Positions 1 through 64,000 of a DNA stretch of 64,000 nucleotides are shown piece by piece. Position numbers and translations under genes: made by a program. The stretch lies in NCBI GenBank assembly GCA_027475525.1, contig JAMWFC010000060.1, positions 1,178,001 through 1,242,000 on the forward strand, given 5' to 3'. Source of the DNA: Macrolepiota albuminosa. Taxonomy: Eukaryota > Basidiomycota > Agaricomycetes > Agaricales > Agaricaceae. Under the pieces are notes generated by a model. It was not told where the DNA came from, searched no databases, and worked only from the letters and a program-made list of their open reading frames with translations. The first letter of the stretch is position 1. Each line of letters starts with the position of its first letter.

Positions 1-380
1 GAATCTAATGAAGAGGAGGAATACACATCGGACGAGTAATTTAATCCTTAGTTACTATAATTCTTGGCTTTTCTGTTGGTTATTTTTCGTCAAGATTATC
101 CATCCTGTTGTGCCGCTGACAAATCCATTATAAATCTGTTTGATCTGTTACCTCCAGTTGTGCACTAGAAGGAACATAAAGTGACAATATTCTGCTAGAC
201 CACAGGACATTCTGTGGATTATACATAAATATCACTCTAGTATTGTGTACTAGGCTACAGCACTTTACTACAGACATTTCAATTAGTTTGGACAGGACTC
301 AGGTCCACTAAGATTAACCGTCCCATTGTTTTGTTCCGTTATGCCACTCTCATGAACGCAAAAAACAACACACTCTTCAA
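1..380. other. Non-coding stretch, nothing recognised
   Basis: AT-rich sequence with no convincing reading frame, repeat or RNA gene visible to me. Confidence 0.5.
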
Positions 381-385
381 CGATT

Positions 386-410
386 ACACAAGGGGGACTC
401 GAACCCTCAA
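386..410 (-). repeat. tRNA-like T-arm (B-box-like) remnant
   Basis: Read on the minus strand this holds GGGTTCGAGTCCCC, a good tRNA T-arm / Pol III B-box match. The rest of a tRNA cannot be recognised around it. It is the first of six similar motifs in the next 850 bases. Confidence 0.4.
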
Positions 411-481
411 ATTGGGCAGTAGAAAGATTATAGACATAAATAACAATTAGTAAAACAAAGTTATGTCATGTATAATGATGT

Positions 482-563
482 GCACTAGTGGGATTCGAAC
501 CCGGCTCTTGTGCACAATATGAAATATCAATGTATCAATATTCCATTCGACCACAGATCCTTA
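482..563 (-). repeat. tRNA-derived repeat (SINE-like), copy 1
   Basis: On the minus strand this begins with an A-box-like TGTGGTCGAATGGA and ends with the B-box-like GGGTTCGAATCCC, about the spacing found in a tRNA. The anticodon region is replaced by an AT-rich stretch with ATTGATA repeats, and the acceptor ends do not pair. That argues for a tRNA-derived repeat and not a working tRNA. The copy at 743-823 is closely similar. Confidence 0.5.
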
Positions 564-633
564 CCAAAAATTAGTACAGTTTACATCTAGTGCAAAAATG
601 CAGCAGTATAAAAAGACACCATTATATGTCATT

Positions 634-712
634 ATGGTGGACTAGGGGAGTTGAACCTGCCACTCCACACAATACTGAAAATTGAGTGGGTTAGATCAAC
701 TACCATAGGCCA
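634..712 (-). repeat. tRNA-derived repeat, copy 2 (diverged)
   Basis: Minus strand: an A-box-like segment (CTATGGTAGTTGATC) and a B-box-like GGTTCAACTCCCC at tRNA-like spacing. It is more diverged than the neighbouring copies, and no functional cloverleaf can be drawn. Confidence 0.4.
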
Positions 713-742
713 CTGACAGGCAGGTTTGACCCCTTCTAAGTA

Positions 743-823
743 AGCGCCTGTGGTACAATGGAATATTGATAAATTGATATTTCATATTGTGCACAAGAGG
801 TGGGTTCGACTCCTGCTAGTGCA
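743..823 (+). repeat. tRNA-derived repeat, copy 3
   Basis: Plus-strand copy of the 482-563 element. It has the A-box-like TGTGGTACAATGGA, the same ATTGATAAATTGATATTT core and a B-box GGGTTCGACTCC within a pairable T-arm. The 5' and 3' ends do not form an acceptor stem. Confidence 0.5.
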
Positions 824-1078
824 TATTTGAGCAGCAGGCCGCTGATGTCTGCTAGCATCATTAATGTGATCCGTTTAAAACTCCAGAGATTTCTGCAGTG
901 GCATGGGTTGCTCGTCTTTGCGCATGTGGTCATTCCAGATCTCGTGACTATGCGCAACTTCGTCCAACCCATATCCGCTTCAGTAATTTCTAGCGTTTTT
1001 AACGGATCAACTTGATGATGCTAGCGAGTGATGAACGGATATTTTATTAGGGCTTACAGGCCCTATTAAAATATTTGT

Positions 1079-1135
1079 CACTAGCAGGAGTCCAACCCGC
1101 CTCTCAATATTCCATTGTCACCATTAGACCCCATT
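1079..1135 (-). repeat. tRNA-derived repeat, copy 4 (internally deleted)
   Basis: Minus strand: an A-box-like segment followed at shortened distance by GGGTTGGACTCCTGC, the counterpart of the T-arm in copy 3. About 25 bases of the variable core are missing. Confidence 0.4.
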
Positions 1136-1142
1136 AAGGTGG

Positions 1143-1222
1143 AGTAGGGGGAGTAGAACCCACCACTGTACACAATATTGAATATCAATAAATGAATATT
1201 CCACTGAACCACTGGGACTGGT
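1143..1222 (-). repeat. tRNA-derived repeat, copy 5
   Basis: Minus strand: CAGTGGTTCAGTGGAATATTC at the A-box position, a shared ATTGATATTC core, then GGGTTCTACTCCCC at the B-box position. Same family as 482-563 and 743-823. Confidence 0.45.
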
Positions 1223-1239
1223 TGCACCGCTGACATCAG

Positions 1240-1560
1240 CTGGCTCACATGCCGACGTCAGCTACCATCCGCTACCGTCCGCTGGCATGCCAGCAGACAG
1301 CGGACACTCACGCACCCTCTTCTGCCCTTCCCCCTCTTTCTCCCCAGTGCCATCCTCTCCACTCCCCACACTACCTCACACGCCACTCCCAGCAGACACC
1401 CACGCTCTTCCCCTGGGAACCTCGAGGAGGGTTTATTCATGCCATGAAGTCCGCCAATGGAGGAGGTTTTCACTTGTGTGTCGTGTGCTGATGCCCGCCG
1501 GCGGCCGCTGACGCACATTGACATCCGCTAGTGTCTGCTGGCATCCGCCGGGCCTGCATG
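1240..1560 (+). repeat. Degenerate 10-bp repeat (GCTGGCATCC-like)
   Basis: Two clusters (about 1240-1310 and 1495-1555) contain runs of imperfect 10-base units such as GCTACCATCC, GCTACCGTCC and GCTGGCATGCC. A pyrimidine-rich stretch lies between them. The same unit occurs in opposite orientation at the far right end of the window (63870-64000). Confidence 0.5.
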
Positions 1561-1751
1561 CGCATGTGTGTGCCCGCCTTTTATCGATCCACTGGACCGT
1601 GTCATACAGCACATTGTGACACGTCCACGGCTCTGTATTCTATGGCACTGTGGGGACTGCTCCGCTCCAGTGTAGCGGACTCCGCTGGACACGTATGGTA
1701 CAGCACAAAGCGGGCTCCCGTACAACGTATGACATGTACCATTGTGATGCC

Positions 1752-3994
1752 CTACCCTGTCTCTTGGCTATATGCATCAGTGAGTTTCTGATCATGCTTC
1801 CTCCATTCCTCTGCTGTGAGGAACATCCACTTGCAGACGCCATCTTTGAGGGCAGAGCGTAAAAGCCGCACATTGTCCATAGTCGAAATCTTGGAGGAGC
1901 TGCCAAATTCTATCCTTGCAGGCCAGCCAACAAGGTGGACATGGTACTTCTCAACAATCACCGTCTCATAGTTTATATAGTTCATTTTCACCCCTTTATT
2001 TACGAGAATTGCACCTGTAGGACCATCAGACCTGATCAGTAATAAACAGGTCATTATATATTCACGCAATCCCTCTAAAATGAGGTTGGTATACTCAGCG
2101 CGCATAAAAGACAGTGTATCTAGCTTTGTGACACCTACAATTATTGTTAGCTCTGTTGCAAGCATTTGAAGATAGCGAGAAGTACCCCAATTTTTGAGGC
2201 AAGCGTACATCTCGAATTTAGCAAGTACCTCCATGTAGTCTAGCTCTGGGAAGAAGTTCAGTACCGTGTCATCTGAAGTGGCAGTGAACGTGGTGATAGG
2301 ACCCCATACAGGATCAGCGCATCAACGGCAGGCTACGGCAACACGGCACAGGCTCAGGATACCTTAGCACGTGCTAATTAACCAATTTTTGACAATATTT
2401 GATGGCTGCACATGGCAAGAAGCAGGTCCAATCAATGATAGTGCTGACAGCAGCAAGAATGACAACTGACAGATGGCATCAGTCACTGACAACAGCACTT
2501 AGCGAGAAGATTGATGATCTATCAAAAACTGACGGACAGCTTGGTGTTTGACCTTGGCATCTGACATTGCTTAGCACCTCAATTTGGCGCCTGACATTGC
2601 TAAGCATTTTGGACAGACAGAAGGGTGATGGTTTGATGGTTTAGCATTGCGATCTGCCACCTGCCGTCACTAAGGGTCTTAAATAGTTGGTAGGGATCTG
2701 AAACTGTTGGAGCTACCCCTATAAAATTTTCTAGTTTACCGCACTTTGGCAATGGTTAGTCACTGGCAACGGTGAACTTCTTGTAGTATAAAAAGTACTT
2801 ACCAGCTTGTACATACGCAACCAAGAACAGAGTTTCCTGCTCCCCTTACTCCAGTCTCCCTTACAGTCCAAATCTCATTTACGGTCGGCAATGTCAAAGT
2901 TATCAGCAGTTGCAGACTCTCGCTAACACTCGACACACTCGTGCCTTGCAGCTATGGCACGCATTAACAATTGCTTAGACTTTACTAAGCTTATGGTGTT
3001 CTTGCCGCTTACATTGCCGTGTTCACTTACCGCTTTTTCCCTAAGCTCTTTTGCCTTAGCGCTTGACACTTGCTGACCTTTTTCGGACTTTACTTTATTT
3101 TTATAGATGTGTTCTCTGGGACCTGCCTGGGACTCCTCACATCACTTTTAGCATGCCCAATGCAAGTTTTGGGTACAGTAACACTATTGCTATATTTGTT
3201 ACTGACCAAACTTTGGGTGTCATCAGTGGTCGCAGTGTCTTCCACATGACTACGGGAGAAGAAAGCAAAGGAATGAACGCCTGTGCAAAGAAAAAGATTC
3301 CTCATCTCATTACTTGTCAGCAAGAAAGAAACTGTTAGGAGCATATAGTAGCAGGTGTACCTCTTTTGTGATAGCCTTGATATTTTTGTGTGCATCCAGT
3401 GCCGATGCATGGTTGTTACTATGTGATCCTTGCAATTTGATGCTGCAATGTTCCATAAGATCCTCAATAAGTTCCTACCTACGCTGCTTGCTCATTGTCG
3501 ACGCATCTAACTCTTTGTCATTGCTAACTTTTTCTTGAATGTCCTTGAGTTTAAAGCAATCACCAGGGGCACGATCTGGCAATACACATGAAATTGAGGC
3601 AGCAATGTAATACAATAAAAGGCTTACCATCGTTGACTTCCTTTGCCTTGAAATGAAGAATCACATTTGCAAGGGAGGGGCGACGCGTCAAGGTATAAGT
3701 AGCTGTGTGAATTATCATCTTGTGAACATGCTCCTTGTCGACCAGATGTTGCTTTGCCAGGTCCTTGATAAACTTCTCCTGATCCTTCATATATGCAAAC
3801 ACAGCTTCTTGCACAAGGTCCAAGCTGGCTTTTGTATTTTGCTTGAGAATAATCTGAGTCCCCATTGACGTGGAGGACTTAGTGCCCAACTTAGAGGAAT
3901 GAACATGTGGCGGTTGAATAGGTCGGCCAGGATTATGTGCAGCCCAATGGGTAGACCCATGATCATCGTGCAGATCTATTGTGCTAGCCATCAA
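1752..3994 (-). pseudogene. Broken gene of unknown function, interrupted
   Basis: The minus strand carries three blocks that look like parts of one protein. Block one (3994-3540) is a 144-residue opening with a conserved-looking core (HTATYTLTRRPSLANVILHF). Block two (about 3540-3315) continues in one frame as a Lys/Glu-rich segment but has an in-frame TAG near 3474 and a TAA near 3310. Block three (2234-1752) is a 160-residue frame with VHLVGWPARIEF and a C-terminal KDGVCKWMFLTAEEW. The layout resembles an agaricomycete family of unknown function that I know only from hypothetical proteins; that link is from memory. Stops and roughly 1 kb of unrelated sequence between blocks two and three indicate a pseudogene. 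Confidence 0.5.
2290..3075. other. Non-coding insert, possible solo LTR or decayed element
   Basis: This stretch separates the two halves of the broken gene. It has repeated TTAGC/GCTAAG motifs, a TATAAAA near 2720 and a TATAAAAAG near 2787 followed by pyrimidine-rich sequence, as in a Pol II promoter or LTR. I could not find clear termini or a target-site duplication. Confidence 0.3.
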
Positions 3995-4079
3995 CTTGAA
4001 TGGTGTACACGCACTCCACCACGCACTTCAGCTGACTGTTTGTTGAATCAGATTGCATAGGAAGGTCAAAATTGATGGT

Positions 4080-4400
4080 ATGATCCAAGCAGATCAACTT
4101 GGTTGAAGTTCTTTCCACATCTCATTTCACAATCCTGTTGTCTCTCCACCCTCTCTTTGGCTTTTCCCTCATATTATGCATTTTTCTCCGGCTCAAGGTG
4201 CGTCCTGTGATTATACCATACAGTAACCTCCCTATGAACCCGTTTCATCTTTTCAGCAGGGAAGGCCTGCCCAACAGCTTGTAGCAGCTCAACATCTGCC
4301 CAAAAAGCCTGTAAGTAAAGACTTGTAAGGGTGACCTCTAGAGGCTGTGGCTCAGTCACACAGCTGGCAGAGGTAGATCCAAAGTGTATTAGAATATATA
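4080..4400. other. Non-coding, nothing recognised
   Basis: Short frames on both strands look unrelated to known families, and I see no RNA or repeat signal. Confidence 0.4.
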
Positions 4401-4406
4401 CTGTCA

Positions 4407-4560
4407 ATATCAAGGTAGCTACTCACCTGGCAGAGGGAGATCCAAAGAGAACAAGTCTAGGGATTCCCTATGCCAGGTTGGACATATCAAGGTAGCTACT
4501 CACCTGGCAGAGGGAGATCCAAAGAGAACAAGTCTAGGGATTCCCTATGCCAGGTTGGAT
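4407..4560. repeat. 77-bp tandem duplication 1
   Basis: Copies at 4407-4483 and 4484-4560. 76 of 77 positions are identical; the only difference is the last base. Likely assembly overlap (see findings). Confidence 0.9.
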
Positions 4561-4910
4561 GCTTCTGGGGCCTCTGAAGCATGGGAAACAACTGTACAGT
4601 ACAACAAAACCTTAAAAACTCAAAAATTGCCTACACAAACACTTGTACAAATAAGGGGCAAACTCTGGCAAACTCTGGCTTATATAAGCAGTCTGGAAGC
4701 GGTGCTGAGTGGGCCCACACTTGTCTGAATGGTGGCTAAAGAACCAGAGCATCTCAAGGGCTGAGAGTAGTACTAACAGATAGTGTTGAAAGAATAGAAA
4801 CAGTAAAATGAAATAATGTCAGAAGAAATAAGAGAATGAATAGAAGGAGAGTGAAGAGATAAGGAGTGAGAAAAGGAAGAAATGAGGAGTCCCCTGACAA
4901 GACTTATGCC

Positions 4911-5997
4911 ATGGTCATATGCAACTCAGTCAGCATAGCGGCTGCCAGCCCCACAAAGGGCAAGAAACCTCAAGTACCTGATGTCAGCAGCCTTAGCATC
5001 AAGAATGCATTTGAATGCGCTAAGGAAGAACATTTACGTGGACGGCCTGCTGTTTTTGAATGGGATGACCCCCCACGGTGCAAGAAGGTAGCCTATGTAG
5101 TATTCCGTGGATGTAAGATGGGCATATTTGAGATATGGTATGCATTTTTGATGCTTTACTTGCCACTGCATAACTTTTTTTCATGAAGGCATGCTGCTGC
5201 CCCACAGATTGATGAACTGCCTAGTGGCAAAAAAGGCTGGCTTCAGGGCTACTATAGCTATGAGGCTGCTGTCCAGGCTTGGGAGCACGCCTGTGCAAAT
5301 GGCCTAGTATCTCTGGTGCAAGACCTGCCTTCGATTGCATCAGGTAGCTGGCACCTTTCTAACCCTACACCTCATTCTCCTGCTATACTCCGTTCTCCTG
5401 CTACACCCCATTCTCCTGCTATACCCCATTCTCCTGCTACACCCTGTTCTCCTGCAACATCCCATCAAAGCCCTGCATTGCATTCGGATGGCAATGAGAG
5501 CTATACGCAGTCTAGAAAATGTTGTGATGCCCAAGCCCATCGAGCCCCTGCATCCACTAAGTGTGCACAGTTAGATTCAGACAACGAGGACATGTACTTA
5601 TCGGATGATGCTACTGCAAGTGGTTTACCAACATGTACCGCCCCATCTTCACCTCTCAGCCCCGACTTTTCCCCATCTACCCAGCCTTTTGCATCACAGC
5701 CCTTCCACCTCCACTCCAGGCCTGGTGCATCCTCTGCAACTCACTCTGCGCAGAAAGAAATTTCGGATGAAGAGTGTTACTGGGTTGTTGTATGCGGCAC
5801 TGCACCTGGCATCTATCAAGGGCAGTCAGTACTTCTAGCCTAATTCCATCACTTGCTCTGACGTTAGTTTTAGAACAGCAGCAGAAGCAGCATTGGGCTC
5901 CTACTTCCAACCTTCAGTTGTTCGGACAACAGATCTGGTATCTGCAGCAATGATTTTCACATGGAGTTACATGGCAGGCGAGGTCTCCCTGCTTTGA
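4911..5997 (+). CDS. Viroplasmin-domain (Cauli_VI / RNase H1 N-terminal-like) protein
   Basis: I assemble three exons: 4911-5137, 5189-5824 and 5868-5997, joined by introns of 51 and 43 nt with GT-AG ends. Together they make 993 nt, 330 residues, with no stop. The first exon ends in YVVFRGCKMGIFEIW, and the second continues with a Lys/Gly-Trp segment and YYSYEAAVQAWEHA. This is the layout of the viroplasmin / RNase H1 hybrid-binding domain (VxxGxxxGI..W....KSF...EA). A Ser/Pro-rich linker with PHSPA-type repeats follows (about residues 140-165). The end has a second similar half-motif (YWVVVCGTAPGIYQG), then RTAAEAALG and YMAGEV. The domain normally binds RNA-DNA hybrid or dsRNA. Its role here is unknown, and no catalytic RNase H domain follows. 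The ATG at 4911 is the first in frame. Confidence 0.7.
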
Positions 5998-5999
5998 CT

Positions 6000-6800
6000 A
6001 TATCCCTCTCCATTCAGTCTTGTTAGATGCTTTCTTTCCTGCTCTTTTTCACAATCTTATTGTTGTTAAATGTTGTAAATAACTGACAAGTAATGTGTTG
6101 TTTATACTTCAATCTGAATGATAATGACTTAGCCATAAGATGTGTGATTTGTATCTTACATTTGTGAGCCTGCACCTGTTGAACTTTGAACCTGGAAAGC
6201 CAGACTTGAAGATTTTCAAGAGTGATTTTAAGTTGAAATTGAAAATTTCCTTTTTAGAAAATGGTATTGAAAACACCACAACGGCTTAAACAGTCTGTGG
6301 TGAGCTTACCACTCACAAATGTTATCACAGTACTTAGCAAAACTTGCAGTAAAACTAAATAAAGTTTTGTCCACGCTTTTAAGAGACCCAGGAACCATCT
6401 ATAAGCCATTCTTTGAGAATTTACAATTTGAATCCCCCTGCAGTTTCTCCTCAGGCATAGGTCAAATGGTGTTAATATAAAATCTATAGAGGAGTCTTTG
6501 CTGTCAGTAGGATGATTTTATCAGTTCAAAAATTTGTTGAAAACATGAAGAATACATTGTGTTCATGCTCGAATATTGTGCAACAATCAACATACCAACA
6601 TACGATTTGTGGTTGTCAAGTCAATGGACAGAGAGAAGATAGACCCTCTCAACAGTGTCGGCTTTTTCTGATAGCCTGGGGTAGAGAAGAAGATTGACAC
6701 AAAAAAGTCTAGAATATCAGTCAAATCAACATAGGTGTTTGTGTTTGCATTAAGCCGTCCACTCATAAATTTGTCAAACAGAATCTCTACTACATCTTAC
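6000..6800. other. Non-coding, nothing recognised
   Basis: AT-rich spacer between the viroplasmin-domain gene and the TET/JBP-like fragment. Only short unconvincing frames. Confidence 0.4.
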
Positions 6801-6814
6801 ATGTATAAAAGTAC

Positions 6815-7185
6815 TGCAAATTTAAAGAGATGGTCTCCTGAACTCTTCAATTCTACTCAACAGATTCAGTCCCATTTCCCACCTTGATGACTTAGCCGCA
6901 CACATGTTTTTGTAACCTTCAAGATCTTCCGTCTCAAACTCTTTCTCTGTTCAAAATCCATTATCAACATAGCGGAATAGTCCTTCTGAACAGTATTGCA
7001 TGAATGATGCCTGCCGGTCACTGGCCTGAATGGGAACATTGGAGTGGGTAATTGTGGCAGATGGAAAGAGCATAAGTGACCCCAGAGGAAACTCTACAAA
7101 TAACCCAAGATCCCAGAAGATATCGGTGCTGAGGGGCTCAGTTCGGTCTCCTCCAGGGACAACTCCTCCATGGCAACGGAGTCAC
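6815..7185 (-). pseudogene. TET/JBP-like dioxygenase fragment
   Basis: The minus strand is open from about 7182 to a TGA at 6951-6953 and continues in frame to about 6820. It reads DIFWDLGLFVEFPLGS, then LMLFPSATITHSNVPIQ, then RQASFMQYCSEGLFRYVDNGF, then (after the TGA) a charged segment and RWEMGLNLLSRIEEF. This matches my knowledge of the C-terminal half of fungal TET/JBP-type Fe(II)/2-oxoglutarate oxygenases: a WDL strand, a late His (HSN) for iron, and an Arg ahead of a QY..GGLFRWV-like strand for 2-oxoglutarate. The N-terminal half with the HxD motif is not recognisable upstream, so the gene is truncated and broken. It lies tail-out next to a KDZ transposase, the association described for these genes in agaricomycetes. 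A different cupin-fold family is the main alternative. Confidence 0.5.
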
Positions 7186-7559
7186 AGAGCAAGGACAGAA
7201 AGTTGACTGATTGAGGGCAGTACACTGGAACCAAGTCGTAGGGCAAGAAAATCCAGCCTGAGCACATCTACAGTCGCTGGTTCAGACAGAAAAAATGCGT
7301 GCACATAGCACTCACCAAGCGCATTGATAAGAGGGTGGTGTTAAGTCCTGTGGAAGGCAGTTAGTAGGTTTGAAGGCGTTGCTAAGAGCTCATGGCTTCC
7401 ACCTCTGCAGCACACTGATTTCCTTGGTCCCAGGGGTGATTCCTAAAGGAAACCTGCATGCTGCAAAAAAGGAGGCCGTAGCTAAAAGAAAATGGCTCAG
7501 CTTACACCCTGCAGTCCGAATTCAAGATGGTAAGGTGTGATCATGTGAAACTTGCTGAC

Positions 7560-10500
7560 GTGACTTATGCTTCAACAGAGAAAGTCGAGTAAAGAGAAGT
7601 TCAAAATCTACTGTGAGGGCCCTTCGCATGGCCCCAGCATCCAGACGTTAAACTGCATGGGGATACAGGCATTTTGGAAGCGTCAGAACAAAGAAGTTCG
7701 AGAGCATCAACAAGGTGAGTAATCGTCATGTGGAGATGTGTAAAATGCTCACTGCAATCTCCAAGCGCGTAATAAAGCAAAACAATGTGCACTGGACAAC
7801 ATACAAGATATTCCAGAAGATTTGCATGACCACGACTATGACTGCAAGTGGATTGACATCAACCATGTCATCAACGGCGATGCCATGCTGGCGGTGAATT
7901 TTAGGCACTACTGCAGGAGGTGTCTCCATAAACCCAAAAGGAATACCGCGCACGTCAAGATGCAATCATTCGTTGTAACCTGGGCTTTGCCATGCAACTT
8001 GATGCCATGGTTGATGCATATCTGCAGTGGAGTGAGGTTTGCAGAGTTTCAGGGGTGAGGCTTGCTGTGGCCTTGGATTCTGATGCAGTTGTTCAGGAGT
8101 TTCGAGCCATCAGAGTCATTGACCTTTTTGGTAGGTTTGCCTTTACGTTGTTGCACACCTCTGATGGCTTCACAGAAACTTATTCCCTCAATGTTCCCAT
8201 GCTTGATGATAGTGTGACCATTGCTTCTGTCTTGGTTGAGTGCAGTCTCATTCTATCTGTGCCATACCATCCCAACGTTGCTTTTGCCATGCGGACTGTA
8301 GAACTCTATCGGACGACTCACCTTCAATGCCCCCACCTTTCCATTCAGCCTTTCATTAAGAGTTTATGCAACTTGCATGGAGTGCCATTTCAATCATACC
8401 TGAGCAAGCAGTTTTCTATTGCCTACGACGTCTACCTATCCATTTGTGAAGAGACTGAAAGACGTGTCCAGATTGCTCTTGAACAAAATACACCAAAATG
8501 GCAGCTTCACCATGCATGCCCTGCATGCACTTACAAATTGGAGGGAGAGAAAAAGCTCACATTCAAAATCCTGGTGACGATGGATGGGAATGACTCCCTT
8601 AAATGATTTATCTGTCGAGGCCCTGCCACTAAAGATGAGGGTGAGGAAATGGCACTGGGTGCTTCAAAAGAGTTGCAAGACAATCGTGACCTCAACGGCG
8701 ACTATTATTTGAGCAGGGAGGCAGTCAATAAATGGGCAAAAGACACACTTCAGGAGATGTTGCCCACCAGAAACAATCTGGTCAGCGTGTTTATTTCCAC
8801 ATTGAATTGTTGTTGATCTGCTTGGTAGGAAGGGGGCACATCAGATTCAGAACACAATGCTTGTGAAGAATGCTGGAAAAATATGAACGATGAGCTGGCT
8901 TTGCGGATGTGGGGGATTTTTGATGAAACTGGCATCTTCCTCTCTCTCTGTCACCATGGCTTTGTCCTATTGATCGCTGACATGGTTCAAAGTGGGGAGC
9001 TGTAGGTATTCATTTGCTTGATCATCTGTGTACTCCTTACTGCACTCTTTACCACAGTGCCAAATATCTCTTGGCCATGGTGAATGAATTGCTGGCAGTG
9101 TTTGGCTCACAAATTGGGGCTGGCTATGATATTGGCTGTAAATTTGGTGCAACTCTGGCCAACAGCCCCCTTGGACTTCATGCACATGAACTTGGGTATA
9201 AATCACTCGTCGGCAGCTTCCACAGCCATGCCTATATAATCGTTGCTGTCAACTCAGCTTCCTTGCAAAATATGTTGAAGGCCTTGGTCTTGAGGATCTC
9301 GAAGGATGCAAACAATTCTTTTCAAAATCTAATGCCTTAGCTTTGTCTGTACGGTATGGTATGCAAGTGTCTTTCATCGGAAGCAGATCATTCAAGAATA
9401 TGTCAAACATATGGATCGACAGGAGACTTACCAGAACTTGAGCATGCATGCTTCTTTTGTTTACTCTTCTCTACTGACTGAAATTTTCAGGCACCTTTCT
9501 TGTTAGTAATTATCAGCAAGCACTGAAACTTATCAGTGGCTTGCCTGCAGTGGAAAAACAGATGAAGGACCAAGGCATGCCAAGCTTTGATACTTTTAAG
9601 CAATGGTTGGTGGAGGAGAAAGTGTATCTTGAGGGGCTGTCACGAGAGCCTCTAGTGGAGACATTGCAAATAGAGTATTACCAAAAGTTGGTAAATCTCA
9701 AAGCAAGCCAGTGAGTTGAATCTTTTTCACCTTGTGTGGTCCTAAGACTAGATGCAGACATGCGTTAGATGAGGCACAATCCAAGTGGTTTGTGATCCCC
9801 CCTGAAACACAGAACATGTGGGACTATACAAATTCTATTGAGACAAAACGTTGGCATGCACTTAAAAATCATGAAAAAGACCTCAAAATTGTTCAAGGCC
9901 TCAAAACAAAACTAGGAATTACAACACGATGGAGTAGAGCAAGCCCTGAGTGGAATGTTGTGGCAGAGATGACAGCTAAGCGTTGTTATCAGCAATGCCT
10001 TGATAACTTGGAAGCATTGGTGGTCTCACAAATGTTCAAATTATCAAAGATGAATATGTCGCAAATGGGTGCATTCAAGGTGTTTATTCTTTCAGCTGGT
10101 AGCTAACATTTGCAAAAATAGGATACAAATTACGAAAGCACATTGGTAACACCCTCAAAACTTGATCGCAAGCAGTTTGGAGCACACTTGACAAATATAA
10201 TGCCACTGCTCATGCCCTTTCCCCGCCACATCCTGAGCTTTCATGGGATCTTGTAGTAGAATACGCCTTTCTTGCCGACTTTGACTTGTTATCGGATACA
10301 CGTGAAGATGTACGCCAATGTCCCTGGGCTGCACCAGCCGCACGAATAATGATGGATGAATATTACAAAATTCAGCAAGCTTATGAAGAGGTTGACCAGC
10401 TCAACATTGAAATACAATGGCTTGTAACATACATACAAGATGAAGAGGCCTATCTAAAAGAGAGAAGAGATGCCATTGCTAGTGTGGACAAATCACTTGG

Positions 10501-10771
10501 CCATCAAATCCACCAGCAGTGGGAACGGCTTCATTGCTTCAATAAGCTTCACATCCGCTGCCTTCGAAGACTTGCTGCTTTGCCAGGCTTCACTGGCTCA
10601 CTCGTTCCTGGTAGGAGGGTTGATAATTTATGGAGAGAAGATGTAATGGAAGTAGATGTGGATGACATCGAAGGCACTGATGATGATGAAGACAGCAGTG
10701 ACGACGAAGACGATGAAGCTCAGCTTGCTGAAAAGATACATAAAGTGCTTCAAATTTCTTCTGATATTTAA
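7560..10771 (+). pseudogene. KDZ-superfamily DNA transposase, decayed
   Basis: Several exons can be followed: an opening around 7560-7710 (uncertain); then ARQDAIIRCNLGFAMQLDAM into 7992-8606 with CPACTYKLEGE and TMDGNDSLK, a KDZ hallmark; then NACEECWKNMNDE, WGIFDETGIFLSLC and HGFVLLIADMVQSGEL; then AKYLLAMVNELLAVFG, YDIGCKF and SPLGLHAHE; and finally 9732-10771 with WHALKNHEKDL, NLEALVV, LADFDLLSDTREDVRQ and an acidic tail. Introns fit at 8781-8828 and 9002-9057. Decay: TAA 7929-7931, TGA 8604-8606 and TGA 10163-10165, both TGAs where Arg fits; a frame change near 9240; a 5-base GGTAT duplication near 9352. One intron near 9442 appears to start with GC. Catalytic mobilisation by this copy is unlikely. 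Terminal inverted repeats were not found. Confidence 0.85.
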
Positions 10772-11420
10772 TTTATGCTCTTCATTTGTCTATAACGGTG
10801 AAAATTTGTATTAATATTCTATATAATGCTCCCTGTAGTTCAACTTATTTTTTCCAAAATTTTTCCATGAATTTTGAGCGGGGGAGTGAGCTCATTGTGC
10901 GGAACAGCGAGCAAAGGGCAGGATCAGTCGTTGGCATGATCTCCGGGTAGTCCCGACATATGTGATGCGACGTCGATCATACATCAATGATCAATGATGC
11001 TGTTGACAACGTGCCTGATGGCTTCTGCACCACCGGTAGCAATGGCCGGTCACCTAAGTGATACATTAGTGGTGAATTATTGGAGGAAGCGTGAAAGCAA
11101 TAAAAACCCGCTGACTTAGGTGTGGATTACCATATATATTCCATGCCTAACAAGGCCCAACATGTGGTAGCCACAGGTGGTTCATAATTACCCTTTCACA
11201 GTGAGTACAGCTGCGGATCTTCATCATCTTTTCTCTGGTCACGTGTATAGTTGTTCACAGCAATCTCCCATAAATGGTTCAGGCAAGGTGATGAGGAGTT
11301 GCCTGGGGTTAATTCGGGCGACGCTTTGATAACCGCACCCTTCACACCATCACACTTCACTGTTCACATCGCTTCACCCTTTCACATTAAATTCCCATTG
11401 TCTTCTGTCCATTATATACC
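10772..11420. other. Non-coding spacer
   Basis: Holds the presumed 3' flank of the KDZ element and the left flank of the Copia insertion. No gene or terminal repeat could be supported. Confidence 0.4.
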
Positions 11421-11437
11421 TGCGGGCAGCATTGACA

Positions 11438-11530
11438 ATGCCTCCATTGTCTCACACTGCGCTCGCAGGTAAGTACTTTACAAATACCTCGCATCATCGT
11501 CTCACACTGCGCTCGCAGTTGTATAGATTA
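11438..11530 (+). repeat. 50-bp tandem duplication creating an intron-like unit
   Basis: The 20-base segment ending CTGCGCTCGCAG occurs at 11449-11468 and 11499-11518. The first copy is followed directly by GTAAGT and the second ends in CAG, so the 50 bases between (11469-11518) have the form of a GT-AG intron. A short ATG frame opens at 11438 just ahead of it. Whether it is spliced is unknown. Confidence 0.5.
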
Positions 11531-11669
11531 GACACCCACATTACATCACGCGTCATCATTTTAGATCCCCTCCCACCATCCCTATGTCGTACACACTCCA
11601 TTCTACATCCTTTAGTTTACTCACTCACTCGTACTTACTCAGTCCCTCGTGGTGTTAGCTTGAGTTTCC

Positions 11670-11941
11670 TGTTGAGGACAACAGTCTGCTATTCCCTAAT
11701 TTAGTCAATCGTATGTTTTTCTTTTGTTTGTTACATGTCACACCTCAGTGTTTTCCCAACCACTGAGGTGTAAGTCAATCTTCATATCGCACTCAATATA
11801 TTACTCATTATCTGTAGCTACAATCTCTTTTACTACAGGTATACATACCCAATATACTATAGTGTTTTCCCAACCACTGAGGTCTACAATCTCTTTTACT
11901 ACAGTCATCCGATATCCTCCGAGACCGGTTCCACCTCAACA
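11670..11941 (+). repeat. Copia element 1, 5' LTR
   Basis: 272 bp, TG...CA ends. It contains two copies of GTGTTTTCCCAACCACTGAGG separated by about 110 bases, each followed later by CTACAATCTCTTTTACTACAG, so the LTR has an internal duplication. Confidence 0.95.
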
Positions 11942-11953
11942 GGTTATGGGCCC
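11942..11953 (+). other. Primer binding site, initiator tRNA-Met anticodon arm
   Basis: GGTTATGGGCCC directly follows the 5' LTR. It is complementary to GGGCCCATAACC in the anticodon arm of eukaryotic initiator tRNA-Met. An internal half-tRNA primer is known for Drosophila copia. The Gag-Pol ATG (11946) lies inside this site. Confidence 0.75.
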
Positions 11954-14900
11954 CGACGTTACCTATGATATCTCGTCAACAAAGTTGACAGTCCCGGCAC
12001 TTGCAGCTGACGGCTCGAACTGGACTACGTACCAAGAATGCATCACAAATGCCGTAACATCTAAGAAGCTCCGGAGACATCTTACGGGTACTGCGCGTAA
12101 ACCGGTCGCACTAGTTGAACGTGAAGGATCTTTCTATCGTGATGACAAGTCCCTGGCTCCATTGTCTGACGATCAGATCGAAGAGATTGAGGATGCCATG
12201 GAGGAATGGTTGCAGAAAGAGGCTCAGGTCTGCGAGATCATCTATAGCACTGTAGATCAGTCTACCTTCCATCAAGTCAAGGGTGAACCTACTGCTGCTG
12301 ATATTTGGAAAAAGCTTGCATCGATTCATGGCAGCAAAGGAGCCATGTACGAAACCAATCTCCTTGCTCAATTGCAAAACACTCGCTTTGTCGAAAATGG
12401 TGAAGTTGACATGCGTACACACCTTGCTAGCATGGTTGTAATCAAAGAGCACCTTGCTGAAATCGGTTGTCCTCTGTCTGATGCGTCATTTGCTAGCTAT
12501 ATCCGCACATCACTGTCTCTTGCCCCGATGTATAAACCTCTGTTTACTACACTCGCAACATCTGCACGCACCTCTGGAAAACCAATCTCGAGCCAGGACC
12601 TCATCTGGCACCTCAACGAGGAAGCAAACAGTGCTGCTATCAAAACAAATATCAATCGCCAACATGAAGCAATGATTGCGGCGCACGCAAAAGCTCGTGG
12701 TGACTCTAAAGACACAAAAGGAAAAGGAAAATCGAAGTCAGAGTCTAAAGATAAGGATAAGCGGCACTGCGACAACTGTGACAAAGACGGACACACCAAA
12801 GATAAATGTTTCGAAGAAGGTGGAGGTATGGAAGATAAGGCACCCGAGTGGTGGTTAAAAAAGCACAAAGGGAAAGGAAAGGACAAAGCAGACAAAAACA
12901 AGTCAGCAAATGCTGCCGAAACCGAAAAAGAGGAGGAAAATTACGCCTTCCTCACTTCTCTTGCTATTGATGCCCCCGATGACAACTCAAACAACAACGT
13001 GGCACTTGCTGTTATATCTGGACACAGCCATGAAGCCCATGCCGCATCCCCATCTGCCGGGATTATAATCGATTGTGGTGCCAGCAGCCATTTCTCGCCA
13101 ACTCGCGAAAAATTCATAAACTACCAGGAAATTAATCCTGAACCAGTCCGTGCAGCCGATGGACATACCTTCAGCGCTCTTGGCAGGGGAGATCTATGAA
13201 TCTGTCTACCCATGAAGATGGGGGAAAAGTCAGTCCCCATTCTTCTCAAAAGGGTTTACTACGCACCTACTATGGCATTCACACTGGTGTCCGTATCATG
13301 TCTTGATCGTGCTGGTTGTTCTCTCCTCATTGAGGATGGAATGTGTGTCATTAGAAGTCCGAAGCCACAATGTTGTGTCATTGGTCGTGTTCCAGCAATT
13401 CGTGGACTATACCGTGCTGATGGATCAACACCCTCCTATAATCACGTCGTGAATATCGCATCGAAGTCTATCTCAATTAATGAGCTCCACCGTCGGATGG
13501 GGCACATAAATCACAAAGACTTACGTGAGGCAGTCCGCCTCGGGGTTGTCACTGGTGTTGAACTCGACATGTCATCTGAACCTGAGTTCTGTGAAGCATG
13601 TGTCAAAGGGAAGGCACAGCGTCAGCCATTCCCAAAGAAGAGTGAAACTAAGTATACTCACTATGGGGAAAAGATTGTTGGAGACTTGTGGGGTCCCGCA
13701 CAGGTTAAGTCGCTTGGCGGAAATACCTATTCCTATACGAACATTGATCTGTATACTCGCGAAGAACGCATCACTTTTCTCACATGCAAATCCGATGCAT
13801 TCAAGGCCTACCGCGATTACGAAGCATGGGTAAAGGTTCACCGTAATGCGAATATTAAAACCTATGGTTGCGACAGGGGTGGCGAGTTTTTGAGCACAGA
13901 AATAAAAGCTCACCAAGATGCTGCTGGCACTGTTCGTGATCTTACTGTGCATGATTCTCCCCAATCCAATGGTGTTGCTGAGCGTGCAAATCGCACCATT
14001 GTCGAGGGTGCATGTACCATGATGATTGCATCAGGTCTACCTAAATACCTGTGGGCAGAGGCCAAACGTCATATGGTCTGGCTAAGGAACCGAACACTGA
14101 CTCACGCTATCCCTGACAACATAACACCATACCAGATGGCAGCAGGACGTAAACCTGATATATCATCAGTCCGTGAATGGGGAGCACATGCTTATATCAA
14201 GCTGCGCAAAGCAGGGAAGCTTGATCCAAAGGTCGAGGAAGGGAAGTTTGTTGGCGTTAATGATGAATCCAAAGGGTATAGGATATACTGGCCTGGAAAA
14301 TGCCAAGTCACAATCGAGAGAGACGTCTACTTTAACAAGGAAGCAGCTCTCAACCCGGACAATATCCAGATTGAGGGGGAGTGGGGCTTACCTATCAACT
14401 CAGACAGCTCCCAGACTTCGAAATCACCCAGCTCACCTAACTCCTTGAAGACATTGCCAGAGACTCCTATTGACGTCACCGAAGCTGAAACCGAAAATCC
14501 TCCCACATCGGTCACAGTCGATGAAAAACCACCTCAAACCACTTCAGACAGCCCACAGACTGAGAACTCACCCCCTCCTAATGCTCCACACCTCAAGAAG
14601 CGTCGGAACTCACTGAGCGGCCTCCAGCAATTTGATCCTATGCAATATGGCCGAGGACAACGTCGAAGCGCCCCGAAAACCACAAGTGTTGCTGACTTTG
14701 TCGAGTCTGCTCTTATAGTTGACGCCACAGAAATTCTTGAACCTAGCGGAGTCAAAATCGAGACTGAGTGGATACACGATGTAATTGAGCATGCAATGGC
14801 AGTAAGTGAGGATGTACCATCCATTAAGGATGCATTGAGTGGTGGTGAGAAAGAGAATTGGTCAGCTGCAATAGACGCTGAACTTAACCAAATCGAGAAA

Positions 14901-16523
14901 CTCGGTACCTGGGAAATCATTGAAACACCCAAAGACGCTAATGTTATCCCATGTCGGTATGTTTTACGCTGCAAACGTGGTGCTGATGGACAGATAATCC
15001 GGTACAAGGCTCGACTCATTGCTAAGGGATTGAAACAGCAATTTGGAGTCGATTATTCCGAAACGTTTGCTCCGACTGTACGTGCTGCCACACTTCGCAT
15101 CCTTCTGTCAATTGCAGCATCGAGTGGTGCTTCCATCGAACAAGCCGATGTTAAAAACGCATACCTAAATTCATCTCTCAAAGAGAATGAGGTTATTTTC
15201 ATGCAATTTCCGCCTCACTACCGACAGTTTCGCACTTTACCTCCTGAATTCACAAAACTACCTGATTCAAAGCTTACGTGTCGACTCAAACGCCCACTTT
15301 ATGGTACAAAGCAAGGCGCCCACCACTGGTATGAGGAAGTATTCAATACATTCACTGATCTCGGCTACACTGCTTGCCAAGCTGACGTCGCTGTTTTCTA
15401 CAAAGTCGATGACAATAATTACACAATTGTTGCCGTTGCAACCGACGACTTTACTATAATTGGTAATTCAACCAAAACTACCACTCTGATCAAAGAGCAG
15501 CTCAGCAAGCGGTTTGAAATTGTCGATCTTGGCCCTATCAACTGGCTACTCGGAGTCAGCCTTACCAGAGATCTGAATGCTTGTACCATCTCACTGGGCC
15601 AACAGGCCTACGTTGAACAAATCATTCGATGTTTCGGTCTTGAAGAGTCACGCATCGCTGTAACGCCCATGGAACCCGCAGCTGACTACACGCCAGATTC
15701 CCCCTCAGTTTCCCCAATATTACTGTCGCCTGCAGAGAAAACACGCTATTGAGAAATGATCAGATCGCTCATGTATGCGGCTGTAATGACGCGCCCTGAT
15801 ATTGCCTATGCAGTATCAATTTTGTCTCAGTTTCTCAACACCCCTCGATCCACCCACATGATAGCTGTCACTCGGGTGTTCCGCTATCTCCGTGGTACAT
15901 TAAATATGAAGCTTACACTTGGTGGATTAGACACTGAGGTCTCTGGCTATTCCGACGCTGATTGGGCTTCACATCTTCATCGACACTCAATTTCTGGCTT
16001 CACATTCTTTATCGGGCACGGGGCTGTTTCCTGGAGTTCGAAAAAGCAGCCAATTATCACACTCTCCAGCACGGAATCTGAATACGTCGCCTTGACGCAC
16101 TCTGCCAAGGACATAATATGGATACATAAGCTCCTTCGAGATCTTTCTTTCTTTACTTCTTTTTCTTTACCTACCAACGTTTACTGTGACAACCAGGGCG
16201 CCATTCGACTCTCGAAGGACGCAACTTTCCATGCACGCACGAAACATATCGACGTTCATTTTCACTTTATTCGTCAGACTGTATCCTCTGGTCACGTTTA
16301 CATTCACTACCTTCCCACTGCCGACATGATCGCGGATGTATTTACAAAGTCACTGGCTCGAGTCAAGTTCAAAAAGTTCCGTGAACTACTTGGCATCGCC
16401 TCATCCGCGTTCATATCGAGGGGGAGTGTTGAGGACAACAGTCTGCTATTCCCTAATTTAGTCAATCGTATGTTTTTCTTTCGTTTGTTACATGTCACAC
16501 CTCAGTGTTTTCCCAACCACTGA
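11946..16523 (+). pseudogene. Copia Gag-Pol polyprotein, two in-frame TGA stops
   Basis: The frame opens upstream within the LTR, but the ATG at 11946 begins the conserved protein. Gag runs to a CCHC knuckle (CDNCDKDGHTKDKC, about 12768-12810). The protease motif is DCGAS (about 13072). GAG-pre-integrase has HRRMGH and CEACVKGKAQ. Integrase shows its acidic residues in GDLWGP, YGCDRGGEF and SPQSNGVAERANR. Reverse transcriptase has QADVKNAYLNS and ATDDF at the usual YVDD position. RNase H has DADWA, SSTESEYVAL and VYCDNQGAI. TGA codons at 13197-13199 and 15750-15752 replace residues where Arg would fit. No frameshift was seen. The frame ends inside the 3' LTR. Without the stops this would be a complete single-frame Copia polyprotein. 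Confidence 0.9.
16416..16426 (+). other. Polypurine tract of Copia element 1
   Basis: GAGGGGGAG-type purine run immediately before the 3' LTR, the expected plus-strand primer. Confidence 0.7.
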
Positions 16524-16698
16524 GGTGTAAGTCAATCTTCATATCGCACTCAATATATTACTCATTATCTGTAGCTACAATCTCTTTTACTACAGGTATA
16601 CATACCCAATATACTATAGTGTTTTCCCAACCACTGAGGTCTACAATCTCTTTTACTACAGTCATCCGATATCCTCCGAGACCGGTTCCACCTCAACA
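16427..16698 (+). repeat. Copia element 1, 3' LTR
   Basis: 272 bp. It differs from the 5' LTR at one visible position (CTTTCG against CTTTTG). Followed by the TTTCC target duplication. Confidence 0.95.
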
Positions 16699-16779
16699 TT
16701 TCCGGCCTCCCCTCTCTCGGGAGGAGGATCCGGCGCTCGAGAACTCTATAGGACTCAAGTTCACAATTCTGACGTAGGT

Positions 16780-17740
16780 CTCCCGTAATTGTTACTTTGC
16801 TAAAGCGACTTACTCATCCTTTGATTTCTAAAAGGGGATTTTCAGTGCTTCTTCAGATTCCCGGAACAAGTAGTGATCCCCTCGCCCGTTTTTTTGCCTT
16901 TATGGCGGTACTACGACTTCTCCCTGCACTATCTTCAGCCACTATCTTGCTGCATTATTTCAGCAAGAAACGCTTCCGCAGCGGGAACTTTGCTATTATA
17001 TGGTACCAGGTATCCTATATTTTTTCATTTGATTATCAACCTCTATTAAATTTCTTTTTTGAACAGCACGTTGAACGCCACCGCCAATCATGTTTGTATA
17101 TGCCATGGACCATTGTTGCACTACCTGCTATTGCACTCTCCTGGTAAGTCGCTGTTCTATCTGTCCACTATTCTTTACCAATACTTTGCAGGGGAGCCAT
17201 ATTCATGATTGTGGCCGTGTTTTTGTCAGTCTGGGGAGAGGGGATGGACCCTACCCTTCCCTCCGTTGAAGAAAGATCGTATCTGACGATAATGTCTCTC
17301 CGCACCGTTATCAGTGTAATGTCAGCCGTGGATGTCGGATGCATGACGCAGCATTATAGCGTAACGGTGATATATTCAAGTATGGTAGACAATATAATAA
17401 TAACTGGAGTCTGGAGTCAAATATCGAAGGATAATAAGTATAAGTTTTAAAGTAAGTGTAGATGACGTACCTGGAGTCAAATATCGAAGGATAATAAGAC
17501 TCCAGGGTGCGACATAGTATTTATAGATGCGTGAATATAAGTATGTCATAATTGTGCAATTAAGATATCATAATGAAATAAAGGAACATACGTGTATATG
17601 ATGTAGGAAATGATGTCATAAATGCATGGCCGAAGCTAAGCGTCATGTTCTTCAACAATGCATCTGGTGGCTTGTCGTCAAATTGCAGGCTTTCGACGAA
17701 GCTATCAAAGCAGCACACGCTCCTGCTGCGTAAACACAAT
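16780..17740 (+). pseudogene. Multi-pass membrane protein, truncated and interrupted copy
   Basis: This copy matches exons 2 to 4 of the intact gene at 57635-58663. Recognisable parts are LLQIPGTSSDPLARFFAFMA, YFSKKRFRSGNFAIIWYQ, YMPWTIVALPAIALSW and WGEGMDPTLPSVEERSY, with the same intron positions. The first exon is missing, and the last exon is split after DVGC by the insert at 17343-17657; it resumes with WWLVVKLQAF-type sequence and ends in TAA. It cannot make the full protein. Confidence 0.85.
17343..17657. mobile_element. ~315-bp MITE-like insert in the last exon
   Basis: The insert is identified by comparison with the intact paralogue near 58560. ATGCAT occurs at both edges, consistent with a short target duplication. 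ATGACGC near the left edge reappears inverted (GCGTCAT) near the right edge. A 28-base segment (CTGGAGTCAAATATCGAAGG...) occurs at 17411-17438 and 17471-17498. No coding capacity. The family is unknown. Confidence 0.55.
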
Positions 17741-18359
17741 CACATCTGCCACATCCGGTTTTTCATTAAACTCGTCTTTAGACTCGAACTTTATTTCATT
17801 TCACTTATATTCTCGATATGGACAGATCTTTAGCCTATTTGTCACTCTTCTAGAACAATTTGCACCCCGATGACAATTATGACGATTCAGTATCCAACAA
17901 CGACGAGACACCTCTCGGAACAACACGGTTCGCCTTTTCACCGCACACTTGATATTGCCGACAACCCACCGTGCCCCCTCTGCATTGAGAGCTTGGGTTC
18001 CTCTCAAGGGACATTATTTATCATTTTGTAGTTGTTAAACCGCCGATTTATTTTTTCTTCTTGCATGCCTGAGCGCATACAATATATTTGTTCTTTACAA
18101 CATTGCAATACAGATATTTTTTCCATTATACCAGCGTTAGAACCCTTCAGTGATGTTTTCATAACATGGATATTGTATGATCACGTGCGTTCTTAGTCAC
18201 GTGTAGCTGCCTCATACATAATATCATAAATGCGTGACGTTATCTCCGATTTTCCGACCACGGCATCACGAGTGCTGCGGAAAGAAACCATCATTTCTTG
18301 CCATGCGATTATCCGTGACTGTTCGACCCGGAACCAGACAAACCATCACTCATCACTCT

Positions 18360-19430
18360 ATTTGGATTTTACCGCCGGCAAGCTCCACTACGGGTAAAAG
18401 TGTGACTCTTTGTTTCTTTAACAGTGAGAACAGGTTCTTTCTTCTCGGACCATGCAGAATTACTGCGCCGGAATCCATCATCCGCCTGAGCAGCTGCCCA
18501 ACTGACTGTCGTGTCTAGAAAAACAAACACTCTCTGACCTCGACTTGTTCATGGTTCGAGCTGAAAAATCCAACTTGCATATACGCTCTGATCATCCCTT
18601 TCTAGCTCCAGTTGGGCCCGCAGCTGTCCTAACAGTTTGCTCCGCAAACATCCGTCATCCTGAATATTGATGCTGATACCCGTAGGTCTTACCAGGGAAG
18701 TACGATTTAAAATTGTGCTTGGACGCACCAGGGCGCCCATTCTCTTGGGGGGGGGGGGCGCTCCATTCCGGAACTTGCCAGGTAACATAGACGCCAGGCG
18801 TCTCAAGCTCGATCATTGATATAGAAAAAAAAAGAAAACAAAGCAGACCCACTTGACATGAGGCTTTTGTCGATAATCCCTTGTATGAGATGCGCGCTCC
18901 ATCGAGGACAGATTTGGACCTGCGTGATTTTCACAGGGAATGCGACGTTGGAGTTTGTCATTCTCTTTAGGTCTCTTTTGGGTAAATGTACCTGATTATG
19001 ATTGTGAACCGTAAACACCCCCCTCACCCCTACCTCCCACCTCTCATTCCACACCCACCTGGTTCCTCATATACACACATACACACCCCAACGTTGGAAC
19101 CAGATGTTTTTCCTTGATAGGACGTTCTTGTTCTTGTTCTTGTTTTTTTTTGAGCCCTTGATATTGATTCTTGATCACACATCCCTACGCCTCCCCTCCC
19201 CCGGGCCTCGTTTGTGTCTCCCGTGCTGTGGCCATGCTCCCGTCTCTATTCTCCGTTACTTTGTCTTATATCTTATGCCCCCACCTCCCCTCACACTCGC
19301 CGCACCCACCTGTGCATACATACACGCTTGGCTTCGTGTATGATATCCCATTGTGAATATATGTAATAATACCTATCCTTCTGTTTTTTTTTCTTGTGTG
19401 GTTGGTTGGTTTGAATGGTGTGGTGTGGTT
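18360..19430. other. Non-coding, nothing firmly recognised
   Basis: Includes a G9 run at 18749-18758 and pyrimidine-rich stretches near 19180-19310. No supported gene. Confidence 0.4.
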
Positions 19431-19435
19431 TGAGT

Positions 19436-19637
19436 CACTGCTGATACTGGAAAGTGTTTCCAGTGGAAAAAGTGTAAAAGAAAGCTGTTATGCTATTTCT
19501 GATGTATTAATTTCCCACAAAAAAAGTCATTCAACAAAAAAAAGTGCCTTTTTCTTTTGAAAATTGGCACATTGGAAATTGCATGACAGCTTTCTTTTCT
19601 AATTTTTCAATGGAAACACAATCTGGTGCCAGCAGTA
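19436..19637. mobile_element. CACT-type MITE, copy 1
   Basis: A 202-bp near-palindrome with ~75-base imperfect terminal inverted repeats. It starts CACTGCTGATACTGG and its inverted 3' end reads TACTGCTGGCACCAG. The 3-bp duplication AGT flanks it. CACT ends with a 3-bp target duplication fit non-autonomous CACTA/EnSpm elements. Confidence 0.7.
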
Positions 19638-19639
19638 AG

Positions 19640-20485
19640 TTGAGTTGAGTTGGTTTGCGTGGGTGTGTGCAGTTCCTTGGTCTTGTTTTTTTTGTAGAGT
19701 GCTCTTGGATGGACATGGGTGGATTGGGGTTCGTGGATATGAAGAGAAGGTAAGGCAAAGAAAAGGAAAAGGCAAAGGCAAAGAAAGGAAAGTTACTATT
19801 GGTATGGGACACGCCAGCTTGGAAGAGGTCGTCCTCGTATAGTGGGCACATGGTGAAACCCAGGAACTCAGTTCTGAATTAATGTGGAATGATTTCGTTT
19901 GGGTGGGTAGGCGGGTGGATCTATGGGTATGCATGTGCTAAAGATGAGACTTGGAACTTTTTTGAGGGTCTAGTGGGTCTAGTGGTAGTGGTTGAGGAAA
20001 ATGAGAGAAAAAGGACAGGAAATGAAATCGCACTTGGTAGCTGGGATGTCAGCTTAGAATTCAATGTTGGTATGTACGTGGCGCATGCGGTGAAATGAAA
20101 CGTGAAACCTGCAGCTGAAAGGGTGGCACCATCATGCCCCATGTTCACTAGTTGTGTTTTTGTTTCGTAGAAATACATTTTTCTTTTTTTTAAAAACCAA
20201 AATAGAGATGAGAGCATTGAGCGTCTAGCCACGGTGCGGGGACCCTGGCCCATTTTTGTAAGTCTTGAAGATACTAGAAAAAAGAGTAAAAATTCACTTT
20301 GGTAGTTGGTGAGGAGGTCGGTACCGGGTGAATTCCTATAAATAGATTCAGGCTCGGACCCAAACTTTAATGTAGGCTTGGGTAAAATAAAAACCAAGTG
20401 AGGCACTCATTCGAATGCCCGAATGCCAGTGCTGAACAAATGAGGTGATTGATAGCTGATGACAATTTTCGGGAACTGACCCATG
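19640..20485. other. Non-coding spacer between MITE and Copia element 2
   Basis: No convincing gene. Long frames here are low-complexity and look non-coding. Confidence 0.4.
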
Positions 20486-20490
20486 CATCC

Positions 20491-20773
20491 TGTTGACCAG
20501 AAAGGTCTATTGGGTCAGCTGATATATGTGGTCACGTGATGATGAAAGTGAATTTGTGTCAATGCATCCACTAGCCTCAGTTGTTCTCTCTATTATTACA
20601 GACAGACATCTGAGGCGGTGAGCATGATTTTTTTTAATTAAGTATTATTCTAATAGCCTACACTATAGCTCTTCTCTGTCTGTAGGTATGATAAATCAGT
20701 TGTTCTCTCTATCATTACAGACAGACATCTGAGGCGCTCTTCTCTGTCCATAGGCTCTCACTTTAGTCCAGCA
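20491..20773 (+). repeat. Copia element 2, 5' LTR
   Basis: 283 bp, 68 longer than its partner. The extra length is an internal duplication of the segment TCAGTTGTTCTCTCTAT...CATCTGAGGCG, present at about 20577 and again at about 20697. Confidence 0.9.
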
Positions 20774-20859
20774 GGTTATGGGCATCCTTTATAGGATTGC
20801 TGGTACCATTTGAGTCTTACAGGGCGGTTTCTATGCGCATATTATTGATTACTATGGCT

Positions 20860-23800
20860 TTGATCAATTGGGTTCTCCTTTCAACAGGGTCATCACGATG
20901 ACTGATCCTTTTTATCGGCATAATATGCCCCAGGCATCTTTGTCATCTTCAGGGAGAGTCCCAGCGGCTTCTTCCACAAGTCATCCTCACCATTCTGCTT
21001 TTATTTGCGACATGCCTCCGCATATAACCACTTTTCCTCCAGATTCAGCCAACACCTTGGTCTCTGATACACATATAGGTCCTTCAAAACACTTTAGGAT
21101 CATGCTCATTTTTCCCAACCATCTCCAGCTATGCCTCCTTCTCCAGTACCATTTCCTCTTTTATGCCCTCCTTCAGTCTTTTTGCCTCATCAAATTCCTG
21201 TCTCTCGACCTCCTTTGGGTCTTCAGAACAATTTGAATCATCCTTTGCATCCTCAAGTCAATAACAATCTTCCTCAACATTGTCCGATTATTCCTTTGTC
21301 TTGTCCTCCATCAGCTTTCTACAATACAACTCCTGCTCCTGTCATTAATCAAATTCCAAATCGTCCTCCAGATTTCTTTCCCATACCAACATACCAACAC
21401 CACCTGTACATCACCACCAATCCTTTTTAGCAGAATCTCCTCCGCCACAACAATATTATGTTGCACAACAGTGGATTCCGTATCTTAATCCTTTGGCACA
21501 TCAACAGGCTGGATACAATGCATGTCCTCATCAGCAATACATTAATGAACCAGTTTCAAATTTTCCAGATCACACGTACAATTACCACTACAATCCTCCA
21601 GAGCCAATCTGCCTCAACAGACCTCAATCCACACAGATCCTAAACTCCCTCCACTCACCACTATTCCCCGGTTTAATTTGTCAGCTGACTGGGGTCTCTG
21701 GATTAATCCAGTCATGGTGCTAATCGACCATCTTGGATTGAATGGTCATGTTTGCCCCCTTCCACTCCTGGGTGCTCTGTTTGATCCAACATGTTGATTT
21801 GCAATACCTCCTCCTTATCCACCACATGCTACCCAAGAGGATTTGACCAATTATAAGCTTTTTTAGAAGAACAATAACATCTGTTCTTATATTATCTCAG
21901 GACAACTTTCTGCAGAAATCTTCAATTCACTCCCTTTTGTGAGGACAGGCCCTTTCAATTTTCCTATGCATACCACTAGAGATTTGTTAGACTTTCTTTG
22001 GAAGCAATTCAGTGTCAGGAGTGCCATGTCTGCTCAAAGGGTCAAAGATTCTACTTTTTGGCTTACATGTGCTCCAAACACTATCTCTGCCTATGTTTAA
22101 TCCTGGAGGATAGCAGTCAATCAACTATCTACCACCTCTTGGGACTTTATCCAATATGAGAAGATACAGTGTTTCATGGATGGTGTGCCAGATCATCAAG
22201 CTTTTAATGTCCTCAGGAAAGAAGTACGTTGCTCATGAGACAACAATCCTGATGTCCAATTATGCTTAGCAGGGTCACAACCTCTTTCCAAGACACAGAA
22301 CTCTCAATGTTACTCTTCCTTGACACAACCTTCTTCAACACCTGCACAGCATTGCTCTGATGCCATGACCAATTCTAAACAAAGTACTCCACACGATGAG
22401 ACTAAAGATAATCTGAATTGTCCTAAAGCAAATGTAGCCATCTCAGAAGATTCCATGATAGACACTTTTACAGAACTGGTCACAGCCACTCCGACCTTTG
22501 TAAATGACAATCTTGATACTTCTGTATTGTCTTCAATAGCTGAAGAGGAAGAGAATGATACTGATTTCCAGCTTTACATCGATTCTGAGATTGACACCAA
22601 GGAACATGCATCTTACTATGCATTTATGAATTCAACCACACCAGTAGCATTCACAAGTATTACACATCAATTCAACTCCATCCTTGATTCAGGTTGTACA
22701 ATGCATTATCAAAGATCAAAAGTTCTTTTGGACGTACAACAAAGATCAAGCCATACCAGTTGGAATGGCAAACTGTGGCACTTTAATCATGCTAGCAAGG
22801 GGTGAAGTTAGATTCCATGCTTATATCAATGGCAAGATGAGAATTTTAGTCTTAAAGGATTGTCTGCATGCTCTGGACATTCCCATCAATTTACCATCTG
22901 TGGAATTGATGGTCAAGAACAACATGAAGCTCACATTTGAGAAAAAAGTAACTACACTTTATTTACCTAGTACATTGAAGAATCTATCTGGAGAATCTCT
23001 TCAGGTGACAGTTTACAAAAGACTATCATTCTTGCATTGTGATTTCATACAACCAGATTTCCAGACCGAAATCTCTTTTCCAGCTTCAGAGCACACTTCG
23101 GTTTCATTCCCAAAGATTCAACTCATGCCAAATCTGTGGCATCAGAGGCTAGATCACTTGGTGAAGGACATGACAAGAGCAGTCTTGACCAAGAGTTATG
23201 TGACAGGGGTGGATTACAATGGAGCCTTTGAAGACAAACAATGTATTCCGTGCATCATTGAAAAACAGCCAGCAAGGCCATTCAACAATTATGAACATCG
23301 AGCAGGGAACATATGTGAATTATTACACATGGACTCTTGTGGACCATTTCCAACACGTTTTTCAAACAGGAACACCAGCCATTTCCACTTGATTCTTGAT
23401 GATCATTCTAACTTTGAGAGTACAGCATTGTTGTCAAAGAAGAATGCAGCTGTGAAACATTTCAAGAAAGTTCAGGCAGAATGGGAGTTGAAATCTGGCA
23501 ACAAAGTTAAAATTGTTCATTTTGATGGGGCAAAAGAATTGGTGAAAGAAAAGTTGAAAGAGCACTTGGAGGAAAAAGGGATCATTCTACAGGCTATGGT
23601 GCCATATACTTACCAGCAGAATGGCAAGGCAGAAAGATACATTAAAACAATCAAAGATACAGCACAAATACTTATGGCAAAATCTGGCTTACCGCTGTCT
23701 TTCCTTGGAGATGTGATATTAACAGCCCAATATCTTCAAAATCGATTGCCAACATCAACAATCCCAGGGTTAACTACTCCATGCAAAATTCTTGAAGGCT

Positions 23801-26104
23801 ATAAACCTGATTTGTCTCATTTTTGGGTCTGAGGTTGTCAATGCTTCATATTACATCTGAAGGAAACTTGTTGAAAAGGAGATACAAAGAGATTTGAGGT
23901 GATTTTTGTTGGCTATGAAGAAGGTCAATTGGGGTGGAAAGTTCAAGACTTAAATAGAAAATACTATTTTTTGAGAAATGTCATATTCAGTGAGAATGTG
24001 TGAGGGAGGTTGCAACCACATTCTATTTCATGACCATTGGGGTCCGACATATTGACATCACCTACTCACACACCAACATCAACTACCCCCACACCAACCA
24101 TACTACAGTTATCCCTGGGTAGGAAGGGAGACATAGATTTGGATGTATTGCATGAGGAGATCTCTGAATGTCTTCAAAGGCACAGAACTCATACTCTGGC
24201 TGGCCAACAGTATTGGGAGGAGGTTACAAAGAGAAATCAGAAACTAACAAATCTTCGAGCAGATTGCAAAGCATGACTGGAACCTCATCAAGGCTTATCA
24301 GCAATTTTTGATGTTGAATTGTTGTTATATGCATCTAATTTTGATGAAGACATGGAGGATATATCAATTCTTGAGGACTCAACGATACTTGAGTATAAAG
24401 TGTATGTTTTCTATGGTCCTGATTCTTTATCCTTTCATACAGCCAAGATCTATGATCTCAGCAAAGCACCAGAAAATTACAATGAGGCAATAAAGAGATT
24501 GGATAGTGCAGTATGGATGATTGCAATGGAAAAAGAGGTTAAAAGTTTGAAAGAACAAGGTGTGTTTATACCAGCAGACTTACCAAAAGGGAAGAAGGCT
24601 CTTGGAGTGCACTGGGTATATGCATACAAGTATAATCTGGATGGAACAATCATCCAAGGAAAGGAAAAGGCAAGACTCATTGCTCAAGGTTTTAGTCAGA
24701 GACCGGAAGACTATGGTTCAACTTATACTCCGGTTGCAAAAATGACAAGCATCAGGATAACGTTGGCATATGCAGCAATGCATGATCTTGAAATTTTTTT
24801 GTTTGACGTCAAGACAGCATTCTTAAATGCTCTGCTGACACATGACCTATACTGTAAGCAAATTCCAGGATTTCCAGATGAAAATCCTCAAAAAGTCAAC
24901 AAACTTTTTCAAGCAATTTATGGTTCAAAACAATTGTCTAAAGAATGGTATACTCTTTTGTGAAAGGTTTTGGAGGGCATTGGATTAGTCAGATGTGAGG
25001 TAGATCACACGGTATTTCTCGGATAATTCTCCTTGCCACCTCACAAGTTGATTCCAACCTTGAAGAACAGGGACAAACTATTTATTATTATTTGTATTCA
25101 TGTTGACGATGGGCTGAACATTACAAACTCAAAACCACTATACAATTAGATTATCATGGAAATGAACAAGAGTTTCTCTGTCATTGATTCTGCAGTGGCG
25201 TCATTATACTTGGGCATTAGAATCGATTGAGACAGAAAACAGAAAAAGTTATGGCTCTCACAAAAAGGATACATTATAGATCTCTTGATGACATATCACC
25301 TTTTGGAGGCAACACTGTTATTTCTTCCACTTGTTGGCAAACTGGAAGACCTCCCAGAACCACCTCCGGATTCCTTACCAAAAATCATGGACAATGACAT
25401 AAAAGTTCACTATCAACGCTTAGTCAGATCAATCCTATATTTAAGCCTCTGCATGCATCCAGACTTAGCATTCACAGCTATGTCTCTTGGTCAACATAAC
25501 ACCTCTCTGACATGGGCACACCTCCTGGCAGCAAAGCATGTATTGCGATACTTATTGGGAACTCAGGACTATGCACTAGAATATAACTTCACACATCCCA
25601 TCTCAGGAAATCAATCCCAACTACTCCTTCCTGCAGATTTTAGGGCAGTAAATGCTGATTGGGCATTGGATCCATTGACAAGGAAAAGTGTAATGGGATA
25701 TGCATTCTTCATGTATTCAAGCCTTCTCAAGGTCTTCGGTCAGACAACAAACTACCACTCTTTCTTCAACAGAAGCAGAATATATGGCATTGTCACATGC
25801 TCTTTGAGAAGCCATTTCAACTTGGTATTTCTTAACAGCACTGGATTTACCAGCTCCACAGCCTTTTCTCATATACTGTGACAACAAGAGTGCCCTGGAT
25901 ATTGCCAACTCGGATTCAATCACGTCTCATTCAAAACACATTGACATCAGGTACCATTTTATACATGAACATCTCAATATGGGCTCGTTCAAGACATTCT
26001 GGATATCAACATCAAACATGATTGCAGACATACTTACTAAGGCATTACCAAAAGAATTACACAACAAGTTTGTATCTTTGCTAGGACTCATCACATGTGT
26101 ATAA
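20860..26104 (+). pseudogene. Copia element 2 Gag-Pol remains
   Basis: The Gag part (about 20860-22300) is Pro/Gln-rich and broken. A protease motif DSGCT is near 22688. Integrase (22840-23832) has LWHQRLDHL, CIPCIIEKQ, LLHMDSCGP, VHFDGAKEL and YQQNGKAERYI. Reverse transcriptase (about 24480-25150) has LFDVKTAFLNA and, after a frame break, CIHVDDGL. RNase H (about 25650-26100) has NADWALDP, a broken SSTEAEY region, YCDNKSALDIA and MIADILTKALP. At least five frame breaks or stops separate these blocks. No product is expected. Confidence 0.9.
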
Positions 26105-26138
26105 TTTGTTGGTGCCCACATTATCGCTGATGGGGTTG

Positions 26139-26353
26139 TGTTGACCAGAAAGGTCTATTGGGTCAGCTGATATATGTGGTCATGTGATGATGAAAGTGAA
26201 TTCATGTCAATGCATCCACTAGCCTCAGTTGTTCTCTCTATCATTACAGACAGACATCTGAGGTGGTGAGCATGATTTTTCTTAATTAAGTATTATTCTA
26301 ATAGCCTACACTATAGCTCTTCTCTGTCTGTAGGCTCTCACTTTAGTCCAGCA
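26139..26353 (+). repeat. Copia element 2, 3' LTR
   Basis: 215 bp. Several differences from the 5' LTR are C/T or G/A transitions, and it lacks the 68-bp internal duplication. Confidence 0.9.
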
Positions 26354-26359
26354 CATCCA

Positions 26360-26980
26360 TGCTTGTGTGGCGCTGTGTGGTGGTATGGGGATAAGAGGGG
26401 ATAGTTGCATTACATGTTTGTATTTGTTGAGATCATGATGGAGGAAATTGTGTCAATGATGGCAATCAAAAACCTCCATCCCCACATTTGGGTGCTAGGT
26501 AGATGAATAGGCTGCACCGGCATCCATATTGTCTCATGAACCTGGCCTCTTCCAGGGAGAGCGTGTGAGAGTTGTGACACTTTGTGGCTGGAAGTGATAG
26601 TGATCTTTTCAGACTGTTGGTTACTAGGCTGTAGCTTATTGATCGACCACTGCCATGATAGAGAAGAGAGTCAGTTGTGTCTCTGGATGGTCATGCTCAT
26701 AAACAGACATGGATTATAATCAATTGTCAGATGCCATGGAACCTGCACCATGGTGTGGTCAGAAAAGGAAATCTGGCGGATGCTGCAGACAAAAAGCTCA
26801 CTCCAATTAAAACAATCCCATTGCTGCTCAGAGTTGGTGGCAGAACCGGACAAACAGCTACACGTGTGAACTATCCAAACCTTACCACCCCACCTGGCCC
26901 ATGTGTGCACACCAACTCTCTCTCCCCATGTCCTCACATCCTCCCTCACAGTCCCTCTCCATCTCTCCATCCCCTCACAC
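26360..26980. other. Non-coding, nothing recognised
   Basis: Flank of Copia element 2; no supported gene or repeat. Confidence 0.4.
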
Positions 26981-26987
26981 CTCTTTT

Positions 26988-27190
26988 CACTGCTGGTGCT
27001 GAAAGGTATTTCCATTGGAAAAAGTAGAAAAGAAACATGTTATACCATTTCCCATGTACCATTTTCTGGAAGAAAAAGTCTTTAAACAAAGCAAAGTGCC
27101 TTTTTCTATCCGAAATTGGCACTTTGGAAATGGTCTAACATGTTTCTTTTACACTTTTTTCAATGGAAACATTTTTCAGTGCCAGCAGTG
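26988..27190. mobile_element. CACT-type MITE, copy 2
   Basis: 203-bp near-palindrome of the same family as 19436-19637. It starts CACTGCTGGTGCTGAAA and its inverted 3' end reads CACTGCTGGCACTGAAA. TTT flanks both sides (26985-26987 and 27191-27193). Confidence 0.7.
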
Positions 27191-27274
27191 TTTGTCTCCG
27201 CCCTGACTCTCCGACAGACTCCGCTCCTACCGATCCAACTTTATTTCCCATCAAATGTCCTGACTAGGCAAAGG

Positions 27275-27610
27275 TCTACTAACCTGCCTCTGATTGCACT
27301 GCCTCCATTCCAATGGCAACAAAATGTTCTTTCACTGTCAGGCTTTCACGCTTTTCATGCTTTCACAATGAGGACAATTGTGGATCTTTATTTTTCTCCG
27401 GTCACGTGTATTGTTTAAATGGGTCTGTCTCTGATTGCACTGCCTCCTATTGAATAGCAACAAAATTTCCTTTCACTGTCAGGCTTTCACAATGAGGACA
27501 ATTGTCCATTTTCTCCGGTCCTGTGTATTGTTCAAACGGATCCCGCCTCTGATTGAACTGCCTCCAATAGCAACAAAACTTCCTTTCACTGTCAGGCTTA
27601 AACATCTTTT
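27275..27610 (+). repeat. Imperfect tandem repeat, three units of ~120 bp
   Basis: CCTCTGATTG(C/A)ACTGCCTCC, GCAACAAAA(T/C)TTCCTTTCACTG and CAGGCTT recur at about 27284, 27430 and 27545. The first two units also share ACAATGAGGACAATTGT and CTCCGGTC. Non-coding. Confidence 0.75.
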
Positions 27611-27789
27611 AAACGGCTTGTTGGGATTGGATTCTATATCCCTCTTGTTATCGCAACTCGACCATATTTCCTTTTATATTTCTCTACTTACTAATATTAA
27701 AATTTCGCTTGAGCATGCCTCAGTCGCTTACCATTTCGTGTGGTCGTCTCTGAGGTATGCATATTTACAATAAAACCCAACTCACTTAC

Positions 27790-28200
27790 TGATTAAAGTC
27801 TACCAAGTTATACGTACTCTCTGTTAACACAGCTGATATGTCTGTCCATCATGTGCATCAGGCTGCCAAGGCAGGAAGGTTCTCAAGTTAGGATACTTTC
27901 CATCGAATAAATAGAGTCTATTTGCAACCCCGAGTTTTTGCTACTTGTAGTGCAAGCGAATAATTACTGAGTGAAAGTTCTTGGCGTGATTGACGTGTGC
28001 CATCACCCATGACTCGCCGTTATCAGCAGCGACATCCTGGATCCATGGCTGGTAAAGATCATCGTTGCTGCTCATGGTCATGTGAATTCAAGAATGGGTG
28101 ATGACGTGACACGGTGGTGAGAATCAAAGTGAGCCAAAAAGCACAACGTCGCGTTGCTTGATATGGATTCCAAGATCTAGAATAGATCAAGGTTTTTCTG
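27790..28200. other. Non-coding; short match to 57450-57500
   Basis: AGGTTCTCAAGTTAGGATA followed by TTTCCATC at about 27876-27912 recurs at about 57465-57495, next to the duplicated first exon of the membrane-protein gene. This may be a shared remnant of the same duplicated region. Confidence 0.4.
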
Positions 28201-28204
28201 TGCA

Positions 28205-28815
28205 GCGGACTATGTGTGGGAAAAATGTCTTCGATTTTTGCCATCATGTGACTGTGTTTGTTCTCGTTGCCATTACTTTCTTCAGGTAAGCATGGGAATA
28301 ATGTCTTCGATTTTTAACGTCATGTGATACTACCGTTCGCTGTATGGTTACAGATATGTGTAAGAATAATGTCTTCACTTTTTAACGTCATGTGATACTA
28401 CCGTACATCTGTACAGTTACAGAGATGCGTGGGAATAATGTCTTTGATTTTTAACGTCATGTGATACTACCATACATCTGTACAGTTACAGACATGCATG
28501 GGAATAATGTCTTCGATTTTTAATGTCATGTGATACTACCGTTCGTCTGTACGGTTACTTAGTCAGCAGTAGACCATGTACGCGTAGGAGTAATGTCTTC
28601 ACTTTTTAACGTCATGTGATACTACCGTTTGCTGTACGGTTACAGAGATGCATGGGAATAATGTCTTCAATTTTTAACGTCATGTGATACTACCGTTCAT
28701 CTGTATAGTTACAGAGATGCATGGGAATAATGTCTTCGATTTTTAACATCATGTGATACTAGTACGGTTACATATATGTGTGGGAATAGTGTCTTCCCTT
28801 TTGAACGTCATTTGT
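28205..28815 (+). repeat. ~70-bp minisatellite, about nine units
   Basis: Each unit contains GGGAATAATGTCTTCGATTT, TTAACGTCATGTGATACTACC and a (C)TGTACGGTTACAGA(G/T)ATG end. Units start near 28213, 28288, 28360, 28430, 28500, 28585, 28655, 28726 and 28778. One junction has a short extra segment (about 28558-28580). No frame runs through the array. Confidence 0.85.
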
Positions 28816-28829
28816 TCCGTAGCTTTACT

Positions 28830-29370
28830 ATGTTAATATTTGATATCTACATATGCCAGAATGTAGCCACGGTTGGGTCTGTTTTAACACAATCTCTACA
28901 CCCACTCGGTCCATAATGTTCCAAATTTATTTGGCTGACGTTCTTTCCCTGCCAGATGTATTGGATGTCCAGTCGACACATAGATCCAGCGGTCTCTGAA
29001 AAATAGGCCTATTTCGGTGACTAAATGTGAGTCTTTCTATGTCCTGCCTGGTACAGGCACGACAGGACACGATATTAGATCACAGATAATAGCCACCACG
29101 CGAAAACCATATATCGGAGCAGACACATGCATTATGACTTATTTCCTTGGCTGCCTTCTGTGGAGAGTGATCCCTGAATACCAGTGCTGATATACCCCCC
29201 GAAAGATTCGGCATATCACCACTATCTAATGAACACCTATTGTCACTTGAGAGGTCTGTTATCCAGCGCAATAGATATATGACAACAAATCATTGATTTA
29301 CTAGATCATGGCAATTACTGATTTCGACAGTCTGCCATGCGACAAGCCATCATTATGACCGATTATTAAT
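28830..29370. other. Non-coding, nothing recognised
   Basis: No supported gene or repeat. Confidence 0.4.
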
Positions 29371-29378
29371 GCGCCACG

Positions 29379-29532
29379 GCTTAACATGGAGCAACAATGG
29401 GCTATGCTCAAAGTTAAATATTCTTATTCAGACTCTTCCGACAGTTATTCGGATTGCTTAACATGGAGCAACAATGGGCTATGCTCAAAGTTAAATATTC
29501 TTATTCAGACTCTTCCGACAGTTATTCGGATT
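29379..29532. repeat. 77-bp tandem duplication 2
   Basis: Perfect copies at 29379-29455 and 29456-29532, with mismatching bases on both outer sides. Contains an ATG opening twice. Confidence 0.95.
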
Positions 29533-30474
29533 CCAATACTACTTACTTCAGACTCTACTCTGAATAGTATGCGTTTTCTCATGGTCGTTCACCGTCACTG
29601 TTTCTATATCTCTTATTGATGTGTTTGTGACGAATACAGGTCGCCACCACCGTATCATTGACATCATGATTCCAAGTATCTCCTTGCCTAAGCAGAGGTA
29701 TTTATATGCTTCGTTTCCCAAAAACAAGGCGTGTACTACTCGATTTGATGTCTTCTCCAATCCGAGCTTCTCTACGTTGTCCCACTATTTTTTCCTTTAT
29801 GTCTTTATCCGCTCCCTCGTGTGCCCCTTGGTGGTGCTCCTCCCTCTAAGTATGATGGCAGAGACGACTCGGCACACTACGACCCTTACCAGCAAGACAT
29901 TCGCTGTTTAAGCGGCCGTTGTGCATTGACAAGCCATAATCTAGAGTGCTCCCGGGATGCTTGTATAATGATGTTATGGACTTCAGCATTTTCAAATGCT
30001 GTTACGGACTGGGGTTTTGTTGTTTGCACTAGCAAGACATATGGTCAAAGACACCCAACACGTTCTTTCATCCTCAATTTACTACCACATGGAGCACTAC
30101 CGCGATATCCTATTGTGGCGCCCTCACACATCCTCCCATCGCCCCTCTGGTATCAAGATGCGTGCCATGTCTTGTCAGGGGATTCTCCAGGTGACAGAGA
30201 GGTATTCAGATGTGCTGTATCACATTAGACCCGCTCATCTTGTTTTTCTGTATGTTTTGACCTCTTGGTTCGCTCGTTCATTGACCTTGAGTCAGGAGCT
30301 ATACGCATCGTGACAAACGGACCCATCTCACAACAAAAGCTTTTGATGTACGAGGAATTCTCATTGCCGCCTTCCATACTCACGAAAATCAACAGCTTGA
30401 TGAAGTTTGGACTTACTTGGATGCTTCGAAAGAGGTCGAGTAGAACACAAAGCTCATCATTGCCAAACATATAG
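29463..30474 (+). CDS. Possible multi-exon gene, unknown function
   Basis: The ATG (29386 in the first duplicate, 29463 in the second) opens an acidic, Ser/Tyr-rich segment (YSYSDSSDSYSDS). Collapsing the 77-bp duplication leaves it open to about 29572, where GTATGC could be a donor. Later open blocks are 29690-29911 (RYLYASFPKNKACTTRFDVF), 29996-30313 and 30265-30474 (SGAIRIVTNGPISQQKLLMY). I cannot place the splice sites with confidence and do not recognise the family. It may be a pseudogene. Confidence 0.3.
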
Positions 30475-30985
30475 TACGCTGTGAGCCTAACAAGCCTGAT
30501 TTCACTTCATGTGGAAAGGATTTGGTACGTGAAGTGTTCTTGACAATCGAACTTGCTCAATGTTATGTGCAGTGCGGCAACGTAACAATACCTCATCAAG
30601 TAGATCTGGGCATAGTCAAGGCCAATATTTTCATGCTTGACTAGAGGTATGTTTGCTTTATGCATATTGAAACACTCATACTAAACATTCTGTTTCTAGT
30701 TATTTTTATTGTAGTTAGTAGAATATCTATATATACATTCTATACCCATAGCTGGACGTCAAGACTAAACACACGCTGCTGGGTTTATGCGGTGTTCGGT
30801 GTCCACCATCATTGGAGCCTTAGGTGCAATTCTCATGAGGAACATTGAATGGTACGTCGTCTTTGCTCTATTGTCAGTAAAGCTCTTATAGATTAAACGT
30901 CTTTAGTGGAACGGTTTCATAATAATAGTAGAAGACCCTTTATTAATCATTTGTATCGGTGCAGCTAATAATTACATTAATACTT

Positions 30986-31195
30986 CACTACTGAGGCCAT
31001 AATTTGTTTCTTATCAAAAAAAGGGCAAAGAAAACTGTTGCCTGTTTTGTAGCTAGGTTTTACAATAGAAACCAGCAAATTTCCTCTGTCCGAAGACTTT
31101 TTTCTATTGGAAATTGATACATTGAAAATGGCATAACAGTTTTCCTTTTCACTTTTTTTTTTTTTTCAAGAAAACACAATTGGGTGCCATTAGTG
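30986..31195. mobile_element. CACT-type MITE, copy 3
   Basis: 210-bp diverged member of the family at 19436 and 26988. It starts CACTACTGAGGC and its inverted end reads CACTAATGGCACCC. CTT flanks both sides. AAGAAAACTGTTGCC and its inverse counterpart GGCATAACAGTTTTCC show the long terminal repeats. Confidence 0.7.
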
Positions 31196-31590
31196 CTTAC
31201 TACTAGTCAACCGTTCATATTTTCGTATATAATGTCTTTATGCCAACCTGGATCGTCAACGTTCAGCTAACTGAGCTTTATTGCCAGTAGATAAAAGGAT
31301 TACCAAAACACCTTAATCGGTATCATAGTATCATGATTTGTTATTCCCCTACACTGCTTAATACTTCAAGTTTCTGATTGTGATAACATAGGCTTGTTAA
31401 ATACAATTGATTATTAGCATGTCTAAGTCATCCAATCACTTATAATGTCCGCAATGAAACATTGTCGGTATCACACCATCCTGATGTATAGCCCGTTAGT
31501 CCAATGTAGTACACTATCTACATCTGTAGTACACTATATACAACGTTCAACCATATACAATGTACAACATTTAGGGTTGCGAGCAAGAAA

Positions 31591-33788
31591 TTACGATAGG
31601 GGCCTCCTCCCAACCTCATCTTCCTCCTCCGTCTCTCCCACGGTCGTTGTCGCTGCTGCTTCCGCTTCAACCATTGCCACTGTTGCCACTGCCCCTCTGC
31701 CCATCATTGCTGCCATCACTGTAGCTTCACCCGCCTCCGCTGTTGTCATTTCTTCTTCTAAAGTTGATATCAACATCGCGATTATTTCATTCTGTGTTGG
31801 CATAGGCTGGCCAGCGTCCGCTGCCACTTCTATCCAAGTTCCCGGTGTCACTGTATTCCTGCATCGGTGCGCTGCTAACAGACCTCCCAACTGATCGATT
31901 CCTTGCGTAATCTCTGGTGGGATCTGCTGGGGCAGCCCTTGCTGGATGAGGGTGAACGCCGAGGAACTACCATCCAATAACAGTTGGTACTCGTGCACCA
32001 TTCCTGGGTGTGAAGATGTATCAGGTATATGGTATGGGACATAGGGTCACTTACACATAACATCTTTATGGGACGACGCCAACATGTTCAACAGCCAGTT
32101 CCTCCTCCTTAAAATCCATGGCTGTGCCGCCTCCACTTGCCGTATCGCCTGTTGTACCTCCTCTATCTCCAATGCCCCAGGTGCCACATTGTCCGACCCT
32201 TGATTCTCGATATTCTCTACTCGTGCTCACAAACCAGCCAACTCGTCTTCGATAGCCACATGTGCCACTAAAGCGGCATCCCTGTCTCCAAATGCTCTGT
32301 CTCTGTCACAAATAGCCGCATTCCTCTCTTCCTGCATGGCCTCCCAAGCGCGTCGTTCCCGCTGAAGATCCTCTCGTGTGTGGTGCAGCTGTAATGTTAC
32401 CTGGTACCCATTTGCCATGGCCTCCTGCAACTGCTGGCACGTTTCCTCATCAATAGACAATTGGGCAGGTATTGGGGGGATTTCACGGATATCCGACATG
32501 TCCAAGCTTGGGGATCTCCACGCATGCTTGTACCCTATTATCTCCACCGACTCGGTCGAAGCTCGGCGCTTCCCTTTGTCCTGTTGCAGAGACGATGCTT
32601 CCACCCTTCCTCCTTGCGACGAACCCTCAGTCTGCGCCTCAACCGACCCCACATCCTTCGATGAACCCTCAGGCCATGCTCCACTTGACTCCTCGCCCTT
32701 TGACCTGGGCACATTACCCACACTCGATGACTTTGTATTCACGTATCCACACACACGATTAAATAATATCGAACCCAAATTCCTTGCCTCTCTGAAGTAT
32801 GGCTCCGGCGATGCTCGGTGCTTTCCCTTATCATGCTGAGCTGTCAGCGCTTCCTCCATCAATGCAGGTGAAGCTCTGCGCTTCCCCTTATCCTGCTGTG
32901 TAGTCGACGTCTTCGCCTTCCTTCCTCTCGATGAACTCCCAGCCTGTGCCCCACTCGACTCCTCAGCCCTCGATCTGGATGCACTAGCCAACTGGCTCAG
33001 CACCCAGGTCATGTCCCACCCCTGTTCTTTGCTCATGCAAGATGCCTTCCATGCCTGAGCCACGGAGCATTGCTCATGCTGGGCTCGACAGGAAACACAC
33101 ACGGAATTATCCCTGCGAGATTTTGCCACTGGTGCCTCGAATTTGCATGGTTCACCTTGACATGAGCATAACGAGCACTGGTGATGGTTAGGATGCGTGA
33201 CTGGGCCAGGAGAACACTCACAGGACCCTTGTTCTGACACCACTTGAGGGTGGGAGGGCCACGGTGCCAGTTTTGGGCCACGGCAAATTGCTCCGGTGTC
33301 ACATTGGCTTGAGGGATCTGCTTCGTTTCTGGGACTTGCTGTACCTGACCGGGCCTGAGAACAGGCTGTTCAGTACGCGTCAACAAGCTCGCAGCAGGTG
33401 CTGATTGGACTGAGCTGCTTGGACCGGCTGTCTGCATGCTCCTCTCTGGTGCCAATGGGTCGGATGTCAGTGTCGATGAACTTGATCCCATAGACCGGCC
33501 TGCCATCTCTGGGGGGTCCTCTCTGGTGCCAATGGGTCGGATGTCAGTGTCGATGAACTTGATCCCATAGACCGGCCTGCCATCTCTGGGGGGAGAGAGC
33601 GTGCCTGGTGAGTATGCAGACATGCCAGGAAACTACTTACGCTGCTGGAAAAGGGCTGCTATCCACCACTCGTCTAGACGGCACTCGTATATTTCTTGGT
33701 GCTCCTCATAGCGTAGCCATGAAGCAGTTGAGTTATCACCAGGCAGGGGTGGCGTAGGTGAACGGTTAGGGGTAGAGTGGCACGACAT
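31591..33788 (-). pseudogene. Cysteine-rich, coiled-coil protein of unknown function
   Basis: Minus strand. Exon 1 runs 33788-33641 from an ATG (SPTPPLPGD, YECRLDEWWIAALFQQ). After removing one 77-bp duplicate, a 55-nt intron with a CTCTCTCCCCCCAG acceptor leads in frame to exon 2 (to 33241, PPTLK). A 63-nt intron then leads to exon 3 (33177 on), giving CSLCSCQGEPCKF and CVSCRAQHEQC, a probable two-part zinc-binding cluster. Three DKGKRRAS-type basic motifs follow, then a coiled coil (REDLQRERRAWEAMQEERNA). A TGA at 32227-32229 interrupts, after which the frame stays open (ARVENIENQG to SHKDVM). A last block (32001-31591) has LLLDGSSSAFTLIQQGLPQQ. The layout resembles a basidiomycete family known only as hypothetical proteins. 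The final junction is unresolved. Confidence 0.55.
33440..33593. repeat. 77-bp tandem duplication 3
   Basis: Perfect copies at 33440-33516 and 33517-33593. It lies in exon 2 of the cysteine-rich gene. Removing one copy yields a normal 55-nt first intron and an in-frame join. Confidence 0.95.
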
Positions 33789-33799
33789 AGTCAAAGAAG

Positions 33800-34405
33800 G
33801 ATGGATGGTCGAAATGTTTTTCTTATCTACCCTTTTGTTATGATGGCATCAAGATTCTACTTCTATTACGGCTATGAATGCATAGCCACTGCCATATCAC
33901 TTAGATGAATAAATAAAAATAAACCCCGAGTTTGTACATAAGTAACGATAAGAGTGTTGTGTCCATACAGATAGTTTTGAATCCTCTGCAAAGTTCATGT
34001 ATTTGTAACTAAACTTTTCAAGTGTGTTTTCGTCATTTATTGTTTCATATGTTGTGAATGTTATATGCAACACTTATACAATATAAAGGTCATAAAAATT
34101 GAACATAAAGGATGGATGGGAATGTCATTACTCACTTAAACTCCTTGCTGGTTGCGTAAGACCTATGCAGTGTGTCGTTCCAAAGCCTTAAATGGTACAA
34201 TATATCACCGATCACATACAGGGTCGATCCTAAGATGCTCGGCATTCAGCAGATCTCCATGGAATGTGATCACTGAATAGACTGCCGATCATTGAATGCT
34301 TGGCATCAGCGGATCCACATGGAACGTGATCGCCAAATAGACTGCTGATTATCAGCAAGCGTGACTTTGGTTTCACTATCCTCAACGACAAGACACGGCT
34401 GCCTT
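33800..34405. other. Non-coding, nothing recognised
   Basis: AT-rich spacer upstream of the minus-strand gene. A short imperfect repeat around 34225-34340 (GATC(A/C)(C/A)TGAATAGACTGC type) is the only structure I see. Confidence 0.35.
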
Positions 34406-34410
34406 GAACC

Positions 34411-34564
34411 ATATTTTGGGTACAGGTGCCCTGGGGTCAATGCAGGTAATATATAATACATCCAATGCCGATTTTGATGCTGATTATATATTTTGGGTAC
34501 AGGTGCCCTGGGGTCAATGCAGGTAATATATAATACATCCAATGCCGATTTTGATGCTGATTAT
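34411..34564. repeat. 77-bp tandem duplication 4
   Basis: Perfect copies at 34411-34487 and 34488-34564. The second copy overlaps the first copy of the next duplication, leaving a 117-base segment (34488-34604) with 77-base overlaps at both ends. Confidence 0.95.
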
Positions 34565-34681
34565 GATTGGTTAGAGCATAACTATATTTTGACTGAATGA
34601 GGGGATATAATACATCCAATGCCGATTTTGATGCTGATTATGATTGGTTAGAGCATAACTATATTTTGACTGAATGAGGGG
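34528..34681. repeat. 77-bp tandem duplication 5
   Basis: Perfect copies at 34528-34604 and 34605-34681, chained to the preceding one. Confidence 0.95.
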
Positions 34682-35040
34682 GAGGGGATGGGGGGAGAGA
34701 GAGGAGAGAGAAAGAGATAGAGGGTTAATACAAATATCCGGTGAGTCATAATATTGGATTATAATACCATTGTTCATTTACCAATGCATTTTAAGTCAGC
34801 GTTGTGGCTTGCCAGCTACATAAAATCGAAAGGGCATCTTAGGGTTTGTATGTATCATCACACCTGTGTGTGATAGCATTTCTTTGTGAGTATGTTATTG
34901 CTGTCTGAAACCAGTACATTGTTTTGGTCCCAGGTATGCAGCCACCCGGGTGAAGAGGCGCATAGGACGTCGGCCTCCTCCGAAGTATTCACTCATTTGT
35001 AAATAAATAAATAAATAAATATATGATCTATTTGTCGTTT

Positions 35041-35204
35041 TGGCTGTGTACCATTTGAATATGCGGCCGTTGCACAGCCACTATAATCATGAACATATAT
35101 TTTATATTATATATTTAATTATTTATTGTCAATATAGTAATAGCGTGTAATTTCATGCATATAGTGGCTGTGTATCAATCGTATATTCAACTAATATACA
35201 GCCA
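35041..35204. mobile_element. Small inverted-repeat element (MITE-like)
   Basis: 164 bp with ~50-base imperfect terminal inverted repeats. The left end starts TGGCTGTGTACC and the inverted right end TGGCTGTATATTAG; both continue with GAATAT and CACAGCCACTATA. Each terminal repeat is itself a short palindrome (TGGCTGTG...CACAGCCA). The core is AT-rich. No clear target duplication. Confidence 0.55.
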
Positions 35205-35210
35205 CCAGGG

Positions 35211-35364
35211 GTTGGGTCCAACACTCGCTTGCTGGCTTAGTCGCATCCTAACAGGCCCTTTCTATCATAATAGCCTTATCCTTCAAAGTTGGGTCCAACA
35301 CTCGCTTGCTGGCTTAGTCGCATCCTAACAGGCCCTTTCTATCATAATAGCCTTATTCTTCAAA
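35211..35364. repeat. 77-bp tandem duplication 6
   Basis: Copies at 35211-35287 and 35288-35364. 76 of 77 positions are identical; the single C/T difference is at 35280/35357. Confidence 0.9.
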
Positions 35365-35426
35365 CTCTTCCTTTATGTAAATAGTGGATTTCGCTCGTGG
35401 TGGTGGCAAGCTTTCTTCATTGGGTT

Positions 35427-35580
35427 TTTGATGCTACCCCAATTGCACCCTTTTAGTTATGCCTATACTGTTCAGCTGTGGGTCTACCGAGGTGTTTCCT
35501 ACCTTTGATGCTACCCCAATTGCACCCTTTTAGTTATGCCTATACTGTTCAGCTGTGGGTCTACCGAGGTGTTTCCTACC
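35427..35580. repeat. 77-bp tandem duplication 7
   Basis: Perfect copies at 35427-35503 and 35504-35580, plus one chance matching base beyond. Confidence 0.95.
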
Positions 35581-35669
35581 TGATATGTCCTTAGCTACCA
35601 TGTAGCGGAAGTAGATAGCATTGTAGATGTACGGCTGTATTTAATTATTTATCCCAATCGTGTTATTGT

Positions 35670-35712
35670 GGCTGTGCATTGTTCGAGTATACTATTGCTG
35701 TACAGCCACAAG
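35670..35712. repeat. Isolated palindromic end of the 35041 element
   Basis: GTGGCTGTGCA, 20-odd bases with GAGTATAC, then GTACAGCCAC: the same palindromic terminal unit as in 35041-35204, standing alone. Confidence 0.45.
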
Positions 35713-35714
35713 TT

Positions 35715-36360
35715 CTGTGCTTGCTACATGTATTCCATATTATTACATTCTTTCGAGTGCAAAACAATCTAATTGAATCTAAAATGTGTAATATTGCTTT
35801 TACCTTCACGTATCGTTTGAGGTGATATAACTATTTATCCGTCGATGTTGTATTTAATCTTTCTTGGTCCGCAGTTTATAAAGGTATCATACTTAGATAA
35901 TTCATTGATCAAGCATTAAGGGAGAAATAATAATAATAATAATAATAATAATATATACATATAATTCCCTTTGGTAGGTATTGCCAAACCGTTCGTCCAT
36001 ATGGTCGATTATATAATTGATGTATTATTTTGATGCAATGACACTTATTATGACATGTTGTTTTGATGATGACACTTAGTTATTACTGTATTAACTGGGA
36101 AAAATACAAAAAAAAAAAAAAACAAACAAACAAATGACACAACATGATGTGGGCGGTAGTATGCTGTATGTTAGCGCTATGGATGGTGGTATATGTGGTG
36201 CTTGGTACTCGGGTTAATATAGAAAGACAATGAGGGAACGGCGATGAGAGCTTGTGGAACAATTTAGCAGGGACGACCGATTGACCAGATGTGAGAAATA
36301 GGATAACTCGGTGAAAATATAATGGACCACATTGGGTAAAAATGTCTAAAGCCATTGTAA
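35715..36360. other. Non-coding, AT-rich
   Basis: Holds an (AAT)n run near 35925-35955 and an A-run near 36110. No supported gene. Confidence 0.4.
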
Positions 36361-36364
36361 GATA

Positions 36365-37490
36365 TCAGTCATCAATGTTCATGTAATTCAACATTTGTTG
36401 CTCGAAATTGCTGGTACTGACCGCCTTGCCGGCCCTCTGTTGGGGTTCTCCGTCGTCTTCATATGTTTGGAGCTTCCTTTTCACCGGCTCATAGTCTTTG
36501 CATTTGAGCAGTTGCCCCTTCCTCTTCTTGGTAATTGTCAGAGTGAGAAGAATACATTTATTGTTTATATGGCCGCTCACTAGTGCAAATGTTTTGTCCA
36601 GCAGCGTTATCGATCTCAAAACTGTTAACATCTTGTACTTCCCTCCCCTCAATGGAACAACTGCGAAGGATACCTGTGCCGCAACTATAATCGCCAATTT
36701 GGAAGGTCTGCAGTTTGATCCTCTTGAACCTTTGATTTGTGTGAGCATCTATGTTTTATGGTCGTTGTCCATATATTCTTACGTTTTATCTCCTTCCAAT
36801 GTTATCCTTGCTTGCGCATACTCGACGGCATTGTCTGATGTTCTCTTGAATCCCCCTTGTGCAATTTTTTTGAGCAATCCATTGGGGTCAGTATTCTTTT
36901 CGAACGGAATGTGAACTTCTCGTTTGTCCGAGTCCTTTGCGGGTGTAAACACCCTATTGTTTGCGTACAATATCTTGTTTCCTTCATCTGACATTTCTTC
37001 CGACCATTCTTCCAGTTCACCCTCTTTGAACTCCCAGTCAAATGCTTTGTATACTGTTTTCGCTGCAGCCATGGCGTCGTCAAACTGCTGCGTGCCAAGC
37101 CTGTCCAGTTTTATTGACTGTTTGAGGTATTTACACTTCCGATTGAATTCACTACATCTCTATCAGCCATCTTCAATATGTGTAGCATCATTGAACGCTC
37201 ACTTTATAGATCCTCCTGATTGAATTCACTACATCTCTATCAGCCATCTTCAATATGTGTAGCATCATTGAACGCTCACTTTATAGATCCTCCTATCTTA
37301 AACGGGGGCAGATCTATGTCTGCTATTGCACCATACACCGTGAATATTGCTTCCTTGTTTGTCACCTTGCCCTCCTGGTCTGCTAGTAGGATTCTCCATA
37401 TTTTTGGGCTTTTGTACTGCCGTACGACTACCGTACTTTTTCATTCTGGGTTCTTCACAAGACATTAACTCTATGTGTGGACGCGATACA
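36365..37490 (-). pseudogene. Unknown gene family, copy A
   Basis: Minus strand, paralogue of 61850-62640. Exon 1 (about 37470-37270) reads IWRILLADQEG and AIFTVYGAIADIDLPPFK, with a frame change just upstream (near 37400). Collapsing the 77-bp duplication gives a GT-AG intron of about 49 nt and an in-frame join to exon 2 (KYLKQSIKLDRLGTQQFDDAM, FDWEFKEGELEEW, NNRVFTP, HIPFEKNTDP). A further intron starts at GTAAGA (about 36771). The last exon has FQIGD, then one extra T near 36693, then AAQVSFAVVPLRGGKYKML and VLRSITLL; it ends at 36365 with a polar tail. Function unknown. The order exon for exon matches copy B. The single-base frameshifts suggest a pseudogene. Confidence 0.55.
37141..37294. 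repeat. 77-bp tandem duplication 8
   Basis: Perfect copies at 37141-37217 and 37218-37294. It falls across the exon 1/intron 1/exon 2 junction of copy A; one copy alone gives a normal in-frame intron. Confidence 0.95.
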
Positions 37491-37740
37491 TATATATTTT
37501 CATTTTATCTGAAGAATGTCATGGAGTCATGCTTCTCTCCTATGCTCGTCATACTCGACATGTCGTTTCAATGTACTTCTTACATTAATGTCCGTTTAAA
37601 TATCTTTTTATAATTCTAAAAGGCTTCATTCAGTATGCACTTGCATTGCTTTTGTCGTACTCATTGTCCATTTTTGTATATGTGTATGCGATGATAAGAT
37701 AGGCTACAGAATGTCTGGTGAGCTGATACTGTCTCATGTT

Positions 37741-37894
37741 GCATTGCAGCCGTCTATTATAAGCAACTTTTCAGGGTCAACTATCTGTATGGCTTCTTAT
37801 TCTCATGTCGCATTGCAGCATTGCAGCCGTCTATTATAAGCAACTTTTCAGGGTCAACTATCTGTATGGCTTCTTATTCTCATGTCGCATTGCA
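37741..37894. repeat. 77-bp tandem duplication 9
   Basis: Perfect copies at 37741-37817 and 37818-37894. Confidence 0.95.
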
Positions 37895-38641
37895 TTGGTC
37901 TGATGCAGACAACGTTTACGGGTCAACTGTCTGTCTGGCTTCTTAGCGATTCGGACATATTTTATCCCTCCTATTCAACGTGTTTGGAAACGATAAGATC
38001 TACCCAATTTATTGGATCTCCCTATATGCTAATCCTCCAACTGTCTCACAGACAACTTCTTTCCCATAGATTCTCCTGTCCCATAGGACTGTGTTCTTTT
38101 CCTTTTAGTTCGAAGCATGTACATTTTCACATCGATATATTTATTTTGCTGTATCATTTTATTTGATTTTGGCTTATAGATTGTTTGTTCCCTGGATACT
38201 GAGTGGATTACTTTGCTTCTAACATCTTTTAGGATTGAAATAGGTTAATTCAAACTGACTGATTGGTTTGCCTACATATTACCTACGTATTACTCTGTTA
38301 TTACTACGGGATTGAACAAGGCTAATTCAAATTGACAATTTGGCTTGCCTATTGGTATCCCTTACTTCTTACACTGTTATGGCTACATTTCTTGTAGTAT
38401 CTGGATGTTTCCGCCTTTTTGCCTTTCTATGTCCAGACTCGCCGGTCTGGCGCATGTAGAGCTTGTGTGAAGTGGCGGTTTCTTACATAGATGTTGTCGT
38501 TTGATTTGTATTGATTTATTCGTCTAAGCATGTATTAATGGTTCTTTATCCGTCTCCTGAATGGCTGGCTCAAAGCTTCTAACCCATCATTAACTCCGTG
38601 TTATTTTTCTTTTTATTTTTTATTTCTATTTGTTTTAAACG

Positions 38642-38795
38642 TTTTTTACCCTATATTTGGCTTGTATATTCAGTTTATCATGCAACCATGGGTACTCGTA
38701 CTAATATATTTGGTTTATTTTTTTACCCTATATTTGGCTTGTATATTCAGTTTATCATGCAACCATGGGTACTCGTACTAATATATTTGGTTTAT
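38642..38795. repeat. 77-bp tandem duplication 10
   Basis: Perfect copies at 38642-38718 and 38719-38795, plus one chance matching base. Confidence 0.95.
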
Positions 38796-38946
38796 TCAAC
38801 CTTCGTTGCTTTTGACGTTTACGTGTCTGTTAGTCTGCTGGGATACCATAAAACCTGCATGCTGCAGGCTTCCTTATCCTCAAATCTTTTGCTCTATCTA
38901 TCTGTCCCTATATTTGTTTATATATATTGTTATACTTGGTACTACC

Positions 38947-41818
38947 ATGCCTCCATGCAAAAAATCGAAGAAATCCACAGATAACCTGGAAGATATGATG
39001 CGTCCTTTGTACGAACAGCTGCAAGCTTTGTAAATTTATATCTATCTGCTTACGTCTCATTATTGTACTGATATATTTGACTAAGAAATGCAGACCAATT
39101 GAATGTGTGCATTATGTAATCATTTGTATGTACGATCTTGACATGTGCTATCAGTATATTTGCAGCTGTGTTAGCTGGCAACTCGCCTGTCGATGCCAAT
39201 TCTGCGTCTTCCTCTTCAGTCAAGCGCAAAATTGATGTCGTCTGTGATGTGTACATCCTTGTATATTGTGTTGATGTCAATGATTGCTTATTATTTGTAG
39301 TGATAGTATGCCCTGTATGCCTTTGCCAAAGAAGAAGAGGGCCGGTGGCCCTTCAAGCGTTGAGTCCCTGGTTATGTGCATACTAGTGTTATGTTATTGA
39401 CCTTCAGTTGACTGCCTACTGTTTATTTAGACGTGCCTTGGAGAAGCTTTTGGCCAGTACAGGTGATACACTGTCCACTCCAACTGGGCGAACTATGTTA
39501 GTTGGATTACACTATTTGTAGTATGACCCCCCTGAAAATGTTGTTTCTCGTATATCTTCAGGCGCAGTCGCACCCTTTCAGATAACCCTCAGGTTGCAGG
39601 GGTCACGAAATCGACCACACATATCCTTCCCAACATAAAGGCTGATTCAGACAATAACTCGGTGTCTGACAATTCTCCGGATAACAGAAATAGCATCATA
39701 ACTCTTGCAAAAAGCGATGGTTTGCCGGAAGGGTCAGTATTTTATTTTCAATTTTATTGTAAATACTGCTCATGTGTTGTGTCTTTTATTTTGATTCTTA
39801 TTTGTGGTATCGGTACATATTGCGTTTGTAAACTGCCTGCCCATTCATTGGATGACAAATTCTATGCCACTAGTGAACCTATTGTCGATAAAGACACATC
39901 CGACGACAGAGTCGACGGGAGTAGCTTTGAGTCATTGGAATTACCCGATGATGAAGCTGATATGGCAGACTTAGTTTTCTTAGACAGTGCGCCAATTGCA
40001 TGTGTCAATTCTGATAACAAATCCTTGGTGTTTGCTGCCTCCGCCGACAAACAAGAGTGTGCTGATGATAACGAAGATTGTCGTGTTATGAAAGACGCCA
40101 GTACTTATGTACATGGCATCACTACTAAACACGATGATCCTGTCAATGTTGGTCCTGGTGAACATTATGATATTGAAGAGTAGTGTCTTATTATTTGTTT
40201 GATTGATTTCTGTATTCTGATTTTTTTTTTTTTTTTTTTGGTTAGATTTGATGGTGCTACTGATCCGACTGTTATGGTTACTAATCCTCCAGTTATGCAG
40301 CTTTTTTTTTTTTTTTGGTTAGATTTGATGGTGCTACTGATCCGACTGTTATGGTTACTAATCCTCCAGTTATGCAGCCGGACGTACAGGATCCTATGTT
40401 CTCCTCTACATACAGTATGCTTCCTTATCTTCCATATGTCTGTTTATAGTATCCGCGTCGCAATATGTACCGGTCTGTTTCTATTTATTGACATATTTTT
40501 TGCACAGTCACGTGTTCAATATCATACTGTATGGATATGATAAACAAATCAGTGACGGATCAGTGTGATTTGCATGTATATTGGCCGTGACATCAAAGAT
40601 GACCAAAGAAAATGCAGAGTAAGTGCTTATGTTGTCTTGTTCATGTGCATCGTCGTTACGCACGTGTATAGGTCTTTGATTTGAGGCCTATTGTGGGTCG
40701 AACATGGCTTATACATGCATTCAGCTCGCATACATCCTGATAATCTTACTGCCAAATCTTGTCGCCTTGCTTTAAACCATGGAGGTAATGCCTTTTGCAT
40801 TGAAGTCATGTTTGGCGTCATATCTGCTTCTCATCTCTTTGATTCCAGCATAGAAGTCGGCAGTTACTTGTCCCCTTATAAACAGAAACGTTTGATGATT
40901 GTGCCATTCCAGCAAGAATTCCTGCGTTCTATGGCCAATGTTGGAAATGCATTGGGTTTGCGTTCTGATCCCATGGGCTCTTATTCAAGCTATGGGATGG
41001 CCTTTGTAACCAGAGGTGAAGGGAAGAGCGTGTCCTTCAAAAACTGTAAATTTTCAACTTGCGTGTAGCATACCTTCATGTTGACATCATTTTGTAGCGG
41101 GTGGCTACTCAGTGCCTGCCCTTACAAAGCCTCCTGTACTTACAGACGATTCAATGTTTTCTGTCAAATCTGCTCCTATCGTACCGACCCCGAAATTCAA
41201 GAATTCATTATTTGTTGACTTCTCTATTTATTTATTTCCAGTGCCTGTATACGATGGTCATTTGGAAACTGGACCTGCCTTTTGATTTTCGGCTGCTGAC
41301 TTCAATGCTATCACTAGTTGGCGCTCATACAATGGTAACACGTCTGATGTTCTCGAGGGGTCCGTTGTTGCCATGGGTTACACAGCTGGATGGTTTGAAG
41401 GGTCCTCTTCAATGTATGTTGACCATTTATTATGATATTCTTATTGGTTATCTATTTATTTATTTGTAGCTTCCTTTTGACTAACATCAAGTTTGTCATG
41501 GTTCTTCACACTCCTGATCTTGTTGTGGTTGGTGGTGCAGGCACCAGGTGCATGGCATCCTTGTTGAGACCCAGTGGTCTTGAAGGGTCTGAATATGGCG
41601 CTCCGGAAGGGTTGAAAGATATTTCTTCTTCTGGTTCTGTGAGTGGTATACCCTCCAGATACCGCAGTGCCAGCTCCAAGACGTCTCGCAATGCTGGTTC
41701 GACTGCTTCTTTCCAATCTGGTGTTGGTAGATTGGCCACAAATTGGGGTGCTACCTTTAAGCTGGCTCGTTCTGCCGGGCTACCCAAGGGGAAAGGTAAA
41801 AATAAAGAAGCAACCTGA
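38947..41818 (+). CDS. Multi-exon gene of unknown function, divergent partner of copy A
   Basis: The ATG at 38947 opens MPPCKKSKKSTDNLEDMM. Exons I can follow include AAVLAGNSPVDANSASSSS (about 39165), a basic stretch PLPKKKRAGGPSS (about 39315), RALEKLLASTGDTLSTPTG (about 39434), RSRTLSDNPQVAG into 39735, an acidic block 39835-40183 (SLELPDDEADMADLVFLD), a 40675-41055 exon (NAFCIEVMFGVISASHLFDS, SYGMAFVTRGEGKSVSF) and 41235-41420 (YDGHLETGPAF, TGA at 41283-41285, then SAADFNAITSWRSYNG). The last exon ends 41818 in a Ser-rich tail with LPKGKGKNKEAT. The basic stretch could be a nuclear signal. I do not recognise the family. The TGA may make it a pseudogene. MPPCK also opens the frame at 63595. 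Confidence 0.5.
40225..40378. repeat. 77-bp tandem duplication 11
   Basis: Perfect copies at 40225-40301 and 40302-40378, starting in a T-run. Lies at an intron/exon boundary of the 38947 gene. Confidence 0.95.
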
Positions 41819-41829
41819 TCACTGGTGCG

Positions 41830-42415
41830 TGGACCATATATAGTTCCTTTGATTTTCCGTGCTTGTCGATATAATTTTGATTTTGTTGTTTGCCGCATTC
41901 TGATCCCTTTGCTGAACTATCTCGTACTGTTTTTGCATACATCACTCTGATTGACTACAAAATTTGGAGCGATGAATAAGATATACATTATTTGCAATGT
42001 GCCATTGGTCTCATGTAAGAGTGTCATGGACGGATAAAACTAACTCGGTATGACCTTCGTATTCATTGATATTATAGCACATATTTACTGTTTGATTGTT
42101 TTACTTGCTGAAGGTTGTGTCGTCTGTTTTGTATGACTAATCCTTGTTGTTCGAATTCGTCCATAGTTAATCTGCTGTCAATCTAAATATGGGCTGCTAT
42201 TACATATATAATTTTATTTACTGAAAATGTTGATTTTTTATTTTATACATATATATATATGAAATATGGGCTGCTATTACATATATAATTTTATTTACTG
42301 AAAATGTTGATTTTTTATTTTATACATATATATATATGTGGCACATTAACACCCCCAAACCTCCATCTTGTCCTTTCTCGCCCTCTCCACATACACACGT
42401 ACTTTCTGATATTTT
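41830..42415. other. Intergenic, AT-rich
   Basis: Spacer holding duplication 12 and (TA)n runs. No gene seen. Confidence 0.4.
42185..42338. repeat. 77-bp tandem duplication 12
   Basis: Perfect copies at 42185-42261 and 42262-42338. Confidence 0.95.
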
Positions 42416-42421
42416 CGTTAT

Positions 42422-45400
42422 ATGTCTGTGACTTCCCCACATCCTCGCTTATCAAACGAGGCTTTCATGTCCTGTTCCTAGTTCACTGATGCGCTGCTAT
42501 CAGACGGAGATCTTGCTACCCGCTATGGACGAGACATGGCAATCCATGTGAGTGAATGTTGTCGACTCGTTTATTGTTGATAATACCATAAGTACATGCT
42601 GTTGTCATTTTGTAGCAACTTGTTAGCCGGATAATTACAGAGGAAGCTACGGTTTCTCCTGCCCACAAGGATGATCAGTATTCTCTGTTTCGCGCTCTTA
42701 TGGTGGGAGATGATGTGCCCATGATACCTGAAAAGATCCTGATGGATGCTTGATTTCGGATTCTCATGGCCTATCGTGTTGTGGATGTATTTGAGATGAT
42801 GAATGGGGGGGCTATTTGGAGACCCTCTTCATCTGGTCCCGTAGTTGACAACTACAAAGCAGTACGTGTCATTGTTTCTATTGGCTTTTATCAATTGGTC
42901 AAGTACAATATTTTATGTATTACCTAGCCTATGGGAAGCCTTAATAATATTCCTGCTCTACTGGAGAGATCCCAGAACGCCCTAAACTCTCATATACGTG
43001 CACTTTGATCCAAGGCGTGTAGAGATAAACAATTTGACTCTTCCATGTATTATTCGTTGGAAGGTGGTCCCTTGATTTGTTTGTACTCAAGTCTTGCTCG
43101 GCACGTTGGGAAAAAAAATGTTGTCACTACACTCATCAACTTGACCTCTGCAGCCCTGCATTTGAAATGTCTTCTTAAGGTACGTTAATGTCTATATTGT
43201 GTGTGTATTGTTAATGCTGAAAATATTGGTGCTCGTATCAGGGAAATTTATTTCTGCCTACTGACATCGAGTCCATCGAGAGTATGATTGTTTCCGGGTA
43301 CGATACTTTTCGGTTTAATTTTTATTTACATCTTATATTTTGATACCGCAGGTCGGAGAATAACCAGTCTGGGCTCGTGCATATTCGCCAAGTTCACGGT
43401 TCAGCTCCTCAAGGTCGCACAACTGTTCTTCATAATTCTTTGTATATTGCATTGGCTATATCGCCTCTCATGTTACTCAATCCTCGCGAGTATAATGAAG
43501 TGGGCGCGAAGGAAACAGTGTTCAAGGTGTGATTGTTCTCTCGCATGCCATATTGAATCCTCGCGAGTATAATGAAGTGGGCGCGAAGGAAACAGTGTTC
43601 AAGGTGTGATTGTTCTCTCGCATGCCATATTGATAGTTAATTGTATTGTTAATGTGGTAGTTATGGAATCACATAGGAGGGCTAGAACGACCTCTTGCTG
43701 TAGTAGAAGCGGATCGGGCATTGTGGAAGGTGTTGTTTTCTGCAGCTCTAGGGGGGAATCTCTTAAAGGAACTCAGATCCGCATTTCAACATCTGGAGGG
43801 GGTGGTGAGGGATGCCGCGCCTCATTGGCTGAACCTCGTTAACGGGTCTTTGCGCGTCCCTGCTACCCTATCTTCGCCATCCAATGTAATTGATCAGCTC
43901 GATATGGTGGTATATTCCGATGTTTTACCTTTTCCTGACAATTCTTTACTCCTGACCTCACTAACTGGAAGTGCCTCTGGTACCAACGTCCCTGTGCCCA
44001 ACGATTCCCGTTCATCTGCAATTACATATGTTAACAAGTTCAATAACAACGGGCTTCGCGATAAAGATGTGTGTCCTTCTTGATCTGCTGGTAGCGATCT
44101 GTATCATCCACCTATTGATAATGACAATTCTTGCGATACTCATAAGACACATATGTCGCCTTTACGGGATACTACCAATGATCCATTCAATGACGATGTC
44201 AATGCTGGCAGTAAAAATCTGAGCAATTTGACGAACAAAACTGGACGACTTGGTGGGTGTGATGTGGCAGACAGACGTCCGTCTTTCGTGTCTCCTCTGC
44301 CATATTCTCTCAACGATCATGACTCTTCTCCTTCTGGCGGGCCCGCTGATGTTGATATCGATAGAAGAGGTGTACCTGGTAGAGATAATGCTAGCAATGA
44401 TGATCAAGCAGTACTCGATAACCCCAGTGTCAATTTGTCGTTATCTGAGAACCCCATCAATGATGATCGCAACGTACTCAATATACCCGGCGTCAATCCG
44501 TTGTCCTCCGATGACCTCATTCCTCCACCAGACGAAGAACCTCCGGTTTTGGTTCCCAAAAGTAATGTATCGGGGATGCAGTCACGACGATCTGATAAAA
44601 CAAGTAAACCGCCACTATTCCTTCTCTCACTCCCAAAAGGAAAAGATGAGCTTGCAAGAACACCAAAACCATCAAAGGTACGTGTGGTGATGGTATTGAC
44701 AGGACATGGCCTAGCAAACGCATTCCTCGTGTCCTCATTGATTTGACTCTTGACATTACTGTACGTACCCCGTTATATGTGATCACTATATTTCACTATA
44801 TGTCGTACGACCTCAGAACTTGGAGTTCGACAATTCTGATATCAATGTATCCAATGACGTTGTATTCGTGATGGGGGAAAGTCCTGTTGAGTATGCAATT
44901 CACAGTATGAACCGCGCATATCGGTTTACTCCCAAGTTCCATGTAAGTCCTGTAATATCTGTTTCTATAACTGCTGCTGAACACCCTACAGTTAACAGAG
45001 GATTTGCAATAGTTTTACTCACTCCACAAATCGGTTGTTATGGGGTTGACTAGACCGACGTTTATCAAGATTGCTTCTATGGATGAATTGACAGACCCCA
45101 CTAATACCAGCATTTTTAAATATCTGACCGATCATACTGCCGTATTGATCAAAGGCATCAACCATGTAGACAACGGATTTACCGGTGCAACACTGACCTC
45201 TGTCTGCAACATATACAGTGTTACCACCATTCATGGTATGCCTGTTTGGGTATTCTTGTGTTTCATTCTGTATACTTACATATGATAGATTTCATCTCGC
45301 TAGATACTCAACGTACGTGTAGAGGTTCCCCGGTTGACGTGTTCGCTGCTGTTTTGTCTGTGGAGCCACAGGCTCTGAGCGCTCTGTATATGCTGGTACG

Positions 45401-47081
45401 TGATCCATTTCCCATCTTATCCATGTCCGGTGATTGGTTTGCGTGGTCACAAGTAAATGGTCAATCCTCGTACTGCGACTCCTCCAACTATTATCCGATA
45501 TCTGACATGCGGTGGGCAATAGCGTCGACCGGATCTGCCCATCATTACTGGCACATTGGTTCTAACAGGTATGGCACTTTCTTACAGATAGAAACAGGAT
45601 TCAAGTTACTGTACGTTTTGCGACCGAAATTGGGGTCTTTCGAGGATTTTGCTACCATATCTATTTTTACAGATAAATACGTCATGCATGAGGCAAATGC
45701 TGACTTGTGGAATACCAAAGTGGTTGTATTGGAACCTGGTGACGTTTTGTGAGTGGTGCCCTTATATTGCTGCATAGACGACATGACTGTTCCCGTAGTA
45801 TCGTGCACCCTAACGTGCCACTTTGTGTCATGACACCGGTACCTTCCATATGTGTTGGAGGTCATTATTATCTAGTGACCACTCTTGCTGATTCCATTAT
45901 TGGGATATATTACCATTTTGTGGGTAGTCAAACCCTCGCAAACGCTGATCACGGAACAGCATCTCATTCTATACTGGTTCGCATGCTCGCGCATTACTAC
46001 TGCTATACAAATAAACTTTTTGAGGGCGACCTAGGTAAGCATACCTGACATTGACTTCTAATTTTTAGTTTATTAAATTTATTTTTATTTAATTTTTAAT
46101 TTTTTTAATTTTGTTTATTTATTCATTTATTTTTAGACCGGGAGTATCATCATGTGCCGGATTGGGATATCTGGAAAGGTGCCTTGTCTATTTTCTCGCT
46201 ATGCAATTATTTCGAATTGCATAGTGCTCTTATTAATTGGAACTACCCATTCCATATGGATGTCCGCGCGTTTGAGTCATCTATCAAAAACCGCTTGAGG
46301 GCCCGCAAAATTGTGTACTGGTACTTCCTGTGTCATACCTTTTGCAGGCCTGGTGATACTCTGAACGGTTACGACGCATTCCAGGCTATTTACTCCATGT
46401 TTTTGGCTCGTCACGCTCACGTGCTTATACTACTTAAGAGAGCCGCTCATGCATTGGGAATACAAGGTGAGATTGAAGGGCTAGGTACATCTTCAGTTTG
46501 GACGGCGGTTTGCAAATATATACGCGATGGGCCTGCATGGGATTATTTCAAAAATATGACAGCCAGTTCTTCTGACCGATTGTTTTATTGGGATAGACCG
46601 TCATATACCGTCGAGAAATCTACTTGTGATGCATATGGTGCGCTATAGTCTTGCTGCATCAGTCTTTTATTATTATTGGTTTATTCATTTGTATTTACTA
46701 GATTGTCCTTACCTCAATGGTCTGGTGTACGGAGATAAGGAAACGGCATATGAACTCGGATACTCTCTATCGCACATATCATCTCACCTGGATCGCAACA
46801 ATCCTAAGGATGATGTTTACAAAACCCTTGCATACAGCAATGGAGACGATTTTGATGATGACTTCGAATCTCCTAATGAGGCTATAACTGAACCATATTC
46901 GCGTCGGTCTTCAGACCCTGAATCCTCGCCAGAGGAAACCATTTTGCCATCTAATCGTCGTTTGCAACGGAAAGGATTGCCAATCTGTCTGACTGCAGGA
47001 TCTGCTCAAAATATTCACAAACAGAATCGTCCATCTTTGACTGCATCGGAACACACTTGTCGCCAAGGTACGTATTTATAA
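42422..47081 (+). pseudogene. Large JmjC-like protein gene with several in-frame stops
   Basis: Exons follow with ordinary GT-AG introns: 42422-42547, 42616-42861, 42928-43179, 43242-43297, from 43352 to the AAG before GTGTGA, then LWNHIGGLERPLAV into 44690, and further exons to 47081. The central part reads ASTGSAHHYWHIGSNRYGTF, KLLYVLRPKLGSFEDF, WNTKVVVLEPGDVL, VHPNVPLCVMTP, ICVGGHYYL and ANADH. This is the strand order of a JmjC cupin. The first iron-ligand motif reads HIG where HxD/E is expected, so dioxygenase activity is doubtful. TAG near 42479 and TGA at 42751, 43006 and 44081 interrupt otherwise open exons. The N-terminal domain (ARHVGKKNVVTTLINLTSAA, REYNEVGAKETVF) is unknown to me. 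It may be two genes; I favour one because the frame continues through short introns near 44700-44820. Confidence 0.5.
43479..43632. repeat. 77-bp tandem duplication 13
   Basis: Perfect copies at 43479-43555 and 43556-43632, plus one chance base. It covers an exon end (NPREYNEVGAKETVFK) and intron start. With one copy removed the exon is followed by a single ~57-nt intron and an in-frame next exon. Confidence 0.95.
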
Positions 47082-47089
47082 TTGGAACA

Positions 47090-47555
47090 CTTCCGTATTA
47101 TCAGGTGGTTAATCAATTATTTGTTGTAGTCCATCCCCGAATTACATTATCCGACCCCTGACCTATATTATTGACATATGTTGTGTTTACATTCGATCTA
47201 TCAAAAAAAAAAAAAAAATTGTGTTTGTATCTATATACTAATGTAAATATTTGTGTGTTTTGCTAATACATTGATGTAATATGAATCGTACTTATACTCA
47301 GCGGTCGTCTATACAAATGATTATGTAATAACAAATTACGTGTCTTACCAAAGGGTTGTCTGTCTTGACGCTTGTGTAACAAATACCACCTTTCAAGTTA
47401 TTAGTATGTGACTCATCACCTTTTTTGTTGAGCAATGGGCTAGTGTCTATCTGCTCGTCATGTGCAGAATATACATCCTTGTTGTATCTGCAAATGCATA
47501 TAATATTGAGTAAGTTATACCCTATTAATCAATGTTCACCTACATATTAAACTGA
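47090..47555. other. Intergenic, nothing recognised
   Basis: AT-rich spacer with an A15 run near 47204-47218. Confidence 0.4.
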
Positions 47556-48250
47556 ACTGAATGCAAACCAGACCCTCTTTACACAATGTAAAGCCTGTTG
47601 AACCACACTATGTGGTACACAACATTTCAAACGCAACTTGCATGCATTCAGAACGCAATGTATCATGCATGCGAATCGACCGTGGTGGTTCTGCACCTCT
47701 TATAGGTTTATGCACCCACCATATCAACCGATGTGATTATGCTGAGGTAAATCAGCACCACTCTCATGTTGCCCTTTTACGTTACATGCGTTCGCGTCTA
47801 TATGCCATTCCGACGTCTTTCACAGTGTTTGCGTATCAAACTAGACATTGCGTCAATTAAATGGCGGTTTGTTTATCTGGACGGACGAATGTACAATCAA
47901 TGGTCTCCTCATAGTTACATCGACCTATACAATTTGCTATACCCTTGGGTACATGTTTGCCGATTTTGGACCGGTATGCACACTGCAAGGACGTGTCATG
48001 TTTTACAAGTTCTATCAACCAGAGGACATATTCTACAGCACGATTTTGCGATTTCCTTGAGGGACTGTGTGTCCGGCACCAGTATATTTCAACGTGCTGT
48101 CAAACACGGCTTGTGTGATGCTGCAGTAATTGCACGTTTAATTGAAGAGGATGTTGACCTTCCTGACGGCTGGCCATCCTTTGTTTATGTACTCACTCAG
48201 GCACGTAATACTTACTATGGAGTGTGTGAGTTGTCTCTACACATATAATG
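47556..48250 (+). CDS. Open region upstream of the Helitron, possibly its N-terminal part
   Basis: Frame 47766-48248 encodes LRIKLDIASIKWRFVYLDGR, YIDLYNLLYPWVHV and AVIARLIEEDVDLPDGWPSF. Codons look protein-like and the frame leads toward the Helitron polyprotein with no clear spacer. An upstream open block at 47561-47860 is in another frame. I cannot tell whether it is a separate gene or the start of the Helitron protein. Confidence 0.35.
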
Positions 48251-51200
48251 TACTCCATCCATCGATCATCTTACAAAACCATGTTCATACACTCCACTAC
48301 TCGAAGAGATACATATCGAGTTGTGTACTTCACTTTGGTGGTGGCAAGTTCTATTCATTTCCTGTAGAGGCAGTTAGTCCGTATGTGTCTGCTGGTCACG
48401 ATCATGTCATGGTAGGGTGGGTGTTCAAATATGTTAATCACGTAGATGCCAGCGGTCTCGCATCATATCCTGTGACGAAAGGCTTTGTGCATGCGCAAAT
48501 ACCTGTACGAGAGTTAATCAACCACTTGTCTATAAAAAATATCCATCTGGTTGCCCACATGCACGGCATCAGTATGAGTAGTTCTATACTGAAGGAAGAA
48601 TTACCCTTTAAGTTTGATGGTCACAGTTGCCTATCGTGCGTCATCAACACTACGGTGTTATGGTCTGAACCAGATAAACAAACCAAAGACGCAGCACGGC
48701 GGGCAATCGCCCGTTGCACATGTAAACAGAGACAATCCTCATATCCTTGTCGTCATAGTACTCATAGACATACTCGTAAATCCACATGCATTGAACAAAG
48801 CATTGCCGTACCTCTTGAACAAGAATATCCAGATCCAGATGAAAGTGTAGTATTTCCACCACATCCGCTTAGTAAGTCACGAACCATGGATATTGTAGGA
48901 AATTTTTGTTCTGGCACAGGACAGAGATATGTGGAGGAGGCAGGTTGTGCGGTGTGTGGTCTCCTACATCCTGTAGCCGATATGAATCCTCTCAAGAGTA
49001 TGAAAGGTTATCTAGACATACTCTGCGTTCCAGGAGTCACCAAAATAGAACAATTATCTGATACAGATCGTGTTAGGGAGCTGAGAGGACCGGTAATTGA
49101 TCACTCGTGTAAACACGTTTGTCGATTGTGCAGACAGCAACTGTTCAATGGGCTCATTCCAAAAAACATGCTAGCCAATGGCTTTTGGATTGGCCCTATA
49201 CCTGACATGTTAAAATGCCTTAATTAGATCGAACAGATATTAGTTGCTAGGGTAAGAAAGTCCTTGTGTTACACTCATGTTTCAGCCTCCGGTCTGAGCA
49301 AGATGAAGGCACATCTTATTGCTTTCGAGTCACCTATTCAGAAGGTATATCAAGTCCTTCCACCTCCTGTAACCGACCTCAATGACGTGATCGCAATTTT
49401 ATTTTCTGGTCCTTGCAAGCCATCTGCTAAGGAGTTACAGAGGCTACCTCTGCTCATAAGAAGACGGAATGTTCAGCGTGCATTAGAATGGCTCAAACTT
49501 AACCATTCTTCATATAGCGATCTGGAAATATTGTACAGCAACTTAGAGAGATATCCTGAAGATGTTCCTCCTGTGTCCGTTGTTCATCGCCAAAGCGCTG
49601 ACGAGGCTGGTACGATAGACCCACTGGTACATGAAGATAATAAGGAGTCTGGTGTCAACGTGGGCAATTGCCCCTTTGTTGTCCATGGCCTCACTGGTGA
49701 TGCTTTATCAGCCAAGACTACGGATGAACTTAAAGGCCTTGCAATGCAACATTGGATGTCTAACAGAAAGGCTCTGCATATTGGTCATTCTACATACCCC
49801 AAGAATACATTTGGCAATCCAGATTTGTATCCGCAAATGTTTCCTTGGCTGTTCCCCTATGGTCTAGGTGGCATAGGCAGTAACAAGTGTGGCGTATCAG
49901 TGCATGCGCATAAAGCCAATTTGCTTATGTATCATGATAAACGCTTTCAAACAGATACTGGATTCCCATTTGCTGCCTTCAGCCATGAACAGGTAAAGGC
50001 TGCTACTAGTGGAGGCTATCTAGCAACAGAACATGCAAACTTTAATGACATATCTGACCTTTCACAAAGAATGGCAGCTGGAGATATAGTGAAGCCGGTT
50101 ACAGAGGATGAAAAAGCTTGTTTCCGTGTAATAGATGACTTGGATGTAATTTCTGGTGATGTCGAAGGGTCTGCTGTTTCCAAAAAACACATGCGGAATG
50201 AGATCTGGTCCCTTGTCATAAGCAAAGGTGCTCCTTCTTGGTATATCACCTTATCGCCTGCCAATGTAAAACACCCTATATGTCTTTATTACGCAGATAG
50301 CAAGACGTCCTTCACACTGTCTGTGCCCTATACTTTGGATGATGCTTACCATCTTATATCCAAGAATCCTGTTGCCAGCGCACGTTTCTTTCATTTTATG
50401 ATAAACGCATTCATAATCCATGTATTAGGAACCAACTCAGATAATCTGGGATTGTATAGGCATACTTCGGCATACTACGGTACTGTGGAGCAACAAGGTA
50501 GGCTTACCCTCCATTTACACATGCTTTTGTGGATTCGAGGAGGGTTAACTCTGGATGAAGTCAGGGAAAAAATCATGGACCTGTTGTCAGGGTTTCAAAA
50601 GGCTATCGTAGAATATCTAGAATCAGTACATCGAGGCGATTTCTTGACTGGAGCACTGGAAGACATCGAAAAGCATATATCGTTAAATAAAGCTGCACCA
50701 GGATATACAGATCCCACTAGGTCGCTTCCGGAACAGCCGTCCATTCCTTGCAAAGAAGAATGCTCATCGTGCGCAGCGTGTGATAATGCAGCAGGATGGT
50801 GGGATTGCTTTTGTCATACGGTGGACGATCTGCTGTACCGATCAAACATACATACATGTACTTCCACTAAGGACAAAAATGGCATACAGAAAAAAAATAA
50901 GGAACATAAAGGATGTCTTGATAACCCCATACATGTACTTCCACTAAGGACAAAAATGGCATACAGAAAAAAAATAAGGAACATAAAGGATGTCTTGATA
51001 ACCCATGGGGTAAATGTAGAGCAAGATTCCCTCGTCCATTGTACGTGCACACAGAAGTTGATCCAACTACTGGTGCTTTGAACATGCAGAAGACGGAACC
51101 ATGGCTCAATATATTTACAAGTCCTCTTATTTACCTGTTTCGATGCAATACCGACGTAACAAGCCTCCGCTCTGGTACAGCCATCAAGACTGTTTTGTTG

Positions 51201-53930
51201 TACGTTACTAAATACGTTACAAAGCCCATCCTCAAAACATGCACTGCATTTGAGGCGGTTGCTTCAATATTCACTAAACATGCAGATATACTGAATGGTC
51301 CACTTAATCGTCAAGAGAAAGCCCACACGCTAATGACCAAGATAGCTAATGTTCTTAGCACTAAAACGGAAATGGGATCGCCAATGGTTTGCATGTATCT
51401 ATTAGGCAATCCTGATCATTATACTGACCATAACTTCTCAAATTTGTATTGGCCTACTTTCGTTTGAGAGGCCAGACGTCCTTGGGCGGACGATGCTGCT
51501 GACCAGTTACATGACAAGTTTTCCAATAAGTTGGCAATAATTAAGAGACGAGGATGAGTGATAGGGCTATCACCTGTATTTGATTATATTTTCAGAGGGC
51601 CGGAGTTGGACCAAATGACTTTGTACGAGTGGTCGTCAAGATGTAAGAGAGTAAAGTTGACCAACAGAACACGTAATATATTGGTCGATGATGATGACAT
51701 ATCTCTTGGTGGAATGAAAAACATGCAGGGTTCAGTGGTTATTAAATTCTCAAGTTGTCATCCGCTTTCCAACACTCATGGTACTTATGTGTATCCTCCT
51801 TTATGTAGGCGTGTCCTTAATTTAGTAGGCGGAAATTTACCTAGAAAGGATCAAGGGGATAGAGTACTATTGTGCGACCATGTTAACGCTTTTCAAACCT
51901 TGGCGTACAGGACACGACCTTAAAAATACTGGAGAAACATGGGATTCAGCTTTTGAATATACATCCTTCAATAAGCGTCAACTCACATTGCTCAAGAACA
52001 TGAACATACGATATGAATGCTTAGATGTGGCCAACAACTTTTATGCTCAGCTGAAGAGCGGAGGTGTATGTCTTACTAATTCAACGCTGACCAGAGACAA
52101 ACTATCTGACATGATGCAGCGGGACAAAACTGAAAACTTCGAGGACATGGACGATATAATCGCAGGTGTTGATGAAGAAGCATCTGCTGTGTTTGGCAAG
52201 AAAGAATTAAAACATAGATCTGATATGCTGCAAATGTCAGCAACTATGGCAGATCTGGGGTAGAGAGATCCTATAATAGACCAAGTGTTTCCTCAAATCG
52301 ACGCCGTTGAACCTATGAATGAAGAATGTAACTCTTCTTACTGGAAAGCTGTTGTTACAGCAAAGCAGGATGAGGTACTGAAGAGCCGAAATTCCAGCAT
52401 ATCTGCATGCAGTGGTAAGTTACCAGGCAGCGTACCAGAACTACTGGGACATGTCGACATAGTAGATAGGAAGTATCTTCAGAAGATATATGTGGACGAT
52501 AAATGGGAACCTACTATTGCTATTATATCTTCAGACTACGGGCTGAACGAAGAACAGCTGAGAGTGTTCTGCATTGTGGCTAATCACGCAACGTCATATA
52601 TGCCTGAGCAACTTAAAATGTATATGGGAGGAATGGGGGGCACTGGAAAAACCCAGGTGCTCCGAGCCCTCATCAAGTATTTTGAAGCTAGAGGAGAGGC
52701 ATATCGTCTGGCTGTGGTTGCACCTACCGGCACTGCTGCATCGCTTATAGGTGGCTCAACATATCATTCGATGTTCGGCATTAATGACATGGTTGGTGTA
52801 TCGAAGAAACAACTCGTTCAAATTAAAACTTGTTTACTAGGTGTCGAATACGTGTTTTTCGATGAAGTATCTATGTTATCGTGTCGAGACTTGTATAAGA
52901 TTTCCGCAAGACTGGCTCAGCTGTCCGGTAGACTAGATATCCCTTTTGGTGGTATGAACATGGTATTTGCAGGTGATTTTGCTCAGTTGCTCCCTGTTGC
53001 TGGGCACAAAGGATCAGCCTTATATAGTAGAACTGTAGGTTTAAATACCAAAATGTTGAAGAATCAGGAGTCTGCCATAGGCAAGGCTGTATGGCATCAG
53101 GTAACAACCGTTGTCATATTGCATACAAACATGAGGCAGAAAACTCAGTCTACAGAGGATGTGGCTTTGCATACCACGCTCGAAAACATGAGGTATAGAG
53201 CATGCACCAAAGAAGACATGAAGTTTCTTAAGAGCAGATCATTGGCTGTCTCTAATAGTTGCCCATCTATATCCGATAAACAGTTTAGAAATGTTTCTAT
53301 AATCACCGCACAAAACGTAGACAAAGACGCTATTAATATTATAGGAAGTACTCAATTTGCAAGCGAGAGCCATCAGGAACTAGTGCATTTCTACAGCAAA
53401 GATAGTCCGTCATCCAGAGATGGCGATGCAACAAAAAACCATTCATCTAACTACACGCGCTCTAAAGAAACCACGAGATTTCCTCCAATTATACAGCATG
53501 CGTTGTGGGACCAACCTCCATCATCTTGCAGCATTCAAGTTGCGGGAAAGCTGTCGTTGTGTGTAGGCTTGCCTGTTATAATCAAGAATAATGCAGCTAC
53601 AGAATTATGCATCACCAATGGACAGGAAGGTTTTGTGTATGGGTGGAAAAGTTGCATCGGATCGGCCAGACAAATTATGCTGGATACGTTATTTGTACTA
53701 CTCAACAATCCTCTGCAAAGAGTAAAAATTGATGGACTTCCCGTTAATGTGGTTCCGATTGTACGTACAAGCGTGCATTTAAAATGTAGACTTCCTAGCA
53801 ACGACAGTGTGTCTTTGTCTCGATCACAGGTAGAGGTATTGGTAAACTACGCAATGACGGATTATGCGAGTCAAGGAAAAACTAGACCTTACAATCCAGT
53901 AGACTTAACCAAGTGTCAATCGCACCAAGC
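48250..53930 (+). pseudogene. Helitron Rep-helicase polyprotein, decayed and cut by gap
   Basis: The domain order is typical of a fungal Helitron. First comes an N-terminal Cys-rich/DUF6570 region (CAVCGLLHP, HVCRLCRQQLFNGLIPKNML, NGFWIGPIPDM). The Rep (Helitron_like_N) domain follows with LTLHLHMLLW (HUH motif) and YVTKYVTK (the two catalytic tyrosines), linked by CLDNPWGKCRARFP once the 77-bp duplication is removed. The Pif1-type helicase has MGGTGKTQVL (Walker A), FFDEVSML (Walker B) and TDYASQGKT near its end. Defects: TAG 49225-49227, TGA 51465-51467, TGA 51555-51557, a frame change near 51860, TAG 52261-52263. The last helicase motifs fall in the 100-N gap. Rolling-circle transposition by this copy is unlikely. 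Helitron termini (TC...CTRR with hairpin) were not located. Confidence 0.9.
50851..51004. repeat. 77-bp tandem duplication 14
   Basis: Perfect copies at 50851-50927 and 50928-51004, inside the Helitron Rep domain. It shifts the frame. Removing one copy reads straight through the expected CLDNPWGKCRARFP motif. Confidence 0.97.
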
Positions 53931-54030
53931 NNNNNNNNNNNNNNNNNNNNNNNNNNNNNNNNNNNNNNNNNNNNNNNNNNNNNNNNNNNNNNNNNNNNNN
54001 NNNNNNNNNNNNNNNNNNNNNNNNNNNNNN
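53931..54030. other. Assembly gap, 100 N
   Basis: Exactly 100 N, the usual placeholder for a gap of unknown size. It removes the end of the Helitron helicase. Confidence 1.
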
Positions 54031-54670
54031 TGTACGATGTCGATGTGTCCTCTCAATATATCTTCATATACGTTTACATTTGTTATTCCACTCACATAAC
54101 ATCATGTTTGCGCTCCCCATAGCTAGTATTCAGTGTTGGCACCCCCGCACTTCCACTACATCATCGTACGGCAGACGGATGAGGAAAATGGCAGACGTTG
54201 CCTTATCTACAGTATCCAGTTGGTACTTCGATGTATTGACACGGGTGAACGTTGCCGATCTAGTGTTCTAGTGAGTTTTTCTGGACATTTTAGCATTTAT
54301 ACGCAGTTTTATGATGTCGAATTTATATATTACCGTCAGCGCTTATGCTCATAGAGACCGTAACGCGTGACATCTCACGATAAAGGGATTCGACCAAGAA
54401 AGTTGTCTCATTGCGGCTTTTCACTTATACCCGAGCGATGATGAGCGACACTTAGATGAAGCATACACTTATTTGTATGCCGGTGCATTGTACAGCTGGA
54501 CGGCTCGGGCCATAATAGTAATGCACATCGTTCTGACTAGCGTAACTTGTCATCATGTTTTCAACGCCTCTTCAAGAGAAATCGTGAGTATTCAGTTGTC
54601 CGGTATTTTATCGTCTAATTTTATTAGTGCGGGCACATTACAGACCTCATATGAGCGGAATGTATAAATT
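54031..54670 (+). CDS. Possible gene fragments after the gap
   Basis: Open blocks 54133-54354 (HFHYIIVRQTDEENGRRCLI) and about 54385-54667 (QESCLIAAFHLYPSDDERHL, AGALYSWTARAIIVMH) have protein-like composition but lie in different frames and match nothing I recognise. They do not look like the missing Pif1 C-terminus. Confidence 0.25.
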
Positions 54671-54854
54671 CCGTCTGTATTTTTTCATATAAGTCGGTTT
54701 AATTTTAACCCACAGATAATTCATATGTTTTATTGTAGTATCAGTGCAATGTATTTTAACATTTTATTCTAGTAAATACGAAGTGTATTCATCTATCAAT
54801 GTACATGTATATACATCATATTTAAAATTAGGAATATTTAAAATTGTGTTAAAA

Positions 54855-54913
54855 TAAATAAATAAATAAAAGCAATAAATAAATAAAAGTAATAAATAAA
54901 TAAATAAAAGTAA

Positions 54914-54945
<32 letters not shown>
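54855..54945. repeat. (AAAT)n simple repeat
   Basis: Runs of AAATAAAT broken by GCAATA or GTAATA. Confidence 0.9.
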
Positions 54946-55152
54946 ATTATATAAGCGTTTGGTTGGACGGCCTGTTTACTTATCACACGTGCAAGCGCCT
55001 TAAATAGGTAAGCAGGCTTTCTAATGGAACATGTTTCTGAAACCAGCGGTTTATTCTAGAATGAAGTGGAATATTTTATATAATGTGACCTGCTAGATAT
55101 ACGGCAATCCCCGTGCAACTCCTGAGCAGTTTGGTTGTCAGCATCTGCTCTC

Positions 55153-56778
55153 ATGGAGTCGCTCAAGCATGTGCTGCTGGCATTCAAAGTGCTAGGTATG
55201 TCTCCTCCCAACTGCATAACTATATGTTCTAAAAAATTTATATAGCCTCACGAGTGGATCACATACAGCCAAAACCAAATGTGGGTAAAGTCAGCAGATA
55301 GTTGAAGGGCTATACGTGTCTCTAGGACTACGATGCAAATCAACAGTGTGTCATCGAACCTGATTCAGGCGAAACCGGAAAGCTCTGTTTCGTTATTCTG
55401 CTATATATCAAGGCATCGACTTCATTGCTTCTATTTGTTGCCCCTCCAAAATCATTCCACAAGTTGGCTTCTACTCGGTGTTGGCAACATATGACAATAA
55501 ACCAATCTACACGCAGCCAAGGCTGCAAAAGACTGTCTGCCTTCCTTTACCAACAGATAGTCCCTCGCCAAACACTCTACACGTCTCAGGCAGTATCTTT
55601 GTTCATCCGTGCATAAGCCTTGGGTATAGCCAGGACCGTTATCTTGATGCTGACTCTATGCCAGAGCTTGTATAGTTCATTGCTTCACATCATCCCAACC
55701 ATACCATTGGCATTCGTACTCACACTGGTGAAGATTCGTCTTACAACGTTGCATTATATTAGTTCCAGGCAGCAGCTGAATATGTGTCATAATGGCTGGT
55801 CAGTAGTGGATCGAACAATTTTATTATTATTATTATTAGTATTTTTTTAGGACGTACAGCAAAGCCTCCATCTGCGTGTGGACGCTCCAAGGATGACGAA
55901 GGGGCACGCATTCGTTTGAAGCTAACAAGAGAGACGCGGGCAGGTATTTGTAATAAATTGGTACGTCGGACTTATTGATTGTACTTCGAACTATTTTATT
56001 TCGATTTTAGGACAAGCAGCAAAGCCTCTAGCTGCGTGCGGATGCTCCAAAGACAACGTGGGTCGAACTATTTTATTTCGATTTTAGGACAAGCAGCAAA
56101 GCCTCTAGCTGCGTGCGGATGCTCCAAAGACAACGTGGGGGTTAACGTTGGCTGTTTAAAGCCAGCAGGAGCCACGCTTATGCGTATATGTTACTGTCAC
56201 ATGTGTATTTGATGCGTCACAGTGTCCTGGACATTGCTCAACCTGAGCGCTGCTTTGAATGTCCATTCCCATCTTATAATGTCCATGATTTGCTTGTCAA
56301 GTTCCGAACAATCATCCTACACGGTTTCCCGACCTATTGACGGTGATTCGTCATATAAAATCAGAAAAAGGGAAAGCAGAAGGACCAGTGTGGTTCAGGG
56401 CATCAAGTACGTAGTTTTTGCCCTTTTTTTTTGGCTCTGTTAAACTCACAGATGACCAGATATGCGCACACGTATGTTATTCGAGCATTCGAGCACATCA
56501 AAGGGGTTACAGGGAGGGTCAAGGAACTAAATGGTAACAAGGAACAGGTTATGTTATTCGAGCATTCGAGCACATCAAAGGGGTTACAGGGAGGGTCAAG
56601 GAACTAAATGGTAACAAGGAACAGGTGAGTTGCCAGTTTTTGACGTAATTCATCTAATAACACCCCTTTACAGGCCACGAATACGAAGCCACGTCGTACA
56701 GGGATGTACTTATTATTGTACGGCGGTCGTGTTGACGCCAACACGTTCTACGCATACAGGGACGTTGTTGACAACTGA
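55153..56778 (+). CDS. Multi-exon gene, unknown function
   Basis: The ATG at 55153 opens MESLKHVLLAFKVL. A run of short exons follows. The longest open block (about 55422-55675) reads KIIPQVGFYSVLATYDNKP and VCLPLPTDSPSPNTLHVSG and ends at a TAG, after which the frame stays open (FIASHHPNHTIGIRTHTGED). Two similar modules at about 55855-55945 and 55995-56200 share KP.(S/A)ACG(R/C)SKD. The last exons are VSRPIDGDSSYKIRKRESRR, TRYAHTYVIRAFEHIKGVTG and TNTKPRRTGMYLLLYGGRVD, ending TGA 56776-56778, with ordinary introns between once duplication 16 is collapsed. The repeated module and basic segments suggest a nucleic-acid-binding role, but that is a guess. Confidence 0.4.
55986..56139. repeat. 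77-bp tandem duplication 15
   Basis: Perfect copies at 55986-56062 and 56063-56139. Confidence 0.95.
56473..56626. repeat. 77-bp tandem duplication 16
   Basis: Perfect copies at 56473-56549 and 56550-56626. It lies in an exon that ends in a GTGAGT donor. One copy alone gives a simple exon. Confidence 0.95.
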
Positions 56779-56782
56779 ATGT

Positions 56783-56806
56783 TTTTTTTTTTTTTTTTTT
56801 TTTTTT
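56783..56806. repeat. Poly-T run
   Basis: Uninterrupted T-run of about 24 bases just after the preceding gene's stop; length may be unreliable. Confidence 0.8.
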
Positions 56807-57234
56807 TGAAACATTTATGCCTTTTTTTGTTTTCTTTTTTTTTATGTTATGATTACGGATACTGTTATATACGATTCGAACATTGAATATTATACAAACG
56901 TTGCCGGTATTTCTCCCTTCTGCGCTACCATGTCGCGCCGCGCTGGCAAGTCACACTAACGTGGTCACATTGACACTGCCACGTCACGTATTCAACACCC
57001 TATGCTGTAGGCCTCGGTCTCGTCGACGTTTTGATCAAATTCGGCAGGTAGATCTCGGTCACGCCGTGCTAGCAACGGCCCATACAAGCAAGTTGTAAGT
57101 TGTCAGTCAAATTGTCAGTCAATCTGTCATATGTGCCTAATTCCAGTTCAACTGAGTTCCAGGTCCAGTAGGATAGGCGTTGCAAATACACTGTATTCAC
57201 GTGTAACCATAAGAGCCTCGCACCCTACCATGGC

Positions 57235-57450
57235 ACGTCGATCTCTCTAGCACATCAATCCCGATCTTATCGGTATTACTATTTTTTGCTGGCTCGCTCT
57301 ATATCCCAGCCTACTTCGCGTCGCAAGCTTCGAACGAGCTTCTCGACTGTCCGCGAGTTATTCTAGTCGATCCATTTCACCTATCCCCCGTCCATCCCCT
57401 ACTTCTGATGTGTTGTGGCGACGCGCTCGAGGCAACAATGAACAGTCGAG
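57235..57450 (+). pseudogene. Degenerate duplicate of the membrane-protein first exon
   Basis: CTCTATATCCCAGCCTACTT, GCGTCGCAAGCT, GAACGAGCTTCTCGACT and CGACGCGCTCGA match the first exon at 57690-57840 closely, 395-400 bases upstream of it. No ATG frame is maintained and no downstream exons follow, so only this exon and its flank were duplicated. Confidence 0.7.
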
Positions 57451-57634
57451 CTGTCAAGGCACTCAGGTTCTCAAGTTAGGATAAATCTTTCCATCAAATA
57501 TTTCCGATTCACGTGTTAAGCGCCTTGCACTCTGCATGGCTCTCTAGCACATAATCCCGATGTTTTAAGTATCAGTGGCGGTATCCTGTATTTATTGACC
57601 AAAGCAACTGTAGAATACCCAACGCCCTACATCA

Positions 57635-58663
57635 ATGAAATCCCGCACTCTCGTGCGAGATCTGCTCTGCCTTATTGTTTTGCTCTATATCCCAGCCTAC
57701 TTTGCGTCGCAAGCTCAGAACGAGCTTCTCGACTATTCGCGCATTGTTTCAGTCGAAGAGGAGTCCAAAGACGAGGAATCTCATCCAACTATCTCTCGTC
57801 CCTCTCCTACTTATGATGCGCGGTGGAGACGCACTCGAAGCAACGATGAACCATCGGTCATGTCGTCTCCGCACACCTTCCAACCCATCCAAAGGGGCAG
57901 CTCTCTCAAGTCACGCTGGACAACCCATGTCTGTAATTGGTGTCAGCTCTGGAGGAACATCATGAATGCATGCTTCACGATTCTTACGTAGGTTGCCCGT
58001 AAATGTTTCTTTGCTCAAGCGACTGTACTCATCTTGTCTGATTCTTAAAGGGGATATTCAGTGCTTCTTCAGATTCCTGGAACGAGTGGTGACCTCCTCG
58101 CGCGTTTTTTCGCCTTTATGGCGGTACTACGGCTTCTCCCTGCACTATCTGCAGCCGCGATCTTGCTGCACTATTTCAGCAAGAAACGCTTCCGCAGCGG
58201 CAACTTTGCTATTATATGGTACCAGGTATCATATATTTTTTTTTTTTCACTTGATTATTAACCTCTATTAAATTTATTTCGTGAACAGGACGTCGAACGC
58301 CACCGCCAATCGCGTTTGTATATGCCATGGACCATCATTGCACTCCCTGTCATTGCACTCTCCTGGTAAGTCGCTGTTCTGTCTGTCCACTATTCTTTAC
58401 CGATACTTTGCAGGGGAGCCATATTCATGATTGTTGTCGTGTTTTTGTCAGTCTGGGGAGACGGGATGGACCCTACCCTTTCCTCAGTTGAAGAAAGATC
58501 GTATCTGACGATCATGTCTCTCCGTACCGTTATCAGCGGGATGTCAGCCGTGGATGTCGGATGCGTTTGGTGGCTTGTCGTCAAATTGCAGGCTTTCGAC
58601 GAAGCTATCAAAGCAGCACACGCTCCTGCTGCGTATACACAATCGCATCCGCCACATCCGTAG
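57635..58663 (+). CDS. Multi-pass membrane protein, intact, family unknown
   Basis: Four exons, 57635-57987, 58051-58225, 58289-58365 and 58414-58663, join through 48-63-nt GT-AG introns into 855 nt, 284 residues, with no defect. The N-terminus has LLCLIVLLYIPAYFA (probable signal anchor), followed by a polar, Ser/Arg-rich loop (residues ~30-105). Then come hydrophobic segments around FFAFMAVLRLLPALSAAAIL, MPWTIIALPVIALSW / IFMIVVVFLSVWG and VDVGCVWWLVVKLQAF, so about four to five membrane spans, and a short His/Pro tail. YFSKKRFRSGNFAIIWYQ forms a basic inter-span loop. I do not recognise a family. The strong conservation of exon structure in the broken copy at 16780 shows this gene predates the duplication. 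Confidence 0.8.
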
Positions 58664-59640
58664 TCTCCAACTTTATTTCATTTCAGTCATATTCTCGATA
58701 TCTACTAGCCTATCCTATCACTCTTCTCGAACAATTTGCACCCCGACGACAATGACGACGATTCATGATCCAATGACGACTAGACACCTCTTGGAACAAC
58801 ACGGTTCGCCTTTTCACCGCACACTCGATATTGCCGACAACCCACCGTGCCCCTCACTGCATTTAGATCTTGGCATCCTCTCAGCACATATTATTTATCA
58901 TTTTCTAGTTGTTAAACCGCTGATTTAATTTTTCTTCTTGCATGCCTGGCGCATACAATATATTTGTTCTTTACTACATGCAATACAGATATTTTTTCCA
59001 TTATACCAGCGTTAGAACCCTTCAGTAATTAGTTAGATGTTTTCATAACATGGAAAGTTGTTGCAGCAAGTTATACGCAGTTGTCATGCACAGACACTTG
59101 ATGTGATCTAGTGTCGTTGTACTTCAGAATGAAGAGAACAACGACACTAGGAGGGAGAAAATAATCGTGATCACGTGTAGCTGGTGTGTAAGTGCGACAG
59201 AATATCATAATGCGTGACGTTATCTCCGATTTTCCGACCACGGCATCAGATAATAACCAGCGAACAACGTTGGAGCAACCAGTTATCCCAATGAATGGTT
59301 AATTCGAGACTGTGATGAGAGGCGCATGGAGCGTGAGGATTGAGAAACGATTGGCGCGGAATGAGAGGAATTGGACTTAGTAGGTTCGGCCGAGTGCTGC
59401 GGAAAGAAATGATATTTCTTGAGTCCAAAGGTTCTCGGGTCGGCCCGCCCGCCGGTGGAGGGAAAGGGGCCGAACTTACGGGAGACTATCGTAGGCGTGT
59501 AAGTAGTTGAATAAGGAGAGTGAATGAGGGAGAGGATTTTATAGGCCGAGTGATGCGGAAAGAAACCATCATTTCTTGCCATCCGATTATTCATTCGTGA
59601 CTGTTCGACTCGAAACCGGACAAACCATCACTCCCAGTGA
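57980..59640 (+). repeat. Segmental duplication, copy B (partner at 16765-18360)
   Basis: Collinear with copy A through exons 2-4, the 3' flank (for example GTTCGCCTTTTCACCGCACA) and ATGCGTGACGTTATCTCCGA near 59211. It carries about 300 bases near 59250-59560 that copy A lacks; within them GAGTGCTGCGGAAAGAAA and GAGTGATGCGGAAAGAAACC are repeated. Confidence 0.85.
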
Positions 59641-60600
59641 GAACCTGCTCTGCGCTGGTCTGACAATATCTGGGTTTGTCAGCAATTTTCTGCAGTCCTG
59701 AAACTCACAGAATCTCCAGAAATTTTTTATGGTTTCCAGATCGTTTTCTGCAACCGTTGTCAAGAATCTGCGCAGGTCAGGCATGATCATCTGCTCTTGT
59801 CTGGGTCGGTCTGGGATCATCCTGGTTGTTCCGAATAGTTCTGTATTGTATTTTGATACGTAAAACTACAAAAATGTCATCGATTTTTCTACTATCAACC
59901 ATTTTCCGTCATGCAAGCTGGGGGTCATCGACATCTTGAGCTACTCCGGATGCTTTCTTTCGTGACCTTAAATACTTTTTCGAGAGGTCCTGATACTTCT
60001 AGAGTAATGCAAATCCCTTAGAATACGACATTCTTGCAAAAGTCAGAAATTACCTTAGTTGTCTCAGCATCACGTTTGTTCCATGCAATAGTAAATTCAG
60101 CTTTCATTGCACAAGGGTGAGTTTTGAGGAAGTCAATAAGGCAAAGGTTTCTAAGACAAAATGAACTGATCGTACAACTTTGGTGAGCAAATGTAACGTA
60201 ATAATATGCACCATGCAGAGGTCAATCCTTCTTTAGCTTTCAGTGGTTTCTGATTTGGTTTCTTGGCAGTGGACGTGACAATAGCATTGGTTGTTTTGCA
60301 GGAGATTGCAGTCATGGTTTCAGAAATAAGAATTGACAGCAGCAGCGGAATTGTAATATTTTTCCTTTAATATATAAGCTATTGAAGAATACATGCCACT
60401 GAGAAACTTACAGTGGATTGAGAACACGACATGTTTGCTGTTGAACACAAGCTGGGCCTAGATTGGTGTTATTCTGTTCAGTTGAGAGGGCTGGCACCTG
60501 TGTTGTGGTGGGAGCTGGCATCTGTGTCATGGTTCCGAGGTCTACTTTAGTAGACTGAGGTTTTACTACCTGCTTTGGCACGCATTTTGTCCTCAAAATT
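59590..60600 (-). pseudogene. Gene remnant, unknown function
   Basis: The minus strand has open blocks with protein-like content: 60596-60408 (Thr/Pro/Gln-rich), about 60345-60150 (AIVTSTAKKPNQKPLKAKEG), about 60150-60055 (RNLCLIDFLKTHPCAMKAEF, IAWNKRDAETTK) and 59820-59590 (MPDLRRFLTTVAENDLETIK, FWRFCEFQDCRKLL). They lie in different frames and I could resolve no consistent intron set. No family recognised. Confidence 0.35.
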
Positions 60601-60649
60601 TGTGCCCCTCACATGATATCAGCAATTGCCGTTCTCTTCCTCTACCGGC

Positions 60650-60875
60650 TATGTCCTCAATATTTGCTCCCTTTTGGCTATCTTTACCGGCTATTACTAC
60701 CGGCTATTACTACCATGTCCTCGATATTTGCTCCCTTTCGGCTATCTTTGCCGGCTATTACTACCGGCTATTACTACCATGTCCTCGATATTTGCTCCCT
60801 TTCGGCTATCTTTACCGGCTATTACTACCATGTCCTCGATATTTGCTCCCTTTCAGCTATCTCTACCGGCTATTA
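60650..60875 (+). repeat. Minisatellite, units of ~57-73 bp
   Basis: Four units built from CATGTCCTCGATATTTGCTC, CCTTTCGGCTATCT and one or two ACCGGCTATTACT blocks. Unit length varies by one ACCGGCTATTACT(ACC) block. Confidence 0.85.
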
Positions 60876-60899
60876 TGTTCATCCTCATGTTGAAAAATC

Positions 60900-61840
60900 C
60901 TTGCATTTTCTTTATATATAGTTTTCTTGTGTTGAGCACGTTATTGTGTGTTTATTTCACCAAGTCGAGGGATTATAATTGCTTATATATATATACAAAT
61001 ATGTTTTTTTTATTTTTATCTGTTTGTTTTGTTTTCTGTCGGATGTGTGAATGTTTCATTATTTCTTTGCTCCAGCAGTTGTTTACATTGTCGATAGATG
61101 AATCGTTATATTACAATAACATAATCTACCTGTGCTAGATAGGTAGCTATCAACTTGTCAGCAGGAATGAAACATTATTGAACTAACAAGCTGGTGAACA
61201 CCAAAAGTGAGGAAGTACGAAAGTGAATAAATATGTACAAGTTGGGGTCGCATCAAAAGAAAATATAAATAAATTCCTGTCCATTGGTTATGTAAGCTGA
61301 TATTATGTAAGTTGCTGCTCTGTAAGCTGTTGCTCCAACTATAGTTTATGTAAGCCATTGCTCCAGCTGCTGTTTATATAAGCCCTTGCAGTTGTTTGTT
61401 TGTGATGTTGCAGTTGCGGGCAAATACAGTTTATTTGGTAATGTGATGATGTGGTAATACTATAAAAGCGACTAAAAGGAGAAGGATCGGTGGACAAGGG
61501 AGAAACAAAACATGGGTCTAGTGGACTCGTTAGGGAAGGAAGCAGGACGACGATATAGTCAGACCCAAGCAAGTGTCTGTGAGTTGTAGTCGAACCTATA
61601 TGTGATTGGCAAAGATCGACGAGACCGTTATTGACAATGTGACAAAGTGAGCAATTACAGGCTTTTTAATCAATGTAATCATTGGTTGCCGTTGTCCAAT
61701 GTGTCTATGTCTATTCTGTTCTGGCCCTTGTCTGAAATGTCTCTCAGCTTTCTCTTCAGTTTGTTCTTGGTCTCTTCGTTGTATACTACATTCTGTGGGG
61801 TGTTTATCAGTGTGTTTACTGTATTGCTTTGTCACTCACT
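60900..61840. other. Non-coding, nothing firmly recognised
   Basis: Contains short imperfect repeats of TATGTAAGC(C/T)(G/A)TTGCTCCA near 61280-61390. No supported gene. Confidence 0.4.
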
Positions 61841-61849
61841 TTCATGAAG

Positions 61850-62640
61850 CTAGACCGGTGCTCAATAAGAGTCATGGATCTCAATACAAGAAGCATTTTG
61901 AGTTTCCCACCCACCAGGTTAACAACCTGGAACGATAGCTGGACAGAAACAAGGTCTCCCACTCGGAATCTTTCTGGCTTGTAATATTCGTATCTAAGTT
62001 CCCTTCAGTTTTGTTTGTTGCTCTATTGAGTTGTACTTACATTGTACTGTTCCCTTCATTTACCTTCATCTTCAAAAATTGGACCACGTTGTCTTCGGTA
62101 ATCATAAACCCTTTCTGTGTTATTTTCTCTGTGAGCTTATATGGGTCTAGTTCCCTGTCCATGGGAATGTGTTGTTCGTTCTTCTCCACATTGCATGTCA
62201 GTGTAAATATCCTGTTCACAATGTCTAGTGATCTTTCTTGCTGTCCAAGGAACGCGTTGTGCCAGCATTCGAGACGGCCTTCTGAGAATTCAAGTTCAAA
62301 GTGCTTGCTAATCTCCGTTGCTCCTATCATTGCATCGTCAAAATGTTTTGTTCTTAGGCCATCCAGCTTCACGGATTGCTTTATGTATTTCAGTCGTCTG
62401 TAGTCGCTGCTTTATGTGATTAGACTCTGTTATATTGGATCTCATTGAATGCACCTCGTGCGCATTTCTCTTTTCAGTGGCAGGAGATCCTTTTCGCTTA
62501 TAGCTCTGTATACTGTGAAAACCAACTCCTCGTCTGATATATCACTGTCTTCATGGACGTACACTAGTCGCCATGAGTGAGGTTTATTTACTTCTTTTGT
62601 CTTGATGGCTTCTGCCCATCTTGGTTCCTGTTGTGTCTTG
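61850..62640 (-). CDS. Unknown gene family, copy B
   Basis: Minus strand. An upstream exon (about 62630-62445) reads SWRLVYVHEDSD and ELVFTVYRAISEKDLLPLK and ends at a GTGCAT donor. Exon 2 (62397-62041) has KYIKQSVKLDGLRTKHFDDAM, FELEFSEGRLECW, VNRIFTLTCNVEKNEQHIP and KITQKGFMITEDNVVQFL. A 47-nt intron with a GTAAGT donor leads in frame to exon 3 (61993 on): YEYYKPERFRVGDLVSVQLS, VVNLVGGKLKMLLVLRSMTL. The VGD-V--Q-SF and GGK-KML-VLRS motifs and every intron position match copy A at 36365-37490. No stop or frameshift in the parts I could follow, but I could not find the true start or end. Function unknown. Confidence 0.55.
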
Positions 62641-62659
62641 TGTGTTGATAGCCCGACAT

Positions 62660-63590
62660 ACGGTGTGCAGTTTGGTTACTTATATGTGCAACGCTGGTCA
62701 ACATAACGTCGTTTTCTTCTTCTCCTTTGCATATGGCTTTCTCAATTGCAGTCTCTTGATTGCATAATGAGTCTACTGATGTTGAGGTGTCTGTAAACGT
62801 TGCTTACTTGCTGCCTCTGTGTCGTAATTTGCTTCTAAGGTCATTTTTGTTATGATATATCTACTGTGGCTCTGTCAGCATAATACACCTGTCAGACAGT
62901 GGCTAGACGTACATTGGATTGCTGCTGTGTCTTGATATCCTTCTAGTCTGCTGTGCTATCTGTGTATTCTTTATAGTATCAGGAAGTGATCAGTGAGTGC
63001 CTCAACTGTTTTCTTGTGTATGACGTGACATATCTTGGTTTACCTGTCCCATACCCAACTTGTTTCCTTCCTATCGACTTTGTTTTTTTGGTATATGCAC
63101 TTTGATTGTTTGGTACCTTATCTCCTGTGCCTGTCATCTTGACGCTTCCCGTAGTCTGTTGCTAGTGGTACATTAATTTCTGGCTTCATTTCTGGCTTCA
63201 TTTTATCATCCTCAACTATTCAGGAACAGACCTTGTAATGTTCCTTTGTCTCTCTTTCTTTGTCCTCTCATTGGCGAATCTCTAGTGTGTTGCCCTTCTG
63301 AGGCTATGGCTATTAAGGTACCACATTACGAGTTGTGGATTTGTGATACTTGTGTTCTATCTAAAAGATCCTGCTGTGCCTTCTGTGAATCTTGTCTTAT
63401 TGGAATTTTCATTCTACTTAATTTTGTTTTGTTCAAAGAAAGGGATACTCCATTCTTTATGTTATACTGTCTTTCCCTCTTTGATGTGACATGCAGCTTG
63501 CTGCTCTATATAAGTGTCCTTTGTCCACTGTCGTTGATAATCCCCTCTCCACCTCCTCTTTTTCTCTGTGTGTTTTGTGTCACTATACGA
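62660..63590. other. Intergenic region between divergent genes
   Basis: Spacer between the minus-strand copy B gene and the plus-strand frame opening at 63595, mirroring the 37495-38940 spacer. No element recognised. Confidence 0.35.
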
Positions 63591-63594
63591 ACCC

Positions 63595-64000
63595 ATGCCC
63601 CCTTGCAAGATAAAGTCTGAAGAGAATAAGGCTCAGACGCTTTTTGACCAATTCAAGACTATGTGTGTTTTATATTGGTGTCTTTGATTTTTTTCTTTTT
63701 TTTTTAAGAAAAAAACTTGTTACCCTTGGTGCAGGAGTGCGGATAGGTTGCAAGCATGTGTACAGCTCTTTCAGTTCCCCCATCCCTCTTTCGCCACCCC
63801 CCACGCTCTCTGAGATGCCACCCCATGCAGTGGACACCCACACATCCCATTTTCTTCTCTCCTGCCCTGATGCTAGACAATGCTGGACAATGCTGGGGGT
63901 TGCCGACAGATGCATGACGGATGCCAACAGATGCCAGCGGGTCATGACGGCTACCAACAAACTCTGATGGATGCCAGCTGATGGCTGCTGATGCCAACAC
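63595..64000 (+). CDS. Start of a possible paralogue of the 38947 gene (partial)
   Basis: The ATG at 63595 opens MPPCKIKSEENKAQTLFDQF, followed by a possible donor near 63661. Length, charge and the MPPCK start resemble the first exon at 38947, and it stands in the same divergent position relative to a copy of the unknown gene family. Later exons are not visible before the window ends; a repeat occupies 63870-64000. Confidence 0.3.
63870..64000 (-). repeat. Degenerate 10-bp repeat (GYTGGCATCC-like), inverted
   Basis: Read on the minus strand it is a string of imperfect 10-base units: GTTGGCATCA, GCAGCCATCA, GCTGGCATCC, then GTTGGTAGCC, GCTGGCATCT and GTTGGCATCC. Same unit as at 1240-1560, opposite orientation. 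It runs off the window. Confidence 0.6.

Follow-up and report, generated by a model that had tools for sequence, protein, structure and literature searches.

Tandem duplications with a period of exactly 77 bases in a contig of Macrolepiota albuminosa are probable assembly scars

Tandem duplications with a period of exactly 77 bases recur in a window of 64,000 bases, the whole stretch of DNA that we analyzed (positions 1178001–1242000 of contig C14; the genome comprises 100,137,612 bases on 129 contigs). Judged from the sequence, these duplications are very probably, taken as a whole, an artefact of assembly at k = 77, a reading in which we include a variant that involves gap filling or polishing. 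They are almost certainly ordinary computing artefacts, without biology behind them. The original prediction had read them as joins between pieces of a k = 77 de Bruijn graph, and this reading was supported by an excess of the one period in sampled DNA, by relatives that are mostly single-copy, by branching 77-mers and, weakly, by a minimum spacing of 86 bases. Hereafter, we refer to the duplications as scars.

A single period in the window and beyond

Scans of the window at periods 1–1000 for exact repeats and at periods 20–2999 for near-perfect ones showed that all 16 predicted tandem duplications have a period of 77 at the predicted starts, and Tandem Repeats Finder returned 16 rows with this period. 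The two copies agreed at 77/77 bases in 14 of the 16 pairs and differed by one mismatch in the remaining two, 4407 and 35211 (Table 1), while the length of the exact run ranged from 69 to 78 bases. Thus, the start coordinates, the period and the division into 14 perfect and two single-mismatch pairs were all borne out. At periods 20–2999 and ≥95% identity, periods other than 77 were represented by one duplication each at 21, 51 and 64, against 16 at 77, which rules out chance as the origin of the 77-base duplications.

The duplicated sequences had also been described as unrelated to one another. This was true of the 77-mers, which are mutually different, but not of their surroundings, as the DNA around all 16 sites is repetitive; genome searches covering all 16 sites each turned up additional copies elsewhere in the genome. 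The window contains copia and Helitron elements, and among named sequences the copia polymerase comes closest to one of Hypsizygus marmoreus (67% identity), so that the source is likely to be an agaric-like basidiomycete.

Over 264 kb of C14, window included, we counted 62 period-77 duplications at a threshold of ≥75/77 (61 under another grouping). Other periods of at least 40 were found at one site each (48, 51, 60, 64, 69 and 347), in addition to a 61-base satellite with its multiples. Outside C14, nine period-77 duplications were present in four of five ten-kb stretches (two on C114 and one each on C89, C126 and C106), whose round-number positions were picked blind on contigs taken from earlier genome-search matches; none of the five stretches contained any other period of 40–399 with an exact run of at least 40. 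One duplication length therefore recurs at many sites (16/16 in the window, 62 in 264 kb, nine in 50 kb elsewhere), and in these stretches, which amount to about 0.3% of the genome, the predicted genome-wide excess of period 77 was not refuted. The scars were clustered, with dense groups alternating with scar-free stretches of tens of kb. Several contigs also had large internal repeats.

Table 1 Features of the window, with the evidence for each
Position	Strand	Feature	Evidence
4407..4560		77-base tandem duplication, 76/77, mismatch at base 77, inside high-copy repeat	Period scans; relatives
29379..29532		77-base tandem duplication, perfect, left-branching 77-mer	Period scans; relatives; branching test
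33440..33593		77-base tandem duplication, perfect, branching 77-mer	Period scans; other copies align in two parts, in many (uncounted) cases broken at the copy boundary
34411..34564		77-base tandem duplication, perfect, opens chain with 34528	Period scans; among alignments listed, many (uncounted) end at the copy boundary, some cross unbroken
34528..34681		77-base tandem duplication, perfect, start 117 bases past 34411	Period scans; among alignments listed, many (uncounted) begin at the copy boundary, some cross unbroken
35211..35364		77-base tandem duplication, 76/77, mismatch at base 70	Period scans; among alignments listed, many (uncounted) split at the boundary
35427..35580		77-base tandem duplication, perfect	Period scans; among alignments listed, many (uncounted) split at the boundary
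37141..37294		77-base tandem duplication, perfect	Period scans; 36/39 other scored places single
37741..37894		77-base tandem duplication, perfect	Period scans; most alignments (uncounted) begin at copy 2, left flank matched in few places
38642..38795		77-base tandem duplication, perfect	Period scans; many (uncounted) alignments break at or close to the boundary, some cross unbroken
40225..40378		77-base tandem duplication, perfect, T-run at start	Period scans; many alignments break at or close to the boundary; three full-length matches at 78–84%
42185..42338		77-base tandem duplication, perfect	Period scans; many (uncounted) alignments split at the boundary, some cross unbroken
43479..43632		77-base tandem duplication, perfect	Period scans; many (uncounted) alignments split at the boundary, some cross unbroken
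49264..51081	+	Open frame, Helitron_like_N + DUF6570, last codon ends 74 bases past scar 50851–51004	Pfam
50851..51004		77-base tandem duplication, perfect, within Helitron open frame, branching 77-mer	Period scans; single copy in L003, L006 and L008
53931..54030		Gap, exactly 100 N	Scan of window
55986..56139		77-base tandem duplication, perfect	Period scans; many (uncounted) alignments split at the boundary, some cross unbroken
56473..56626		77-base tandem duplication, perfect	Period scans; many (uncounted) alignments split at the boundary, some cross unbroken

Branching 77-mers, spacing and the putative join

If the graph explanation holds, a duplicated 77-mer must be a vertex at which paths split. 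We defined a 77-mer as branching when, in another copy, the base directly before or after it differs. Of 78 perfect scars, nine had an exact relative in the DNA examined and the other 69 had none; all nine testable scars (9/9) branched in at least one register. These nine comprise seven distinct 77-mers, as two pairs share one. Scars were compared in one to three registers and controls in two: among 3000 recurring control 77-mers, 98 branched in either of the two registers and 59 in one register, and in the first register alone 6/8 scars branched, one being unscorable there. An earlier count, which included imperfect scars and preceded the addition of the C65 piece, gave 9/13 against 61/3000 controls. 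The 77-mer at 29379 illustrates the pattern. It occurs at four places in the genome, doubled in C14 and C11 and single in C27 and C65; compared with C65, the sequences diverge at the very next base leftward, such that the 77-mer starts exactly where the C65 copy diverges.

The spacing and internal identity of the scars were also assessed. A graph edge at k = 77 needs at least 78 bases (k + 1). The scars in the 264 kb of C14 are separated by 61 spacings, the smallest being 86 bases, followed by 112, 117 and 139, and no piece shorter than 78 bases was found, an observation of little weight given that short spacings were few and that spacings below 40 were merged by the script. In a set of 89 scars, from DNA that was partly fetched for its resemblance to scar sites, 77 were perfect, 11 had one mismatch and one had two. 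The 12 imperfect scars count against plain concatenation, which would give no mismatches, and imply that joins were edited later or that the joined pieces differed slightly.

According to the proposed mechanism, short reads would have been assembled in a de Bruijn graph at k = 77, in which neighboring edges share a vertex k-mer, the last 77 bases of one edge being the first 77 of the next. A later step would have strung the edges together in the right order with the shared 77 bases left in, and the vertex k-mer would therefore appear twice per junction. At the counted sites, neighboring pieces are correctly ordered and the overlap alone was left in. The usual k list of SPAdes tops out at 77 for 150-base reads, and its graph vertices are k-mers; the 77-base overlap here presumably points to this program, and from these defaults we infer that SPAdes was probably used. 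Long reads or graph paths probably supplied the order of the pieces, because pieces of 86–139 bases seem too short for placement by Hi-C or maps.

Within the artefact explanation, we regard as rather unlikely a variant in which the contigs were not simply joined, but a gap-filling or polishing step inserted sequence and retained a 77-base anchor at one flank. Anchoring by k-mers is common to gap fillers as well. The 264 kb of C14 contains two gaps, both of the fixed size of 100 N, from which it follows that scaffolding took place, and the variant is further favored by the mismatches at some joins and by the alternation of dense clusters with scar-free tens of kb. However, the chains of short pieces (86, 112, 117 and 139 bases) resemble graph edges and not gap borders, and the scars coincide with branching k-mers, as graph edges would.

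Untrimmed joining of graph edges has partial parallels in the literature. A passage of PMC7379835 states that adjacent edges overlap by K bases in most de Bruijn assemblers; the assembly graphs that it describes, from SPAdes and others, resemble our case in that the overlap of adjacent pieces is exactly K bases long, 77 here, but differ in that it is merged in correct use, whereas here both copies persist in the final sequence. When contigs are laid in a circle, another program subtracts k per contig, according to a passage of PMC9104695. The false segmental duplications introduced in the opening of PMC2864568 are likewise false duplicates created by mis-assembly, but they arise when both copies of polymorphic regions get built, whereas the duplicates here have one fixed length, the presumed k. 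In a literature search made up mainly of titles and the openings of abstracts, together with passages of PMC9104695, PMC7379835 and PMC5321748, we recognized no printed description of k-length tandem scars.

Single-copy and duplicated relatives

Our counts of single-copy relatives rest on four sites (37141, 29379, 50851 and 4407), and the remaining 12 were assessed by reading the alignment tables. For 37141, 40 of 64 candidates were scored, the window among them, and 36 of the 39 other places were single; in these, the alignments of the two query halves overlapped by 75–82 bases on the subject, which means one copy. The other three places comprised two twins on C59 that match over the full length and one place that matches the left half only. 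The C59 twin that was fetched (L055) carries no 77-base duplication, and a 45-base one instead. For 29379, where 40 of 81 candidates were scored, 31 of 39 other places were single and eight matched all or most of the length. We fetched seven of these eight, and all seven contained a perfect 77-base duplication. In six of the seven, it was shifted relative to the window, by 3, 20, 28, 28, 83 and 98 bases as worked by hand; in the C11 relative, the shift was 0 and the 77-mer was the same as in the window. At 50851, three fetched relatives (L003, L006 and L008) had one copy.

The site at 4407 gave a different picture in the genome search, in which all 39 other places scored (best 40 of 2299 candidates) matched across both copies. 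Such matches would be expected if an old 77-base tandem repeat in a transposon had been inherited by its copies, an explanation that concerns 4407 only and that we consider very improbable. Scoring the best 40 of 2299 favors copies with a nearby duplication, which accounts for the 39 two-copy matches, and in an unselected 314 kb all nine relatives aligned on both sides were single-copy (9/9), the sole two-copy match being the window itself. Of the 39 look-alikes, ten were fetched, and all ten contained a 77-base duplication at ≥76/77, one of them (L047) two. Four (L038–L041) share the site of 4407 within one base, which supports inheritance; L038 has in addition the same C/T mismatch as the scar at 4407, which counts against a plain join. 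On the other hand, at least five of the ten are duplicated 18–43 bases away, and the 77-mers of L039, L040 and L041 depart from that of the window, yet match 77/77 internally. The inherited repeat was rejected on these grounds.

More generally, inheritance would place the repeat at one and the same site in the relatives. Most relatives are single instead (36/39, 31/39 and 9/9 at 37141, 29379 and 4407), and the duplicated ones mostly have the length alone in common, with shifts in 6/7 fetched look-alikes at 29379 and at least 5/10 at 4407, which argues against inheritance. At the other 12 sites, some alignments cross the boundary in one piece, a point against the artefact reading, for example at 34411 (C122, C107, C89 and C43), 42185 (C108, C77 and C65), 55986 (C82), 56473 (C26) and 40225 (three). 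By analogy with 29379 and 4407, these relatives may carry scars of their own.

It is extremely unlikely that the duplications are real and stem from a biological process whose unit is fixed at 77 bases. They are present in the deposited sequence, and similar ones occur in other copies of the same repeats, as such a process would produce. Nevertheless, most relatives at the counted sites are single-copy, the duplications in relatives vary in position but not in length, the 77-mers fall on branching k-mers of the repeat family, and 77 of the 89 scars show no difference between copies. A natural 77-base duplication was rejected on these grounds. We give practically no credence to the idea that the cell itself produces perfect 77-base tandem duplications at the very points where repeat copies start to diverge.

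Implications for gene and repeat annotation

Under the preferred reading of untrimmed graph joins, apparent breaks in genes of the window had been predicted to be artefacts as well. Of the two sites that we looked at, the Helitron frame at 49264–51081 agrees clearly with this prediction and 33440 gives an ambiguous picture. In six of seven fetched relatives, two of which (L004 and L005) are twins on C59, the frame in the same phase runs on for at least 460 bases past the site, and in the seventh (L008) for 136 bases. At 33440, an open frame spans the site in the window and in four fetched relatives, L029 and L037 being the same place.

If the nine scars per 50 kb found outside C14 are extrapolated, the assembly would hold very roughly 18,000 scars (about 8,000–34,000 by hand-worked Poisson limits that ignore clustering), corresponding to about 0.6–2.6 Mb of false sequence per 100 Mb. 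We see this as a caution about one public assembly, not as a discovery. The fault is exposed by a cheap quality check that needs the sequence alone, namely a period histogram of exact tandem duplications. Scars can falsely break genes: as 77 is not divisible by 3, a scar within an exon shifts the frame, and counts of pseudogenes and tandem repeats, like estimates of transposon decay, are therefore unsafe for this assembly.

Repeats within single contigs

Recurring matches lie at a constant distance from each other on several contigs of the assembly (table). On C81, both sampled pairs, L059/L060 and L061/L062, are identical, over 551 and 250 bases, respectively, and the first contains one of the 77-base tandem duplications read as untrimmed k=77 graph joins (scars). 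The C81 repeat may be either one assembled piece placed twice or a duplication of very recent origin. The one pair sampled from C59, L063/L064, is likewise identical over 251 bases. For C27, C65, C26 and C126, the match coordinates suggest additional duplications inside each contig.

Features located in the assembly, with the constant distance between matches for repeats inside contigs
Feature	Location	Distance	Basis
C81 repeat	151 kb and 557 kb	556,397	Genome searches with 4407 and 29379 sites
C59 repeat, several matches		228,712	Genome searches with several scar sites
C27 matches		174,194	Coordinates only
C65 matches		105,808	Coordinates only
C26 matches		67,597	Coordinates only
C126 matches		281,388	Coordinates only, one pair
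Scar in high-copy repeat	window 4407-4560
Scar-free stretch	window 4561-29378		Tandem-duplication scan
Scar-free stretch	C14:1242001-1294000		Tandem-duplication scan
77-base duplication	C14:1324490
Satellite, in L027	C14:1324647 (window coordinate 146647)
Helitron alignment break	window 50053-50059

Scar placement and a neighboring satellite

The scar in the high-copy repeat and that in its relative L038 occupy one site of the repeat and have in common a single C/T mismatch between copies. Between dense scar clusters, the scan found no scar over tens of kilobases in two stretches, the first of which nonetheless contains copia sequence. Outside the window, on the same contig, C14, 61-base units make up a satellite that starts just past a 77-base duplication and includes one exact run of 1167 bases.

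A probable small deletion in the Helitron

Compared with its relatives L003 and L006, the window Helitron is missing ~36 bases at this break, where the alignments overlap by 7 bases. From these alignments, the missing bases look like a real small deletion at microhomology.
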